Shown: positions 1 to 49,358 of the stretch, in pieces
Layout of the letters: the number at the start of each line of letters is the position of its first letter
Position numbering within the stretch: position 1 is the first letter of the stretch
Assembly: GCA_900318645.1 (NCBI GenBank)
Contig: ONLH01000033.1
Coordinates: 1-49,358 of the forward strand
Reading direction: 5' to 3'
Source of the DNA: an uncultured Prevotellaceae bacterium
GTDB taxonomy: Bacteria; Bacteroidota; Bacteroidia; Bacteroidales; Muribaculaceae
DNA length: 49,358 bases
Notes under the pieces: generated by a model
The model's database searches: none
What the model was told of the DNA's origin: nothing
The model's input: only the letters and a program-made list of their open reading frames with translations
Translations under genes and position numbers: made by a program

Positions 1-1293
1 GAAGGTCGTGCCCTGGCCACCAACCAGGCTGTTACAGCCAGCGAACATGCGACCTGAATATAACAACGAAGCATTGCTCCATTCATCACCCACATAGATG
101 GTCTGCAAATGTTCACAGTCTGCAAACATGCGTGTCATTTGATTCACCTTGGCCGTGTTGAAAGTGCCCAAGTCAAGGCGTGTCAGGCTATGACAATTTT
201 CGAACATACCGAACATTCTATCCACGTTGGCGGTGTTGAAACCGCTCAAGTCAATGCTTGGCAATGAACTGCAGCCATCGAACATATCACACATATCGGT
301 AACCTCAATCGTGTTCAGGTATTGTATGCCCGTGATAGACTTAAGATATGGCATATCATAAAACCACCCATTGGTGCTCGTCGGGCGGTAATCAGCAAAC
401 GAGGGGTCAATGACTGCCTTGGTCACATAAGGATAATCCCAATGCCACATGGGTATACCTGGCTCGTGACCCTCGATGGTGTAGATACCGCCCGGGCGAC
501 TGCCAATCTTGTTGTCGTAGTAGAAAGATAATGTCGTATTCTCCGGCGTGTAGCAGACATAGGCCACGGTACCCGAAGCAGTGAAATAGCCTGGGTTGCT
601 GGGGCCGTCGTCGATGTGGGCGTAGGTCTTGTCCGTCGGGTTGGATTCGTTATATACCGTGCCCATGCCGCCCACCAGGCTGGTGGTGTTATGGAACATA
701 TCTTTGGAATAAGTCACTGCGGCTGTGTTCCAGCGCTCACCCACAATGATGGTTTGCAGACTGGTGCAGCCATTGAACATGCTACCCATATCGGTTACCT
801 TGGACGTGTTGAGACCGTTCAGGTTAAGACTTGTCAAGCCAGTGCAGCCTTCGAACATGCGACTCATATTGGTTACGTTGGACGTGTTGAGACCGTTCAG
901 GTCAAGACTTGTCAATTCTGTACAATTAGAAAACATCCAAGCCATATCGGTCACATCGCTGGTGTTCAGGTAATTTATGCCCGTGATAGACTGAAGATTC
1001 TGCATAAAGTAAAACCATCCATGGGTGGTCGTCGGGCGGTAATTAGCGAACGAGCGGTCAAATTCTGCCTTGGTCGCACGAAGAGACAACAAACTCCACG
1101 TGGGTAAATGGCCTGGCTCATCTTGCAGTAAGAAAGAATTGCCCGGGCGGGTGCTGCGCTCGTTGTCGTAGTAAAAAGTGAACGTCTTGTTCTCAGACGT
1201 GTAGCAAGCATAGGCCTCTTTGGCACTGGCGCCAAGGGCGCACATCATGGCCGCCATCAGGACAGCCATGCGAAATAGTAACGAATTCTTCAT
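1..1293 (-). CDS. BspA-like surface protein with DUF285 repeats (3' end beyond window)
   Basis: The frame is open from an ATG at 1293 to the window edge, 431 codons without a stop, so the C-terminus is missing. The N-terminus is a signal peptide (MKNSLLFRMAVLMAAMMC, ending near ALGASA). Two copies of a module with the motif FYYDN follow, each with a block of DUF285 repeats (units like MFxGCxSLxxIDLSGFNT, with M-F-x-x-C and W/F-N-T/D spacing). DUF285 repeats form a leucine-rich-repeat-like solenoid in BspA-type surface proteins, which mediate adhesion in several oral and gut bacteria. The substrate or partner here is unknown. It differs from the LRR_5 type used by its neighbours. It is transcribed leftward from a TAATTTTG promoter. 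The family call is firm; the adhesion role is inference. Confidence 0.85.
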   Translation of the reverse strand, partial: MKNSLLFRMAVLMAAMMCALGASAKEAYACYTSENKTFTFYYDNERSTRPGNSFLLQDEPGHLPTWSLLSLRATKAEFDRSFANYRPTTTHGWFYFMQNLQSITGINYLNTSDVTDMAWMFSNCTELTSLDLNGLNTSNVTNMSRMFEGCTGLTSLNLNGLNTSKVTDMGSMFNGCTSLQTIIVGERWNTAAVTYSKDMFHNTTSLVGGMGTVYNESNPTDKTYAHIDDGPSNPGYFTASGTVAYVCYTPENTTLSFYYDNKIGSRPGGIYTIEGHEPGIPMWHWDYPYVTKAVIDPSFADYRPTSTNGWFYDMPYLKSITGIQYLNTIEVTDMCDMFDGCSSLPSIDLSGFNTANVDRMFGMFENCHSLTRLDLGTFNTAKVNQMTRMFADCEHLQTIYVGDEWSNASLLYSGRMFAGCNSLVGGQGTTF

Positions 1294-1332
1294 AATACAA
1301 GCAATTTAATACGTGAATATTATAATTTGCCG

Positions 1333-1340
1333 CAAAATTA
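1333..1340 (-). promoter_or_regulatory. Bacteroidota -7 promoter element
   Basis: On the minus strand the sequence reads TAATTTTG, matching TAnnTTTG, 40 bases upstream of the ATG at 1293. The rest of 1294-1593 shows no gene. Confidence 0.6.
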
Positions 1341-1593
1341 GTAAATTTTCTGCAAATATCATATTTAGGCGTCAGATTTTAGTTGGCATCTGCATTTTCC
1401 CTGCGGGGCTATGGTAAATTTATTATAATCGGTAAAAACCGTGTCGTGCATCACTTGTTAGCGGAACAAATTTGCATTCTATTTGGATCATCTATTGTTT
1501 GGAGGGAGAGAACTTTGTACCCTTGCACAGTCCTTTGATGACCAGTTGATATTAACTACTATTATTCATATTGTTTTTATAAATGACAGGCTT

Positions 1594-1828
1594 ATGAAGA
1601 AGATTATCTTGATTGCGCTGATGACTGCTCTGGGATTCTCCTTGATGCAGGCCCAGCAGAGTTCCCCGACACAGGCCAACTCTGATGATCCCATCCACGA
1701 GGGTATGGCCCGCCGAAGACTGGTAGATTTACATTGCCGAGACTGGTGGCTGGGAGATTGAATTCATTTACAGACCCAATGCACCCGAAGAAGAAAAGCT
1801 TACCCTCGAGATAAACAAGTTGTTCTAA
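1594..1828 (+). pseudogene. Remnant of a small secreted protein, frameshifted
   Basis: An ATG at 1594 opens a 55-codon frame that starts with a clear signal peptide (MKKIILIALMTALGFS, then LMQAQ) and stops at 1761. In another frame a coding-like tail (IYIAETGGWEIEFIYR, then LTLEINKLF) runs from about 1727 to a stop at 1828, preceded by an in-frame TAG. Both pieces look like real protein, and no single frame joins them. The likeliest reading is a short exported Bacteroidales protein broken by an internal deletion or frameshift. I cannot name the family. A real 55-residue secreted peptide is the alternative. Confidence 0.45.
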
Positions 1829-1886
1829 GTGAGCAATCCAACGGACTGACTCCTTTATACTTATAAAAAAGTGACGGAGCCTGAAA

Positions 1887-1955
1887 ACGAGAAAGCGACC
1901 GGCTGCGCGGGCAGTTGGTCGCTTCGTGTTTTTGATGTGGTACCTCCAGAGTTGT
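1887..1955. repeat. Copy of the tRNA-Phe terminator and tRNA 3' end; terminator of the upstream LRR gene
   Basis: A 13-bp stem (893-905 with 912-924 of this kilobase, two GU pairs, loop CGCGGG) lies 52 bases after the stop of the minus-strand LRR gene. It is followed on the plus side by GTGGTACCTCC, which matches the 3' acceptor of tRNA-Phe at 11790. About 55 bases match the hairpin plus tRNA end at 11747-11803 with few differences. It probably terminates the LRR gene and was copied from the tRNA-Phe locus. Confidence 0.6.
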
Positions 1956-1975
1956 GCAGCAGGCTCCAGTTATAT

Positions 1976-3190
1976 CTAATTCCCTGTACCGCTCAGGATG
2001 ATGTCGATGACAGCGTTGATGTCGGCGATGTTGATTTCGCCGTCACCGTTCACGTCGGCAGCAATAGAGCTACTATTTCCACCCAAGATGATGTCGATGG
2101 CGACATTCACATCAGCAATGTTGACCTCAAGGTCACGATTCACGTCGCCCATAATGATATCTTCCACAATCTGTCCGAAATAGGGATACCAGTTCTCGTC
2201 AGCCCGATAGGCATCAGCCGGGTCAGCAATGTAGCAATACACATCCGTCAGCCGCCAGCAATTACAGAACGCCCCATCACCGATAGAAGTTACCGAGTTG
2301 GGGATGACGATGCTGGTCAGCCCAGTGCAACTTTCGAACGCCCCGAAACCGATCTCAGTTACCGAGTTGGGGATGACGATGCTGGTCAGACCGTCGCAAT
2401 CATAGAACGCATAATCATCGATAGTAGTTACCGAGTTGGGGATAATCGTGTTCTTGCAGCCATAAATTAATGTGTTATAGGCGGTCTCTATAATTGCATT
2501 GCAGTTGTTGCGCGAATCATATCTTGGATTGCCACTTTCTACCACGATGCTGGTCAGACCAAAGCAACTCTCGAACACCCCGTAACCAATCTCAATTACC
2601 GAGTTGGGGATGTCGACGCTGGTCAGACTGTCGCAACAATAGAACGCATAGTGACCAATGGATGTCACCGAGTTGGGGATGACGATACTGGTCAGACTGC
2701 CGCAGCGTTCAAACGCAAAGTTACCGATCTTAGTTACCGAGTTGGGGATAATCGTGTTCTTGCAGCCTGCAATCAAAGTATTATCGGTGGTCTCGATAAT
2801 TGCATTGCAGTTGTTGCGCGAATCAAACCTTGGATTGCCACTTTCGACCACGATGCTGGTCAGACCAGGGCAGTTCGCGAACGCCTCTTGACCGATCTCA
2901 GTTACCGAGTTGGGGATATCGATGCTGGTCAGCTCAGTGCAGCGATAGAATGCAAGGGCTTCGATAGAAGTTACCGGGTAGGTGATTCCATTGTAGGTGA
3001 CGGTGGCTGGGATGACGACAGGGCCTGAATACCCAATAAATAGAAAACCAGGAAGGCCTTTGCGAGTCACGGCGGCCTCGTTGCCGTTGATGTTGTAACA
3101 GATGTCATCGACCACGAAGTCGGCGGCCGTAGCGAGTGCGGGCAACAGGAGCGCCAGCAGCATTACAGAAAAGCGAAATAGTTGTTTCAT
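1976..3190 (-). CDS. Secreted LRR_5 (BspA-type) protein with C-terminal dockerin-like repeats
   Basis: This is a 404-residue exported protein. The start is the ATG at 3190, which begins a signal peptide (MKQLFRFSVMLLALLLP, then ALATA); the frame stays open upstream, but that part covers the promoter. About eight LRR_5 units follow (consensus LTSIxIPNSVTxIGxxAF). They are interrupted twice by a module containing ESGNPRxDSRNNCNAIIET. The last ~60 residues hold two dockerin type I-like loops (GDVNRDLEVNIADVN and ADVNGDGEINIADIN), whose Asp/Asn positions would bind calcium. It is a shorter paralogue of the gene at 6888-8684, and its linker before the dockerin has lost a block (YIADP joined to ADAYRADENW). 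A cell-surface or secreted binding role is inferred. Confidence 0.88.
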   Translation of the reverse strand: MKQLFRFSVMLLALLLPALATAADFVVDDICYNINGNEAAVTRKGLPGFLFIGYSGPVVIPATVTYNGITYPVTSIEALAFYRCTELTSIDIPNSVTEIGQEAFANCPGLTSIVVESGNPRFDSRNNCNAIIETTDNTLIAGCKNTIIPNSVTKIGNFAFERCGSLTSIVIPNSVTSIGHYAFYCCDSLTSVDIPNSVIEIGYGVFESCFGLTSIVVESGNPRYDSRNNCNAIIETAYNTLIYGCKNTIIPNSVTTIDDYAFYDCDGLTSIVIPNSVTEIGFGAFESCTGLTSIVIPNSVTSIGDGAFCNCWRLTDVYCYIADPADAYRADENWYPYFGQIVEDIIMGDVNRDLEVNIADVNVAIDIILGGNSSSIAADVNGDGEINIADINAVIDIILSGTGN

Positions 3191-3250
3191 AATCAGAATG
3201 TTTAGAAATAAATAACGGTTAATTGAATCTTTGATTAAAGGTTTCGCCCA

Positions 3251-3258
3251 CAAAGTTA
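3251..3258 (-). promoter_or_regulatory. Bacteroidota -7 promoter element
   Basis: The minus strand reads TAACTTTG, 60 bases upstream of the ATG at 3190. The whole leader (about 3190-3290) is nearly identical to that of the paralogue at 8684-8786. Confidence 0.65.
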
Positions 3259-3290
3259 ATAAAGATTTTTCTCCTTTTTCTCATTTTTCT

Positions 3291-3358
3291 TCTGTTGCCA
3301 TTTTGACAACCAGTTAAATCTAATTGCAGGAGCCGCCCAAGATGATGTCGATGACAGC
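3291..3358. repeat. 68-bp exact duplicate shared with 6859-6926
   Basis: The last codons and downstream flank of the C10 protease gene are identical over 68 bases to those of the LRR gene ending at 6888. Similarity continues with scattered changes into both dockerin regions. This marks a recent copying or gene-conversion event between neighbours. Confidence 0.85.
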
Positions 3359-6300
3359 ATTGATGTCGGCGATGTTGATTTCGCCGTCATTGTTCACGTC
3401 GGCAGCAAGGGTGCTACTATTTCCGCCCAAGATGATGTCGATGGCGGCATTCACATCAGCAATATTGACCTCAAGGTCGCAATTGACGTCGCCCAGCACG
3501 AGTTCCACGATAGAACCGAAATAGGGATACCAGTTCTCGTCGGCTTGGTAGTCATCAACCATCCCCTGCAGCACATGAAGCTTGCGCCCGGAATAGTCAT
3601 AATTATTGTTTACGGCAAACAGCCGATCCTCACTCGTCACTTTTGAGAGATCGGTGATGTAGCTATACACATTAGTCAGTCCATAGCAGAAACCGAACGC
3701 ATAGAAACCGATGAAGGTGACCGAGTTGGGGATGATCACGCTCGTCAAGCCAGTGCAACCATAGAAAGCACAATAACCGATGGAGGTGACAGAGTTGGGG
3801 ATGACTAAGCTCGTCAGACCAGTGCAGCGCTCGAACGCCATGTTGTCGATGGCAGTGACCGAATTGGGGATATTGAGGATCGTCAGACCAGTGCAATTAG
3901 AGAAAGCACCATAACCGATGGAGGTGACAGAATTGGGAAGCATCACGCTCGTCAGGCCAGTGCACCCCCCAAAAGCACTATCTTCAATGGAGGTTACCGA
4001 GTTGCCGATGGTCACGGTCGCCATGCCGCTGCATCCATAAAACGCATAGTCATCAATGACAGTGACCGAATTGGGGATGATGAGGCTCGTCAGACCAGTA
4101 CAGCCATAGAACGCACCATAACCAATGGAGGTGACAGAGCTGGGGATGACCGTATTCTGGCAGCCCAGAATCAATGTATTGCTTGACGTCTCGATGATGG
4201 CGTTACAATTATTGCGTGAATCATAATTTGGATTCCAACTATTCACTACGATGCTCATGAGGCCCGTGCAACCCTCGAACGCAACTTGACCGATAGAAGT
4301 GACAGAGTTGGGGATGATGAGGCTCGTCAGACTGCGGCAACCCTGGAACGCACAGTTACCGATGGAGGTGACCGAATTGGGGATGGTCACACTCGTCAGC
4401 CCGTAGCAGTTCCTGAACGCATACTCTCCAATGGTGGTAACCGAGCTGGGGATGGCCACATTCACCAGACCGTAGCAGTCCTGGAACGCAGCGCCAGGAA
4501 TAGAGGTAATCGAGTTGGGGATGGTCATGCTCGTCAGACCAGTGCAGCCACAGAAAGCACTGATACCAATGGATGTGACAGAGTTGGGGATGGACACGCT
4601 CGTCAGACCAGTGCAGCCATAGAAAGCACCTTTACCGATGGAGGTGACAGAATTGGGGATGGTCACGCTCGTCAGCGAGCGGCAGTTCTCAAACGCATTC
4701 TGGCCGATAGCAGTGACCGAGGTGGGGATAGACACGCTCGTCAAGCTGCTGCAGCCACGGAACACAGCGACATCGATCAAGTCAACTGAGTTAGGGATGG
4801 TCACGCTCGTCAGGCTGTAGCAGTTCCAGAAGGCATGCTGGCCGATAGAGGTAACTGTATTGGGGATAGTCACGCTTGTCAACCCGCGGCAACCTTCAAA
4901 CGCAAAACTGGCGATACGTAACGTACCGTTTTTGATGCTAACGCTTGTTCCATCAGGCGCCGTGCCTTTGTATCTATAAGCTGTCGGTCCAATATATATC
5001 AGCCCATCGGGTTGGTTATCAAACCATGCAGTACCCTTGAACGCGTCTCTGCCGAATTCAGTGACTGAACTGGGGATTTCAATGCTTGCCAGAGCGCTAC
5101 AGTAACCGAACGCTTGCTCGCCGATGGCGGTGACCGAATTGGGAATAATCACGCTTGTCAAGCCAGTGCAGCCCGCAAAAGCGCCGCGGTCTATTCTGGT
5201 GAGACCTGTAAAGAATTTTAATTCATTGAAAGATGTGATATCGCGATTGCCATAGAACACTTCGCCCAGTGTGGACACTAAAGCGGCTTCGGCCTCACTC
5301 ATTTCGCCATCGCCATCAAAATCCCAATATTGAACACAGAGTGCTTTAACATTGGCATCAGCAAAACTGATAATGGGAGAATCGATCGGTTTTTTGAATT
5401 TGGGAAAGGCATTAATGAGAGCTTCTTGCCGCAGATTATATCCCGATGAGCCTCCTTCAGGATCCAGTGCAGTCAGCAGGAAATATCCATCGCAAGTACC
5501 GTTCCATCCCCAATTAATGTGAAAGTAGCCAGCGCCATCATAGCCATCGCACACAAACGCATGTCCGATACTGCCATTTCCTCCAGAGTAATATACAGGC
5601 CTGGATTGCCGCAGCTCATTATATATCAAGTTATTCCATTCGTTGTCAGAGGAGATGTCGTTACGACTCAATAATGATGTCCCATTATTATAATTGAAGT
5701 ATGATTTCAATGCATCGGGGACTCTTGAGGAATATGCACTTGAGCCATCATGATATCTATCAGCATAATCCATCTGGACTGAGGCACCACAATACTTCAT
5801 CAGATTGGCTACGGCCTGATTCTGTCTAGCTGTCTCATAACCGTGATAATAATCAACCATACCATCCCAGTCAATAAAAGCTCCTGCAGGAATCGCAGCA
5901 ACGCTTATTTGTTGGGGGCCGTATCCAAAATCCCATTTCCGGCTACAAGTATATGCAGGAATGGTAGCCGTTGTCCGGTCTACTGAATTACTGCGATGAT
6001 AATACATCACCTGAGCCATTGCCGTAGCCACACACCCGGCTATGCATTGACCATATCCGAAAAAGTCCGGACAATTCAGATTATAAGGATAATCCTGTCC
6101 CCAGTTTGTTGTCAATAACGGAGAAATGGGAGCAAGATTTGAGGTCAATCCAGATGGATGGGACGAAGGGAATTCCTTCTCTTGCATGAATTGAATCTGC
6201 CGTGCATATTCCTCCAGCCAGCCCTTCATGTTCTCGGGCAAGCTATCGATGTCCACGTGACCTGAATCGGCATAGCCGAGAATCGCCGGAGCGCAGTCAT

Positions 6301-6538
6301 CGCCCGACGCGATGATATAGCCGTCGTTGACACCAATGTTAAACACATAGTAGCTCGATGTCGATGATGATTGTGACGGGGCATGACGCAAGGCCGAAGT
6401 GTCGAAACGCTTGCCTTTACTCTCCATAAAAGACAAAGCGTTCTGTTGTGCTTGCTGCGGCGTTATTGGATTTGCTGCGGCTGCAGCTGGCAATAACAGT
6501 GCCAACAGCAGGATCGTGGAAGTGATAAGGTATTTCAT
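3320..6538 (-). CDS. C10 family (streptopain-like) cysteine protease fused to LRR_5 repeats and dockerin-like tail
   Basis: This 1072-residue protein has a signal peptide (residues 1-22) and a Spi-type inhibitory propeptide (about 23-120). The C10 catalytic domain spans about 140-380. The nucleophile is Cys169 in GCVATAMAQ, the His is His326 in GHAFVCDG, and the Asn/Trp element is INWGWNG at 341-347. An EF-hand-like loop (DFDGDGEMSEAE, from 406) follows, then roughly 20 LRR_5 units and two dockerin type I-like loops at the C-terminus. Family C10 enzymes (SpeB, interpain) are secreted as zymogens that mature by removing the propeptide, and all catalytic residues are present here. The LRR array probably targets the protease to a surface or substrate. 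Length and domain order fit LRR-bearing C10 proteins of Bacteroidales. Confidence 0.92.
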   Translation of the reverse strand: MKYLITSTILLLALLLPAAAAANPITPQQAQQNALSFMESKGKRFDTSALRHAPSQSSSTSSYYVFNIGVNDGYIIASGDDCAPAILGYADSGHVDIDSLPENMKGWLEEYARQIQFMQEKEFPSSHPSGLTSNLAPISPLLTTNWGQDYPYNLNCPDFFGYGQCIAGCVATAMAQVMYYHRSNSVDRTTATIPAYTCSRKWDFGYGPQQISVAAIPAGAFIDWDGMVDYYHGYETARQNQAVANLMKYCGASVQMDYADRYHDGSSAYSSRVPDALKSYFNYNNGTSLLSRNDISSDNEWNNLIYNELRQSRPVYYSGGNGSIGHAFVCDGYDGAGYFHINWGWNGTCDGYFLLTALDPEGGSSGYNLRQEALINAFPKFKKPIDSPIISFADANVKALCVQYWDFDGDGEMSEAEAALVSTLGEVFYGNRDITSFNELKFFTGLTRIDRGAFAGCTGLTSVIIPNSVTAIGEQAFGYCSALASIEIPSSVTEFGRDAFKGTAWFDNQPDGLIYIGPTAYRYKGTAPDGTSVSIKNGTLRIASFAFEGCRGLTSVTIPNTVTSIGQHAFWNCYSLTSVTIPNSVDLIDVAVFRGCSSLTSVSIPTSVTAIGQNAFENCRSLTSVTIPNSVTSIGKGAFYGCTGLTSVSIPNSVTSIGISAFCGCTGLTSMTIPNSITSIPGAAFQDCYGLVNVAIPSSVTTIGEYAFRNCYGLTSVTIPNSVTSIGNCAFQGCRSLTSLIIPNSVTSIGQVAFEGCTGLMSIVVNSWNPNYDSRNNCNAIIETSSNTLILGCQNTVIPSSVTSIGYGAFYGCTGLTSLIIPNSVTVIDDYAFYGCSGMATVTIGNSVTSIEDSAFGGCTGLTSVMLPNSVTSIGYGAFSNCTGLTILNIPNSVTAIDNMAFERCTGLTSLVIPNSVTSIGYCAFYGCTGLTSVIIPNSVTFIGFYAFGFCYGLTNVYSYITDLSKVTSEDRLFAVNNNYDYSGRKLHVLQGMVDDYQADENWYPYFGSIVELVLGDVNCDLEVNIADVNAAIDIILGGNSSTLAADVNNDGEINIADINAVIDIILGGSCN

Positions 6539-6575
6539 CTACGGTTTGGATATTTCGAGTTGTTGATTGCTGTCG

Positions 6576-6583
6576 CAAAGATA
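6576..6583 (-). promoter_or_regulatory. Bacteroidota -7 promoter element
   Basis: The minus strand reads TATCTTTG 38 bases upstream of the protease ATG at 6538. Confidence 0.6.
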
Positions 6584-6791
6584 ATTGAAGACTTGAAAGA
6601 AAACAAGCCTTTCACCAGCAAGAGAGCCATTCGTCAAGAAAAAAAAGAAAAAGTGTCAAAAAATTAGACAGTGAACAGCCCTTATTCGTTCGTTCAACTA
6701 TACGTGAAAAAGTGAGAAACAAGGTCAACGTCACCATCACGTGCCCATTCGCACGAACGGATGAACGGATGAAAAACCAGCATCACTCAAC

Positions 6792-6836
6792 AAAAAACGG
6801 CCGGCTGTGCGGGCAGTCGGTCGCTTCATGTTTTTA
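6792..6836 (-). terminator. tRNA-Phe-type terminator hairpin behind an LRR gene
   Basis: GGCCGGCTG at 6799 pairs with CAGTCGGTC at 6814 (9 bp, two GU). On the minus strand it is followed by a run of T (the AAAAAA at 6792-6797). It lies 66 bases after the stop of the LRR gene at 6888 and is nearly identical to the hairpin at 11749. The remaining sequence in 6584-6790 shows no gene. Confidence 0.6.
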
Positions 6837-6887
6837 ATGGAATCACCAAGTCTCAATCTCTGTTGCCATTTTGACAACCAGTTAAAT

Positions 6888-8684
6888 CTAATTGCAGGAG
6901 CCGCCCAAGATGATGTCGATGACAGCGTTGATGTCGGCGATGTTGATTTCGCCATCACCATTCACGTCGGCAGCAATAGTGCTACCATTTCCGCCCAAGA
7001 TGAGGTCGATGGCGACGTTCACATCTGCGATATTGACCTCAAGGTCACGATTCACGTCGCCCATAATGATATCTTCCACAATCTGTCCGAAATAGGGATA
7101 CCAGTTCTCGTCAGCCCGATAGGCATCAGCCAGCGTACGGCCAGAGTAATCATAACCCTCCAAATAGAATGGTTCATACCCGGTCGATACTCTCGAGAGG
7201 TCAGCAATGTAGCAATACACATCCGTCAGCCCAAAGCACTCATAGAACGCAAAGTAATCGATCTCAGTTACCGAGTTGGGGATGACGATGCTGGTCAGGC
7301 CATCGCAGAACGCGAACGCCATGTCACCGATAGATGTTACCGAGTTGGGGATGACGATGCTGGTCAGGCCATCGCAGCCCGCGAACGCCAAGTCACCGAT
7401 AGCAGTTACCGACTTAGGGATAGTCGTGTTCTTGCAGCCAGCAATTAATGTATTAGAGGCGGTCTCGATAATTGCATTGCAGTTGTTGTGCGAATCATAT
7501 CTTGGATTGCCACTTTCTACCACGATGCTGGTCAGACCACTGCAATTATAGAACGCCCCGTCACCGATAGATGTTACAGAGTTGGGGATGACGATGCTGG
7601 TCAGCCTAGTGCAGTCCTCAAACGCATAGCCAGCAATGCCTAATGTGCCTTCTTTGAAAGTCATATTCGTTCCGCTTGGCATCGTGCCTTTATACTTATA
7701 TGCGACCTTGCCGGCATAGACCATTCCGTCTGGTTGGTTTTTGTACCATGCTGTATTATTGAACGCATCGCCACCGATTGCTGTTACCGAGTTGGGGATG
7801 ACGATGCTAGTCAGACCAGTGCAACTTTCGAACGCCCCGAAACCGATCTCAGTTACCGAGTCGGGGATGTCGATGCTGGTCAGACCATGGCAACCAGAGA
7901 ACGCATAGTCACCGATAGTAGTTACTGAGTTGGGGATAATTGTATTCTTGCAGCCATAAATTAATGTGTTATCGGCGGTCTCGATAATTGCATTGCAGTT
8001 GTTGCGCGAATCATATCTTGGATTGCCACTTTCTACCACGATGCTGGTCAGACCAGGGCAATCCTCGAACACCCCGTAACCAATCTCAATAACTGAGTTG
8101 GGGATGTCGATGCTGGTCAGACTGTCGCAACTATAGAACGCATAGTGACCAATCTCAGTTACCGAGTTGGGGATGACGATACTGGTCAGACTGCCGCAGC
8201 ATTCAAACGCAAAGTTACCGATCTTAGTTACCGAGTTGGGGATAATCGTGTTCTTGCAACCAGCAATCAACTCATTATCGGCGGTCTCGATAATTGCATT
8301 GCAGTTGTTGCGCGAATCAAACCTGGGATTGCCACTGTCTACCACGATGCTGGTCAGCCCAGGGCAGTTTCCGAACGCCTCTTGACCGATCTCAGTTACC
8401 GAGTTGGGGATGTCGACGTTGGTCAGCTCAGTGCTGCCCCAGAACGCAATGGCTTCGATAGAAGTTACAGGGTAGGTGGTTCCATCATAGGTAACGGTGG
8501 CTGGGATGACGACAGCGCCTGAATACCCGATAAATAAAAAACCAGGAACACGTCGGGAAGCCACGGCGGCCTCGTTGCCTTTGATGTTGTAACAGATGCC
8601 ATCGACCGCGAAGTCGGCGGCCGTGGCGAGTGCGGGCAACAGGATTGCCAGCAGCATTACAGAAAAGCGGAAGAGTTGTTTCAT
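6888..8684 (-). CDS. Secreted LRR_5 (BspA-type) protein with C-terminal dockerin-like repeats
   Basis: This 598-residue exported protein is the longer paralogue of the gene at 1976-3190. The signal peptide is nearly identical (MKQLFRFSVMLLAILLP); an ATG one codon upstream (8687) is an equally possible start. About fourteen LRR_5 units follow, split by three NNCNAIIET-containing modules and one degenerate module (YAGKVAYKYKGTMPSG), which also occurs in the neighbouring protease. The C-terminus carries the linker YDYSGRTLADAYRADENW and two dockerin type I-like loops (GDVNRDLEVNIADVN, ADVNGDGEINIADIN). It lacks the six residues HVLQGT that the paralogue at 9151 has in this linker. It probably displays a binding surface outside the cell; the ligand is unknown. 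Confidence 0.88.
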   Translation of the reverse strand: MKQLFRFSVMLLAILLPALATAADFAVDGICYNIKGNEAAVASRRVPGFLFIGYSGAVVIPATVTYDGTTYPVTSIEAIAFWGSTELTNVDIPNSVTEIGQEAFGNCPGLTSIVVDSGNPRFDSRNNCNAIIETADNELIAGCKNTIIPNSVTKIGNFAFECCGSLTSIVIPNSVTEIGHYAFYSCDSLTSIDIPNSVIEIGYGVFEDCPGLTSIVVESGNPRYDSRNNCNAIIETADNTLIYGCKNTIIPNSVTTIGDYAFSGCHGLTSIDIPDSVTEIGFGAFESCTGLTSIVIPNSVTAIGGDAFNNTAWYKNQPDGMVYAGKVAYKYKGTMPSGTNMTFKEGTLGIAGYAFEDCTRLTSIVIPNSVTSIGDGAFYNCSGLTSIVVESGNPRYDSHNNCNAIIETASNTLIAGCKNTTIPKSVTAIGDLAFAGCDGLTSIVIPNSVTSIGDMAFAFCDGLTSIVIPNSVTEIDYFAFYECFGLTDVYCYIADLSRVSTGYEPFYLEGYDYSGRTLADAYRADENWYPYFGQIVEDIIMGDVNRDLEVNIADVNVAIDLILGGNGSTIAADVNGDGEINIADINAVIDIILGGSCN

Positions 8685-8744
8685 CATCAGAATGTTTAGA
8701 AATAAATAACGGTTAATTGAATCTTTGATTAAAGGTTTCGCCCA

Positions 8745-8752
8745 CAAAGTTA
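8745..8752 (-). promoter_or_regulatory. Bacteroidota -7 promoter element
   Basis: The minus strand reads TAACTTTG about 60 bases upstream of the ATG. It lies in a leader almost identical to the one at 3190-3290. Confidence 0.65.
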
Positions 8753-8832
8753 ATAAAGATTTTTCTCCTTTTTCTCATTTTTCTACATTTTCCCTCTCCT
8801 GTGCTCGCCTAAGGTCCTTCTCTAAAAAAAAA

Positions 8833-9088
8833 TATTGGTGTCCGAGGAAAACAACTGGGATTAATGTGAGTGTCCAAAAGTTGCCCTTAGGGCAACTACT
8901 CGGGGACGGTTTCTGTGTAACAAAATGCTTTGCATTTTGGACTCAGGAACCGTCCCCTCGAATCCGACCAGTAGTAACTCTCGCCTATTACAGGCCCTTA
9001 AAGTAAGCCCCTTATCTAATCATTCCATCCAATTAGCTTATACCGAGACCTTTATAATAGGATACTGGATTTTCCCCGGACACTAATA
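8833..9088. mobile_element. Probable MITE, 256 bp, with 19-bp terminal inverted repeats and internal hairpins
   Basis: The left end 8833-8851 and the reverse complement of 9070-9088 match at 17 of 19 bases (core GTGTCCGRGGAAAA). Inside are two palindromes. One is AGTTGCCC with GGGCAACT around 8879-8897. The other is a large hairpin in which GGGGACGGTT (8902) pairs with AACCGTCCCC (8948), with CAAAATGC/GCATTTTG nested inside. There is no credible ORF. The structure fits a non-autonomous inverted-repeat element. A clear target-site duplication is not visible beyond the A-rich flanks. Confidence 0.6.
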
Positions 9089-9096
9089 AAAAAAAT

Positions 9097-9126
9097 TCCC
9101 TCACGCCCCAAGGAGAGCATGAGGGA
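9097..9126 (-). terminator. Intrinsic terminator of the LRR gene at 9151
   Basis: On the minus strand TCCCTCATGC pairs with GCGTGAGGGA (one mismatch), followed by a run of eight T. It begins 25 bases after the stop codon. Confidence 0.75.
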
Positions 9127-9150
9127 TATCACTCAGGTTTTATTGGAATT

Positions 9151-10602
9151 TTAATTCCAGGAGCCGCCCAGGATGATGTCGATGACAGCGTTCACGTCGG
9201 CGATGTTGATTTCTCCGTCACCGTTCACGTCACCGCTGGGATTCTCGCTACCATTCAGGATGATGTCGATGCCGGCATTGACATCTGCAATATTGACCTC
9301 TCGGTCGCCATTCACGTCACCAGTTGGTCTTTCAGGGATTAAGTCATCCACAATCCGGCCGAAATAGGGATACCAGTTCTTGTCAGCCCTGTAGGCATCG
9401 GCCGTCCCCTGCAGCACATGCAGCGTGCGACCAGAGTAATCACCATTATATTCCTTATAGAATTGTTCATTCCCGCACGATACGCCCGAGAGGTCAGCAA
9501 TGTAGCAATACACATCTGCCAGCATCCAGCAGTTCTTGAACGCCTCGTTACCGATTGAAGTCACCGAGTTGGGGATGACAATGCTGGTCAGCCTATCGCA
9601 ACAATAGAACGCATTGTTACCGATTTCAGTCACCGAGTTAGGAATATTGATGCTGGTCAGACCTTGGCAGTTGTAGAACGCATATCTACCGATAGAAGTC
9701 ACCGAGTTGCCGATCTCGACGCTGGTCAGTCCTATGCAGCCCTCGAACGCACATTTACCGATAACAGTCACCGAGTTAGGAATAATGATGCTGGTCAGCC
9801 CCCAGCAGTAACAGAACGCAAAGTTACCGATTGTAGTTACCGAGTTGGGGATAGTCGTGTTCTTGCAGCCAACAATTAACGTATTATCGGCGGTCTCAAT
9901 AATTGCATTGCAGTTGTCGCGCGAATCATATCTTGGATTGCCACTTTCTATCACGATGCCGGCCAACTCATCGCAGTTCTCGAACACATTGTTACCGATA
10001 ACTGTCACCGAGTTAGGAATATTGATGCGGGTCAGACCATCGCAGTTGTAGAACGCTTTGTTACCGATAGCAGTCACCGAGTTGGGGATGACGATGCTGG
10101 TCAGACCATGGCAGCCCTCGAACGCCCTCTCACCGATTGAAGTTACCGAGTTGGGGATCATCGTGTTCTTGCAGCCAGCAATTAAAGTATTATCGGCGGT
10201 CGATATAATTGCATTGCAGTTGTTGCGCGAATCATACCTTGGATTGCCACTTTCTACCACGATGCTGGTCAGCGCAGGGCAGTTCCCGAACGCAAAGTCA
10301 CCGATCTTAGTTATCGAGCTGGGGATGTCGACGCTGGTCAGACCTTCGCAACAATAGAAGGCAATTTCATCGATTGAAGTTACCGGGTAGGTGATTCCAT
10401 AGTGGGTGACCGTGGGCGGGATGACGACAGCGCCTAAATACCCAACAAAAAACATATCATAATAATCACCTTTGGAAGTCACGGTGGCCTCGTTGCCGTT
10501 GATGTTATAACAGATGCCATCGACCTGGAAGTCGAATGCCGAGGCGAGTGCGGGCAACAGGAGGGCCAGCAACAAGATGTAAAAACGGGATAGTTGTTTC
10601 AT
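9151..10602 (-). CDS. Secreted LRR_5 (BspA-type) protein with C-terminal dockerin-like repeats
   Basis: This 483-residue protein starts with a signal peptide (MKQLSRFYILLLALLLP, then ALASA). About eleven LRR_5 units follow, with two to three interspersed DSRNNCNAIIET-type modules. The linker is the full-length version (GDYSGRTLHVLQGTADAY). The dockerin-like pair is GDVNGDREVNIADVN and GDVNGDGEINIADVN, with canonical Asp/Asn calcium positions. It is the most divergent of the three LRR_5/dockerin paralogues and has its own promoter (TACCTTTG at 10663-10670) and terminator (9097-9126), so it is probably transcribed alone. Extracellular binding is inferred from the family. Confidence 0.88.
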   Translation of the reverse strand: MKQLSRFYILLLALLLPALASAFDFQVDGICYNINGNEATVTSKGDYYDMFFVGYLGAVVIPPTVTHYGITYPVTSIDEIAFYCCEGLTSVDIPSSITKIGDFAFGNCPALTSIVVESGNPRYDSRNNCNAIISTADNTLIAGCKNTMIPNSVTSIGERAFEGCHGLTSIVIPNSVTAIGNKAFYNCDGLTRINIPNSVTVIGNNVFENCDELAGIVIESGNPRYDSRDNCNAIIETADNTLIVGCKNTTIPNSVTTIGNFAFCYCWGLTSIIIPNSVTVIGKCAFEGCIGLTSVEIGNSVTSIGRYAFYNCQGLTSINIPNSVTEIGNNAFYCCDRLTSIVIPNSVTSIGNEAFKNCWMLADVYCYIADLSGVSCGNEQFYKEYNGDYSGRTLHVLQGTADAYRADKNWYPYFGRIVDDLIPERPTGDVNGDREVNIADVNAGIDIILNGSENPSGDVNGDGEINIADVNAVIDIILGGSWN

Positions 10603-10662
10603 AATCAGAATGTTTAGAAATAATAATTAGTTGATAAAATCATTGATTTAAAGTATTGCCCA

Positions 10663-10670
10663 CAAAGGTA
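10663..10670 (-). promoter_or_regulatory. Bacteroidota -7 promoter element
   Basis: The minus strand reads TACCTTTG, 60 bases upstream of the ATG at 10602. Confidence 0.65.
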
Positions 10671-10757
10671 ATAAAAATTTTTTCAATTTTCATCACAGGC
10701 GTGCATATTTCACATAGACACTAAAAAAACAGACGGCTGCGCGGGTAATCGGTCGCT

Positions 10758-10851
10758 TGATTCTTCTGAGGGCATCCGCCCGCCTTTCTTGAAAACAACT
10801 GATTAATCTGATTCTTCTCAAGGCATCCGCCCGCCTGTTTTTGAAAACAAC
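10758..10851. repeat. Two-copy direct repeat (about 43 bp, period 51)
   Basis: TGATTCTTCT, GGCATCCGCCCGCCT and TTGAAAACAAC occur in the same order from 10758 and again from 10809. Just upstream (10732) lies a degenerate copy of the tRNA-Phe-type hairpin (ACGGCTGCGCGGG, then TCGGTCGC). No gene is seen in 10671-11788. Confidence 0.6.
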
Positions 10852-10888
10852 AAATACAACAAATACTATTCCCTGCGGAACGATGCCA

Positions 10889-11142
10889 TAATTAACGTGA
10901 GTTCGATGAAACTATTGATTGTCAATCAGAGAGTTAGCAGTTCCCCCTCTAAGATTAGAGGGGGCCAGGGGGCGTTGATGCCCCAAGAAGAAGTGATTCG
11001 AGAGCAAATCATACTCCTCTGCCCTCTCCCCCTCCTCCGGCACTTCGTGCCACCTCCCCCCAGGCGGGGGAGGAGTTTCCCTTTTACAAAGGGGAGGAGC
11101 CCAAGTATCAGCAACTTATTTTCACCGAACTCACATTAATTA
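10889..11142. mobile_element. Probable MITE, 254 bp, with 22-bp terminal inverted repeats
   Basis: The left end 10889-10910 and the reverse complement of 11121-11142 match at 20 of 22 bases (core AATTAAYGTGAGTTCGRTGA). The interior is rich in short palindromes (CCCTCTAAGATTAGAGGG, GGCACTTCGTGCC, GGGGCGTTGATGCCCC). It has a pyrimidine-rich strand and no believable protein. It is bounded by TA-rich sequence. The call is an inverted-repeat element without a transposase. Confidence 0.65.
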
Positions 11143-11172
11143 AAAACAACTCAAACAACTTAAACAACAAAC

Positions 11173-11207
11173 GCGGTGCAACCGACCTCAACCCTCGGCT
11201 GCACCGC
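11173..11207. terminator. Hairpin, possible terminator
   Basis: GCGGTGCA pairs with TGCACCGC (8 bp), with CCGA/TCGG nested inside. No gene ends nearby and there is no strong T-run, so its role is unclear. Confidence 0.35.
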
Positions 11208-11416
11208 ACTTATTATATGCATGCTATTATTTGTTGCCTTTGGAGCGATTGTGGTAACGGCACAGTATTTGGCAGTTGCTTATAGCGCTCTAACAAGCAA
11301 TGGCAAAGGTAGTAAAATTCCGTGATATGACAACAATTCATTAAATGCGAAACCTCAAAACCGACAATGACACACGCACGCGCAAAGAAAAATGAGAAAA
11401 AAGTAAGACAGCGTTT

Positions 11417-11708
11417 ACTTGCGACCACTGCGAGGCAAAATATATTTTTGTTCAATTTCTTGCGAGCACTTGCGAGCAATCACATCAACCCTTAGCGGCT
11501 TTGCGACTTAGCGTGAGGCCACTGCGTGGCAAAGAATAATTTTGTTCAATTTCTTGCGAGCACTTGCGAGCAATGACATCAAAACTTAGCGGCTTAGCGA
11601 CTTAGCGTGAACCCACTGCATGGCAAATAATAATTTTGTTCAATTTCTTGCGAGCACTTGCGAGCAATAATATAAGACTTAGCGGCTTTGCGGCTTAGCG
11701 TGAGGCCA
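11417..11708. repeat. 94-bp tandem repeat, three copies
   Basis: TTCAATTTCTTGCGAGCACT recurs at 11451, 11545 and 11639, exactly 94 bases apart. Each copy continues with ACTTAGCGGCTT, then TTAGCGTGA, then CCACTGC. Copies differ by scattered substitutions, and no frame is conserved through the units. Confidence 0.85.
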
Positions 11709-11748
11709 CGTGTGCGCAGAGAAAAAAAAGAAAAAAGAGAAAAAAAAC

Positions 11749-11772
11749 GGCCGGCTGCGTGGGCAGTCGGTC
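11749..11772 (-). terminator. Terminator of tRNA-Phe
   Basis: GGCCGGCTG pairs with CAGTCGGTC (9 bp, two GU). On the minus strand it is followed by a run of T. It lies 17 bases beyond the tRNA 3' end. Confidence 0.7.
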
Positions 11773-11788
11773 GTCTTGTTTTTTGAAG

Positions 11789-11860
11789 TGGTACCTCCGG
11801 GGATCGAACCAGGGACACGCGGATTTTCAGTCCACTGCTCTACCACTGAGCTAAGGTACC
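11789..11860 (-). tRNA. tRNA-Phe (GAA)
   Basis: The minus strand folds as a cloverleaf. The acceptor is GGTACCT/AGGTACC (7 bp), the D-arm GCTC/GAGC and the anticodon stem GTGGA/TCCGC, with loop CTGAAAA giving anticodon GAA. The T-arm is CCTGG/CCCGG with loop TTCGATC. The T-stem has one T-C mismatch at the middle pair. CCA is not encoded. Confidence 0.93.
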
Positions 11861-11955
11861 TTTTCAAAAGTGACTGCAAAGATACGTCGGATTTTTGACC
11901 TGACCAAATTTTTTTAGGAAAAAATGATTTTTTTCTTTTTTTCGCTGAAAAGCAT

Positions 11956-11963
11956 TACCTTTG
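11956..11963 (+). promoter_or_regulatory. Bacteroidota -7 promoter element
   Basis: TACCTTTG lies 28 bases upstream of the prenyltransferase ATG. Confidence 0.65.
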
Positions 11964-11990
11964 TAAAACGAACAAGAAAAACTTAAGGAT

Positions 11991-12860
11991 ATGCTGCCAC
12001 CCATCATCAGATTATTGCGTCCCAAGCAATGGAGCAAGAACGTGTTTGTGTTCCTGCCCTTGTTCTTTGACAAGAAGTTCACCGACGTCAACTTGCTTGC
12101 GCTCACGGCATTGTGCTTCGTCATCTTCTCGCTGGCGGCGAGCGCAGTCTATTGTCTGAACGACATCCTGGACCGCAAGGCCGATGCCCAGCATCCCGTG
12201 AAGTGCAAGCGCCCCATCGCCTCGGGGGCAGTGAGCGTGGGTGCCGGATGGGCTGCCATGGCGTTGTGTGCCTTGCTTGCCGTGGGCCTCACACTGTGGC
12301 TGATTCCTGACCTGATATGGCTGTTGCTGGGCTACATGGCACTGAACGTCGCCTATAGCCTGTGGCTCAAACACGTGAGCCTGATAGATATGCTGGTGGT
12401 GGCTTCCTTCTATGTGATGCGCGTGCTGGCTGGTGCCATTACCGGCGATATCGTGCCATCGCAGTGGATTGTGGTGATGACCTTCCTGCTCGCCCTGTTC
12501 CTGGTGCTGGGCAAACGGCGCGACGACGTGATGATTCAAACCGAGACGGGAACCACCGTGCGCCGCGGCATCGCCAACTACAACCTGCAGTTTGTCAACA
12601 TGACGCTCACGCTCGTTGCCACGGTGACCATCGTCTCCTACATGATGTACACCATGAGTGATGAAGTCGCAGCACGCTTCGGCAGCAACTATGTGTACTG
12701 CACTGCCGTGTTTGTCCTGGCGGGCATCCTGCGCTACCTGCAGCTCACCATCGTGGAGAACCGCAGCGGCAGCCCCACCAAGGTGCTGTTCCGCGACCGC
12801 TTCATCCAGCTGTGCCTGCTGGGATGGTTCATCACGTTCCTCGTGATCATCTATTTGTAA
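11991..12860 (+). CDS. UbiA-family prenyltransferase, decaprenyl-phosphate phosphoribosyltransferase-like
   Basis: This is a 289-residue membrane protein with about eight or nine hydrophobic helices. The UbiA signature is NDILDRKADAQHP (residues 57-69), the NDxxDxxxD metal/pyrophosphate motif. A second Asp-containing region (SLIDMLVVASFYVMR) lies in the fifth helix. The start RLLRPKQWSKNVFVFLPLFF resembles phosphoribosyltransferases of the Rv3806c (DPPR synthase) group more than quinone or heme prenyltransferases. Those enzymes join a polyprenyl phosphate to PRPP, giving polyprenyl-phosphoryl-phosphoribose. The next gene encodes a HAD phosphatase fused to a membrane domain, as expected if the 5-phosphate is removed and the sugar then used. 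The superfamily is firm; the substrate is inference. Confidence 0.85.
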   Translation: MLPPIIRLLRPKQWSKNVFVFLPLFFDKKFTDVNLLALTALCFVIFSLAASAVYCLNDILDRKADAQHPVKCKRPIASGAVSVGAGWAAMALCALLAVGLTLWLIPDLIWLLLGYMALNVAYSLWLKHVSLIDMLVVASFYVMRVLAGAITGDIVPSQWIVVMTFLLALFLVLGKRRDDVMIQTETGTTVRRGIANYNLQFVNMTLTLVATVTIVSYMMYTMSDEVAARFGSNYVYCTAVFVLAGILRYLQLTIVENRSGSPTKVLFRDRFIQLCLLGWFITFLVIIYL

Positions 12861-12869
12861 TATAAGATG

Positions 12870-12911
12870 TTAGACTTTAGACACTAGACGTTAGTCATTA
12901 GACACTATATA
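12870..12911 (+). repeat. Intergenic heptanucleotide array, TTAGACA family (6 units)
   Basis: Consecutive 7-mers TTAGACT, TTAGACA, CTAGACG, TTAGTCA, TTAGACA, CTATATA begin 10 bases after the upstream stop codon. All but the last unit contain TAG. Confidence 0.75.
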
Positions 12912-12938
12912 CTACAAGGGGTCCAAAAACTGAAAAAA

Positions 12939-15239
12939 ATGAGACGCGTTGTTGCATTTGACTTTGACGGGACCTATACCCTCAGCGACTCGCTGCCGTT
13001 GTTCCTGAAGTGGAGTTTCGGCAAGTGGCGTTACTGGTGGGGGCTGCTGCTGTGCCTGCCGTGGCTGGTGCTGTTCAAGCTACGACTGCTGCGTGGCGGC
13101 CAGGCCAAGGAAAGGCTCATCAGCCACTTTGTCAAAGGGATGCCGCAAGAGGAGTTCCAAGCCCTGGGCAGACAATTCGCGGCCCACTATCAGTCCACGC
13201 TGACGCGTCCCGAGGCGGAGCAAGCCATGAATGCCGCCCTCGAGAACGGCGATCAGGTGCTGGTCGTGACAGCGAGTATCATCGACTGGGTCAAGCCGTG
13301 GTTCAAGGACAGGAATGTGACCATACTCTCCACCGAGATGGAGGTGGATGCCGACGGCAGGCTGACGGGACGTTTTGCCTGCCCCAACTGCAACGGAGCC
13401 GAGAAATGGCGCCGCATCGTTGAGGCGGTGCCCGACGTGGAGCAGCGCGAGCTGGTAGCCTACGGCGACAGCGGTGGCGACCGTGTGATGCTCGCCCATG
13501 CCGACAAGGCCTACCTGGGCGATTTCAAGACCACGATGGAGCAGTTACCGAACACCCGCCGTCATCCGGGACGTCTGTTCTGGGCTGTCCTGCTCGTGCT
13601 GGTGCTGTACCAGATGCTGGGTGTATTCTTCGGCATGGACATCGCCGACGCGGGGTTTTACCTCACCTTCTATGACAACATCTTCACCCACCCCGGGAGT
13701 GTAGAGTATAATTTCATGTATTACCTGAACGGCGTGATCGGCGGCGCGTTCCAGTCATTGTTCCCGTCGATGGGTATATGCGGGATGCGACTGCTGGGCG
13801 TGGCGTTCAACACGCTGTGTGCCATCATCCTGTATTACGCCCTGCGCCGTCATGTCGATGAACGGGCCATCGCCCTGGGCTGTGCCCTTGTCGTCGCATC
13901 GTTCATCGCCCCACCCTACACCTTCTGCTACGACCTGTGCACCATCGTCTTCTACGTGCTTGCCATCACCCTGCTATGGCGAGGACTGGAGCGAAACAGC
14001 ACCTTGATGGTCGCTCTGGCGGGCGTCCTGGCGGGATTGAACATCCTGGTACGCATCCCCAATGTACTGGGCCTGTCGATGGCCTTGCTGCCCATTATCA
14101 TGTGGCTGTGCGACAAGCGGGGACGCCATGGTTGGAAACGCATGGTCACCTATTGCCTCGTCTTTTTGGCTTGTGCGGCTCTGGCAGTGATTTTGACCAT
14201 CTGTCTTATGCCCGAACTGCACCGCACTGCGTTCTATAGCGTCATGCATGACCTGCGCTCGATTGCCAACGATGACACGGGAACGGCATCCCATACCACC
14301 TCCCAGATGATTCTCACCCAACTCAAATTCTACGGCACCCAACTCTGGACAGCCGTCAAGTTGGGGGTTCCCGTACTCCTGTACTGGTGGGCACACAAGC
14401 AGGTGGGCAACAAGGCTCTCATGTGGGGACTCAAGGGCATCGCCATTGCGGCCTTTGTGTGGTTTGTATATCGGATGCACCCGCTGCAGCCCGTGTGGCT
14501 GATGTGCCTGGTGGGTGGCATCATGGTCATGGTGGAGAATTGGCGTGACCGCCGTGGCATCACTTGGATGGCGTTGCTGGGCATCGGTATGATGCTGGTG
14601 ATGCCGCTGGGCAGCGACGGCGCCTATAACAATGGAACCATCGTCGCATGGGCCATCGCTCCTGTCGCCATGCTGTGGTGGCTGCACCGCAGCCGCATCG
14701 CCTTCCCGCTGGTGCTGATTGCAGTGTGCGCCCTGCGCATGGTAACCGGCGGAGCCTACTTCGACGGCGGCCCCTTGTGGGAGAAGCGCTACACCGTGGA
14801 CAATCCCCGCGCTGCCCACATCTACACGACCCGCGAGCGCGCCTTCGTAATCAATACCATGCTGCACGGCATCGAGCCGCACGTCAAGCCGGGTACTGTG
14901 CTCATGGCCTACGGCAGCATCCCGATGATCAACTACCTCACCCACACGCGCCCCTACATCGGCTGCTCATGGGTAGAGCAACTGAGCGCCTCAATGCTTG
15001 AGAAGAAACTGGCCAAAGCGCCCAAAATTGGCTTCCCGCTCATCCTGCAGCAGAAGTTCAGTACGCTGGGACCGTACTGGAGTGAACCGATGGAGAACTT
15101 CAGGACAAGCTACGGCGACCAGCAGAACACCTACCGCGACAACCGCAAGCTGGAAGTGCTCAACCGATTCCTGGAATACGGGAAGTACCATGTTATCTAC
15201 GAAGACTCCCACTTCATCCTCTATCAACCCGGTTGGTAA
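12939..15239 (+). CDS. HAD-IB phosphatase fused to a multi-pass membrane GT-C-like domain
   Basis: The protein has 766 residues. Residues 1-200 form a HAD phosphatase. Motif I is DFDGTYT with Asp8 and Asp10, motif II Thr111-Ala-Ser, motif III Lys156, and motif IV YGDSGGD with Asp177 and Asp181. From about 210 come ten or more transmembrane helices. The first outer loop is acidic (GMDIADAGFYLTFYDN, Asp234 and Asp237), as in lipid-phosphosugar-dependent GT-C glycosyltransferases. A soluble tail (about 620-766) follows. Placed after a phosphoribosyl-prenyltransferase homologue, it could dephosphorylate polyprenyl-phospho-ribose-5-phosphate and transfer the pentose to an envelope glycan. The HAD part is clear. 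GT-C is a judgement from topology and the acidic loop, without a detectable family signature. Confidence 0.75.
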   Translation: MRRVVAFDFDGTYTLSDSLPLFLKWSFGKWRYWWGLLLCLPWLVLFKLRLLRGGQAKERLISHFVKGMPQEEFQALGRQFAAHYQSTLTRPEAEQAMNAALENGDQVLVVTASIIDWVKPWFKDRNVTILSTEMEVDADGRLTGRFACPNCNGAEKWRRIVEAVPDVEQRELVAYGDSGGDRVMLAHADKAYLGDFKTTMEQLPNTRRHPGRLFWAVLLVLVLYQMLGVFFGMDIADAGFYLTFYDNIFTHPGSVEYNFMYYLNGVIGGAFQSLFPSMGICGMRLLGVAFNTLCAIILYYALRRHVDERAIALGCALVVASFIAPPYTFCYDLCTIVFYVLAITLLWRGLERNSTLMVALAGVLAGLNILVRIPNVLGLSMALLPIIMWLCDKRGRHGWKRMVTYCLVFLACAALAVILTICLMPELHRTAFYSVMHDLRSIANDDTGTASHTTSQMILTQLKFYGTQLWTAVKLGVPVLLYWWAHKQVGNKALMWGLKGIAIAAFVWFVYRMHPLQPVWLMCLVGGIMVMVENWRDRRGITWMALLGIGMMLVMPLGSDGAYNNGTIVAWAIAPVAMLWWLHRSRIAFPLVLIAVCALRMVTGGAYFDGGPLWEKRYTVDNPRAAHIYTTRERAFVINTMLHGIEPHVKPGTVLMAYGSIPMINYLTHTRPYIGCSWVEQLSASMLEKKLAKAPKIGFPLILQQKFSTLGPYWSEPMENFRTSYGDQQNTYRDNRKLEVLNRFLEYGKYHVIYEDSHFILYQPGW

Positions 15240-15240
15240 G

Positions 15241-15352
15241 TTAGAAGTTAGGAGTTAGGAGTGAGGAGTGAGGAGTGAGGAGTTAGAAGTGAGGAGTTAG
15301 GAGTGAGGAGTTAGAAGTGAGGAGTTAGAAGTGAGGAGTTAGAAGTGAGGAG
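15241..15352 (+). repeat. Intergenic heptanucleotide array, TTAGAAG/TGAGGAG family (16 units)
   Basis: Sixteen uninterrupted 7-mers (TTAGAAG, TTAGGAG, TGAGGAG in mixed order) fill 112 bases starting one base after the stop codon and ending at TTAATTA before the next gene. Each unit holds TAG or TGA. Confidence 0.9.
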
Positions 15353-15375
15353 TTAATTAACTTAAGCATTAAAGA

Positions 15376-16656
15376 ATGGAAGGGCTCTTGCAATACATCT
15401 GGCAACACAAGCTGTGGCTGAGCGAGGACATGGTGACCAACGACGGCCGCAAGGTGCGCGTCATCGACCCAGGCCTGCTCAACACCGACGCGGGTCCCGA
15501 CTTCTTTAACGCCAAGGTGGAGATTGACGGCCACCTGTGGGTGGGCAACGTCGAAATCCACGTGCGCGCCAGCGACTGGAAACGCCACCATCATGATGAG
15601 GACCCGGCCTACGACAGCGTCATCCTGCACGTCGTCGAGAAGGACGATGCTCCCGTCACCCGCATCAATGGCGAACGCATTCCCCAAGTGGTCCTGCAGG
15701 TGTCGCCACGCTTCAACGAGTGCTATGACAGGCTGGTGAACGCCCAAGTGGAACTGCCCTGTGCCGCACGTCTGGGAGAAGTGCCGTCGCTCACAGTCAC
15801 CGAGTGGATCGAGGCTCTTGCGATGGAACGCCTGCACGGCAAGGTGGACCGCGTGCGGGAACTATATGACCGCTACAATGGCAGCTGGGAAGATATCTGC
15901 TATGTGTTGCTGGCCAGGACGCTGGGCTTCGGCATCAACGGCGATGCCATGGAACGGCTGGCTCGCATCACGCCGTTGCGCCTGCTGCACAAACACAGCG
16001 ACTCCATCCTCCAGGTCGAGGCACTGCTCTTCGGCCAGTCAGGGCTGCTGAACGGAGCCCACAGCGACGAGCCCTATTACCAGCAACTGATGCGGGAATA
16101 CGCCTTCCTCGCCAACAAGTTCTCGCTACGCCCCATCGAGGGAACGGCATGGCGCCTGTTCCGCAGCCGTCCCCAGAATTTCCCCTACCGCCGCATCGCC
16201 CTGCTTGCCCAGTTTGTCCAGGGTGGTTTCAACCTGATGAACAATGTCTTGGAGGCCAAGGATACCGATGAGTTGCGCCAGTTGTTTGATATCGAACTGA
16301 GCGGCTACTGGACAACACACTACAGTTTCGGCAAGCCTTCACCAAGTGCAGGCCGTGCCCTCTCGGGCAGTAGCATCGACGTAGTGCTCATTAACACCGT
16401 TGCCCCGCTACTGTATGCCCGTGGCGAGCTCACCGACGACTACAGCCTCACCGACCGCGCCATCGCCCTGCTTGAGGACCTGCGCCCCGAGCAAAACAGC
16501 ATCGTAACGATGTTCCGCAACGCCGGCATCAAGTGTGACGATGCCCTCACCAGCCAAGCCCTCATCCAACTGCGCCGCAACTACTGCGAGGCCCGCAAGT
16601 GCATCTACTGCCGCCTGGGCCACCGCCTCCTCGCCACCGATGCCCGCATGGTATAG
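15376..16656 (+). CDS. DUF2851 family protein
   Basis: This 426-residue soluble protein matches the DUF2851 family, typical of Bacteroidota. Recognisable blocks are the start (MEGLLQYIWQHKLW), the DPGLLNTDAGPDFFNAKV segment, the GNVEIHVRASDWKRHHHDED segment (residues about 57-76) and a Cys-rich C-terminus (CEARKCIYCRLGHRLL). The D-x-G-P-D-F-x-N and E-I-H...D-W...H-H pattern resembles a metal-dependent nuclease core, but I know of no proven activity. Only the heptad array separates it from the upstream HAD/GT-C gene, so it may be co-transcribed. The length is normal for the family. Confidence 0.88.
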   Translation: MEGLLQYIWQHKLWLSEDMVTNDGRKVRVIDPGLLNTDAGPDFFNAKVEIDGHLWVGNVEIHVRASDWKRHHHDEDPAYDSVILHVVEKDDAPVTRINGERIPQVVLQVSPRFNECYDRLVNAQVELPCAARLGEVPSLTVTEWIEALAMERLHGKVDRVRELYDRYNGSWEDICYVLLARTLGFGINGDAMERLARITPLRLLHKHSDSILQVEALLFGQSGLLNGAHSDEPYYQQLMREYAFLANKFSLRPIEGTAWRLFRSRPQNFPYRRIALLAQFVQGGFNLMNNVLEAKDTDELRQLFDIELSGYWTTHYSFGKPSPSAGRALSGSSIDVVLINTVAPLLYARGELTDDYSLTDRAIALLEDLRPEQNSIVTMFRNAGIKCDDALTSQALIQLRRNYCEARKCIYCRLGHRLLATDARMV

Positions 16657-16682
16657 AGCCTTGTGGCACAAGAGCAGAAAAG

Positions 16683-16715
16683 AGGGCACCACAGCCCGAA
16701 AAACTGCGGCACCCT
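16683..16715. terminator. Bidirectional terminator between converging genes
   Basis: AGGGCACCACAG at 16683 pairs with CTGCGGCACCCT at 16704 (12 bp with GU pairs on the minus-strand transcript). On the minus strand CTTTTCT follows. It sits between the ends of the DUF2851 gene and the minus-strand dockerin protein. Confidence 0.65.
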
Positions 16716-16739
16716 CAGCACTATAACAATTACGGAAAA

Positions 16740-17756
16740 TCAGTTTTTACCCAACAGCATATTGATGAGGGCAGTGACATCAGCAATTGTCACCTTGCCA
16801 TCGCCATTCACGTCACAGTAGGCGGGAATGTCGCCTCCGTCAAGCAACTGCCCGATGATGCCAGTCACGTCGCTGATGGCAATCTTGCCATCACCGTTCA
16901 CGTCACCAGGACCTGCACCCAAGAACGGCACGATGCGTCCGAAATGGCGCCACTCTTTGTGGTTGCGGTAAACCTGTAGTGATTCGGCCGGCACAAACAG
17001 CGTCTGGCCCGACCCAAAATGATTTCCGTAGTATTTTTCTGCTACATTAGGTGGAGTGACAGCCCTGCAGATAACGCATTTCACCTCGTCAGAACCACCC
17101 ACAAAATTATACTCCCAGATGTCAGTCAATGTCGAGGGCAAGTCAAGACTTGTCATATTACATCCCCAGAAGGCTTCATTATAAATACCTGTCACCTTAT
17201 AAGTTTTCCCTTCATATTCAACGCTTTCAGGAATCACTACATCTCCAGAGTAACAAAGAGAATGGGGATGGGGCCAAGGGTTATAGTCATGGCTTTCCAA
17301 ACCCTCGGTCGTCACCCAAACCTCATCACTGCCACGATACCTGTAATAGATACCATCCACTATAAAATCATAGAGATATACTAATTCTGGAACCGCCATT
17401 GCCACAAATGTCATGGTAACGACTTCACTTGGTGCTTTTCCCGGAGCTTCAGCATAGGCCTTAACGGTATACTGGCCTGGATAAAACGTTATAGGTAGTC
17501 CGTCGTAAGTGTACCATTCCATATATTCGTCATAACTCCAGTATTCAGCTATCCCATAGTAAATAACAGCGTCGTACTCTTCATTAGCATTCTCGATGGT
17601 AATTGAAGTGTAAACATTCAGTTCATCGGGATACAAGTCTATGTCTGGTGAATAACATGTAATCACAGGCGGAGCTGTCTGCTCCAACTCGTCCTGAGCA
17701 AACATGGTCATAGTAGTTGCAACCAGCAAAAACATTATAAGCAGTTTCTTTTTCAT
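16740..17756 (-). CDS. Secreted protein with CHB_HEX-like domain, short LRR segment and dockerin-like tail
   Basis: This 338-residue protein is read from the ATG at 17756, which begins a signal peptide (MKKKLLIMFLLVATTMTMF, then AQ). Residues about 25-120 resemble a chitobiase/hexosaminidase C-terminal type beta-sandwich (PPVITCYSPD... YTVKAYAEAPGKAPSE). Then come a repeated FIVDGIYYRY module, a short LRR_5 stretch (NEAFWGCNMTSLDLPST) and two dockerin type I-like loops (GDVNGDGKIAISDVT, CDVNGDGKVTIADVT). It is a shorter paralogue of the next upstream gene, 59 bases away on the same strand, so the two are likely one operon. Function is unknown; an extracellular location is well supported. Confidence 0.82.
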   Translation of the reverse strand: MKKKLLIMFLLVATTMTMFAQDELEQTAPPVITCYSPDIDLYPDELNVYTSITIENANEEYDAVIYYGIAEYWSYDEYMEWYTYDGLPITFYPGQYTVKAYAEAPGKAPSEVVTMTFVAMAVPELVYLYDFIVDGIYYRYRGSDEVWVTTEGLESHDYNPWPHPHSLCYSGDVVIPESVEYEGKTYKVTGIYNEAFWGCNMTSLDLPSTLTDIWEYNFVGGSDEVKCVICRAVTPPNVAEKYYGNHFGSGQTLFVPAESLQVYRNHKEWRHFGRIVPFLGAGPGDVNGDGKIAISDVTGIIGQLLDGGDIPAYCDVNGDGKVTIADVTALINMLLGKN

Positions 17757-17815
17757 TGTCGTAAAGTATAATAAGGTCAAACGGTTAAATACATCGTTGA
17801 GTCTGCTACAGAGAA

Positions 17816-19540
17816 TCAATTTCCGTTGAGCAGCATCTCAATCAGGGTTGACACGTCGGCGATTGACACCTTGCCGTCACCATTTACGTCGCAGAAGGCA
17901 GGCATCTCACCGCTTGCCAACAACTGGTTGATCAGGTTGGTCACGTCGCTGATGGCAATCTTGCCGTCACCGTTCACGTCACCTGGGCCAGCACCAAGGA
18001 ACGGCACGATGCGATAAAACTGTCCCCACTCCTCATGGGCACGATAAGCCTCAAGCGACTCATTGGGAACGAACAGTGTCGCCGAATGATAGGTTTCAAA
18101 TGCGTTGGAAATAAGATCAAGCATCGGCGGCGTCGGGGCCAGACAAACAACTTTGGCTACGGATGGGCAGCCAAGGAATACACCTTCATTGACGATAGTG
18201 ACCGATTGACCGATGGTCACGCTCGTCAAATCTTCGCAACACAGGAACATCGAAGCCGACATTGATGTGAGGGCATTGGGTATCACCACCTCGGACAAGC
18301 CCTTACAATCCGCAAATGCAGCGATGCCACATTCGATGAGTCCCTCAGGCAGAACTAGGCTTGAAATCGTGGTTCCGTAGAATGCGCCCTTGCCAATCGT
18401 GGTAATCGTGTTAGGCAACACCACGCTCGACAATTCACTTTCCACAAATGCAAACGGATTGACGCTCTTTACAGTATAGGTCGTGCCGCCATACTCAACA
18501 GTGGATGGAATGATCACGTCACCATAATAGTACGTAATGGGACGACCATTATACTGATCTGGGAATAAAAGATCAATGCCATGGGTGGTTTCAATCATTT
18601 CGGATGACACAGCGACAGTTGAATCAGTCAATTTCATATAATAAATACCATCAACCATGAAATCATAATTCTTCACATATCTTCTGTATAGGTCGTACCT
18701 ATTGGCGAAGTTAGCTTCCACTGTCGGGCTTGGCAGTTTCCCCGGTTCCACAGCATAAGCTTGGAAAATGAATTGATACTCTTGAGTACGCCAATCGAAG
18801 GAAAGCATACAATGTCCTCCTTCAACGCAACTCCATTCGGCGCTCTCGATATCAGGAACCCAGGGATCAGCGGCATATCTGTAATAAAGGACTGCCTCAG
18901 ATGATGGACTCTCGATCGTTACATCAAAGCGGTACAACTCATACTCATCGGTAGTGAACTTGAAGTTCGGATAGTCAGACGGCTCAGAAGGTGTTACCGT
19001 ATAGGTCACAGTCTTTGATGCAGCCTCATTTTGACACGTCCGTCCGCCAAAGACTTGAACGTCAATAACACTCTCGCCCTCGCCAACTGTGATATAGTTG
19101 TTAATGACCTCTGTCTCCATGCCGTTAACGGTAACATAGAGGAATACGGGCTCGTTGCCACCGATGTAGGCGACGAAAATTCTGCCATCTTCTTCGACAT
19201 CGCCGATAACAATATCACCCATCAGAGTTGTGGCACTAGGAATGATGCACTCCGCGGTTGATAAACCATCAATTTGACCCTCAACGTGAGCTATTGCGAC
19301 TACGTCCATAATCAATCCATAGCAGTCGGGGGAACTAACACTGTAGGGATTCTCGACCTCCGTGTCGCCAATATAAAGATGAACTTCACCCTCACCATAT
19401 GCAAAAATGTTAGCGACACCGAACCACTCATCTACATCACAAACGATGACAGGAGGCTCGGTCTGTACAGGCACATCTTGGGCGCAAACGGTCACTGTGG
19501 CTGCGACCAGCAACATAAGAGATAAGAGTAGCTTTTTCAT
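17816..19540 (-). CDS. Secreted protein with beta-sandwich domains, LRR_5 segment and dockerin-like tail
   Basis: This 574-residue protein has its start chosen at the ATG at 19540 (MKKLLLSLMLLVAATVTVC, then AQ), matching the paralogue; an ATG two codons upstream is possible. It has two or more Ig/CHB_HEX-like segments (for example EPPVIVCDVDEWFGVANIF and the region with EPGKLPSPTVEANF), a FMVDGIYYMKL module and five or six LRR_5 units (LSSVVLPNTITTIGKGAF). Two dockerin type I-like loops end it (GDVNGDGKIAISDVT, CDVNGDGKVSIADVS). It is the upstream member of a two-gene minus-strand unit. No catalytic motif is visible. It is likely a surface or secreted binding protein. Confidence 0.82.
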   Translation of the reverse strand: MKKLLLSLMLLVAATVTVCAQDVPVQTEPPVIVCDVDEWFGVANIFAYGEGEVHLYIGDTEVENPYSVSSPDCYGLIMDVVAIAHVEGQIDGLSTAECIIPSATTLMGDIVIGDVEEDGRIFVAYIGGNEPVFLYVTVNGMETEVINNYITVGEGESVIDVQVFGGRTCQNEAASKTVTYTVTPSEPSDYPNFKFTTDEYELYRFDVTIESPSSEAVLYYRYAADPWVPDIESAEWSCVEGGHCMLSFDWRTQEYQFIFQAYAVEPGKLPSPTVEANFANRYDLYRRYVKNYDFMVDGIYYMKLTDSTVAVSSEMIETTHGIDLLFPDQYNGRPITYYYGDVIIPSTVEYGGTTYTVKSVNPFAFVESELSSVVLPNTITTIGKGAFYGTTISSLVLPEGLIECGIAAFADCKGLSEVVIPNALTSMSASMFLCCEDLTSVTIGQSVTIVNEGVFLGCPSVAKVVCLAPTPPMLDLISNAFETYHSATLFVPNESLEAYRAHEEWGQFYRIVPFLGAGPGDVNGDGKIAISDVTNLINQLLASGEMPAFCDVNGDGKVSIADVSTLIEMLLNGN

Positions 19541-19699
19541 TGTCATCAAGTTTTTTAATGGTTAAACTATTTATGACCACGAATTTACTATCCACAAAAC
19601 TCTCAAACAAGCGATTTTGCAGGAAAAACCGCCAAATTCCATTTTTTGACAAAAAAGTGTCTAATTATTTTACACTTTGGCCACTAACTAACGAAAAAA

Positions 19700-19732
19700 C
19701 TTGCGGGCCAGTAATGATTATCAGCCCGCAAG
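19700..19732 (-). terminator. Intrinsic terminator of the PBP1A gene
   Basis: CTTGCGGGC and GCCCGCAAG form a perfect 9-bp stem with a 15-base loop. On the minus strand six T follow. It lies 33 bases after the PBP1A stop. Confidence 0.8.
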
Positions 19733-19764
19733 CAGCGTTATTCGTTGTCAAATATTTTTCTTGC

Positions 19765-22191
19765 CTAGATAGAATCAGGACTGGCCGACGGTTCCTCAAG
19801 TTTCTCGTCGGGATTGAAGTCGTCGGTCAAGGGGATGGCGAGGCTATCCTCGTCGAACAGCAGCGTCGAGTCAAGCTCCTCGACCGGGGCAATCGATGAG
19901 CAGCCCGAATACAAGGCGGCATCGATGGGCTCCTTGCAGGGTTGGAAGCGCTGATGATACTTCTGGAACTGCGGATCGCTCAGCACAAGTTGCAGGAAGC
20001 GGCCGCAGATGGGCAATGCCGTCTTGCTACCTTGCCCCAGGGCACCCCAGCGGAAGTGGATCTGGCGGTACTCGCCACCGACCCATGAGCCGCACACCAG
20101 TCCTGGCGAGACAGCGACAAACCAGGCATCGGCGTGGCGGTTGCTCGTGCCCGTCTTGCCACCCAAGTCCACGTCATAGAGGGGGCGTGTGATATAGCCA
20201 TTGAGGGCCATGGCGGTGCCACCGGCATCGGTGCGGCAAGCCATGAGCATCTGCTGCATGAGCCAAGCTGAGCGGTAGGACATCGCCTGCTTCTGGTGGT
20301 CAGGGGCATGGTAAATCTCCTTGCCGTCACGATCAACGATGCGAGTGACGATGACCGGATTATGCATCATGCCGTCGTTGACTACTGTGCAGTAGGCATT
20401 GACCAGCTCCACCAAGTCCACGTCGCTGGCACCTAACGACAGGGCCGGCTTGGGCTCCATCGGCGACTTGATGCCCATGTCGCGGGCCAGCTGGGCGATT
20501 TCGCTGAAACCGGCCTCACTGGCAACACGCACGGTGACGCTGTTGATACTTTGGGCAAAGGCTCCTCGCAGTGTCATGTCGGCACCGCTGAAGGTACCGT
20601 TAGCGTTGGTGGGGCGCCAGTGCTCCATTTCCTGTTTATCTTCATTATAGACCAGCGTGTCGATATACTCGTCGGGACGGCGGTCACAGGGCATCAATCC
20701 CCGCTCCATAGCCATGGCATAGACAAAGAGTTTGAACGTCGAACCAGGCTGATGCTTAGCCCGCACCTTGTCATACTTCCACGTGTCAAAGTCCACATCG
20801 CCGACCCATGCCTTGACATGGCCGTTGCTCGGTTCCATGGCTACGAATCCGCAGTGCATGAAGTGCAACATGTAGCGCACCGAGTCCATCGAACTCATCT
20901 CCATGTAGAGCGAGTCGTTCTCGTAGTCAAACAGGTGCACCATGTGGGGCTGGTTCATATAATAATTGACGGAGTCCAGATCATTGGGGTAACGCGCCAG
21001 CAGCTCATGGTAGATGGGCGTGTTGCGTGCCTTGTCCTCGACAAAGCCTGCAATGGGTTGGTTGTTGTCGTCCAGCCAGCAGTCCTGTGTTCCCCAGTGG
21101 CTCTTGAAGTTCTGCTGAACCACCTTCATCTTCTCGCTCACTGCCTGCTCGGCATACTCCTGCATCTTGGAGTCAAGCGTGGTGTAGATCTTTAAGCCGT
21201 CGCGCTCCAAGTCAAGTTTCAGGCCCTGTGCGTTGGCGATATCCTCGATTTCACGAGCTACCGCCTCCCTGAAGTAGGGAGCCACGCCGTCATAGTTGGC
21301 CTCGAGCGTATATTTCAAGTCGATGGGCAACGAGGAAATCGAGTCATATTGCGCCTGGGTCAAGTCACCATGCTCAACCATATTCTTGAGCACCTGGTTA
21401 CGGCGGCGCAAGCTGTTCTTGGGATTGATACGCGGATTATAGGTACTGGTTGCCTTGAGCAGGCCAACGAGCACGGCACTCTCCTCAATCTTCAGTTCAC
21501 GTGGAGTGGTTTTGAAATAGGTGTTGGCTGCCGTCTTGATGCCGAAGGCATTGCTTCCGAAGTCGACCGTGTTGGCATACATCTCAAGGATTTCTTGCTT
21601 GCTATAGAACATCTCCAGCTTGGTGGCGATGATCCATTCCTTGCTCTTCATGATGAGCATCTTCACTCCTGGAATGTAGCCCAGCAGGCCTGTCGAATAG
21701 TCGCTGCGGGTGCGGAACATGTTCTTCACCAGCTGCTGCGTGATGGTGCTCGCGCCACGGGGACGGCCATGGAGCACCATGTCCTTGGCCGCGGCTCCCA
21801 AGCCACTGAAGTCAATGCCGTGGTGACGATAGAAACGTTCGTCCTCGGTATCGATAAGCACCTTGAAGAACTGCGGATTGATCGAGTCATAGGAGACCGG
21901 GGTGCGGTTCTCATCATAGTACTTGCCGATAGTCTTTCCGTCGGCACTATACAGATAGCTCGCCTCGGGATTGCGCGGGTGCATGATGCTGTAGGTGCTC
22001 GGTGACTTGCCGAAGAGCCACAGCAGATTGACATCAACAGCAAGGAGATAGAGCAGGAACAGGACGATAAACGTCCCGAGCGCTGCAAGCGTCTTGGCCC
22101 ACCAGGGACGGCCACGGTACAATCCCTTGTACCACGACTTGAACCGTCGCCAGTTGCGGGTGATGATATTGCCTGATTTCTTTTCGGTCAT
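19765..22191 (-). CDS. mrcA: Bifunctional penicillin-binding protein 1A (transglycosylase/transpeptidase)
   Basis: This 808-residue class A PBP polymerises and cross-links peptidoglycan on the outer face of the inner membrane. It has a cytoplasmic N-terminus and one membrane segment (about 33-53). The GT51 transglycosylase domain has catalytic Glu116 in EDERFYRHHGID, RGASTITQQLVKNMF (145-159) and the EMYANTVDFG block. The transpeptidase domain has Ser484-x-x-Lys487 (QPGSTFKL), Ser548-Ile-Asn550 and Lys679-Thr-Gly. All three active-site motifs are intact. It is transcribed leftward and follows a family 2 glycosyltransferase across a heptad-repeat spacer. The length is normal for Bacteroidota PBP1A. 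Confidence 0.95.
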   Translation of the reverse strand: MTEKKSGNIITRNWRRFKSWYKGLYRGRPWWAKTLAALGTFIVLFLLYLLAVDVNLLWLFGKSPSTYSIMHPRNPEASYLYSADGKTIGKYYDENRTPVSYDSINPQFFKVLIDTEDERFYRHHGIDFSGLGAAAKDMVLHGRPRGASTITQQLVKNMFRTRSDYSTGLLGYIPGVKMLIMKSKEWIIATKLEMFYSKQEILEMYANTVDFGSNAFGIKTAANTYFKTTPRELKIEESAVLVGLLKATSTYNPRINPKNSLRRRNQVLKNMVEHGDLTQAQYDSISSLPIDLKYTLEANYDGVAPYFREAVAREIEDIANAQGLKLDLERDGLKIYTTLDSKMQEYAEQAVSEKMKVVQQNFKSHWGTQDCWLDDNNQPIAGFVEDKARNTPIYHELLARYPNDLDSVNYYMNQPHMVHLFDYENDSLYMEMSSMDSVRYMLHFMHCGFVAMEPSNGHVKAWVGDVDFDTWKYDKVRAKHQPGSTFKLFVYAMAMERGLMPCDRRPDEYIDTLVYNEDKQEMEHWRPTNANGTFSGADMTLRGAFAQSINSVTVRVASEAGFSEIAQLARDMGIKSPMEPKPALSLGASDVDLVELVNAYCTVVNDGMMHNPVIVTRIVDRDGKEIYHAPDHQKQAMSYRSAWLMQQMLMACRTDAGGTAMALNGYITRPLYDVDLGGKTGTSNRHADAWFVAVSPGLVCGSWVGGEYRQIHFRWGALGQGSKTALPICGRFLQLVLSDPQFQKYHQRFQPCKEPIDAALYSGCSSIAPVEELDSTLLFDEDSLAIPLTDDFNPDEKLEEPSASPDSI

Positions 22192-22243
22192 ATTTAGTTT
22201 CTGGTTTATAGTTTCTTTAATTTAATGTATAGAGCCATCTTTC

Positions 22244-22285
22244 TTCCTAACTCCTCACTTCTAACTTCTAACTCCTCACTTCTAA
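22244..22285 (-). repeat. Intergenic heptanucleotide array, TTAGAAG/TGAGGAG family (6 units)
   Basis: On the minus strand TTAGAAG, TGAGGAG, TTAGAAG, TTAGAAG, TGAGGAG, TTAGGAA follow the stop of the glycosyltransferase by 2 bases. The orientation relative to transcription is the same as in the plus-strand arrays. Confidence 0.85.
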
Positions 22286-22287
22286 CT

Positions 22288-23043
22288 CTATTGCCTGTTT
22301 GCACTGCCTCCCAGGCGGCGTTTCAGGAAACGAGGGATGAAGCTCAGATGGGCCAATGTAGCGCGTACTGCGCCATAATGGCGGCACATGATTTGGTAAC
22401 GCTCCCACAACGAGGCACGATGATGCCGCGTCGTCATGCCATCGGCCAGATAGCTGATAATGGGCACACGGCCGGCATAGGCATTGGCGGGCGACTTCTT
22501 CAACACCCTGATGCACCAGTCATAGTCGGCACTCAGACGATAATTCAGGTCATACTCGGGAGCCAAATCACGACGCACGACAAATGCCTGATGACACACC
22601 ACCATGCCACGCAGGAAACTATCGACTCCCAGACGCTTGGGGGCCGTCAAGTGTCGCTCACCGACCACCTCACGCGACTGGTCCACGAGTTGGGTTTGCC
22701 CATAGATGACTCCTGGGTTACCGGCAGCGAGCTGGGCCAGACGCGCCAACACAGTGTCACTGGCAAAGGCGTCGCCGGCATTAAGGAATATGATATAGCG
22801 GCCACGTGCAAGCTTGATACCCTTGTTCATGGCATCATACAATCCCCGGTCAGGCTCACTGAACACACGCATCGACGAAATCGAAGCGCCACGCACGAGA
22901 TTTAGCGTATCGTCGGTGGAAGCGCCATCAATGATAAGCATCTCGTAGTCCGTGCTGGTCTGTCGCTGCACACTCTCTAGAGTGGGAACGATAACACTGG
23001 CAGCATTCCAGGTAACGGTAATAATGGAAAAAAGAGGTTCCAT
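22288..23043 (-). CDS. Family 2 glycosyltransferase
   Basis: This 251-residue GT-A fold enzyme begins FSIITVTWNAASVIVPTLES, the nucleotide-binding strand of GT2 enzymes. IIDGASTDDTL follows, then the DAMNKGIKLARGRYIIFLNAGDAF block, whose last Asp-containing segment stands in for the DxD metal site. A His/Asp-rich segment (LSADYDWCIRVL) fits the acceptor-side catalytic region. Such enzymes transfer a sugar from a nucleotide donor to a surface glycan; neither donor nor acceptor can be read here. A TAATTTTG promoter lies 26 bases upstream of the ATG. The length is typical of short GT2 enzymes in Bacteroidales. Confidence 0.9.
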   Translation of the reverse strand: MEPLFSIITVTWNAASVIVPTLESVQRQTSTDYEMLIIDGASTDDTLNLVRGASISSMRVFSEPDRGLYDAMNKGIKLARGRYIIFLNAGDAFASDTVLARLAQLAAGNPGVIYGQTQLVDQSREVVGERHLTAPKRLGVDSFLRGMVVCHQAFVVRRDLAPEYDLNYRLSADYDWCIRVLKKSPANAYAGRVPIISYLADGMTTRHHRASLWERYQIMCRHYGAVRATLAHLSFIPRFLKRRLGGSANRQ

Positions 23044-23068
23044 GCCTATATAATGGTTATTGTGGACG

Positions 23069-23076
23069 CAAAATTA
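23069..23076 (-). promoter_or_regulatory. Bacteroidota -7 promoter element
   Basis: The minus strand reads TAATTTTG, 26 bases upstream of the glycosyltransferase ATG. The rest of 23077-23230 shows no gene. Confidence 0.6.
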
Positions 23077-23230
23077 ATGCAAGTCGCCGACAGAACAAAA
23101 TAAAACCCACAGTTTTTTATAATTTATACATTATATAGGGGGATTTATCAAAAACTAACAGTTTTATTGGACTCCATACAATCAGACAGCCATTTTTCTC
23201 GTTACAATAGTAAAACAATGACCATCCACG

Positions 23231-23722
23231 ATGAAAAAGAACAAGATTTTACACGCCATTGCCGCCCTGTCCCTGCTCGTGACAGCCACCGCATGTGAAC
23301 ACATCGACAACAAGACGTTGCCCAACTACACCGTGCGCATCGACCTGAGCGGATATGCCCTATGGAACACCTATGGGGTGAGCGGCATGGGCGACTACCG
23401 CATCTTCAACCGCGAAAAAAGAATCCCATCCAACTTCCCCTATAACGTAAACACCTACACTGGATATGGCGGCGTGCTGATCATGATGGGCATAGATGGC
23501 CCCATGGCCTACGACTTGGCATGTCCTGTTGAGATCAGTCCGGACGTCGTCCTGTCAATCAGCGCCGATAACTTTGACGCGGTGTGCCCACGCTGCAATT
23601 CACACTTCGATCCGTTGATGAATGCCGGCGGTCCTATCAGCGGTGTTGCCGTCAAGAACAAGGTGGGCATGCGTCAGTATCGCGTCACTGCCAACAACGG
23701 CGGATACTTTATCTCCAACTGA
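23231..23722 (+). CDS. Lipoprotein with a Rieske-like Cys/His cluster
   Basis: This 163-residue protein has a lipoprotein signal (LLVTATAC, lipidated Cys22). Its C-terminal half carries a pattern resembling Rieske boxes: Cys98-Pro-Val-Glu, then Cys119-Pro-Arg-Cys122-Asn-Ser-His125-Phe-Asp, followed by GGPISGVAVKN and a final YRVT strand. Rieske [2Fe-2S] proteins use C-x-H and C-x2-H. Here the first His is replaced by Glu and the second box has an extra Cys, so cluster or zinc binding is possible but unproven. Small lipoproteins with this layout are common in Bacteroidales. It appears to be transcribed alone, with no partner oxidoreductase beside it. Confidence 0.75.
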   Translation: MKKNKILHAIAALSLLVTATACEHIDNKTLPNYTVRIDLSGYALWNTYGVSGMGDYRIFNREKRIPSNFPYNVNTYTGYGGVLIMMGIDGPMAYDLACPVEISPDVVLSISADNFDAVCPRCNSHFDPLMNAGGPISGVAVKNKVGMRQYRVTANNGGYFISN

Positions 23723-23773
23723 AGTTTTCTGGCTCTAGGAGCTAAGGCTCACAAGGACCTTTACGGCCCTCTG

Positions 23774-23794
23774 CCCCTGTCATGATTACAGGGG
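23774..23794. terminator. Hairpin downstream of the lipoprotein gene
   Basis: CCCCTGT pairs with ACAGGGG around a 7-base loop, 51 bases after the stop. No T-run follows, so termination is uncertain. Between here and 24127 the sequence is AT-rich with no gene. Confidence 0.4.
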
Positions 23795-24127
23795 TCATGA
23801 AAACTGAAATTGTTCCACGGAAAATTGCTTGCAAAAAGCCCTTTTTGACACGCAAAAATCACTTTTTTGATAAAAACGGCCATTAGCGTTACATTTTGCA
23901 ATGTAGCGTGCCAATTTATTGAGCTTGATGGCTAGTTTTGGTGACAAAAATTCAAAAAATAAATCTTATAGGATGCCATTTAATGTTAAAAAGTGTAAAC
24001 TTTTTCATTTTTCATTTCCAAAATTTAAACATTCAAGCCCTCTGCGAGCCCCTATTATCAGTGGATTTGCGTGGAACAATTGATAAAATCCGGGAAATTT
24101 GCTAAATGTTTACAAGTGTTTAAGATG

Positions 24128-24159
24128 TTTGGTCGGGTCGGCAGGTTGCCCTACCTTTG
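24128..24159 (+). promoter_or_regulatory. Bacteroidota promoter (-33 TTTG, -7 TACCTTTG)
   Basis: TTTG at 24128 and TACCTTTG at 24152 are separated by 20 bases, the canonical spacing. The NlpC/P60 ATG is 99 bases downstream, leaving a long leader. Confidence 0.75.
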
Positions 24160-24258
24160 CACCAACAAACCAGGGCGCACGGCATTGAAATCGTTCTCGA
24201 TGCCCCTAACGAAAAGGCCGCCGATGTGCGGATTTTCCAGTCCTCTAAATATTATATT

Positions 24259-24792
24259 ATGAGTTTTATTAAAAGTAAAATAAGTTTATCGGTTTTATTC
24301 ATCCTTTTAGCAATCACCTTTACAGGTTTTTCTGCCCAGGCTCAGCTTCTTGATACTCGCAAGCAGGGCACTGTACTCGAACAACTCGAACAAATCAGCC
24401 GCAACAATATTGTAGACCAAGTCATTAAGTATGCCTACCGTTTCCGCGGTACGCCGTATCGTTATGGTGCATCTTCTCCTCGTGGCTTTGACTGCTCGGG
24501 ATTTACCAGCTACGTATTCAAGCGCTTCGGCATTGAGTTGGACCGTTCATCACGTGGTCAGATTACCGATGGCGTGCGTGTCAAGAAAAATGACCTGCAG
24601 CCTGGCGACCTCGTGTTCTTCCAGGGACGTTCTGGCCGTGGCGGTGTAGGCCATGTGGGCATCGTGACCAAGGTCAACGAGGATAACACCTTCCACTTCA
24701 TCCACTCGGCCTGCAGCAGCGGTGTCACCGAGAGCAAGAACACCGAGTCCTACTACAGCCGCCGCTACGTCGGCGCCTGCCGAGTCCTTTAA
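24259..24792 (+). CDS. NlpC/P60 family peptidoglycan endopeptidase
   Basis: This 177-residue exported cysteine hydrolase most likely cuts stem-peptide bonds in peptidoglycan. The ATG at 24259 starts a signal peptide (residues 1-28, ending AQA). The NlpC/P60 domain spans about 52-177. The nucleophile is Cys79 in FDCSGF, the general base His132 in GHVGIV and the third residue His149 in FIHSA. The RYGASSPRGFDCSGF and LQPGDLVFFQ blocks are standard for the family. The open frame extends upstream through the promoter, but only this ATG gives a signal peptide. The gene is transcribed alone, with a stem-loop after it. Confidence 0.93.
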   Translation: MSFIKSKISLSVLFILLAITFTGFSAQAQLLDTRKQGTVLEQLEQISRNNIVDQVIKYAYRFRGTPYRYGASSPRGFDCSGFTSYVFKRFGIELDRSSRGQITDGVRVKKNDLQPGDLVFFQGRSGRGGVGHVGIVTKVNEDNTFHFIHSACSSGVTESKNTESYYSRRYVGACRVL

Positions 24793-24827
24793 ACGACTAA
24801 CAAACCAAATTCAAATAAGCAAACCAC

Positions 24828-24861
24828 AGCGTGCGCTCCCCCGATTGAGGAAGCGCACGCT
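24828..24861 (+). terminator. Strong stem-loop after the NlpC/P60 gene
   Basis: AGCGTGCGCT and AGCGCACGCT form a perfect 10-bp stem with a 14-base loop, 36 bases after the stop codon. The following sequence is only weakly T-rich. Confidence 0.6.
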
Positions 24862-24890
24862 TGCTATAACAACAAATCTCTCAACAAATC

Positions 24891-24921
24891 TTGTAGTATT
24901 ACTGCTTTTTTCATAGTTTTG
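24891..24921 (+). promoter_or_regulatory. Bacteroidota promoter (TTG / TAGTTTTG)
   Basis: TTG at 24891 and TAGTTTTG at 24914 are 20 bases apart. The esterase ATG is 25 bases downstream. Confidence 0.7.
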
Positions 24922-24946
24922 CACCTGATTAAATGGTGATATAGAT

Positions 24947-26269
24947 ATGATTACAAGACGATTAATCTTCCTGCTTGCACTCACAGTGGTGACACTTGCT
25001 GCCACTGCGGGGCACGTGCTAATTGATGGAACGTTGGACAAGTCCAACATCTATCCAGGAACAGTACACACATTCCAAGTGTATATCCCTGATCAATATG
25101 ACGGCAAGCGGCCAGCAGCGCTCTATGTGGGACTTGACGGAGTGTTATGCAATGCCCCTGAGGTCATGGACTCGCTCATCACAGCGGGGAAGATGCCTTG
25201 CACCATCGGTGTGTTCCTTCAGCCTGGCCTCATCAAGGATGCAGAGGGCACGGTATTGCGCTACAACCGCTGCTACGAGTTTGACAGCACAACGGACCTG
25301 TTCGCCCGTTTCCTCGAGACCGAAGTATTGCCCGCCGTGGAGCAGATGAAGACCAAGCGAGGCAAAGCCATACGTTTGTCTCGCCAGTCCCAAGACCGCA
25401 TGATCTTCGGCTTGAGCAGTGGCGGCATCGCTGCCTTTAACGCCGCTTGGCACCGTTCCGACCTGTTCGGCAAGGTATTTACTGGCGTCGGCACCTTTGT
25501 TGCCATGCGTGGCGGGAACGACCTGCAAGCCCTAGTGCGAAAGACCGAGCCGCTGCCCCTGCGCATCTTCATCCAGGACGGCAGCAACGACGCTTGGAAC
25601 CCGTTGTTCGGACATTGGTACGAGGGCAATCAGATGCTGGCAAGTGCCTTGCAGTTTGCCGGCTATGACGTGCAATGCGACTGGAGCGACGGAGGCCACA
25701 ACGTGAAACGATCTACCGAGATTTTCCCTCAAGTGATGGAGTGGATGTGGCGTGACTGGCCCGATGCTCCCGTCGTGGGAGAGACACAGAATGACTTCCT
25801 CAAGGACATACTCTCCAACGAAGACAAGGGGTGGGAAAAAGTCGGCAATGGCACCGATGGCAAACCCGTGACACGTATCATCTACCCCGACCTAACCAAC
25901 ATCGCCATCATACCGACCACTCCAGGCAACACCGTGTGGCAATACCTGCTGATGGACGGTCAGCCCACCCACGGTGAGCCGTTCTACTGGCTCCACAACG
26001 ACGACACCCGTCCCCTTGACATCCAGACTATCACCTTCGACAGCAACGGCAACCTGTGGGCGGTCACCAACCTGGGCATTCAGGTATGCGACCAGAACGG
26101 CCGCGTGCGTGCCATTCTGCGCCTGCCGCAGGACATTGACGCTGCCATCGAGATCAACATCAGCCAAGGCTACGTCTGGATCCATACCGCCACTGCCGAC
26201 TGGCGTCGCCGCTTCAACGCCAGCGCCCCCATGCTCGGCGTCCGCCCCGAAAGCCAAGGCCAAGGGTGA
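24947..26269 (+). CDS. Secreted esterase (CE1/EsD-like) with SMP-30-like C-terminal segment
   Basis: This 440-residue protein has a signal peptide (about 1-20). Residues about 30-275 form an alpha/beta-hydrolase of the enterochelin esterase/CE1 type. The nucleophile elbow is GLSSGG (Ser near 165), with IQDGSNDAW carrying the likely acid and CDWSDGGHN the catalytic His. Residues about 290-440 resemble one or two blades of an SMP-30/gluconolactonase propeller (PLDIQTITFDSNGNLWAVTN), too short for a complete six-blade propeller. The natural substrate could be an acylated polysaccharide or sugar lactone; this cannot be decided here. It has its own promoter and is followed by a heptad array before rel. 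Confidence 0.82.
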   Translation: MITRRLIFLLALTVVTLAATAGHVLIDGTLDKSNIYPGTVHTFQVYIPDQYDGKRPAALYVGLDGVLCNAPEVMDSLITAGKMPCTIGVFLQPGLIKDAEGTVLRYNRCYEFDSTTDLFARFLETEVLPAVEQMKTKRGKAIRLSRQSQDRMIFGLSSGGIAAFNAAWHRSDLFGKVFTGVGTFVAMRGGNDLQALVRKTEPLPLRIFIQDGSNDAWNPLFGHWYEGNQMLASALQFAGYDVQCDWSDGGHNVKRSTEIFPQVMEWMWRDWPDAPVVGETQNDFLKDILSNEDKGWEKVGNGTDGKPVTRIIYPDLTNIAIIPTTPGNTVWQYLLMDGQPTHGEPFYWLHNDDTRPLDIQTITFDSNGNLWAVTNLGIQVCDQNGRVRAILRLPQDIDAAIEINISQGYVWIHTATADWRRRFNASAPMLGVRPESQGQG

Positions 26270-26275
26270 TGTCAG

Positions 26276-26324
26276 TTAGGAGTTAGGAGTTAGAAGTTAG
26301 AAGTTAGAAGTGAGGAGTTAGGAG
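26276..26324 (+). repeat. Intergenic heptanucleotide array, TTAGGAG/TTAGAAG family (7 units)
   Basis: TTAGGAG x2, TTAGAAG x3, TGAGGAG and TTAGGAG run without a break from 6 bases after the stop codon. Confidence 0.9.
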
Positions 26325-26412
26325 TGCCATGTCATGATCTGGCAAGGCTTGTTATCTTTCACGCTAAAGCCAAAAATCCGAGATAAAAAACCATCAACTG
26401 AAAACTATTTAT

Positions 26413-26420
26413 TACCTTTG
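26413..26420 (+). promoter_or_regulatory. Bacteroidota -7 promoter element
   Basis: TACCTTTG lies 27 bases upstream of the rel ATG. Confidence 0.65.
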
Positions 26421-26446
26421 TAGTTTAAATAAAAAAACAACGACCC

Positions 26447-28672
26447 ATGATGCAGAACAACAATATAACTCCCGAGATGGAAGACCAGATGATCAATCAG
26501 GCCTACCAGAACTTGCTAAATATCTATTTGTCAAGTAATCACCGCAAGAAAGTGGAGATTATCGACAAGGCCTTCAAGTTTGCGCGCGATGCCCACAAGG
26601 GTATCCGCCGCCGCTCTGGAGAGCCCTATATCATGCACCCCATTGCCGTGGCTACCATCGTAATCCAGGAGATCGGATTAGGGTCCACGAGCATCAGTGC
26701 CGCTCTATTGCACGATGTGGTTGAGGATACCGATTACACCGTCGAGGACATTGAAGCACAGTTTGGCCACAAGATAGCCCGCATCGTTGACGGCCTGACT
26801 AAGATTTCAGGCGGCATCTTCGGTGACCAGGCATCGTTGCAGGCCGAGAATTTCCGCAAACTGCTGCTCACGATGGGCGAGGACGTGCGTGTCGTGCTCA
26901 TCAAGATGGCCGACCGCCTGCACAACATGCGTACCCTGCAGTCCATGCCCGCCAACAAGCGATACAAGATTGCCGGCGAGACACTCTACGTCTATGCACC
27001 GCTGGCCCATCGCCTAGGCCTGTATGCCATCAAAACCGAGCTGGAGGACCTGAGCTTCAAGTACAACCATCCGGCCGAATACCAGCGCATCAAGGAACAG
27101 ATCATTGCCAGCGAGGAAAGCCGCAACGAGCTGTTTGCCCGCTTCTCGGCGCCCATCCGCGAGCGGTTGGACAACATGGGCCTGGTCTATGAATTTAACG
27201 TGCGCGTCAAGTCATGCTACTCCATCTGGAACAAGATGCAGACCAAGCATATCCCCTTTGAGGAAGTCTATGACCTGTACGCAGCACGCATCATCTTTGA
27301 GTGCGATGACGAGAGTGCCGAGAAGCGCATCTGCTGGAACATTTACAACGAGGTCACCGAGGTCTATACCAAGCACCCCGACCGCGTGCGAGACTGGCTG
27401 ACGACTCCCAAGGTGAACAAGTACCGCGCACTGCACGTCACCGTCATGGGTCCTGACGGCAACTGGGTGGAAGTACAGATACGTAGCCGCAAGATGGACG
27501 ACACCGCCGAACGCGGATTTGCCGCCCACTGGAAATACAAGATTGGCGAAGGTGAAGAGGAAGAGGAACTCTCGAGGTGGCTGAGCACCATCACCGACAT
27601 TCTCAAGGACCCTGAGCCTAACGCCATTGACTTCCTCGACACCGTTAAGCTCAACCTGTTTGCCAGCGAGATTGTCGTCTTTACGCCCAGGGGAGAGACC
27701 ATCACCCTGCCCAAGGGTGCGACCATCCTTGACCTGGCCTTCACCCTGCACACCGACTTGGGAACACACTGCATTGCCGGTAAGGTCAATCACAAGCTCA
27801 AACCCTTGTCCTACAAACTTGCCAGCGGAGACCAAGTCGAGATCATCAGTAGCAACAGCCAGAAGCCTAAGCAGGAATGGGACAAATTTATCGTCACGGC
27901 CAAGGGCAAATCGCGCCTGCGTTCTGCCTTGCGCCACGAGCGACGCCTCACCATTGAGAAGGGTGAAAAGGAATTTATGGACTTCCTGGCCGAGCACAAC
28001 ATCACCTTAAACAACGAGGTGCTATCACTCGCCATCTCACGTCAGAATGCCAGCAACAAGGAAGAACTCTTCCGCATGATCGGCAACAACGAGGTCATCC
28101 TCAACGAGGACATGTTCACCCACAAGGAGCATGGCGGACGATTCAATTGGTTGCGCCGCAATCCCTTCAAGGGCAAAGCGGAGCCCAAGTCCACCACCCA
28201 CGACTCCGCTACCGCCATCGACACCAAGTCCATCTATCGCCTGACCACCCGCGACGGCAAGAGTAACTACGAGATAGCCTCCTGTTGCCATCCCATTCCC
28301 GGTGACGATACCGTGGGCTTCCTCACCAACAGCAACAAGGTCATTGTCCACAAGATGGACTGCCCCACCCTCGCTCGTCTCAAGGCCAGCCACGGGTCAC
28401 GCCTGCTGCAGACGCAATGGGAAGACCACAGCGACACGTTCCAAGCGACCATCCACATCGAGGGCATTGACCAGAAAGGCATTCTCCAATCGATTGTGAA
28501 CATCATTTCCACCAACATGTCCATCAACATGAAGCAAATGAACGTCACCTCCGACCAAGGAGTCTTCAACTGCGACCTGCAAGTGCTCGTCAGCGACGCC
28601 AAGGTAGTCACCAACCTCTGTCGTGAAATCAAGAAGGTCAAGGGCGTCAACGACGCCACCCGCATGAACTAA
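26447..28672 (+). CDS. rel: RelA/SpoT family bifunctional (p)ppGpp synthetase/hydrolase
   Basis: This 741-residue long RSH enzyme makes and degrades the stringent-response alarmones. The hydrolase HD domain lies at about 35-190, with SGEPYIMHP, LLHDVVEDTDY (His89-Asp90) and IKMADRLHNMRT all intact. The synthetase domain at about 230-360 has NVRVKSCYSIWNKMQTK, YDLYAARIIF and VEVQIRS; the usual NGYxSLH motif reads NKYRALH. A TGS domain spans about 404-465, with helical and zinc-finger-like regions after it (ASCCHPIPGDD) and an ACT domain at about 665-741. The hydrolase motifs are complete, and the synthetase is probably active. It lies directly before a PgpH-type phosphodiesterase, 42 bases apart, so they are probably co-transcribed. 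A second ATG follows the first. Confidence 0.95.
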   Translation: MMQNNNITPEMEDQMINQAYQNLLNIYLSSNHRKKVEIIDKAFKFARDAHKGIRRRSGEPYIMHPIAVATIVIQEIGLGSTSISAALLHDVVEDTDYTVEDIEAQFGHKIARIVDGLTKISGGIFGDQASLQAENFRKLLLTMGEDVRVVLIKMADRLHNMRTLQSMPANKRYKIAGETLYVYAPLAHRLGLYAIKTELEDLSFKYNHPAEYQRIKEQIIASEESRNELFARFSAPIRERLDNMGLVYEFNVRVKSCYSIWNKMQTKHIPFEEVYDLYAARIIFECDDESAEKRICWNIYNEVTEVYTKHPDRVRDWLTTPKVNKYRALHVTVMGPDGNWVEVQIRSRKMDDTAERGFAAHWKYKIGEGEEEEELSRWLSTITDILKDPEPNAIDFLDTVKLNLFASEIVVFTPRGETITLPKGATILDLAFTLHTDLGTHCIAGKVNHKLKPLSYKLASGDQVEIISSNSQKPKQEWDKFIVTAKGKSRLRSALRHERRLTIEKGEKEFMDFLAEHNITLNNEVLSLAISRQNASNKEELFRMIGNNEVILNEDMFTHKEHGGRFNWLRRNPFKGKAEPKSTTHDSATAIDTKSIYRLTTRDGKSNYEIASCCHPIPGDDTVGFLTNSNKVIVHKMDCPTLARLKASHGSRLLQTQWEDHSDTFQATIHIEGIDQKGILQSIVNIISTNMSINMKQMNVTSDQGVFNCDLQVLVSDAKVVTNLCREIKKVKGVNDATRMN

Positions 28673-28714
28673 CCAAGTAAAACAAAACAGCACGGCTAAA
28701 AGCATAAAAGGAAC

Positions 28715-30805
28715 ATGAAAAGAAACAATATCATCATCATAGCATTACTGCTGCTGTCGATTATCCTCATTTCCACGGTGCTGTTCTTCTCCCGTGAAGG
28801 GAGTGACACGCCCAGCTTTGAGGAAGGGAAGCCATGGATGCATCCTCGACTGGAGGCAAGGTTCCAGTTCGACATCGAACTCGACGAAGTTACCCGCAAG
28901 CACATCACCGACAGCGTGAACCAGAACTTCGCCAAAATCTACACCCTTGACCGCAAACGTGGAGAACAGCAGTTGGCACTATTGTCTCGCAGCATTGCGG
29001 GGCGTCCTGGGTCACAGGCACTCCTTCAGGCCGTCGCCAAACTATATGACGATGGTATCACCGACAACGATGCCGCCAACGACATCCGCGCTGGCAAACA
29101 GTTGCGCTTCAACGTGGGCAACAACCAGCTGCAAGTGGTGGATGCGACCAACATGAAGACGGTGGCACAGGCCTACACTTGGCTCACCGACTCCCTGAAA
29201 GGCAACGCTCCCGTCCAAGAAGCCCTCAAGGCGGTGGACATCAGTCTCTTCCTTGTTCCCAACATGAAGGTGGATGCTAAGGAGAACGATAAATGGTTGG
29301 GCGAGGACCTGCGTAACGCCCTGCGCTCTCCTGGAACGGTCCAGGCTGGTGAAGCCATCATCACACGCGGCGAAATAGTCACGCCCAAGAAGGCCTCGGC
29401 CATCAACAGCTACTACAACGAACTCACGCGCCGCGACAAGCAACGCAACACCAACGAAGCCATCAAGCTGCTGGGGCAGATTCTCATGGTGGCCACACTG
29501 ATGCTGGCCTTCTATTTCTTCATGAAGATGATGCGTAAACTGGTCTTCGCTCAGTTGCGCCAGATGGTATTCCTCATCACGCTCATTACCGTATTTGTCA
29601 TCGGTGTGCTGCTCTGTGTGAGCTTCAAGTACTGGATGCTTTATGTCATTCCCTTTGCTCTGGTACCGATCATCGTGTCATCGTTCTTTGATGACCACAC
29701 TTCATTCTTTACACACAGTGTCTCGGTGCTCATCTGTTCCCTCGTGGCGACGAGTCATCAGGCTGAATTCATCATCATGCAGTTCCTGGCAGGCATCATC
29801 GCCATCGTGTCGGTCAAAGAATTGACCAAGAGGAGCCAGCTCGTGCGCTGTGCCGCACTCATCTTCTTGGCCTTCTGTATCACCTACCTAGCCATGACGT
29901 TCATCAACGAGGGCGACTTTGACAATATTGACAAGTACTACTTCGGCTACTACCTTGCCAACTGCGTCATCCTGTCGTTCGCCGTCTTCGTCATCCCCAT
30001 TGTGGAGAAAGCCTTCGGTTTCACTTCATCCATGACCCTCATGGAGCTGTCCGATATTAACAACCCGCTGCTGCGCCAGCTGTCCACCAACTGTCCCGGT
30101 ACTTTCCAGCACTCGCTGCAGGTAGCCAACCTCGGTGGTGAAGCGGCATTGAAGATTGGCGCCAATATGCAGCTGGTGCGCGCTGGTGCCCTCTACCACG
30201 ACATCGGCAAGACCAAGAATCCAGCCTTTTTCACCGAGAACCAAATCGGAGAGAATCCCCATGACCACCTGGTTCGTCCCGAGGACAGCGCCAAGATTGT
30301 CATCGACCATGTCGCCAACGGCCTTAAACTGGCCGAGGAAGCCAAGCTGCCCAAGGTCATCAAGGACCTGATAGCACAACACCACGGCAAGGGCATCACA
30401 CGCTACTTCTACTATAAGGCCAAAGAGGCGAACCCTGACGTCGAAGTGGACCGTGCGGCATTCTCCTACCCTGGTCCCAATCCGCAGACCAAGGAGGCCG
30501 CCATCCTGATGATGGCCGACGCCTGTGAAGCCGCCACCAAGAGCATGAGCGACCACAGCGAGGAAGCCATCGCCGCCATGGTAAGCAAAATCATTGATGG
30601 GCAAATTGCCGACGGACTGCTGCGCGAGACGCCCATCAGCTTCCGTGACGTAGAGATGGTAAAGCAGCTGTTTGTCGAACGATTGCGTACCGCTTACCAC
30701 GTCCGCGTGTCCTATCCCAGCGACATCAAACCCACCGCCACCGAGGGCGAAAGCAATGAGACTCCGCCGTCCTATAACGGCACCAGTGACGGTAAAAAAC
30801 AATAA
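28715..30805 (+). CDS. pgpH: 7TM-HD phosphodiesterase, PgpH-like (c-di-AMP hydrolase)
   Basis: This 696-residue membrane protein has an N-terminal signal-anchor (about 6-26) and an extracellular 7TMR-HDED domain (about 30-250). A block of about seven transmembrane helices lies at 255-450, and a cytoplasmic HD domain covers roughly 460-640. HD motifs are TFQHSLQVANL, LYHDIGKTKNP (His-Asp near 494), HDHL and LIAQHHG. PgpH-family enzymes hydrolyse cyclic di-AMP to pApA, and in Firmicutes (p)ppGpp inhibits them. Its position directly behind rel matches that link. The C-terminal tail (about 670-696) is low-complexity. The family call is firm; substrate specificity rests on family knowledge. Confidence 0.9.
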   Translation: MKRNNIIIIALLLLSIILISTVLFFSREGSDTPSFEEGKPWMHPRLEARFQFDIELDEVTRKHITDSVNQNFAKIYTLDRKRGEQQLALLSRSIAGRPGSQALLQAVAKLYDDGITDNDAANDIRAGKQLRFNVGNNQLQVVDATNMKTVAQAYTWLTDSLKGNAPVQEALKAVDISLFLVPNMKVDAKENDKWLGEDLRNALRSPGTVQAGEAIITRGEIVTPKKASAINSYYNELTRRDKQRNTNEAIKLLGQILMVATLMLAFYFFMKMMRKLVFAQLRQMVFLITLITVFVIGVLLCVSFKYWMLYVIPFALVPIIVSSFFDDHTSFFTHSVSVLICSLVATSHQAEFIIMQFLAGIIAIVSVKELTKRSQLVRCAALIFLAFCITYLAMTFINEGDFDNIDKYYFGYYLANCVILSFAVFVIPIVEKAFGFTSSMTLMELSDINNPLLRQLSTNCPGTFQHSLQVANLGGEAALKIGANMQLVRAGALYHDIGKTKNPAFFTENQIGENPHDHLVRPEDSAKIVIDHVANGLKLAEEAKLPKVIKDLIAQHHGKGITRYFYYKAKEANPDVEVDRAAFSYPGPNPQTKEAAILMMADACEAATKSMSDHSEEAIAAMVSKIIDGQIADGLLRETPISFRDVEMVKQLFVERLRTAYHVRVSYPSDIKPTATEGESNETPPSYNGTSDGKKQ

Positions 30806-30870
30806 TCCCGCTCAACAAGGCAATAAAACCGCCTCCTCAAGTGTTATATAAATAGAGAACAGACTATCCA

Positions 30871-31362
30871 ATGGTAATGCACACCATACTACTCATCGGC
30901 GGCGCTATCTGTCTGATAGCTGCAATACTCCTCGTGCTGTGGCCTCGCTGGGTCGCAGCCGTGCCTGCGTTCCTCGGCCTGCTGCTCATGCACTTGAGCT
31001 ACACCATCGACGTGAAGACGATGACATTCATCTTCTGGGGTATCGCTACGCTGATCACCGTTGGACTCTTTTATCTCTCACCCAGTGGCGAGCCCGACGG
31101 CAACCGTTCCAGCAACCTGTATATCGGTTTTACATCCATGGCTGGCGGCATGCTAGGCATCATGCTCGCACCCCGCGTCATGGTGCTGGGTGTTATCCTG
31201 GGAGCGGCTATGGGACAGCTGGCCTACAGCCGCACGCCTGCTGGCAAATGGATGCTCAACCCCTCGACGATGTTTTGGAAATATTTTGCCGCCAAGTGCC
31301 TGCCCGCCATCGTCGCCATTTCCATCGTGTGCATTGCGGTCATGGGAATGGTCATTGATTAG
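30871..31362 (+). CDS. Small multi-pass membrane protein, unknown function
   Basis: This 163-residue protein has four to five hydrophobic helices (about 3-23, 27-45, 52-68, 90-120 and 140-160). The loop GEPDGNRSSN lies between helices three and four, and GAAMGQLAYSRTPAGKWM looks like a cytoplasmic loop. The glycine-rich fourth helix (GGMLGIMLAPRVMVLGVILG) resembles DUF456-type proteins, but I cannot assign it with confidence. It follows the PgpH gene by 65 bases and may share its transcript. A second ATG two codons in is equally possible. Confidence 0.75.
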   Translation: MVMHTILLIGGAICLIAAILLVLWPRWVAAVPAFLGLLLMHLSYTIDVKTMTFIFWGIATLITVGLFYLSPSGEPDGNRSSNLYIGFTSMAGGMLGIMLAPRVMVLGVILGAAMGQLAYSRTPAGKWMLNPSTMFWKYFAAKCLPAIVAISIVCIAVMGMVID

Positions 31363-31425
31363 TGAGGAGTTAGAAGTTAGGAGTTAGAAGTTAGAAGTTA
31401 GAAGTTAGAAGTTAGGAGTTAGGAA
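31363..31425 (+). repeat. Intergenic heptanucleotide array, TTAGAAG/TTAGGAG family (9 units)
   Basis: TGAGGAG, TTAGAAG, TTAGGAG, TTAGAAG x4, TTAGGAG and TTAGGAA start on the very next base after the TAG stop codon of the upstream gene, whose own last bases (TTAG) fit the repeat. Confidence 0.9.
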
Positions 31426-31482
31426 TTTGAAATTTACACTTACGGCTATTGGTTGAAGGCCAATGGCCAAAAGCAAGAAACG

Positions 31483-32220
31483 ATGAAACAATACAACAGA
31501 TATCTGCTCATCTTCGTCATGGCTCTCATGGCGATGGCATCGGTATGGGCACAGACAGAGCAAGAAGGTCCGCAACGCACCCAGCCTGGTAAGTTCGCTA
31601 TCAAGAAGGTGGACTTTGATCATGTCAAGGCCGTGATTGAGGACCCCAAGAACGTCTATTATTACCCCAAGCTGATGAAGGCCTACAACAGCAACGACAC
31701 CACGCTGTCGATCGAGGCCTGGCGCAACTTCTACTACGGCTACACCTTCCAGGAGGATTACAACCCTTTCCGCGAGAGCGTCTATTGCAACGTGGTGGAA
31801 CAGCTCTACTACAAGCAGCCCCACTCCCGTGCCGAGTGTGACAGCATCGAGAAGTATGCCGAGCTGTCTTTGAACGACAACATGTTCGACTTGAACCAGA
31901 TGAATTTTTACATCTACGTCCTCAAGGAGAAGAAGAAACACGCGCGCGCTGCTATCTGCCAGTACCGTCTGGACCGTCTCATCGCCGCCATCATGTCCAG
32001 CGGTAAGGGGACCAAAGAAGAGCCCTGGGTTGTCATCGCGCCCGAACACGAATACAACATCATCAACTTCCTCGGCTTTGTTGCCACCGACCACGAGACC
32101 CTTGACGGAGGCATCGACTACATCAAGGTCCAGCCCGTCGCGGGCAAGAGTGCCGAAGGCTTCTACTTCGACATCTCCCGCATGATGCAAATCGCCGCCC
32201 TCAAGTTCCCCGACATCTGA
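31483..32220 (+). CDS. DUF4919 domain exported protein
   Basis: This 245-residue protein matches the DUF4919 family of Bacteroidales. The ATG at 31483 was chosen because it starts a signal peptide (MKQYNRYLLIFVMALMAMA, then SVWAQ); an upstream in-frame ATG at 31453 gives an unlikely hydrophilic leader. Family marks are KVDFDHVKAVIEDPKN, YYYPKLMKAY, NFYYGYTFQEDYNPF and the C-terminal FYFDISRMM. The alpha-helical, aromatic-rich body suggests a small TPR-like fold. Function is unknown. The heptad array and about 57 bases separate it from the upstream membrane protein. Confidence 0.85.
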   Translation: MKQYNRYLLIFVMALMAMASVWAQTEQEGPQRTQPGKFAIKKVDFDHVKAVIEDPKNVYYYPKLMKAYNSNDTTLSIEAWRNFYYGYTFQEDYNPFRESVYCNVVEQLYYKQPHSRAECDSIEKYAELSLNDNMFDLNQMNFYIYVLKEKKKHARAAICQYRLDRLIAAIMSSGKGTKEEPWVVIAPEHEYNIINFLGFVATDHETLDGGIDYIKVQPVAGKSAEGFYFDISRMMQIAALKFPDI

Positions 32221-32297
32221 TTTCAAATTTTACCATCAACCGATAGTTTGATGGTCAATTATCATCACAATAATGGATGTGGTTGAGATATTTTTCG

Positions 32298-32305
32298 TAT
32301 CTTTG
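32298..32305 (+). promoter_or_regulatory. Bacteroidota -7 promoter element
   Basis: TATCTTTG lies 32 bases upstream of the acyl-CoA synthetase ATG. Confidence 0.65.
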
Positions 32306-32337
32306 CCACATCTTTACATTATCATGTTTTAAACGCT

Positions 32338-34002
32338 ATGATGAAGGAAAACCTGATCAAGATTTATGAGCGCAGTTTCATCGACAACTGGGAACTGCCC
32401 GCATTGACCGACTACAATACCGGTGAACGTATGACCTACGGCGACTTTGCCCGCAACATCGCCAAGCTGCACATGCTATTTGAGAACAGCGGTGTGAAAC
32501 AAGGCGACCGCATCGCCTTAATCGGCAAGAACATCCCCAACTGGGTGACCGTATTCATGGGAACCATCACCTATGGTGCCGTCATCGTACCCATCCTGCA
32601 GGAATTCAACCCTGCCGACGCCCAGCATATCATCAACCACAGCGAGGCGACGATGCTATTCATCAGCAAGAGCATCTGGGAGAACCTGGAATTTGAGAAA
32701 ATGCCGCGCGTACGTGGAGTCTTCCAGCTCGAAGGCATGAAGCTGCTGGCCGTGAAAGAGGGAGAGGATGCCATCACCAAGGCACATGAGGGCTTGGATG
32801 ACGCCTTCAACAAGAAGTATGGTGAGGGATTCTACCGCAATGGCATCCACTATGCCGACGTTCCCAACGACGCGCTGGTCGAGATCAACTACACATCGGG
32901 CACAACGGGCTTCTCCAAGGGTGTAATGCTCACCGCCAACAACTTAGCAGGTAACATCGTCTATGGTATCAACTCAGGACTGCACTTCAAGGGCTCCAGG
33001 GATCTGGCTTTCTTGCCATTGGCTCATGCTTTCGGCTGCGCCTTCGACATGCTGGTGCCGCTGGCCGTGGGAGGACATATCACCCTGTTGGGCCGCATCC
33101 CCTCGCCCAAAATCCTCGTTAAGGCGATGGCCGAGGTCAAGCCTAATGTAGTATTTACTGTTCCCCTGGTGCTGGAGAAGATTTACAGCAAGATGATTGT
33201 GCCCATGATCAGCAGGGGCGCCCTGCGCTGGGCTCTCGCAGTGCCCTATCTTGATAGGCGCATTTATGACAAGATTCGCGACAAGCTCATTGAGGCATTT
33301 GGTGGCGAGTTTGAGGAAGTCATTGTCGGGGGTGCTCCATTCAACGCCGAGGTCGAGGACTTCCTTTATAAAATCAAGTTCCCCTTCACCGTGGGCTATG
33401 GCATGACCGAGTGCGGACCGCTGGTGAGCCACACGCCGTGGCGCGAGTTCGTTCCCCACAGTGCCGGACGCATCCTGCCAGGCATCATGGATTGCAAAAT
33501 CCTAAGCGATGACCCGGAGAACATCCCCGGCGAAATCTGTGTACGCGGCGAGAACGTCATGCAGGGCTACTTCCACAACAGCGAAGCCACCGACAAGGTG
33601 CTCCACGAGGATGGATGGTTGCACACCGGCGACATGGGTACCCTGAATGCCGACGGTACATTATTTATAAGGGGACGACTGAAGACCATGCTCCTGAGCT
33701 CCAGTGGACAGAACATCTACCCCGAGGAAATCGAGGCCAAACTGAACAACATGCTCTACGTGAGCGAGAGCTTGGTGGTCATGCGCGAAGGCAAACTCGT
33801 GGCCCTCGTCTATCCTGACTATGACGCCATGGACCAGCTGGGCGTCACCCGCGACAAGCTACCCGACCTCATGGAGGAAATCCGCACTGAGCTCAACAAA
33901 CTTGTTGCCCCCTATGAACGCATCGCCAAGATCCAGTTGATGGCAACAGAGTTTGACAAAACGCCTAAACGGAGCATCAAACGCTACCTCTACAGCAACT
34001 GA
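32338..34002 (+). CDS. Long-chain fatty acid:CoA ligase-like AMP-binding enzyme
   Basis: This 554-residue member of the ANL (acyl-CoA synthetase) superfamily activates a carboxylic acid to an acyl-adenylate and transfers it to CoA. The P-loop-like motif YTSGTTGFSKGVML is near residues 184-197, GYGMTECGP near 355, the hinge-side DGWLHTGDMG near 422 and RGRLKTMLLSSSGQNIYPEEIE near 442. The C-terminal domain has a Lys-containing motif (KTPKRSIKRYLY). No membrane segment is visible. The exact acid is unknown; fatty acids are likely by similarity. It has its own promoter and a strong terminator, so it is probably monocistronic. Confidence 0.9.
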   Translation: MMKENLIKIYERSFIDNWELPALTDYNTGERMTYGDFARNIAKLHMLFENSGVKQGDRIALIGKNIPNWVTVFMGTITYGAVIVPILQEFNPADAQHIINHSEATMLFISKSIWENLEFEKMPRVRGVFQLEGMKLLAVKEGEDAITKAHEGLDDAFNKKYGEGFYRNGIHYADVPNDALVEINYTSGTTGFSKGVMLTANNLAGNIVYGINSGLHFKGSRDLAFLPLAHAFGCAFDMLVPLAVGGHITLLGRIPSPKILVKAMAEVKPNVVFTVPLVLEKIYSKMIVPMISRGALRWALAVPYLDRRIYDKIRDKLIEAFGGEFEEVIVGGAPFNAEVEDFLYKIKFPFTVGYGMTECGPLVSHTPWREFVPHSAGRILPGIMDCKILSDDPENIPGEICVRGENVMQGYFHNSEATDKVLHEDGWLHTGDMGTLNADGTLFIRGRLKTMLLSSSGQNIYPEEIEAKLNNMLYVSESLVVMREGKLVALVYPDYDAMDQLGVTRDKLPDLMEEIRTELNKLVAPYERIAKIQLMATEFDKTPKRSIKRYLYSN

Positions 34003-34059
34003 TTTCGGGAGCAAATTTGACCCCATTTTAATGGTCTATACGTAGCGTTAACAAAATTT

Positions 34060-34087
34060 AACGGGTGCCACTCCAATGGCATCCGTT
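34060..34087 (+). terminator. Intrinsic terminator
   Basis: AACGGGTGCCA pairs with TGGCATCCGTT (11 bp, one GU), followed by CTTTTATC. It lies 57 bases after the acyl-CoA synthetase stop. Confidence 0.75.
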
Positions 34088-34182
34088 CTTTTATCTTGCT
34101 GATTATCAGATAATAATATCAGAAATTTTTTGATTTTTCATTTCGTCGTCAAAAATCGGATTTAAAAAAATTCAGAAAAAAA

Positions 34183-34212
34183 TTTGCACGTGAAAAAATT
34201 GTACTAATTTTG
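34183..34212 (+). promoter_or_regulatory. Bacteroidota promoter (TTTG / TAATTTTG)
   Basis: TTTG at 34183 and TAATTTTG at 34205 are 18 bases apart. The small lipoprotein ATG is 56 bases downstream. Confidence 0.65.
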
Positions 34213-34268
34213 CACCCGATTTCAACAAACGAATATTAATTGTTTTATTATTTAAAAGTACAAAGAAA

Positions 34269-34496
34269 ATGAAGAAGTTAGTTTTGGCTCTTGCCGTAAT
34301 CGCTAGCGTTAGCATGATTTCCTGCACCAACACCGAGAATGCCGAGCAGGCTGAGGTAACCGAGGACACCACTATGGTAGTTGAAGAGGCTCCCGTAGCT
34401 GAGGACACCACCGTTGTTGCTGCTGACAGCACCGCTGCTGCTCCCGCTGAGGAGGCTGCTCCCGCTGAGGCACCCGCTGAGGAGCCCGCTAAGTAA
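34269..34496 (+). CDS. Small acidic Ala/Pro/Glu-rich lipoprotein
   Basis: This is a 75-residue protein. The lipoprotein signal ends VSMISC (lipidated Cys19). The mature part is only 57 residues and low in complexity: TTMVVEEAPVAEDTTVV, then repeated APAEE/APAEAP blocks ending in AK. It has no aromatic residues after the signal and is strongly negative, so it is probably disordered and anchored in a membrane. A strong promoter, a perfect terminator and uniform high-expression-type codons (GCT, GAG) suggest an abundant product, perhaps a structural or spacer lipoprotein. No family is recognised. The frame is bounded well on both sides, so it is very likely a real gene. Confidence 0.85.
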   Translation: MKKLVLALAVIASVSMISCTNTENAEQAEVTEDTTMVVEEAPVAEDTTVVAADSTAAAPAEEAAPAEAPAEEPAK

Positions 34497-34524
34497 GCAA
34501 GAGCTCTTACAACAAGAACGTTTG

Positions 34525-34556
34525 AAGCTGTTCCCGCCGTTAGGCTCGAGCAGCTT
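34525..34556 (+). terminator. Intrinsic terminator of the small lipoprotein
   Basis: AAGCTGTTC pairs with GAGCAGCTT (9 bp, one GU), and TACTTTTTA follows. It lies 28 bases after the stop. Confidence 0.75.
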
Positions 34557-34580
34557 TACTTTTTATCCCACTACAAACAA

Positions 34581-34616
34581 TTCACCCTATAGATACTACA
34601 GCGTCTATAGGGTGAA
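34581..34616. terminator. Perfect 13-bp hairpin between converging genes
   Basis: TTCACCCTATAGA at 34581 pairs with TCTATAGGGTGAA at 34604 around a 10-base loop. It lies between the small lipoprotein (plus) and nagB (minus), 25 bases from the nagB stop. It likely stops the nagB transcript. Confidence 0.7.
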
Positions 34617-34641
34617 CTGTTGATTGTTATGACCTGTAGGA

Positions 34642-35433
34642 TTACAGGTTGTCCTTCTCGATGTCCTTGAAGTAGCGGTAGGTGCTCACCTTGAGCTCAT
34701 CGACGGCAGCCTCATCAGCGATGATGACGGCGTGGGGATGCATCTGCAAGGCACTCAGGGTGCACATGTGGGAAACGCCGCCCTCGATAGCCTGCTGCAG
34801 GGCGCGAGCCTTGCCGTGGCCATTGACGATGATCATCACCTCGCGGGCATCCATCACAGTGCCGACGCCCACGGTCAGAGCCGTCTTGGGCACCTTGTTC
34901 AGGTCGCCTTCAAAGAAGCGGCTGTTGGCAATGATGGTATCCTGGGTGAGGGTCTTCTGTCGGGTGCGAGAGGTAAGCGATGAACCTGGCTCGTTGAAGG
35001 CGATGTGGCCGTCAGGACCCACGCCGCCCATGAACAGGTCGATACCACCAGCAGCCTTGATGCGTGCTTCATAGTCGGCACACTCCTTTTCCAGATCCGG
35101 CGCATTGCCGTTAAGGATATTGACGTTTTCGGGCTTGATGTCGATGTGAGAGAAAAAGTTGTTCCACATGAAGGAGTGGTAACTCTCGGGGTGCTCTTCG
35201 GGCAAGTTGCAATACTCATCCATGTTAAAGGTGATAACATTCTGGAATGACACTTTGCCTGCCTTGTTCATGGCGATGAGCTCGCGGTACATACCCAGTG
35301 GCGAACTGCCCGTCGGACAACCCAACTTGAAAGGTTTCTCAGGAGTAGGATTAGCATCGTTAATGCGTTTTGCAACAAAATTTGCAGCCCACTTTGATAC
35401 ACTTTCGTAATCCGGTTCAATAATCAGTCTCAT
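34642..35433 (-). CDS. nagB: Glucosamine-6-phosphate deaminase
   Basis: This 263-residue enzyme converts glucosamine-6-phosphate to fructose-6-phosphate and ammonia, in amino-sugar breakdown. It aligns along its whole length with E. coli Nag[16 protein letters not shown] (sugar-phosphate loop), [21 protein letters not shown] with the catalytic Asp of MDEY near residue 72, [17 protein letters not shown] with the catalytic His near 143, [11 protein letters not shown] and [15 protein letters not shown]. The length equals the short NagB form, not the two-domain fusion seen in some Bacteroidota. It has its own TAACTTTG promoter, divergent from surE, and no neighbouring nagA. Confidence 0.96.
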
Positions 35434-35470
35434 AATTCTTGAATTTGATTAGATTTATACTTAGCAGGGG

Positions 35471-35478
35471 CAAAGTTA
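35471..35478 (-). promoter_or_regulatory. nagB promoter -7 element
   Basis: The minus strand reads TAACTTTG, 37 bases upstream of the nagB ATG. It is back-to-back with the surE promoter. Confidence 0.65.
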
Positions 35479-35510
35479 CTCCAAATCTCACAATTCTCCA
35501 TAAAAAATTG

Positions 35511-35518
35511 TAACTTTG
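35511..35518 (+). promoter_or_regulatory. surE promoter -7 element
   Basis: TAACTTTG lies 26 bases upstream of the surE ATG. Confidence 0.65.
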
Positions 35519-35544
35519 CACCCAAATTCATCAAAACAAACCAA

Positions 35545-36318
35545 ATGGACAACAAGAGACCCCTCATCCTCGTCAGCAATGATGACGGCTACAACTACAA
35601 CGGCATCCAGTCGCTCATCAAGGTGGCCCGCACCTTGGGAGACGTGTTTGTCATTGCTCCTGCCGTGCATCAGAGTGGAAAGTCGAGCTCCATCACCTTC
35701 ATCAATCCGGTGCGCACGACCTGCATAGCCCGAGAGGAGGGATTCACCGCCTATCTGGCTACCGGCACGCCTGCCGACTGTGTCAAGCTCGCCCTGAGCC
35801 AGCTCATGGCCGACAGGATGCCCGATATTGTACTTGCCGGCATCAACCACGGCTACAACAGCGGTCTGAACACGTTGTACAGCGGCACGATGGCTTGCGC
35901 CTTTGAGGGTATCCTTCACGGTGTGCCCAGTGTGGCTTTTTCCTTTGGCGACTACAGCGCCGATGCCGACACCAGCGTCTGCGAGCCCATCGTCAAGCAC
36001 GTGACCGAGCGTGTGCTCCAGGGCGGTCTGCCCAAGGACGTGTGCCTCAACGTGAACATCCCCAAGATGGATGGGCCCTTCAACGGCATGAAGGTGACCA
36101 CCGGCGACATGGGCCGCTGGGTCAACGAGTGGGAACACCGCGTGGACCCCACGGGACGTGACTACTACTGGCTGACCGGTGACTTTGAAATCGCCGACAA
36201 GGAAGAAGGACTCACCGACTACTACTGGCTACAGCGGGGTTACGTGACCGTCACGCCCACCCATGTTGACCAGACCGACTTCGCCTCGATGGGCACCATC
36301 AGGGACTTGTTGCTTTAA
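35545..36318 (+). CDS. surE: 5'/3'-nucleotidase SurE
   Basis: This 257-residue metal-dependent phosphatase acts on nucleoside monophosphates. Motifs are LILVSNDDGYNYNGIQSL with the metal-binding Asp-Asp pair (residues 13-14), VIAPAVHQSGKSSSIT (the nucleotide/metal Ser loop), GTPADCVKLAL and LAGINHGYNSGLNTLYSGTM, whose Asn helps bind metal. All are intact. SurE acts in nucleotide salvage and stationary-phase survival in other bacteria. It is the first gene of a plus-strand run, with gltX 42 bases downstream. Confidence 0.95.
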   Translation: MDNKRPLILVSNDDGYNYNGIQSLIKVARTLGDVFVIAPAVHQSGKSSSITFINPVRTTCIAREEGFTAYLATGTPADCVKLALSQLMADRMPDIVLAGINHGYNSGLNTLYSGTMACAFEGILHGVPSVAFSFGDYSADADTSVCEPIVKHVTERVLQGGLPKDVCLNVNIPKMDGPFNGMKVTTGDMGRWVNEWEHRVDPTGRDYYWLTGDFEIADKEEGLTDYYWLQRGYVTVTPTHVDQTDFASMGTIRDLLL

Positions 36319-36360
36319 ACCGAAAATTCATCATACATTAAATATAATAAAGAAAAGACA

Positions 36361-37899
36361 ATGGAACGAAGAGTAAGAGTGCGCTTTGCGCCATCACCCA
36401 CAGGCCCGCTACACATTGGCGGTGTACGCACTGCACTGTATAACTACCTGTTTGCCCGTCAGCATGGCGGCGACATGATCCTGCGTATCGAGGACACCGA
36501 CAGCACCCGCCTGGTGCCTGGTGCCGAGGAATATATCAACGAGGCCCTGCAGTGGCTGGGCATCGGCATTGATGAGGGCGTTCGCGAGGGTGGCAACTAT
36601 GGCCCCTACAAGCAGAGCGAGCGTCGTGACCTGTACCGCAAGTACACCCAGCAACTCATTGACGCCGGTCGTGCCTACTACGCCTTTGACACGCCCGAGG
36701 AGCTGGATGCCAAGCGCGCTGAAATCAAGAATTTCCAGTATGATGCCCGCACCCGCGGCATGATGCGCAACTCGTTGTCATTGCCCGCCGACGAGGTCAA
36801 GGCCCTCATGGACAGTGGAGCGAAATGGGTGGTACGCTTCCTCATCGAGCCCGACCAGGACGTGGTAGTCCATGACCTGTTGCGTGGCGACGTGACCATC
36901 AACTCATCTATCCTCGACGACAAGGTGCTCTACAAGAGTGCCGACGACCTGCCCACCTATCACCTGGCCAACATCGTTGACGACCACCTGATGGAAGTTT
37001 CCCACGTCATCCGCGGTGAGGAGTGGCTGCCCAGTGCACCCCTGCACGTGCTGCTGTACCAGGCCTTCGGCTGGGAAGACACGATGCCCGCATTCGTTCA
37101 TCTGCCCCTGTTGCTCAAGCCTGATGGCAAGGGCAAGCTGAGCAAGCGCGATGGCGACCGTCTGGGATTCCCCGTGTTCCCCCTCGACTGGAACGACCCC
37201 AAGAGCGGTGAGCGTTCTAGCGGCTACCGTGAGGCTGGTTACCTGCCCCAGGCCGTGATCAACTTCCTGGCCCTGCTGGGATGGAACCCCGGCGATGACC
37301 GCGAGATTTTCTCGATGGACGAACTCATCAAGGAATTCTCCATCGACCACTGCTCCCGCAAGGGCGCCAAATTTGACTTCGAGAAGGGCAAGTGGTTCAA
37401 CCACGAGTACCTGATGAACATGGCCGATGCTGATCTGGCAAAATTGTTCAAGCCCGTGCTGGAGCAACATGGCGTCAACGTGGCCGACTTCAGCGACGAG
37501 TACATCACCGAGGTAGTGGCCCTGGTCAAGAGCCGCGCCAACTTTGTCGTTGACTTGTGGGACCAAGCCAGTTTCTTCTTTGAGCGTCCCACCACTTACA
37601 GCGAGAAGGACATCCGCAAGCGCTGGAAACCCGAGACGCCCGAACTGATGCACCAACTCATCGGCCTGCTCGACAATGCCGACATGGAAGATGCTGAAGA
37701 CACCGAGAAACTGGTCATGGACTGGATTGACAACAACGGCCTGCACAAGGGCAACGTGATGAACGCTTTCCGACTGACAGTCGTCGGCGAATGCCGTGGC
37801 CCGCACATGTTCGACATCACCCACCTGCTGGGACGCGACGAGACTATCGCCCGCATCGAAGCCGGCATCAAGGACATCCAGCTGCCTGCCGATGCTTAA
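36361..37899 (+). CDS. gltX: Glutamyl-tRNA synthetase
   Basis: This 512-residue class I aminoacyl-tRNA synthetase charges tRNA-Glu. It starts [20 protein letters not shown], with the HIGH motif as HIGG. The LRIEDTD block follows, and the KMSKS motif appears as [12 protein letters not shown] (near residue 259). The C-terminal anticodon-binding domain ends with [19 protein letters not shown]. The length is normal. Its stop codon overlaps the ATG of the next gene by 8 bases, so the two are translationally coupled. Confidence 0.96.
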
Positions 37900-38980
37900 A
37901 CGGCTGCTTGCCATAATCATCCTATCACTCACCATTCTGCCTCTTGCATCCCAAGAGGTGGAATGGAGTATTGATGCCAGCATGGTCGTCAACAACCGTG
38001 AGGGCGGCAAGGACGACTACACCCCTGACCAGACCTTCATGTTCACTCGGCTGGCTCCCGAACTGGGCATCTCGATGCTCGAGGGTGAGCACCAGCTCAA
38101 GGGCGGTATCGTGTGGTACCAGCCCATGATCGACGACTTGAGCGGCTACAAGATTCTGCCCACTCTCTACTACCGCTACAACCGCCCCGACGGGTGGCAC
38201 GTCACGGCTGGCCTCTTTCCGCGGTCGCTGATGACCGAAGCCACACCCCGATACCTGTGGAGCGACTCGTTGAACTATGTGCAACCCAACTTGCGCGGTG
38301 TCATGGCACAGCTCATCAAGCCCGCCGGCTATGCCGAGTTTGCTGTGGACTGGCGACAGATGCAGACCGAGCACCAGCGCGAGGCGTTCACCTCCATGTT
38401 CAACACCGACTGGCGTGTGAAGGGTCCCTTGAAGCTGGGTGGCCACATTCAATACAGCCACCTGGCCAAATCCGTCAGTCACGCACCGGGCGAGTTTGTC
38501 AACGACGATGTACTCATCAACCCGATGCTATCGCTCGATTTCTCACATCGCACCATGCTGGACTCCCTGCACGTGTCGGCCGGCAGCATCATCACGCTGG
38601 AGCGCAACCGCGGCGAAGAAGTCTGGCACAATCAGGCCGGTTTTCTTCTCACTGCCACGGCCCGCTGGCGCTGGTTCCAGCTTGACGAGTCCTTCTATGC
38701 CGGACAAGCGTTGTTTCCACTCTATCCCCTGTATAGAAGTCAGCTCAATCTAGGAGACCCTTATTATAATAATAAGGTATATAGCCGCACCGACCTCTCG
38801 GCTCATATCGTGAACAACCGGTTTGTTGACCTGTCGGTTTCCCTGATGATTCACGCCACCGACGTGACCACAGGCTTCTGGCAGCAATTGTCCTGCCGGT
38901 TCTACCTTGACAACCGGTTGTGGACACATCGCCACGACCGTGCATGGCTCAAGAGTGGCCGTCTGCCCTCTCTTTACTAA
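37892..38980 (+). CDS. Outer-membrane-type protein of unknown function
   Basis: This 362-residue protein starts at the ATG at 37892, overlapping the end of gltX by 8 bases. The ATG opens a signal peptide ([19 protein letters not shown], then SQ). The rest alternates hydrophobic and polar residues with many Tyr and Trp, and reads like repeated beta-strands ([47 protein letters not shown]). This fits an outer-membrane barrel. It ends GRLPSLY rather than in the usual terminal Phe. Its place between gltX and the Kdo transferase gene waaA is compatible with an envelope role. No named family is recognised. Confidence 0.8.
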
Positions 38981-39019
38981 CGACAATAACGACCATCCGT
39001 CAACAACACAATTATCATT

Positions 39020-40273
39020 ATGGATCCCATCTACAATCTGGGTATCTCTGCCTACCGAAATGCCGTGAGAATCGCGGCCGTACGCAACCCCAAAGCCAAA
39101 CTGATGCTCAGGGGGCAGCGACGCTGTTTCCGCACCCTGCAACGCAAGCTCGATCCTGCCGGGGGCTACATCTGGATCCATGCCTCATCGCTGGGAGAGT
39201 TTGAACAGGGTCGCCCGCTCATTGAGAAAATCAAGCGTGAGCAACCTGACGCGCGCATCCTGTTGTCGTTCTTTTCTCCCTCGGGCTACGAGGTGCGCAA
39301 GAACTACAGCATGGTGGACACTGTGGTCTATCTGCCCTTTGATCTGCCAAGCAATGTCAAACGATTTCTCGATATCGTCAAGCCCTCGATAGCCATATTT
39401 GTCAAATACGAGTTTTGGGGCAACTACCTGCAAGCGCTCAAGCGACGCAACATACCCACCTATATCATCTCGGCCATCTTCCGACCCAAACAGAACTTCT
39501 TCCGTCCCTGGGGCGGCATATTCCGCAAAATGCTCAAGTGCTTTGACACACTGTTTGTCCAGAACGAGCAATCACGCGAGTTGCTTGAGGGCATCGGCAT
39601 CAAAAATGTCATCGTGGCGGGCGACACCCGCTTTGACCGCGTGGCCGATGTCAAGGCTGCAGCCCGAGAATTCCCACTCGTGGCCAAGTTTGTTGAGGAT
39701 GCGCGCTTCACTCTCGTCATGGGCAGTTCATGGCCTGCCGACGAGGATATCATCATCCCTTACTTCAACGCCCATCGCGAGATGAAGCTGATTATTGCAC
39801 CCCACGAGTTTGACCGTCACCGCCTACATGTGCTCATGTCCAAACTCTCACGGCCCGCACGTTTCTACAGCGAGGCTACGCCTAAGAATATCAAGGGCGT
39901 GGACTGCCTGATCATTGACAGTTTCGGGCTGCTGTCCTCCCTCTATCGCTATGGGCAGGCGGCCTACGTGGGCGGCGGCTTCGGTGCCGGTATCCACAAT
40001 ATCAACGAGGCTGCAGTCTATGGCATCCCTGTCATTTTCGGTCCCAAGCATCACAAGTTCCAGGAAGCTGCCGACCTCATCGCCCTGGATGGTGCCATGA
40101 GCATCCACGACGCCGACTCTTTCTCGGCAGCGATGGATCCCCTGCTGGAAAACGAGCCCCTGCGCCTCAAGTGCGGCAAGACGGCAGGCAACTACATCCA
40201 GTCCCATTTGGGAGGCACCCAGCTCATCTATGACTACGTGTTCAATCATCAAGCTCCCGAATCGGCCGAGTGA
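39020..40273 (+). CDS. waaA: 3-deoxy-D-manno-octulosonic acid transferase
   Basis: This 417-residue GT30 enzyme transfers Kdo from CMP-Kdo to lipid A precursor at the inner membrane. The N-terminal Rossmann domain has GGYIWIHASSLGEFEQGRPL with the catalytic Glu of GEF. The segments PDARILLSFFSPSGYEV and IFVKYEFWGNYL follow. The C-terminal domain carries the CMP-Kdo-binding region (VMGSSWPADEDI, LIIAPHEFDRHRL, YVGGGFGAGIHNINEAAVYG). The usual N-terminal membrane anchor is weak here (IYNLGISAYRNAVRIAA). It follows the outer-membrane-type protein by 39 bases. Confidence 0.93.
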   Translation: MDPIYNLGISAYRNAVRIAAVRNPKAKLMLRGQRRCFRTLQRKLDPAGGYIWIHASSLGEFEQGRPLIEKIKREQPDARILLSFFSPSGYEVRKNYSMVDTVVYLPFDLPSNVKRFLDIVKPSIAIFVKYEFWGNYLQALKRRNIPTYIISAIFRPKQNFFRPWGGIFRKMLKCFDTLFVQNEQSRELLEGIGIKNVIVAGDTRFDRVADVKAAAREFPLVAKFVEDARFTLVMGSSWPADEDIIIPYFNAHREMKLIIAPHEFDRHRLHVLMSKLSRPARFYSEATPKNIKGVDCLIIDSFGLLSSLYRYGQAAYVGGGFGAGIHNINEAAVYGIPVIFGPKHHKFQEAADLIALDGAMSIHDADSFSAAMDPLLENEPLRLKCGKTAGNYIQSHLGGTQLIYDYVFNHQAPESAE

Positions 40274-40347
40274 CCTTTTTCCCACTTGGGCCCTTCATGA
40301 CCATGGAGCCCATAAACCACGATAACTCAAAAAAAACGGGAAAATCG

Positions 40348-40378
40348 TTGATTATTAGCGGGATTTGTTATACCTTTG
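40348..40378 (+). promoter_or_regulatory. Bacteroidota promoter (TTG / TACCTTTG)
   Basis: TTG at 40348 and TACCTTTG at 40371 are 20 bases apart, 26 bases upstream of the DUF177 ATG. It probably drives the DUF177-rpmF-fabH-era-der run. Confidence 0.75.
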
Positions 40379-40404
40379 TGGCGCTTTAACGAAAAATTCA
40401 GACG

Positions 40405-40953
40405 ATGGTAGATGCTTTGAAGTTGAAAATCAAGACGTTACCATTTGGCATTCATACGGTTGAATGTCATCTGGACGATGATTTCTTCAATACCGATGAG
40501 CTAGCCGAGGTGAGACACGCCAGTGTGAATGTCACACTCACGGTCAACCGCAAGAGCGAAAACACCTACCGCCTTGAAATCGAGTGCCACGGCACAGTGA
40601 CTACAGCCTGTGACCGTTGCCTTGATGACCTGGATTTGCCGGTGGATGTGGATTATCGACTGAATGTGGAGCAGATGGGCACCGAGCTTGACGACAGCAA
40701 CGACGAGCTCCTGATTGTGCCAGCGGAATGGCGAGAGCTGGATGCCGCGCCCATTGTGCGCGACACTGTGCTCCTCGCTATACCGATGACGCACTGTCAT
40801 GAGAGCGAGGAAGATTGCAATCCCGACATGCTCGATGCGCTTGACAGTCATCGGGTCGAGACCGTCCCCGACGGCGATGACGACAACGAGAGTGAAACAA
40901 CCGGCACCGACCCCAGGTGGGAGGCGCTTAAAAAATTAAAAGAACAACAATAA
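40405..40953 (+). CDS. yceD: DUF177 (YceD) family protein
   Basis: This 182-residue protein is the companion of rpmF across bacteria and is linked to 23S rRNA and ribosome assembly. The core is TACDRCLDDLDLPVDVDYRLNV, with the CxxC pair (Cys-Asp-Arg-Cys), and the C-terminal CHESEEDCNPDMLDAL block. The C-terminus (TGTDPRWEALKKLK) is the standard DPRWxxLxxL ending. It precedes rpmF by 21 bases, the conserved arrangement. The length and acidic composition are normal. Confidence 0.93.
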   Translation: MVDALKLKIKTLPFGIHTVECHLDDDFFNTDELAEVRHASVNVTLTVNRKSENTYRLEIECHGTVTTACDRCLDDLDLPVDVDYRLNVEQMGTELDDSNDELLIVPAEWRELDAAPIVRDTVLLAIPMTHCHESEEDCNPDMLDALDSHRVETVPDGDDDNESETTGTDPRWEALKKLKEQQ

Positions 40954-40974
40954 CTTTTAAATAACAACAAGAAA

Positions 40975-41157
40975 ATGGCACATCCTAAAAGAAGACAGTC
41001 CAAGACTCGTACCGCTAAGCGCCGCACCCACGATGTGGCTGTGGCCCCGACCATCGCTCAGTGCTCCAACTGTGGTGCATGGCATGTTTATCACACCGTT
41101 TGCCCCGAGTGCGGTTACTACCGTGGCAAGAACGTGATGGGCAAGGAGGAAGCCTAA
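40975..41157 (+). CDS. rpmF: 50S ribosomal protein L32
   Basis: This 60-residue ribosomal protein has the usual start AHPKRRQSKTRTAKRRTH. It also has the zinc-binding cysteines CSNCGAWHVYHTVCPECGYY (two CxxC pairs). It retains the zinc-binding form. The gene lies between DUF177 and fabH as in most Bacteroidota. Confidence 0.97.
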   Translation: MAHPKRRQSKTRTAKRRTHDVAVAPTIAQCSNCGAWHVYHTVCPECGYYRGKNVMGKEEA

Positions 41158-41222
41158 ATCGACGGTTAGCCGAGCCCTAGCGCAAGCCAGGAAAACGGCA
41201 AGCCCCGATGAACGCGAACAAG

Positions 41223-41272
41223 ATATCCTGAATGGGCTGGATCCGCCATAGGTGTTCATCCATTTAGGATAT
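41223..41272 (+). promoter_or_regulatory. 13-bp stem-loop in the rpmF-fabH spacer
   Basis: ATATCCTGAATGG at 41223 pairs with CCATTTAGGATAT at 41260 (13 bp, one GU) around a 24-base loop, 47 bases before the fabH ATG. No T-run follows. It could be an RNA processing or regulatory structure; the 162-base spacer otherwise holds nothing visible. Confidence 0.5.
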
Positions 41273-41319
41273 TGAATTTAAAACTAACACCTCAAGAAAT
41301 ATAACACGCTTTCAAGCTT

Positions 41320-42303
41320 ATGCTGAACGCTAAGATTACTGGCATTGCATCCTATCTGCCCGATGACGTGCTGGACAACGAGATGCTCTCACAGATGGTG
41401 GACACCAACGACGAGTGGATTACTACCCGCGTCGGTGTCAAGGAGCGTCGCATCCTCAAGAAGCCCGTCGGCTCTTCCTACATGGGAATCCAGGCCGTGA
41501 ACAAGCTACTCGAGGAGACGGGAACCAACCGCGACGATATCGACCTGCTCATCTGCCCGACATCCAATCCTGACCACCGTTTCCCTTCAACGGCATCCAT
41601 CATTGCCCACGAAGTTGGCATCGAGAAGAAGTGCTATGCCTATGACATTCAAGCCGCTTGCGCCGGATTCCTGGTAGGTCTCTATGAAGCGACCGCCTTT
41701 ATCCGCGCCGGTATCTACAAGAAGGTCATCGTTGTTTCGGCCGAGAAGATGTCAAGCATGGTGGACTATACCGACCGTGCGACATGTCCTCTGTTTGGCG
41801 ACGCCGCAGCCTGCATGCTGCTGGAGCCCACCGAGGAGCCCATCGGCATCATGGATGGCATCTTCCACGTGGACGGTTCGGGTCTTGAGCACCTGGTCTA
41901 TAAGGCCGGCGGCTCTGCCCTGCCCACCAGCCACGAAACCGTTGACGCCAATTTCCACTGCGTTTATCAGGAGGGCCGTGCTGTCTATCGACATGCCGTA
42001 ATCGACATGCTCACCTCCAGCAGGGACGTGATGAAACGCAACAACCTGACCAACGAGAGCATCCAGTGGTTCGTGCCTCATCAGGCCAACCTGCGCATCA
42101 TCGAGGCCGTCGGAGAGCGACTCGGCATTCCCGAGGAGAAGGTCCTGGTCAACATCCAGGAGCGCGGCAATACCAGTGCCGCCAGCATCCCCTTGTGCCT
42201 TGATGAGAACAAGCACCGCATCAAGAAGGGGGACAAACTGGTCCTCACCGCCTTCGGTGCCGGATTCACCTGGGGAGCCCTCTACCTTATCTGGTCGCTA
42301 TAA
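41320..42303 (+). CDS. fabH: 3-oxoacyl-ACP synthase III
   Basis: This 327-residue condensing enzyme starts fatty acid synthesis by joining acyl-CoA to malonyl-ACP. The catalytic triad is Cys114 (DIQAACAGF), His254 (WFVPHQANLRII) and Asn284 (ERGNTSAASIP). The early block DTNDEWITTRVGVKERR is typical. The length is normal. It lies in the rpmF-fabH-era order and probably belongs to the same transcript. Confidence 0.96.
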   Translation: MLNAKITGIASYLPDDVLDNEMLSQMVDTNDEWITTRVGVKERRILKKPVGSSYMGIQAVNKLLEETGTNRDDIDLLICPTSNPDHRFPSTASIIAHEVGIEKKCYAYDIQAACAGFLVGLYEATAFIRAGIYKKVIVVSAEKMSSMVDYTDRATCPLFGDAAACMLLEPTEEPIGIMDGIFHVDGSGLEHLVYKAGGSALPTSHETVDANFHCVYQEGRAVYRHAVIDMLTSSRDVMKRNNLTNESIQWFVPHQANLRIIEAVGERLGIPEEKVLVNIQERGNTSAASIPLCLDENKHRIKKGDKLVLTAFGAGFTWGALYLIWSL

Positions 42304-42429
42304 CACGCCCAGATACATCTCACATGAAGCATCACTACTCACGCGTGCAACAACAACGGGTAGCGATGCTTCTTGAATGTAAACAGTAAGATTTCTGCCT
42401 TTCTTTTTCTTCAAGCGACAGCAATCTCA

Positions 42430-42471
42430 CTGACAACTGAAAACTGACAACTGTAAAACTGACAACTGAAA
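42430..42471 (+). repeat. Intergenic heptanucleotide array, CTGACAA/CTGAAAA family (6 units)
   Basis: CTGACAA, CTGAAAA, CTGACAA, CTGTAAAA (8 bases), CTGACAA and CTGAAAA run up to the era start codon. The last unit shares its final A with the ATG. Confidence 0.85.
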
Positions 42472-43353
42472 ATGCATCGAGCAGGATTCGTCAATATCGT
42501 GGGTAACCCCAACGTGGGAAAATCGACACTGAGCAACCGTCTCGTGGGCGAGCGTCTGTCTATTATCACCAGCAAGGCACAGACCACACGCCATCGCATC
42601 ATGGGTATCGTCAACGGCGACGACTACCAGATCGTATTCAGCGACACGCCTGGCGTGCTCAAGCCCAAGTTCCGTCTCCAGCAGAGCATGCTGGAATATT
42701 CCACCGGTGCACTCGTTGATGCCGACATACTGCTCTATGTCACCGACGTCATCGAGTCTCCGACCAAGAATCAGGACTTCCTGGACAAGGTCGCTAAGGA
42801 GAAGATTCCCATCCTGCTGGTCATCAACAAGATCGACCTGCTCAAGGGCAATGATGACCTGTTGCGCATCATCGACCAGTGGAAACAGCTGCTGCCCACC
42901 GCCGAGGTGTTCCCGACCAGTGCTCTGGAGAACTTCAATGTGGACAACATCATGAAGCGCATCGTCGAGTTGCTGCCCGAGTGCCCGCCCTACTTCGGCA
43001 AGGACGCACTCACCGACCGCAGCAGCCGCTTCTTCGTCACCGAAATCGTGCGCGAGAAGATCCTGATGACCTACGACAAGGAAGTGCCCTATGCCACCCA
43101 GGTCATTGTCGAGAAGTTTGACGAGAGCGACACCGCCATCCACATCATGGCAGTCATCTACGTCGAGCGTGATACCCAGAAGGGCATCATCATCGGACAC
43201 CAGGGCCGCAAGCTCAAGCACGTGGGCACCGAGGCCCGCAAGGACATCGAGAAATTCTTTGAGAAGAAAGTGTTCCTCGAGCTTTATGTCAAAGTAGAAA
43301 AGGACTGGCGCAACCAGGAGAACAAGCTGCGCGCCTTCGGCTATATCGAGTAA
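42472..43353 (+). CDS. era: GTPase Era
   Basis: This 293-residue GTPase is needed for 16S rRNA maturation and 30S assembly. The G1 motif is GNPNVGKST (residues about 11-19), followed by the switch region, G3 DTPG (near 57), G4 NKID (near 120) and G5 TSAL. The C-terminal KH domain carries the RNA-binding loop GIIIGHQGRKLKHVG. All motifs are intact. It sits between two heptad arrays and directly before der. Confidence 0.96.
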   Translation: MHRAGFVNIVGNPNVGKSTLSNRLVGERLSIITSKAQTTRHRIMGIVNGDDYQIVFSDTPGVLKPKFRLQQSMLEYSTGALVDADILLYVTDVIESPTKNQDFLDKVAKEKIPILLVINKIDLLKGNDDLLRIIDQWKQLLPTAEVFPTSALENFNVDNIMKRIVELLPECPPYFGKDALTDRSSRFFVTEIVREKILMTYDKEVPYATQVIVEKFDESDTAIHIMAVIYVERDTQKGIIIGHQGRKLKHVGTEARKDIEKFFEKKVFLELYVKVEKDWRNQENKLRAFGYIE

Positions 43354-43358
43354 AAACG

Positions 43359-43414
43359 CTGACAACTGAAAACTAACAACTGTCAACTGATAACTGACAA
43401 CTGAAAACTAAATA
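43359..43414 (+). repeat. Intergenic heptanucleotide array, CTGACAA family (8 units)
   Basis: CTGACAA, CTGAAAA, CTAACAA, CTGTCAA, CTGATAA, CTGACAA, CTGAAAA, CTAAATA fill the gap from 5 bases after the era stop to 3 bases before the der ATG. Confidence 0.9.
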
Positions 43415-43417
43415 AAT

Positions 43418-44731
43418 ATGGGACGTTTAGTAGCAATCGTGGGAAGGCCCAACGTGGGCAAGTCAACACTGTTCAACCGCCTGACTCAAACGCGCGCCGC
43501 CATCGTCAACGACACCAGCGGCACGACACGCGATCGCCAGTACGGCAAGATGGAATGGAACGGCATGGAAATGTCGGTCGTCGATACCGGTGGATGGGTC
43601 GTGAACAGCGAGGACATCTTTGAGGAAGAGATCAACAAGCAGGTACAGCTCGCCATCGAGGAGGCCGATGTCATCCTCTTTGTCGTGGACATCAAGAACG
43701 GCATTACCGACCTTGACGACCACGTCGCCGACATCCTGCGCCGCACCTCCAAACCGGTCATCGTCGTGGCCAACAAGGACGACAACAACCAGAGCATGTA
43801 TGCCGAGGCCGAGTTCTACGCCCTCGGACTCGGGCAACCGTTCTCCATCTCGGCCATCAACGGTACTGGCACGGGAGACCTGCTCGACGAGGTTGTCAAG
43901 CAGATGCCCGAGAAGGCCAATGAGGACATCGACGAGGAACTGCCCCGATTTGCCATCGTCGGCCGCCCCAACGCCGGCAAGTCGTCGCTGGTCAACTCGC
44001 TCATGGACGAGGAGCGCAACATCGTCACCGATATCGCCGGAACCACGCGCGACAGCATCTACTCGCGCTACAACAAGTTCGGCTTTGACTTCTACCTCGT
44101 GGACACCGCCGGTATCCGCAAGAAGAACAAGGTGAACGAGGACATCGAGTATTACTCGGTGCTGCGTTCCATCCGCGCCATCGAGAACAGCGACGTGTGC
44201 ATCCTGCTCATCGACGCCACCCGCGGCATCGAGTCCCAGGACGTGAACATCTTCTCCATCATCCAGAAGAACCGCAAGGGTCTCGTCGTGCTCGTCAACA
44301 AATGGGACATCGCCCTGGACAAGTCACAGAAGGCCTTCGACCACTTCGAGGCCACCATCCGTGACCGTTTCGCGCCGTTTACCGATTTCCCCATCATCTT
44401 TGGCTCGGCGGTCACCAAGCAGCGCATCCACAAGGTGCTGCAGACGGCCATCGACGTCTATAACAACCGTCGCATTACCATCCCCACCTCGCAGCTCAAC
44501 AACGTGCTGCAGGCCGACATCCAGGCCTATCCGCCACCCGCTGTCAAGGGAAAGTATGTCAAGATCAAGTACATCACCATGTTGAAGGGAGCCAACGTGC
44601 CCACGTTCATCTTCTTCTGCAACCTACCGCAATGGGTAAAGGACCCCTACAAGCGCTACTTGGAGAACAAAATCCGCGAGCACTGGAACCTGTTTGGTAC
44701 CCCCATCAACATCTTCTTTAGGGAAAAATAA
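43418..44731 (+). CDS. der: GTPase Der (EngA)
   Basis: This 437-residue protein has two tandem GTPase domains and acts in 50S subunit assembly. The first G1 is [12 protein letters not shown], with DTGG and NKDD. The second G1 is [12 protein letters not shown] (near residue 181), with DTAG and NKWD. The KH-like C-terminal domain follows ([20 protein letters not shown]). All motifs are intact and the length is normal. It is the last gene of the DUF177-der run. Confidence 0.97.
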
Positions 44732-44765
44732 ACTGTTACAAAAAAAATACAGGTTTTTCATTGAG

Positions 44766-44804
44766 GCACATCCATCTGTTTTTCAGCAAGTTGGATGTGC
44801 TTTT
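44766..44804 (+). terminator. Intrinsic terminator of der
   Basis: GCACATCCA at 44766 pairs with TGGATGTGC at 44792 (9 bp), and TTTT follows. It lies 34 bases after the stop codon. Confidence 0.8.
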
Positions 44805-44846
44805 CAAAAATTATCTGGAATTTATATTCTAAAACATAAAAAAATA

Positions 44847-44879
44847 TTTGGTGTATTATAAACTTTCTTATTAACTTTG
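44847..44879 (+). promoter_or_regulatory. Bacteroidota promoter (TTTG / TAACTTTG) with no protein gene behind it
   Basis: TTTG at 44847 and TAACTTTG at 44872 are 21 bases apart. The next coding start is about 250 bases away, beyond a terminator and another promoter. Confidence 0.75.
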
Positions 44880-44885
44880 CACTCA

Positions 44886-45024
44886 GAAAATGTAAACAAT
44901 CTTAATTGATTCTCTAACGAGAGTCAAATTCATAGCGTAATAAGAAAAAGAAATAAACTAATATATACTTGAATTTTGGTTATGAAGATGGTGTACTTTT
45001 GTGAAAAAGTACACTTTCGCTTTT
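44886..45024 (+). ncRNA. Candidate small RNA (about 135-140 nt)
   Basis: It is bracketed by a consensus promoter (44847-44879) and a perfect 10-bp terminator stem (GTGTACTTTT 44991 with AAAAGTACAC 45005), followed by TTTCGCTTTTT. An internal hairpin GATTCTC/GAGAGTC (44918-44935) has a TAAC loop. No ORF longer than a few codons fits. It could also be a transcribed leader that attenuates the gene at 45127, but that gene has its own promoter. No known RNA family is recognised. Confidence 0.55.
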
Positions 45025-45049
45025 TATATACCCCCTCTTTGACAAAAAA

Positions 45050-45077
45050 CTGAAATCCTGAAACTGAAATCTGAAAA
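45050..45077 (+). repeat. Short heptanucleotide array, CTGAAAT family (4 units)
   Basis: CTGAAAT, CCTGAAA, CTGAAAT, CTGAAAA lie between the candidate small RNA and the next promoter. Each unit contains TGA. Confidence 0.6.
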
Positions 45078-45085
45078 CAAATTAC

Positions 45086-45093
45086 TATCTTTG
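45086..45093 (+). promoter_or_regulatory. Bacteroidota -7 promoter element
   Basis: TATCTTTG lies 33 bases upstream of the coiled-coil gene. Confidence 0.65.
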
Positions 45094-45126
45094 CCCTCAC
45101 AATTCAACTTTTAAAACCGGATAGCA

Positions 45127-45831
45127 ATGAAAAGAATTAAATTGATGGTCATTACACTGACCTTGATGACTATGGCGGCCATGACCCCCAACGCAATGGC
45201 CCAGCAGACAACGCCTGACGTACAACAGCTCGAAAAAGACATCGAGCAGCACGAGAAAAACATCCAGGAGAAGGAAGCTGCCATCAAGGAACTAGAGAAC
45301 CGCATCGATGATCTCAAGTCCCAGCTCAAGGAACTTGAAAGCCAGAAGAAAGCACTGGAAAAGGAAATCAAGACCGAGACCAAGACCCGCAAAGAGAAAT
45401 TCGCCAAACGCGACGATATGGTCTATGACCAGGAAATCGTTGATGTGTTGTACAACCCCTTCAACAAGGAGGATGTCGATGATGCGCTCGCCAGCTTCGA
45501 GGGCATGGAAACCAAGGATGTACTCAAGAAGAAAGAGCTCATCGAGAAATATGGCGAATACACCAAGGACCTGAGAGACTGCCTCGAGAAGCAGAAGACC
45601 GCTCTCGCCAAGACCAAGTGGGCTTACCAGTCATCGACCAGCGACGTTTATAAGAAGTTTGAAAAAGCCATCAAGGGCACCAAGTACTGGAAAGTCTACA
45701 ACAAGAAAGAGAAAAACGAGAGCATCGACTACCTGAACCGCGTCATGGACAAAATCATGCTCTTCAAGAACGACGGCCTCAAGGACGAGCGCAAACTCAA
45801 CGAAGCCATCAACATGCTCTACGCCAACTAA
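45127..45831 (+). CDS. Exported coiled-coil protein, unknown function
   Basis: This 234-residue protein has a signal peptide (about 1-25, MKRIKLMVITLTLMTMAA, ending NAMA). A long heptad-patterned coiled coil follows (residues about 33-95, rich in Lys/Glu, with LEKDIEQHEKNIQEKEAAIK). The C-terminal half is helical and charged (VLYNPFNKEDVDDALASF, EKAIKGTKYWKVYNKKEK). No enzymatic motif is visible. Periplasmic coiled-coil proteins of this size are often spacers or chaperone-like, but nothing here decides that. It has its own promoter and terminator, so it is monocistronic. Confidence 0.85.
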   Translation: MKRIKLMVITLTLMTMAAMTPNAMAQQTTPDVQQLEKDIEQHEKNIQEKEAAIKELENRIDDLKSQLKELESQKKALEKEIKTETKTRKEKFAKRDDMVYDQEIVDVLYNPFNKEDVDDALASFEGMETKDVLKKKELIEKYGEYTKDLRDCLEKQKTALAKTKWAYQSSTSDVYKKFEKAIKGTKYWKVYNKKEKNESIDYLNRVMDKIMLFKNDGLKDERKLNEAINMLYAN

Positions 45832-45866
45832 GCAAGAAGACCTAGAGTAGAGCAAGAAAGACAATC

Positions 45867-45926
45867 AGTACAACAGGCACAATCGCTTCTCACTAGACAG
45901 CCTTGTGTTTGTTGTACTTTTTGTTT
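45867..45926 (+). terminator. Terminator after the coiled-coil gene
   Basis: AGTACAACA at 45867 pairs with TGTTGTACT at 45910, with CACAA/TTGTG nested inside. TTTTTGTTTT follows. Confidence 0.65.
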
Positions 45927-45979
45927 TCATCCGTTCGTCCGTTTGTTCGTTTTGTACCATTAGTTTTAATTTTTTATAG

Positions 45980-45987
45980 TACCTTTG
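45980..45987 (+). promoter_or_regulatory. Bacteroidota -7 promoter element
   Basis: TACCTTTG lies 26 bases upstream of the short ORF at 46014. Confidence 0.65.
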
Positions 45988-46013
45988 TGGTTCAATGCTA
46001 TAATACCAGGCCA

Positions 46014-46118
46014 ATGATTACAGGAGAAATCAAAAATAGGATAGACAGTATTTGGGACACCTTTTGGACAGGTGGCATCACCAATTCCATGGCCGAGTTT
46101 AAGGAGAAATACCTGTAG
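46014..46118 (+). pseudogene. 34-codon relic of a type I restriction methyltransferase (HsdM) N-terminus
   Basis: The ORF begins MITGEIKNRIDSIWDTFWTG and continues GITN. This closely matches the conserved start of HsdM subunits of type I restriction-modification systems (MITGEL..IDxIWDxFWSGGI). It then diverges (SMAEFKEKYL) and stops. The rest of hsdM, with its SAM and NPPY motifs, is absent. A good promoter precedes it. Its stop codon ends 2 bases before the ATG of the HUH gene, so translating it could couple to that gene. It is either a relic captured at an insertion or deletion junction, or a leader peptide reused for coupling. The similarity is from memory of the family. Confidence 0.6.
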
Positions 46119-46120
46119 TC

Positions 46121-47266
46121 ATGATACAGACGTCCTATCGTCCCCGCAATCCAGGTCATGACTACTACGGTAGAGGGACCTACCTCATCACCCTGGTGGT
46201 GAGCGGGAGAGCACCGTTGCTTGGACGCTTGGGCGATGATGTCAGGCACCCCGAGGTCGTGTTGTCACCGCTGGGCGAAGCGGTGAAGCAGGCGTGGGAA
46301 ACCATCCCCGAGAAACAGGCATCTCACGGCAATCACGTGGCAGTACACGCCAGCGTCTGTATGCCCGACCATTTCCACGGCGTGCTTGAAGTGCTAGAGC
46401 CCATGCAGTGGAGCCTGGGCGATATCATGCAGGCCTTCAAGGCCGCCTGCACCAGCCACTGGCAGCGGCAACAGGGGCACGGCCCTTCCGTCAATCGCCC
46501 GATATCGGTCGATTGCCATAGCCCTCAAGCACCGGCATGGCTGCGCGAGAAGGCCCGCCTCTACGACAACGAGGGTGCCCTCATCCGTGCCATGTCCAAG
46601 CGACAGCGGCAGGAATATTACGCACTGGTGGGCAGGGAGCAGCGACCACTGTTCGACGACAATTACGACGACACGGTGTGCCTCGACCAGCGGCACCGCG
46701 AGGCGATGATCGGCTACGTTCACGACAACCCGCGACGCGCCATCCTGCGGCGCGTCTTGCCCCAGTTGATGCAGCGCAGCCTGCATGTCCAAATCGGAGG
46801 GCGCGACTATGGCACCTTCGGCAATCTCTTCCTGCTGCGATGGCCCGGCAAGGTGCAGGTGCAATGCCACCGCCGGCATCCCGTTACCAGAGAGCCCTAC
46901 GAGACCACGGCCGACTATGCCCGCCAGCATCAGCAATGGGTGGATGCCATCATGCAAGGAGCCACCGTCATTGTCACCCCCGGCATCTCAAAAGGCGAAC
47001 TGATGATGAAAAACGAATGCCTCAACAACGGTTACCCCATCATCCATATCCAGAAAGAACCCATCACCACCTATTGGAAACCCGAGCGGATGCGATTTGA
47101 GGCCTGCGCTAACGGCAGCCTGCTCATTCTTGCACCTTGGGGACTCGATGCGATGGCGGCGGTCAACGGGGTGCCTGCCGACAGCGACTATAGCCGTTTC
47201 CATAACATGAACCATCTTGCTGCCGAAATCTGCGCCTTCGACGGCAATGCCTCCATCTTGAGATAA
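46121..47266 (+). CDS. HUH (Y1) transposase-like protein with C-terminal Rossmann/SLOG-like domain
   Basis: This is a 381-residue protein. The N-terminal half (about 10-215) matches the Y1/REP-associated tyrosine transposase group: GTYLITLVVSGR (strand 1), HASVCMPDHFHGVLEV with the metal-binding His84-x-His86 pair, SLGDIMQAFKAACT and the tyrosine-bearing IGYVHDNPRRAIL segment (Tyr199 a candidate nucleophile). The C-terminal half (about 225-381) is not part of classic IS200/RAYT proteins. It has YGTFGNLFLL, GATVIVTPGISKGELMMK, NGYPIIHIQKE and GSLLILAPWG, which resembles a DprA/SLOG-type Rossmann fold. No inverted repeats of an IS flank it. A domesticated single-strand nuclease is an alternative to an active transposase. 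The N-terminal assignment is firm and the C-terminal one tentative. Confidence 0.75.
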   Translation: MIQTSYRPRNPGHDYYGRGTYLITLVVSGRAPLLGRLGDDVRHPEVVLSPLGEAVKQAWETIPEKQASHGNHVAVHASVCMPDHFHGVLEVLEPMQWSLGDIMQAFKAACTSHWQRQQGHGPSVNRPISVDCHSPQAPAWLREKARLYDNEGALIRAMSKRQRQEYYALVGREQRPLFDDNYDDTVCLDQRHREAMIGYVHDNPRRAILRRVLPQLMQRSLHVQIGGRDYGTFGNLFLLRWPGKVQVQCHRRHPVTREPYETTADYARQHQQWVDAIMQGATVIVTPGISKGELMMKNECLNNGYPIIHIQKEPITTYWKPERMRFEACANGSLLILAPWGLDAMAAVNGVPADSDYSRFHNMNHLAAEICAFDGNASILR

Positions 47267-47315
47267 AAAACCAAGCATGAACCCAGGATAAAGTCATGAG
47301 CTGGATTTTGGTTCA

Positions 47316-47367
47316 TTTCGTTCATTTCATTTTCTATTATATATATAAAGAAATGAAATGAACGAAA
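47316..47367. repeat. Perfect 17-bp inverted repeat downstream of the HUH gene
   Basis: TTTCGTTCATTTCATTT at 47316 is exactly reverse-complementary to 47351-47367, around an 18-base AT loop. It starts 50 bases after the HUH gene stop. No T-run follows on either strand, so it is not a standard terminator. Confidence 0.7.
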
Positions 47368-47405
47368 CAAAAATCGCCGGCAACATCATGTGTCGGCGAT
47401 TCTTG

Positions 47406-47479
47406 TGGTCCCACTTGGGCTTGAACCAAGGACTCCCTGATTATGAGTCAGGTGCTCTAACCAACTGAGCTATAGGACC
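47406..47479 (-). tRNA. tRNA with anticodon CAT (elongator Met or Ile2)
   Basis: The minus strand gives a full cloverleaf: acceptor GGTCCTA/TGGGACC (one GU), D-arm GCTC/GAGC, anticodon stem CCTGA/TCAGG with loop CTCATAA, and T-arm CTTGG/CCAAG with TTCAAGC. The paired position 1-72 (G-C) argues against initiator tRNA. Whether it is elongator Met or lysidine-type Ile cannot be settled here. CCA is not encoded. Confidence 0.93.
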
Positions 47480-47715
47480 GGCTTGCGGTGGCATTGCCAT
47501 GCAAAGCGGGTGCAAAGTTAGTAAATTATCACGACATGGCAACGGGTATCAGATATTTTTTTCTTTTTCGGAAAAAATTATTCTTGTTCCAGAATAATTA
47601 TAGAACCATAACGGACAAGAAACCTATCATGAGTTTACAGAAAAATGTTGTTTTTCACATTTTTTAAATATCTTGATTGCTTTTATTAGAGAAATATTTA
47701 GTTAATTTGCATCGT

Positions 47716-47832
47716 CTTTAAAAGACATATAAAGAGAGAACGTGAAAAGTAAAAATGCTTTTATGGGGTAAATATAGTTTTCAAGTATTAGTAATTATGA
47801 GGGTCTCAGCAGTGAATGCTCGGACCTTTTTT
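47716..47832 (+). ncRNA. Candidate small RNA (about 117 nt)
   Basis: A promoter-like element (TTAATTTG at 47702, one base short of consensus, with TTG 22 bases upstream) precedes a gene-free stretch. The stretch ends in a 10-bp terminator stem (GGTCTCAGCA 47802 with TGCTCGGACC 47817, one mismatch) and six T. A small GTCTT/AAGAC hairpin lies at the 5' end. The transcript would face the end of the minus-strand wbqC gene. An Rfam comparison, for example with the Bacteroidales-1 and 6S models, would be decisive. Confidence 0.5.
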
Positions 47833-47856
47833 CTTTCCCTTTTCTGATCTCACTTC

Positions 47857-48510
47857 CTAATCTCCGGTCACCATTGCCATCAGCGTGAAGATGCCTTCTC
47901 GCCCCATATTCATCATCAGGTCAAGAATGCTCAGGTCGGCCTTGAAGCCCGTGGTGCCCTTCCACATCTGGTAATACTCGACATCGGTGAGAGGGAGGTT
48001 GTCGGCCTTCTTCATGGCGATGCGTCCCCTCAGGTCCAGTGCATCAGCCTTGTCGCCCTGCCCCACTTCATCCAGGTATCGGGTCATCAATGGCAGGTCC
48101 ATGAAATCGACGATCACCGCATGCAGTTGGCTATTGAACTCATGCAGGTAGCGCTGCGACCCGTTGATGACGCGCGACAGGTCATCGGCGACATAGTCAA
48201 AATAAGGCGAACGGCCGTAAGCCGAGAACAAGGCGCCCCAATGCAGGCGACGCCAATCGCCATGCTCCGAGATGAGCACATCGCGCAACGGGGTCATCAT
48301 GTTGTTGGTAGAGCCGACAAGAGGGACGGTGAGCGTCTGCACTCCGTTAGGACCGTCGATGCGGTAGCGATGGTGACTGTGGCGCAGGGGCAGGTGCTTC
48401 TCCCCCAGGTCAACCAGCAGGTGACCCGACTGCACGGCCGCCGCATAGCATCGCACACTGGCGGCACACATGCTGCCCATCACAACGGATATTGCCGACG
48501 ATTCAAGCAT
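47857..48510 (-). CDS. WbqC family protein
   Basis: This 217-residue protein matches the WbqC-like family (found in O-antigen and surface glycan regions of some bacteria; biochemical role unsettled). Family marks are a His/Arg-rich early block (KHLPLRHSHHRYRIDGPNG), TLTVPLVGST, HGDWRRLHWGALFSAYGRSP with YFDY, and a Leu-rich C-terminus (LSILDLMMNMG). The start was set at the ATG at 48510; an upstream TTG would add four residues. It follows lepB by a 40-base spacer made of a heptad array and is probably co-transcribed with it. Confidence 0.85.
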   Translation of the reverse strand: MLESSAISVVMGSMCAASVRCYAAAVQSGHLLVDLGEKHLPLRHSHHRYRIDGPNGVQTLTVPLVGSTNNMMTPLRDVLISEHGDWRRLHWGALFSAYGRSPYFDYVADDLSRVINGSQRYLHEFNSQLHAVIVDFMDLPLMTRYLDEVGQGDKADALDLRGRIAMKKADNLPLTDVEYYQMWKGTTGFKADLSILDLMMNMGREGIFTLMAMVTGD

Positions 48511-48522
48511 TGAAAATAGCAA

Positions 48523-48550
48523 CTAACACCTAAAACCTAACGCCTAACAC
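48523..48550 (-). repeat. Intergenic heptanucleotide array, GTGTTAG family (4 units)
   Basis: On the minus strand GTGTTAG, GCGTTAG, GTTTTAG, GTGTTAG follow the lepB TAG stop codon with no gap. The stop codon itself continues the TTAG phase only in part. Every unit contains TAG. Confidence 0.8.
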
Positions 48551-49358
48551 CTACTTATCCTGATTAGGCTTCTTGAAGATGCGGTTCCAACGGATGCCGC
48601 CGTTAAAGAGGCTGTGGTCCTTGTCAAAGGAGATGAGGATGATGGAGGGAGTGCCCACGATATGATCCTCGGGGACAAAGCCCCAGTAGCGGGAGTCAAG
48701 CGAATTGTCGCGGTTGTCGCCCTGCATCCAGTAGTAATCCATCTTGAAAGTATAGCTCGTCGAGGGCGTGCCGTTGATGAGAATCTGATTGCCTTTCACC
48801 TCCAGGGTGTTGCCCTCGTAGTTGCGGATGCAACGCGCATACAGCGGCAGGTTCTGCAAGGTCAAATCAATCTTGGCGCCCTTCTTGGGAATCCACACGG
48901 GGCCGTAATTGGCACGGGTCCATCCATAGTCCACGCCCACGGGATAGGTCCTCATCGTCTCGCTCTGGTCGGGAACCACCCGCAAGACTGATTTCACCCA
49001 CGGCTTGGACTCCAGCGTCTTTTTCATCGCGGCAGTGAGCGGCAACCGATAGGAATTAGGCAAGAGCAGGGGCATGCCGTTTTCATCCATATTGGAATAC
49101 TTGCGGTCATCCATGCTGATGCCCAGCTCGTCAAACAGGTCGTCATCAATACGGGTGCCGTCGGTCTCGATATAGTAGCAATACTGCACGTTCTTGGGCT
49201 GCGGCAGCGCCTTGCCGTTGACATAGACGATGCCTCCCTTGATCTGCAGCGTCTCGCCAGGCAGACCCAGGCAACGCTTCACATAGTTGTCACGGCGGTC
49301 AACGGGACGATAGATGATGTCGCCGAAGACCTCCTTGTTGTTGTTAACCACATCGCGG
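48551..49358 (-). CDS. lepB: Signal peptidase I (5' end beyond window)
   Basis: This is the C-terminal 269 residues of an S26A signal peptidase, which removes signal peptides from exported proteins at the inner membrane. The frame is open to the right edge (codons for R-D-V-V before NNNKEVFGD), so the N-terminus with the membrane anchor and catalytic Ser box lies outside the window. The catalytic Lys is in DNYVKRCLGLPGE, and the late box GDNRDNSLDSRYWG is complete. A roughly 150-residue insert between these boxes (with DDDLFDELGISMDDRKYS) makes it longer than enterobacterial LepB, as is usual in Bacteroidota. wbqC follows on the same strand. Confidence 0.93.
   Translation of the reverse strand, partial: RDVVNNNKEVFGDIIYRPVDRRDNYVKRCLGLPGETLQIKGGIVYVNGKALPQPKNVQYCYYIETDGTRIDDDLFDELGISMDDRKYSNMDENGMPLLLPNSYRLPLTAAMKKTLESKPWVKSVLRVVPDQSETMRTYPVGVDYGWTRANYGPVWIPKKGAKIDLTLQNLPLYARCIRNYEGNTLEVKGNQILINGTPSTSYTFKMDYYWMQGDNRDNSLDSRYWGFVPEDHIVGTPSIILISFDKDHSLFNGGIRWNRIFKKPNQDK

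Follow-up and report, generated by a model that had tools for sequence, protein, structure and literature searches.

Degenerate seven-base repeat arrays in Bacteroidota gene spacers tend to carry their G/T-rich strand away from the neighboring gene

Introduction

The short tandemly repeated repetitive (STRR) sequences of Cyanobacteria are heptad repeats. Heptad repeats have been described more than once in bacteria, each time with an explanation of its own, namely quadruplexes, polymerase slippage, or a regulator of translation. Closest to the arrays described here are direct repeats of the heptamer TAACTGA, reported from Beggiatoaceae, Cyanobacteria, and five Bacteroidetes (MacGregor 2015, PMC4679880). 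That paper states that the repeats close all three reading frames, proposes S1, Csp, and Csr as binding proteins, and mentions further heptamer repeats in some Bacteroidetes gaps. Among the papers listed by literature searches aimed at heptads in Bacteroidetes or Bacteroidales, it was the only one on heptad repeats in this group. The G-rich heptads GGGAATC/GGGGAYT of Xanthomonas and Nostoc form G-quadruplexes in vitro (Rehm 2015, PMC4692102). Both papers cite Mrazek 2007 for an excess of heptanucleotides among long simple sequence repeats, with polymerase slippage as the proposed cause.

The arrays that we describe in an uncultured Prevotellaceae bacterium resemble all three systems. Like our arrays, the TAACTGA repeats have a seven-base period, are mostly intergenic, and run mostly forward before start codons, and the unit AACTGAN is common to these repeats and to our start-side family. 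However, PMC4679880 centers on one word, one-base variants of which are rarely repeated in its main genome, whereas here there are five degenerate families, many of them stop-side. Exact tandem doublets of TAACTGA number zero in our 849-kb sample of the source genome, in which NAACTGANAACTGA has 37 matches; such doublets are present in two other genomes (G010 and G266). The Xanthomonas and Nostoc heptads (PMC4692102) have the same polarity, the G-rich word lying on the coding strand where it closely follows a stop and on the non-coding strand where it closely precedes a start. They likewise are scarce in divergent gaps, form inverted pairs, and recur between the same gene pairs in two relatives at varied length, as here; those of Xanthomonas also have five conserved columns. 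The repeats of Mrazek 2007 share the favored length of seven, but here units are degenerate and identical at 14 nt, not 7. Outward polarity had been reported before, for different repeat words in unrelated bacteria; what is new is its occurrence in Bacteroidota, in degenerate heptad families without G-quadruplex motifs.

Results

The window is the whole stretch of 49,358 nucleotides that was analyzed, in which the initial annotation had placed nine strict period-7 arrays. We tested each locus at period 7 against 500 dinucleotide shuffles of its own 200-bp region. Eight loci (12870, 15241, 22244, 26276, 31363, 42430, 43359, and 48523) beat all 500 shuffles (Table 1), but the one at 45050 did not: the CTGAAAT-like stretch at 45046..45078 (+) is irregular, with steps of 6-8 nt, and its score is reached by 37 of 500 shuffles. 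A stretch resembling it is also present in relative L031. The array at 42430 is real, yet one of its steps is 8 nt rather than 7. Seven arrays, not six as first counted, begin within 10 bases of the neighboring stop codon (distances of 9, -2, 0, 4, -2, 5, and -3), both minus-strand loci (22244 and 48523) retain the sense orientation that had been claimed for them, and the LRR cluster has zero period-7 rows at a TRF score of 30 or more. The genes named Era-like and Der-like are those that we take to encode such GTPases from our own reading of the sequence.

Table 1. Period-7 arrays in the window and their gene context
Array	Position	Strand	Context and remarks
Degenerate TTAGACN heptads	12870..12914	+	9 nt past stop of UbiA-family gene; score 13.0, 0/500 shuffles
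AGTKAGR, ~16 units	15238..15353	+	Starts inside stop codon of upstream gene; also reads as 14-nt repeat
AGTKAGR	22245..22287	-	Directly 3' of stop of glycosyltransferase-family gene (22288-23043, minus)
AGTKAGR	26274..26325	+	4 nt past stop, upstream of RelA/SpoT-family gene
AGTKAGR	31361..31435	+	Starts in stop codon TAG; clean part to about 31422
AACTGAN, one 8-nt step	42429..42471	+	Reaches ATG of Era-like GTPase gene
AACTRAN	43359..43412	+	Fills gap between Era-like and Der-like GTPase genes
TTAGGYN	48514..48553	-	Begins at stop codon of gene 48551-49357; same-type array in relative L031

The period stands out in a wider sample too. In 849,358 bases of the source genome we detected 90 period-7 arrays and none in one shuffle of each sequence, while periods 5, 6, 8, 10, and 11 gave 0, 1, 2, 0, and 0 arrays, respectively. 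Intergenic DNA holds 87 of the 90, with 18 of these 87 in convergent and 2 in divergent gaps; counted by gap, 4/70 divergent gaps hold arrays against 88/428 of all others. Arrays start between -25 and +10 nt of a stop codon in 32 of 66 co-directional cases, where random placement in the gap predicts 16.4. The units, in most of which roughly five columns are fixed and two are free, include five families, each common to 8-24 arrays, and only 1/90 arrays is a perfect repeat, unlike the near-perfect tracts of phase-variation repeats. P-values given below overstate significance because they treat arrays as independent although unit families recur across them.

Arrays are not randomly oriented to genes, and the stronger rule is not stop orientation: of the two strands, the one rich in G and T faces outward from the neighboring gene. 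This rule is obeyed by 71/85 arrays in the source genome (15/18 in its convergent gaps), by 85/109 at loci around the Era-like gene, by 14/17 in genus g13, and by 30/31 in six genomes from three further families of Bacteroidia. It is weak in some relatives (24/38 in other sampled genus members, 12/22 in G216, and 4/6 in G293), and divergent gaps, where 6/9 arrays comply (in G000, genus members, and Era loci taken together), give too small a sample for a verdict. Stops occur on both strands in 138 of 274 co-directional arrays, and polarity persists among these at 111:27; where polarity and stop orientation conflict, polarity prevails 21:8.

Before start codons, the rule has a simple correlate. 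Start-side arrays (n = 114) fold at -10.65 kcal/mol as found and at -16.09 when flipped, the found orientation being the weaker in 97, and compared with the 1226 leaders without an array, the 101 that have one contain more A and fold less. Start-side polarity, with the A/C-rich strand as sense, keeps leaders unstructured. After stop codons, flipping leaves folding unchanged (n = 120, p 0.65), and in array-free gaps the first 40 nt after stops have no G/T excess, which rules out background composition. Neither structure nor composition thus explains stop-side polarity. Avoidance of Rho loading by C-poor sense units after stops was set aside as a candidate cause on the same compositional grounds, by analogy with array-free gaps. 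In contrast to the G-rich heptads and their quadruplex potential (PMC4692102), G3+ quadruplex motifs occur in 0/90 arrays of the source genome (1/68 in other sampled genomes; G2+ motifs in 4/90), which excludes quadruplexes as a general cause of polarity.

Stop triplets are enriched, as the initial annotation had noticed. The sense strand carries 0.80-0.91 stops per 7 nt against 0.46-0.74 in controls with permuted unit columns, an excess present on both gene sides. Neither of the two outcomes that the initial annotation had named as refuting, random orientation or a lack of stop enrichment, was thus observed. An excess on one strand (a difference of more than 0.4 stops per 7 nt) falls on the sense strand 84:29 across all sets, with 21:0 in the source genome, 41:20 in relatives, and 2:3 in G293. 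All three sense frames are closed in 55/66 co-directional arrays, compared with 42/66 for antisense and 59% for column-permuted units. Many units bear a stop on the opposite strand too, which the initial annotation had overlooked.

The annotation had proposed an all-frame translation stop that blocks readthrough or controls coupling, and its arithmetic for period 7 is correct. On a fuller version of this idea, three successive units would close every frame after a gene, halt readthrough or frameshifted ribosomes, and insulate the next gene. In line with this, start-side stops in sense versus flipped orientation are 0.91 versus 0.51 in the source genome (n = 13, p 0.0039) and 0.81 versus 0.70 in other genomes (n = 74, p 0.073), and unit variants retain the sense stop in 94/99 cases (75.2 expected; 144/166 in relatives, 125.1 expected). 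TGG after ACT was seen twice, where 30.8 are expected from pooled and 8.6 from within-locus frequencies, and the first 30 nt past the stop close three frames in 29/44 array gaps versus 25/285 array-free ones, a partly tautological comparison. However, besides the half of co-directional arrays whose two strands both bear stops, there are 29 arrays in which the wrong strand has most of them and 23/274 in which neither strand has many. On the stop side, the sense orientation is not significantly richer in stops than the flipped one (p 0.12 and 0.15), antisense stops are retained too (74/88, 66.4 expected), and g13 has no excess of retained stops (11/14 versus 10.7 expected). Units without any stop, GGATCGG for example, occur in relatives, the array at the same gap is free of stops in more distant ones, and the majority of gaps are without an array. 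The stop codons seem to be secondary and not the purpose of the arrays.

Different species have arrays at the same gaps, but with changed units. At a lower detection threshold, arrays were present at orthologs of three window gaps in 37/78, 41/69, and 7/16 cases, and at those of the other eleven gaps with any orthologs in 8/276. Among 31 genomes, the two Era-flanking arrays of one genome have a unit similarity of 0.660, versus 0.608 when genomes are permuted. Since orthologous Era-Der arrays are more similar still (0.692), site inheritance matters besides genome-wide turnover. Identical units are in excess at lag 2 (14 nt) and not at lag 1, which disfavors simple 7-nt slippage. In the two Era-flanking gaps units are AACTRAN-like, and 40/42 Era-Der and 32/38 Era-upstream arrays are A/C-rich in sense. 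A phylum-wide enrichment of ACTRRNR was rejected: 45/247 genomes match but 43, counted by eye, match the reversed control, so this word is not special outside some genera.

Hairpins and dispersal by mobile elements were considered as well. Opposite polarity at the two gap ends, and near-complementary arms in some gaps (L140, L202, and L058), would suit a long RNA or cruciform hairpin acting as terminator or processing signal. However, across 32 gaps arms are no more complementary within their own gap (0.622) than to other gaps of the same genome (0.627), and co-directional heptad gaps fold about like array-free ones (mean z -2.27 versus -1.84); we rejected paired arms, whose existence we consider extremely improbable. 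For the same reason of folding, the arrays differ from REP/BIME palindromes, whose unit forms a hairpin. Dispersal as a mobile element was rejected: the 40 flank matches listed, of 407, are largely neighboring repeats, and among them a recurring module with a hairpin was seen only for the GATTAGW and GTTTARW families, which do adjoin hairpins. Whole-module copying is likely for these two families; for the remaining families it is unproven.

Discussion

We favor, at a probability of roughly 0.45, the reading of the arrays as satellites of gene spacers that are particular to each lineage and are sorted by selection. What the data show is the period, the intergenic location, the polarity, the effect on leaders, the stop enrichment, and the turnover of arrays at orthologous gaps; how the arrays expand, and that selection is what sorts them, we infer. 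Degenerate seven-base units would expand, apparently in blocks of two (14 nt), and be replaced in the untranslated gaps of co-directional or convergent gene pairs, with a small set of families per genome reused at many loci. Selection would keep most arrays out of coding DNA and out of the promoter gaps between divergent genes, and frame-closing units may be favored or better tolerated. Because the leaders of Bacteroidota ought to be rich in A and free of structure, selection would mainly retain the A/C-rich strand as sense before starts. A selfish or slippage repeat tolerating stop-bearing units, the other idea of the initial annotation, fits better than a translation barrier, except that slippage by one unit is unsupported. 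Against the satellite reading stand the missing lag-1 excess, the unexplained stop-side polarity, and near-fixed columns over many loci that look tighter than a neutral satellite would give.

Those fixed columns would suit candidate RNA-level binding sites, located in 5' leaders and at 3' ends, of a small protein that covers ~7 nt (S1, cold-shock, or RRM type), as would arrays that abut starts and the sense ACT core of most Era-Der arrays, where other bases vary. Yet one genome has several unlike families, relatives have different ones, and far more leaders lack an array than have one, which makes such sites unlikely. The all-frame stop, which accounts for stop enrichment and sense bias and not for both-strand stops, stop-free units, or the stronger polarity, is in our estimate quite unlikely to be what the arrays are for. 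A putative process that acts on DNA at the edges of genes, be it recombination, end healing, or a nuclease barrier, might lay or keep the G/T-rich strand outward on both sides, whatever the unit; the polarity counts, including convergent gaps and arrays with both-strand stops, are consistent with it, as is the like rule reported for Xanthomonas and Nostoc (PMC4692102). The weak polarity of some relatives, the few divergent gaps, and the simpler cause available before starts leave this process distinctly improbable. As for a single gene-edge polarity law across the unrelated heptad words of Bacteroidota, Xanthomonas, and Nostoc, due to a shared process working in sevens (amplified as fourteen) and not to word, stops, or G-quadruplexes, we are doubtful.

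Since the same polarity occurs here without quadruplex motifs and with stops on both strands, the earlier explanations are separated, and its cause becomes testable. In practical terms, spacer arrays vary from one species to another, and in assemblies some of them run up to the end of a contig; at one site, the closely related L106 and L032 have ~19 and ~6 units, respectively.

Abundance and families of heptad arrays

The genome that holds the window (contig C64) comprises 3.60 Mb in 75 contigs. Judged by the Era-like protein, its closest records carry the labels uncultured Prevotellaceae, Bacteroidales or Muribaculaceae; many come from ruminant stomachs, and 'Candidatus Sodaliphilus' lies further out. 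The names Era and Der are presumptive, from a reading of the sequence, while other named genes were assigned by Pfam. The initial annotation had listed nine period-7 arrays. When distance-7 matches were scored against 500 dinucleotide shuffles of each locus's own 200 bp, eight exceeded every shuffle, the exception being 45050 (score reached by 37/500). The reported closeness to stop codons was borne out for seven of these eight, rather than six, which start within 10 nt of one. As an alternative, Tandem Repeats Finder gives a 14-nt repeat for 15239-15355 and a 21-nt repeat for 22247-22287.

In a wider sample of 849,358 bases (the window together with forty 20-kb stretches, drawn only from contigs with hits), a single threshold for all periods yielded 90 arrays of period 7, 24 of period 9, and 0, 1, 2, 0 and 0 of periods 5, 6, 8, 10 and 11, respectively. 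One shuffle per sequence gave no arrays at any period from 2 to 30. Extrapolation gives ~380 arrays per genome, probably an overestimate because of the way contigs were chosen. Using a simple purpose-written gene caller, whose predicted starts are uncertain, we found 87 of the 90 arrays to be intergenic, with 66 in co-directional, 18 in convergent and 1 in undefined gaps, yet only 2 in divergent gaps, of which the sample has 70. The Bacteroidota promoter motif TANNTTTG occurs in 20/74 co-directional gaps with arrays vs. 120/286 without (Fisher p 0.023).

Five families account for 83 of the 85 sorted arrays. In AGTKAGR (152 units, 24 arrays), five columns are conserved at ≥99% and two are variable; TTAGRYN is less strict. 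Identical units at lag 2 exceed permutations (reached by 3/1000 here and 0/1000 in relatives) but those at lag 1 within arrays do not, and growth therefore seems to occur in steps of 14 nt.

Heptad families and intergenic period-9 arrays of the window genome (L, sampled stretch)
Feature	Location	Remark
AGTKAGR heptad family		
AGTTKTY heptad family		sense RAMAACT, i.e. AACTRAN
GTTTARW heptad family		
GATTAGW heptad family		
TTAGRYN heptad family		
Period-9 array	L114 5930-5980	
Period-9 array	L114 10878-10929	
Period-9 array	L125 1907-1956	
Period-9 array	L125 3156-3192	
Period-9 array	L133 17456-17499	
Period-9 array	L135 17665-17714	

Polarity and stop triplets

Between co-directional or convergent genes, the G/T-rich strand is usually found at the left end of the gap and the A/C-rich strand at the right, and G/T-rich DNA therefore tends to point away from the neighbouring gene; arrays in divergent gaps are too few to judge. 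All 38 G/T-rich co-directional arrays of this genome lie nearer the stop, while 17 of the 28 A/C-rich ones lie nearer the start and 10 nearer the stop. This polarity rule holds for 71/85 arrays in this genome, 85/109 at loci around the Era-like gene, 14/17 in genus g13 of the same family and 5/5 in other Bacteroidia, but is weaker in other sampled genus members (24/38). In 20 stretches chosen for containing ACTRRNR arrays, taken from six Bacteroidia genomes that belong to three other families, it also holds for 30/31 scored arrays (33 in total). Two sampled genomes gave 4/6 (G293) and 12/22 scored of 24 (G216, unit AGTCAAR, where stops lean sense in 11/15). The first 40 nt after stops in array-free gaps show no G/T bias like that of arrays.

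Nearly every unit had been noted to carry a stop triplet on the strand of the flanking genes. Sense stops per 7 nt were enriched over column-permuted units, both at the stop side (0.88 vs. 0.74 here, n=44; 0.80 vs. 0.56 in other genomes, n=63) and at the start side (0.91 vs. 0.46, n=13; 0.81 vs. 0.50, n=74). On the start side, stops were more numerous in sense than in flipped orientation (p 0.0039 in this genome, 0.073 in other genomes), with no clear excess at the stop side (p 0.12 and 0.15); all p-values assume independent arrays. Among unit variants, which are non-independent since few families lie behind them, sense stops were retained in 94/99 here (75.2 expected), 144/166 in relatives (125.1) and 11/14 in genus g13 (10.7), and antisense stops in 74/88 (66.4), 127/145 (109.4) and 9/13 (9.6). 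Pooling all sampled sets gives 274 co-directional arrays, of which 84 lean sense and 29 antisense (by >0.4 stops per 7 nt), 138 carry stops on both strands and 23 few on either. Stops are therefore enriched and sense-leaning, yet not required. The polarity rule was followed 111:27 where both strands carry stops, 65:19 in sense-leaning arrays, 21:8 where stops face the wrong way and 14:9 in the remainder.

Folding of leaders

Bacteroidota generally rely on A-rich, unstructured leaders, a probable cause of the polarity at starts. Mean A content and folding energy are 48% and -6.3 kcal/mol for leaders with arrays (n=101), vs. 34% and -11.6 kcal/mol for those without (n=1226). Across 114 start-side arrays, mean folding energy was -10.65 kcal/mol in native orientation and -16.09 kcal/mol after reverse-complementing in place, 97 being less folded as native, while flipping 120 stop-side arrays left folding unaffected.

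Turnover at orthologous gaps

Scanned at a lower threshold, orthologous gaps held arrays in 37/78 cases upstream of Era, 41/69 between Era and Der and 7/16 near 48500, vs. 8/276 pooled over the other eleven window gaps with any orthologs (five of the eight at the gap of 45050). Units differ among species (AACTGAN, GGACTAA, GTCTAAN, AACTAAC, GCTAATR and others), and at one site L106 has ~19 units and its close relative L032 ~6. Unit similarity between the two Era-flanking arrays was higher within genomes (0.660) than in permutations (0.608); orthologous arrays scored 0.692 in the Era-Der gap and 0.569 in the gap upstream of Era. Stop-free arrays of the GGATCGG type occur in L084, L094 and L099, which are more distant relatives, and are found in the Era-upstream gap as well.

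Four ACTRRNR units in tandem occur in 75/101 genomes of the genus; the reversed control hit 14 genomes, counted by eye (maximum 31 per genome). The four-unit pattern was found in 15/148 genomes of a family draw (7/137 outside the genus) and 45/247 of a phylum draw, vs. 43 for the reversed control. In eight other Bacteroidia genomes with hits, sampled over 400 kb at arbitrary positions, period 7 had only a slight lead (5 arrays, vs. 4 of period 8 and 3 of period 6).

Relation to known repeats

TAACTGA heptads with stops in all frames, and their orientation on the start side, are described in PMC4679880. PMC4692102 describes G-rich heptads in Xanthomonas and Nostoc, rare in divergent gaps, with inverted pairs, five conserved columns in Xanthomonas and the same polarity as here, and the PMC12699852 survey reports some 6-9 bp unit repeats enriched in prokaryotic phyla. 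The present arrays are members of this broad kind, outside both word-specific definitions. They add degenerate families without quadruplex motifs, a polarity separated from stops, an effect on leaders, array turnover across orthologous gaps and a step of 14 nt.

Other repeats occur alongside. The tabulated period-9 arrays combine a palindromic core with three free bases (TCTAGANNN; also CTATAGNNN), and several fold into stems. Along one gap, L135 17627-17745, the stop is followed in order by AGTKAGR heptads, TCTAGANNN nonads and AACTRAN heptads, up to the start. ATTTTTCTC nonads lie at 3265-3304 and 8759-8792 of the window, in gaps of the region earlier called the LRR cluster. In L201, L203 and L204 (genomes G112 and G154), adjoining period-8 arrays of CCTTTNAT and its complement ATNAAAGG resemble a hairpin with each of its two arms amplified. 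A module repeated in L121, L133, L136, L143 and L149 of the window genome joins hairpin-like GCTCGC/GCGAGC, often directly 3' of a stop codon, to GATTAGW or GTTTARW heptads, which are often followed by GCATCCGC. Heptad arrays end a few bases from contig ends in G216:C76, G293:C38 and G478:C67, so they may break assemblies. Finally, a 94-bp direct repeat is present three times at 11425-11709 of the window; the CTTAGCG words it contains are the complement of a CTAAGCCGC-type repeat that is dispersed elsewhere in the genome.
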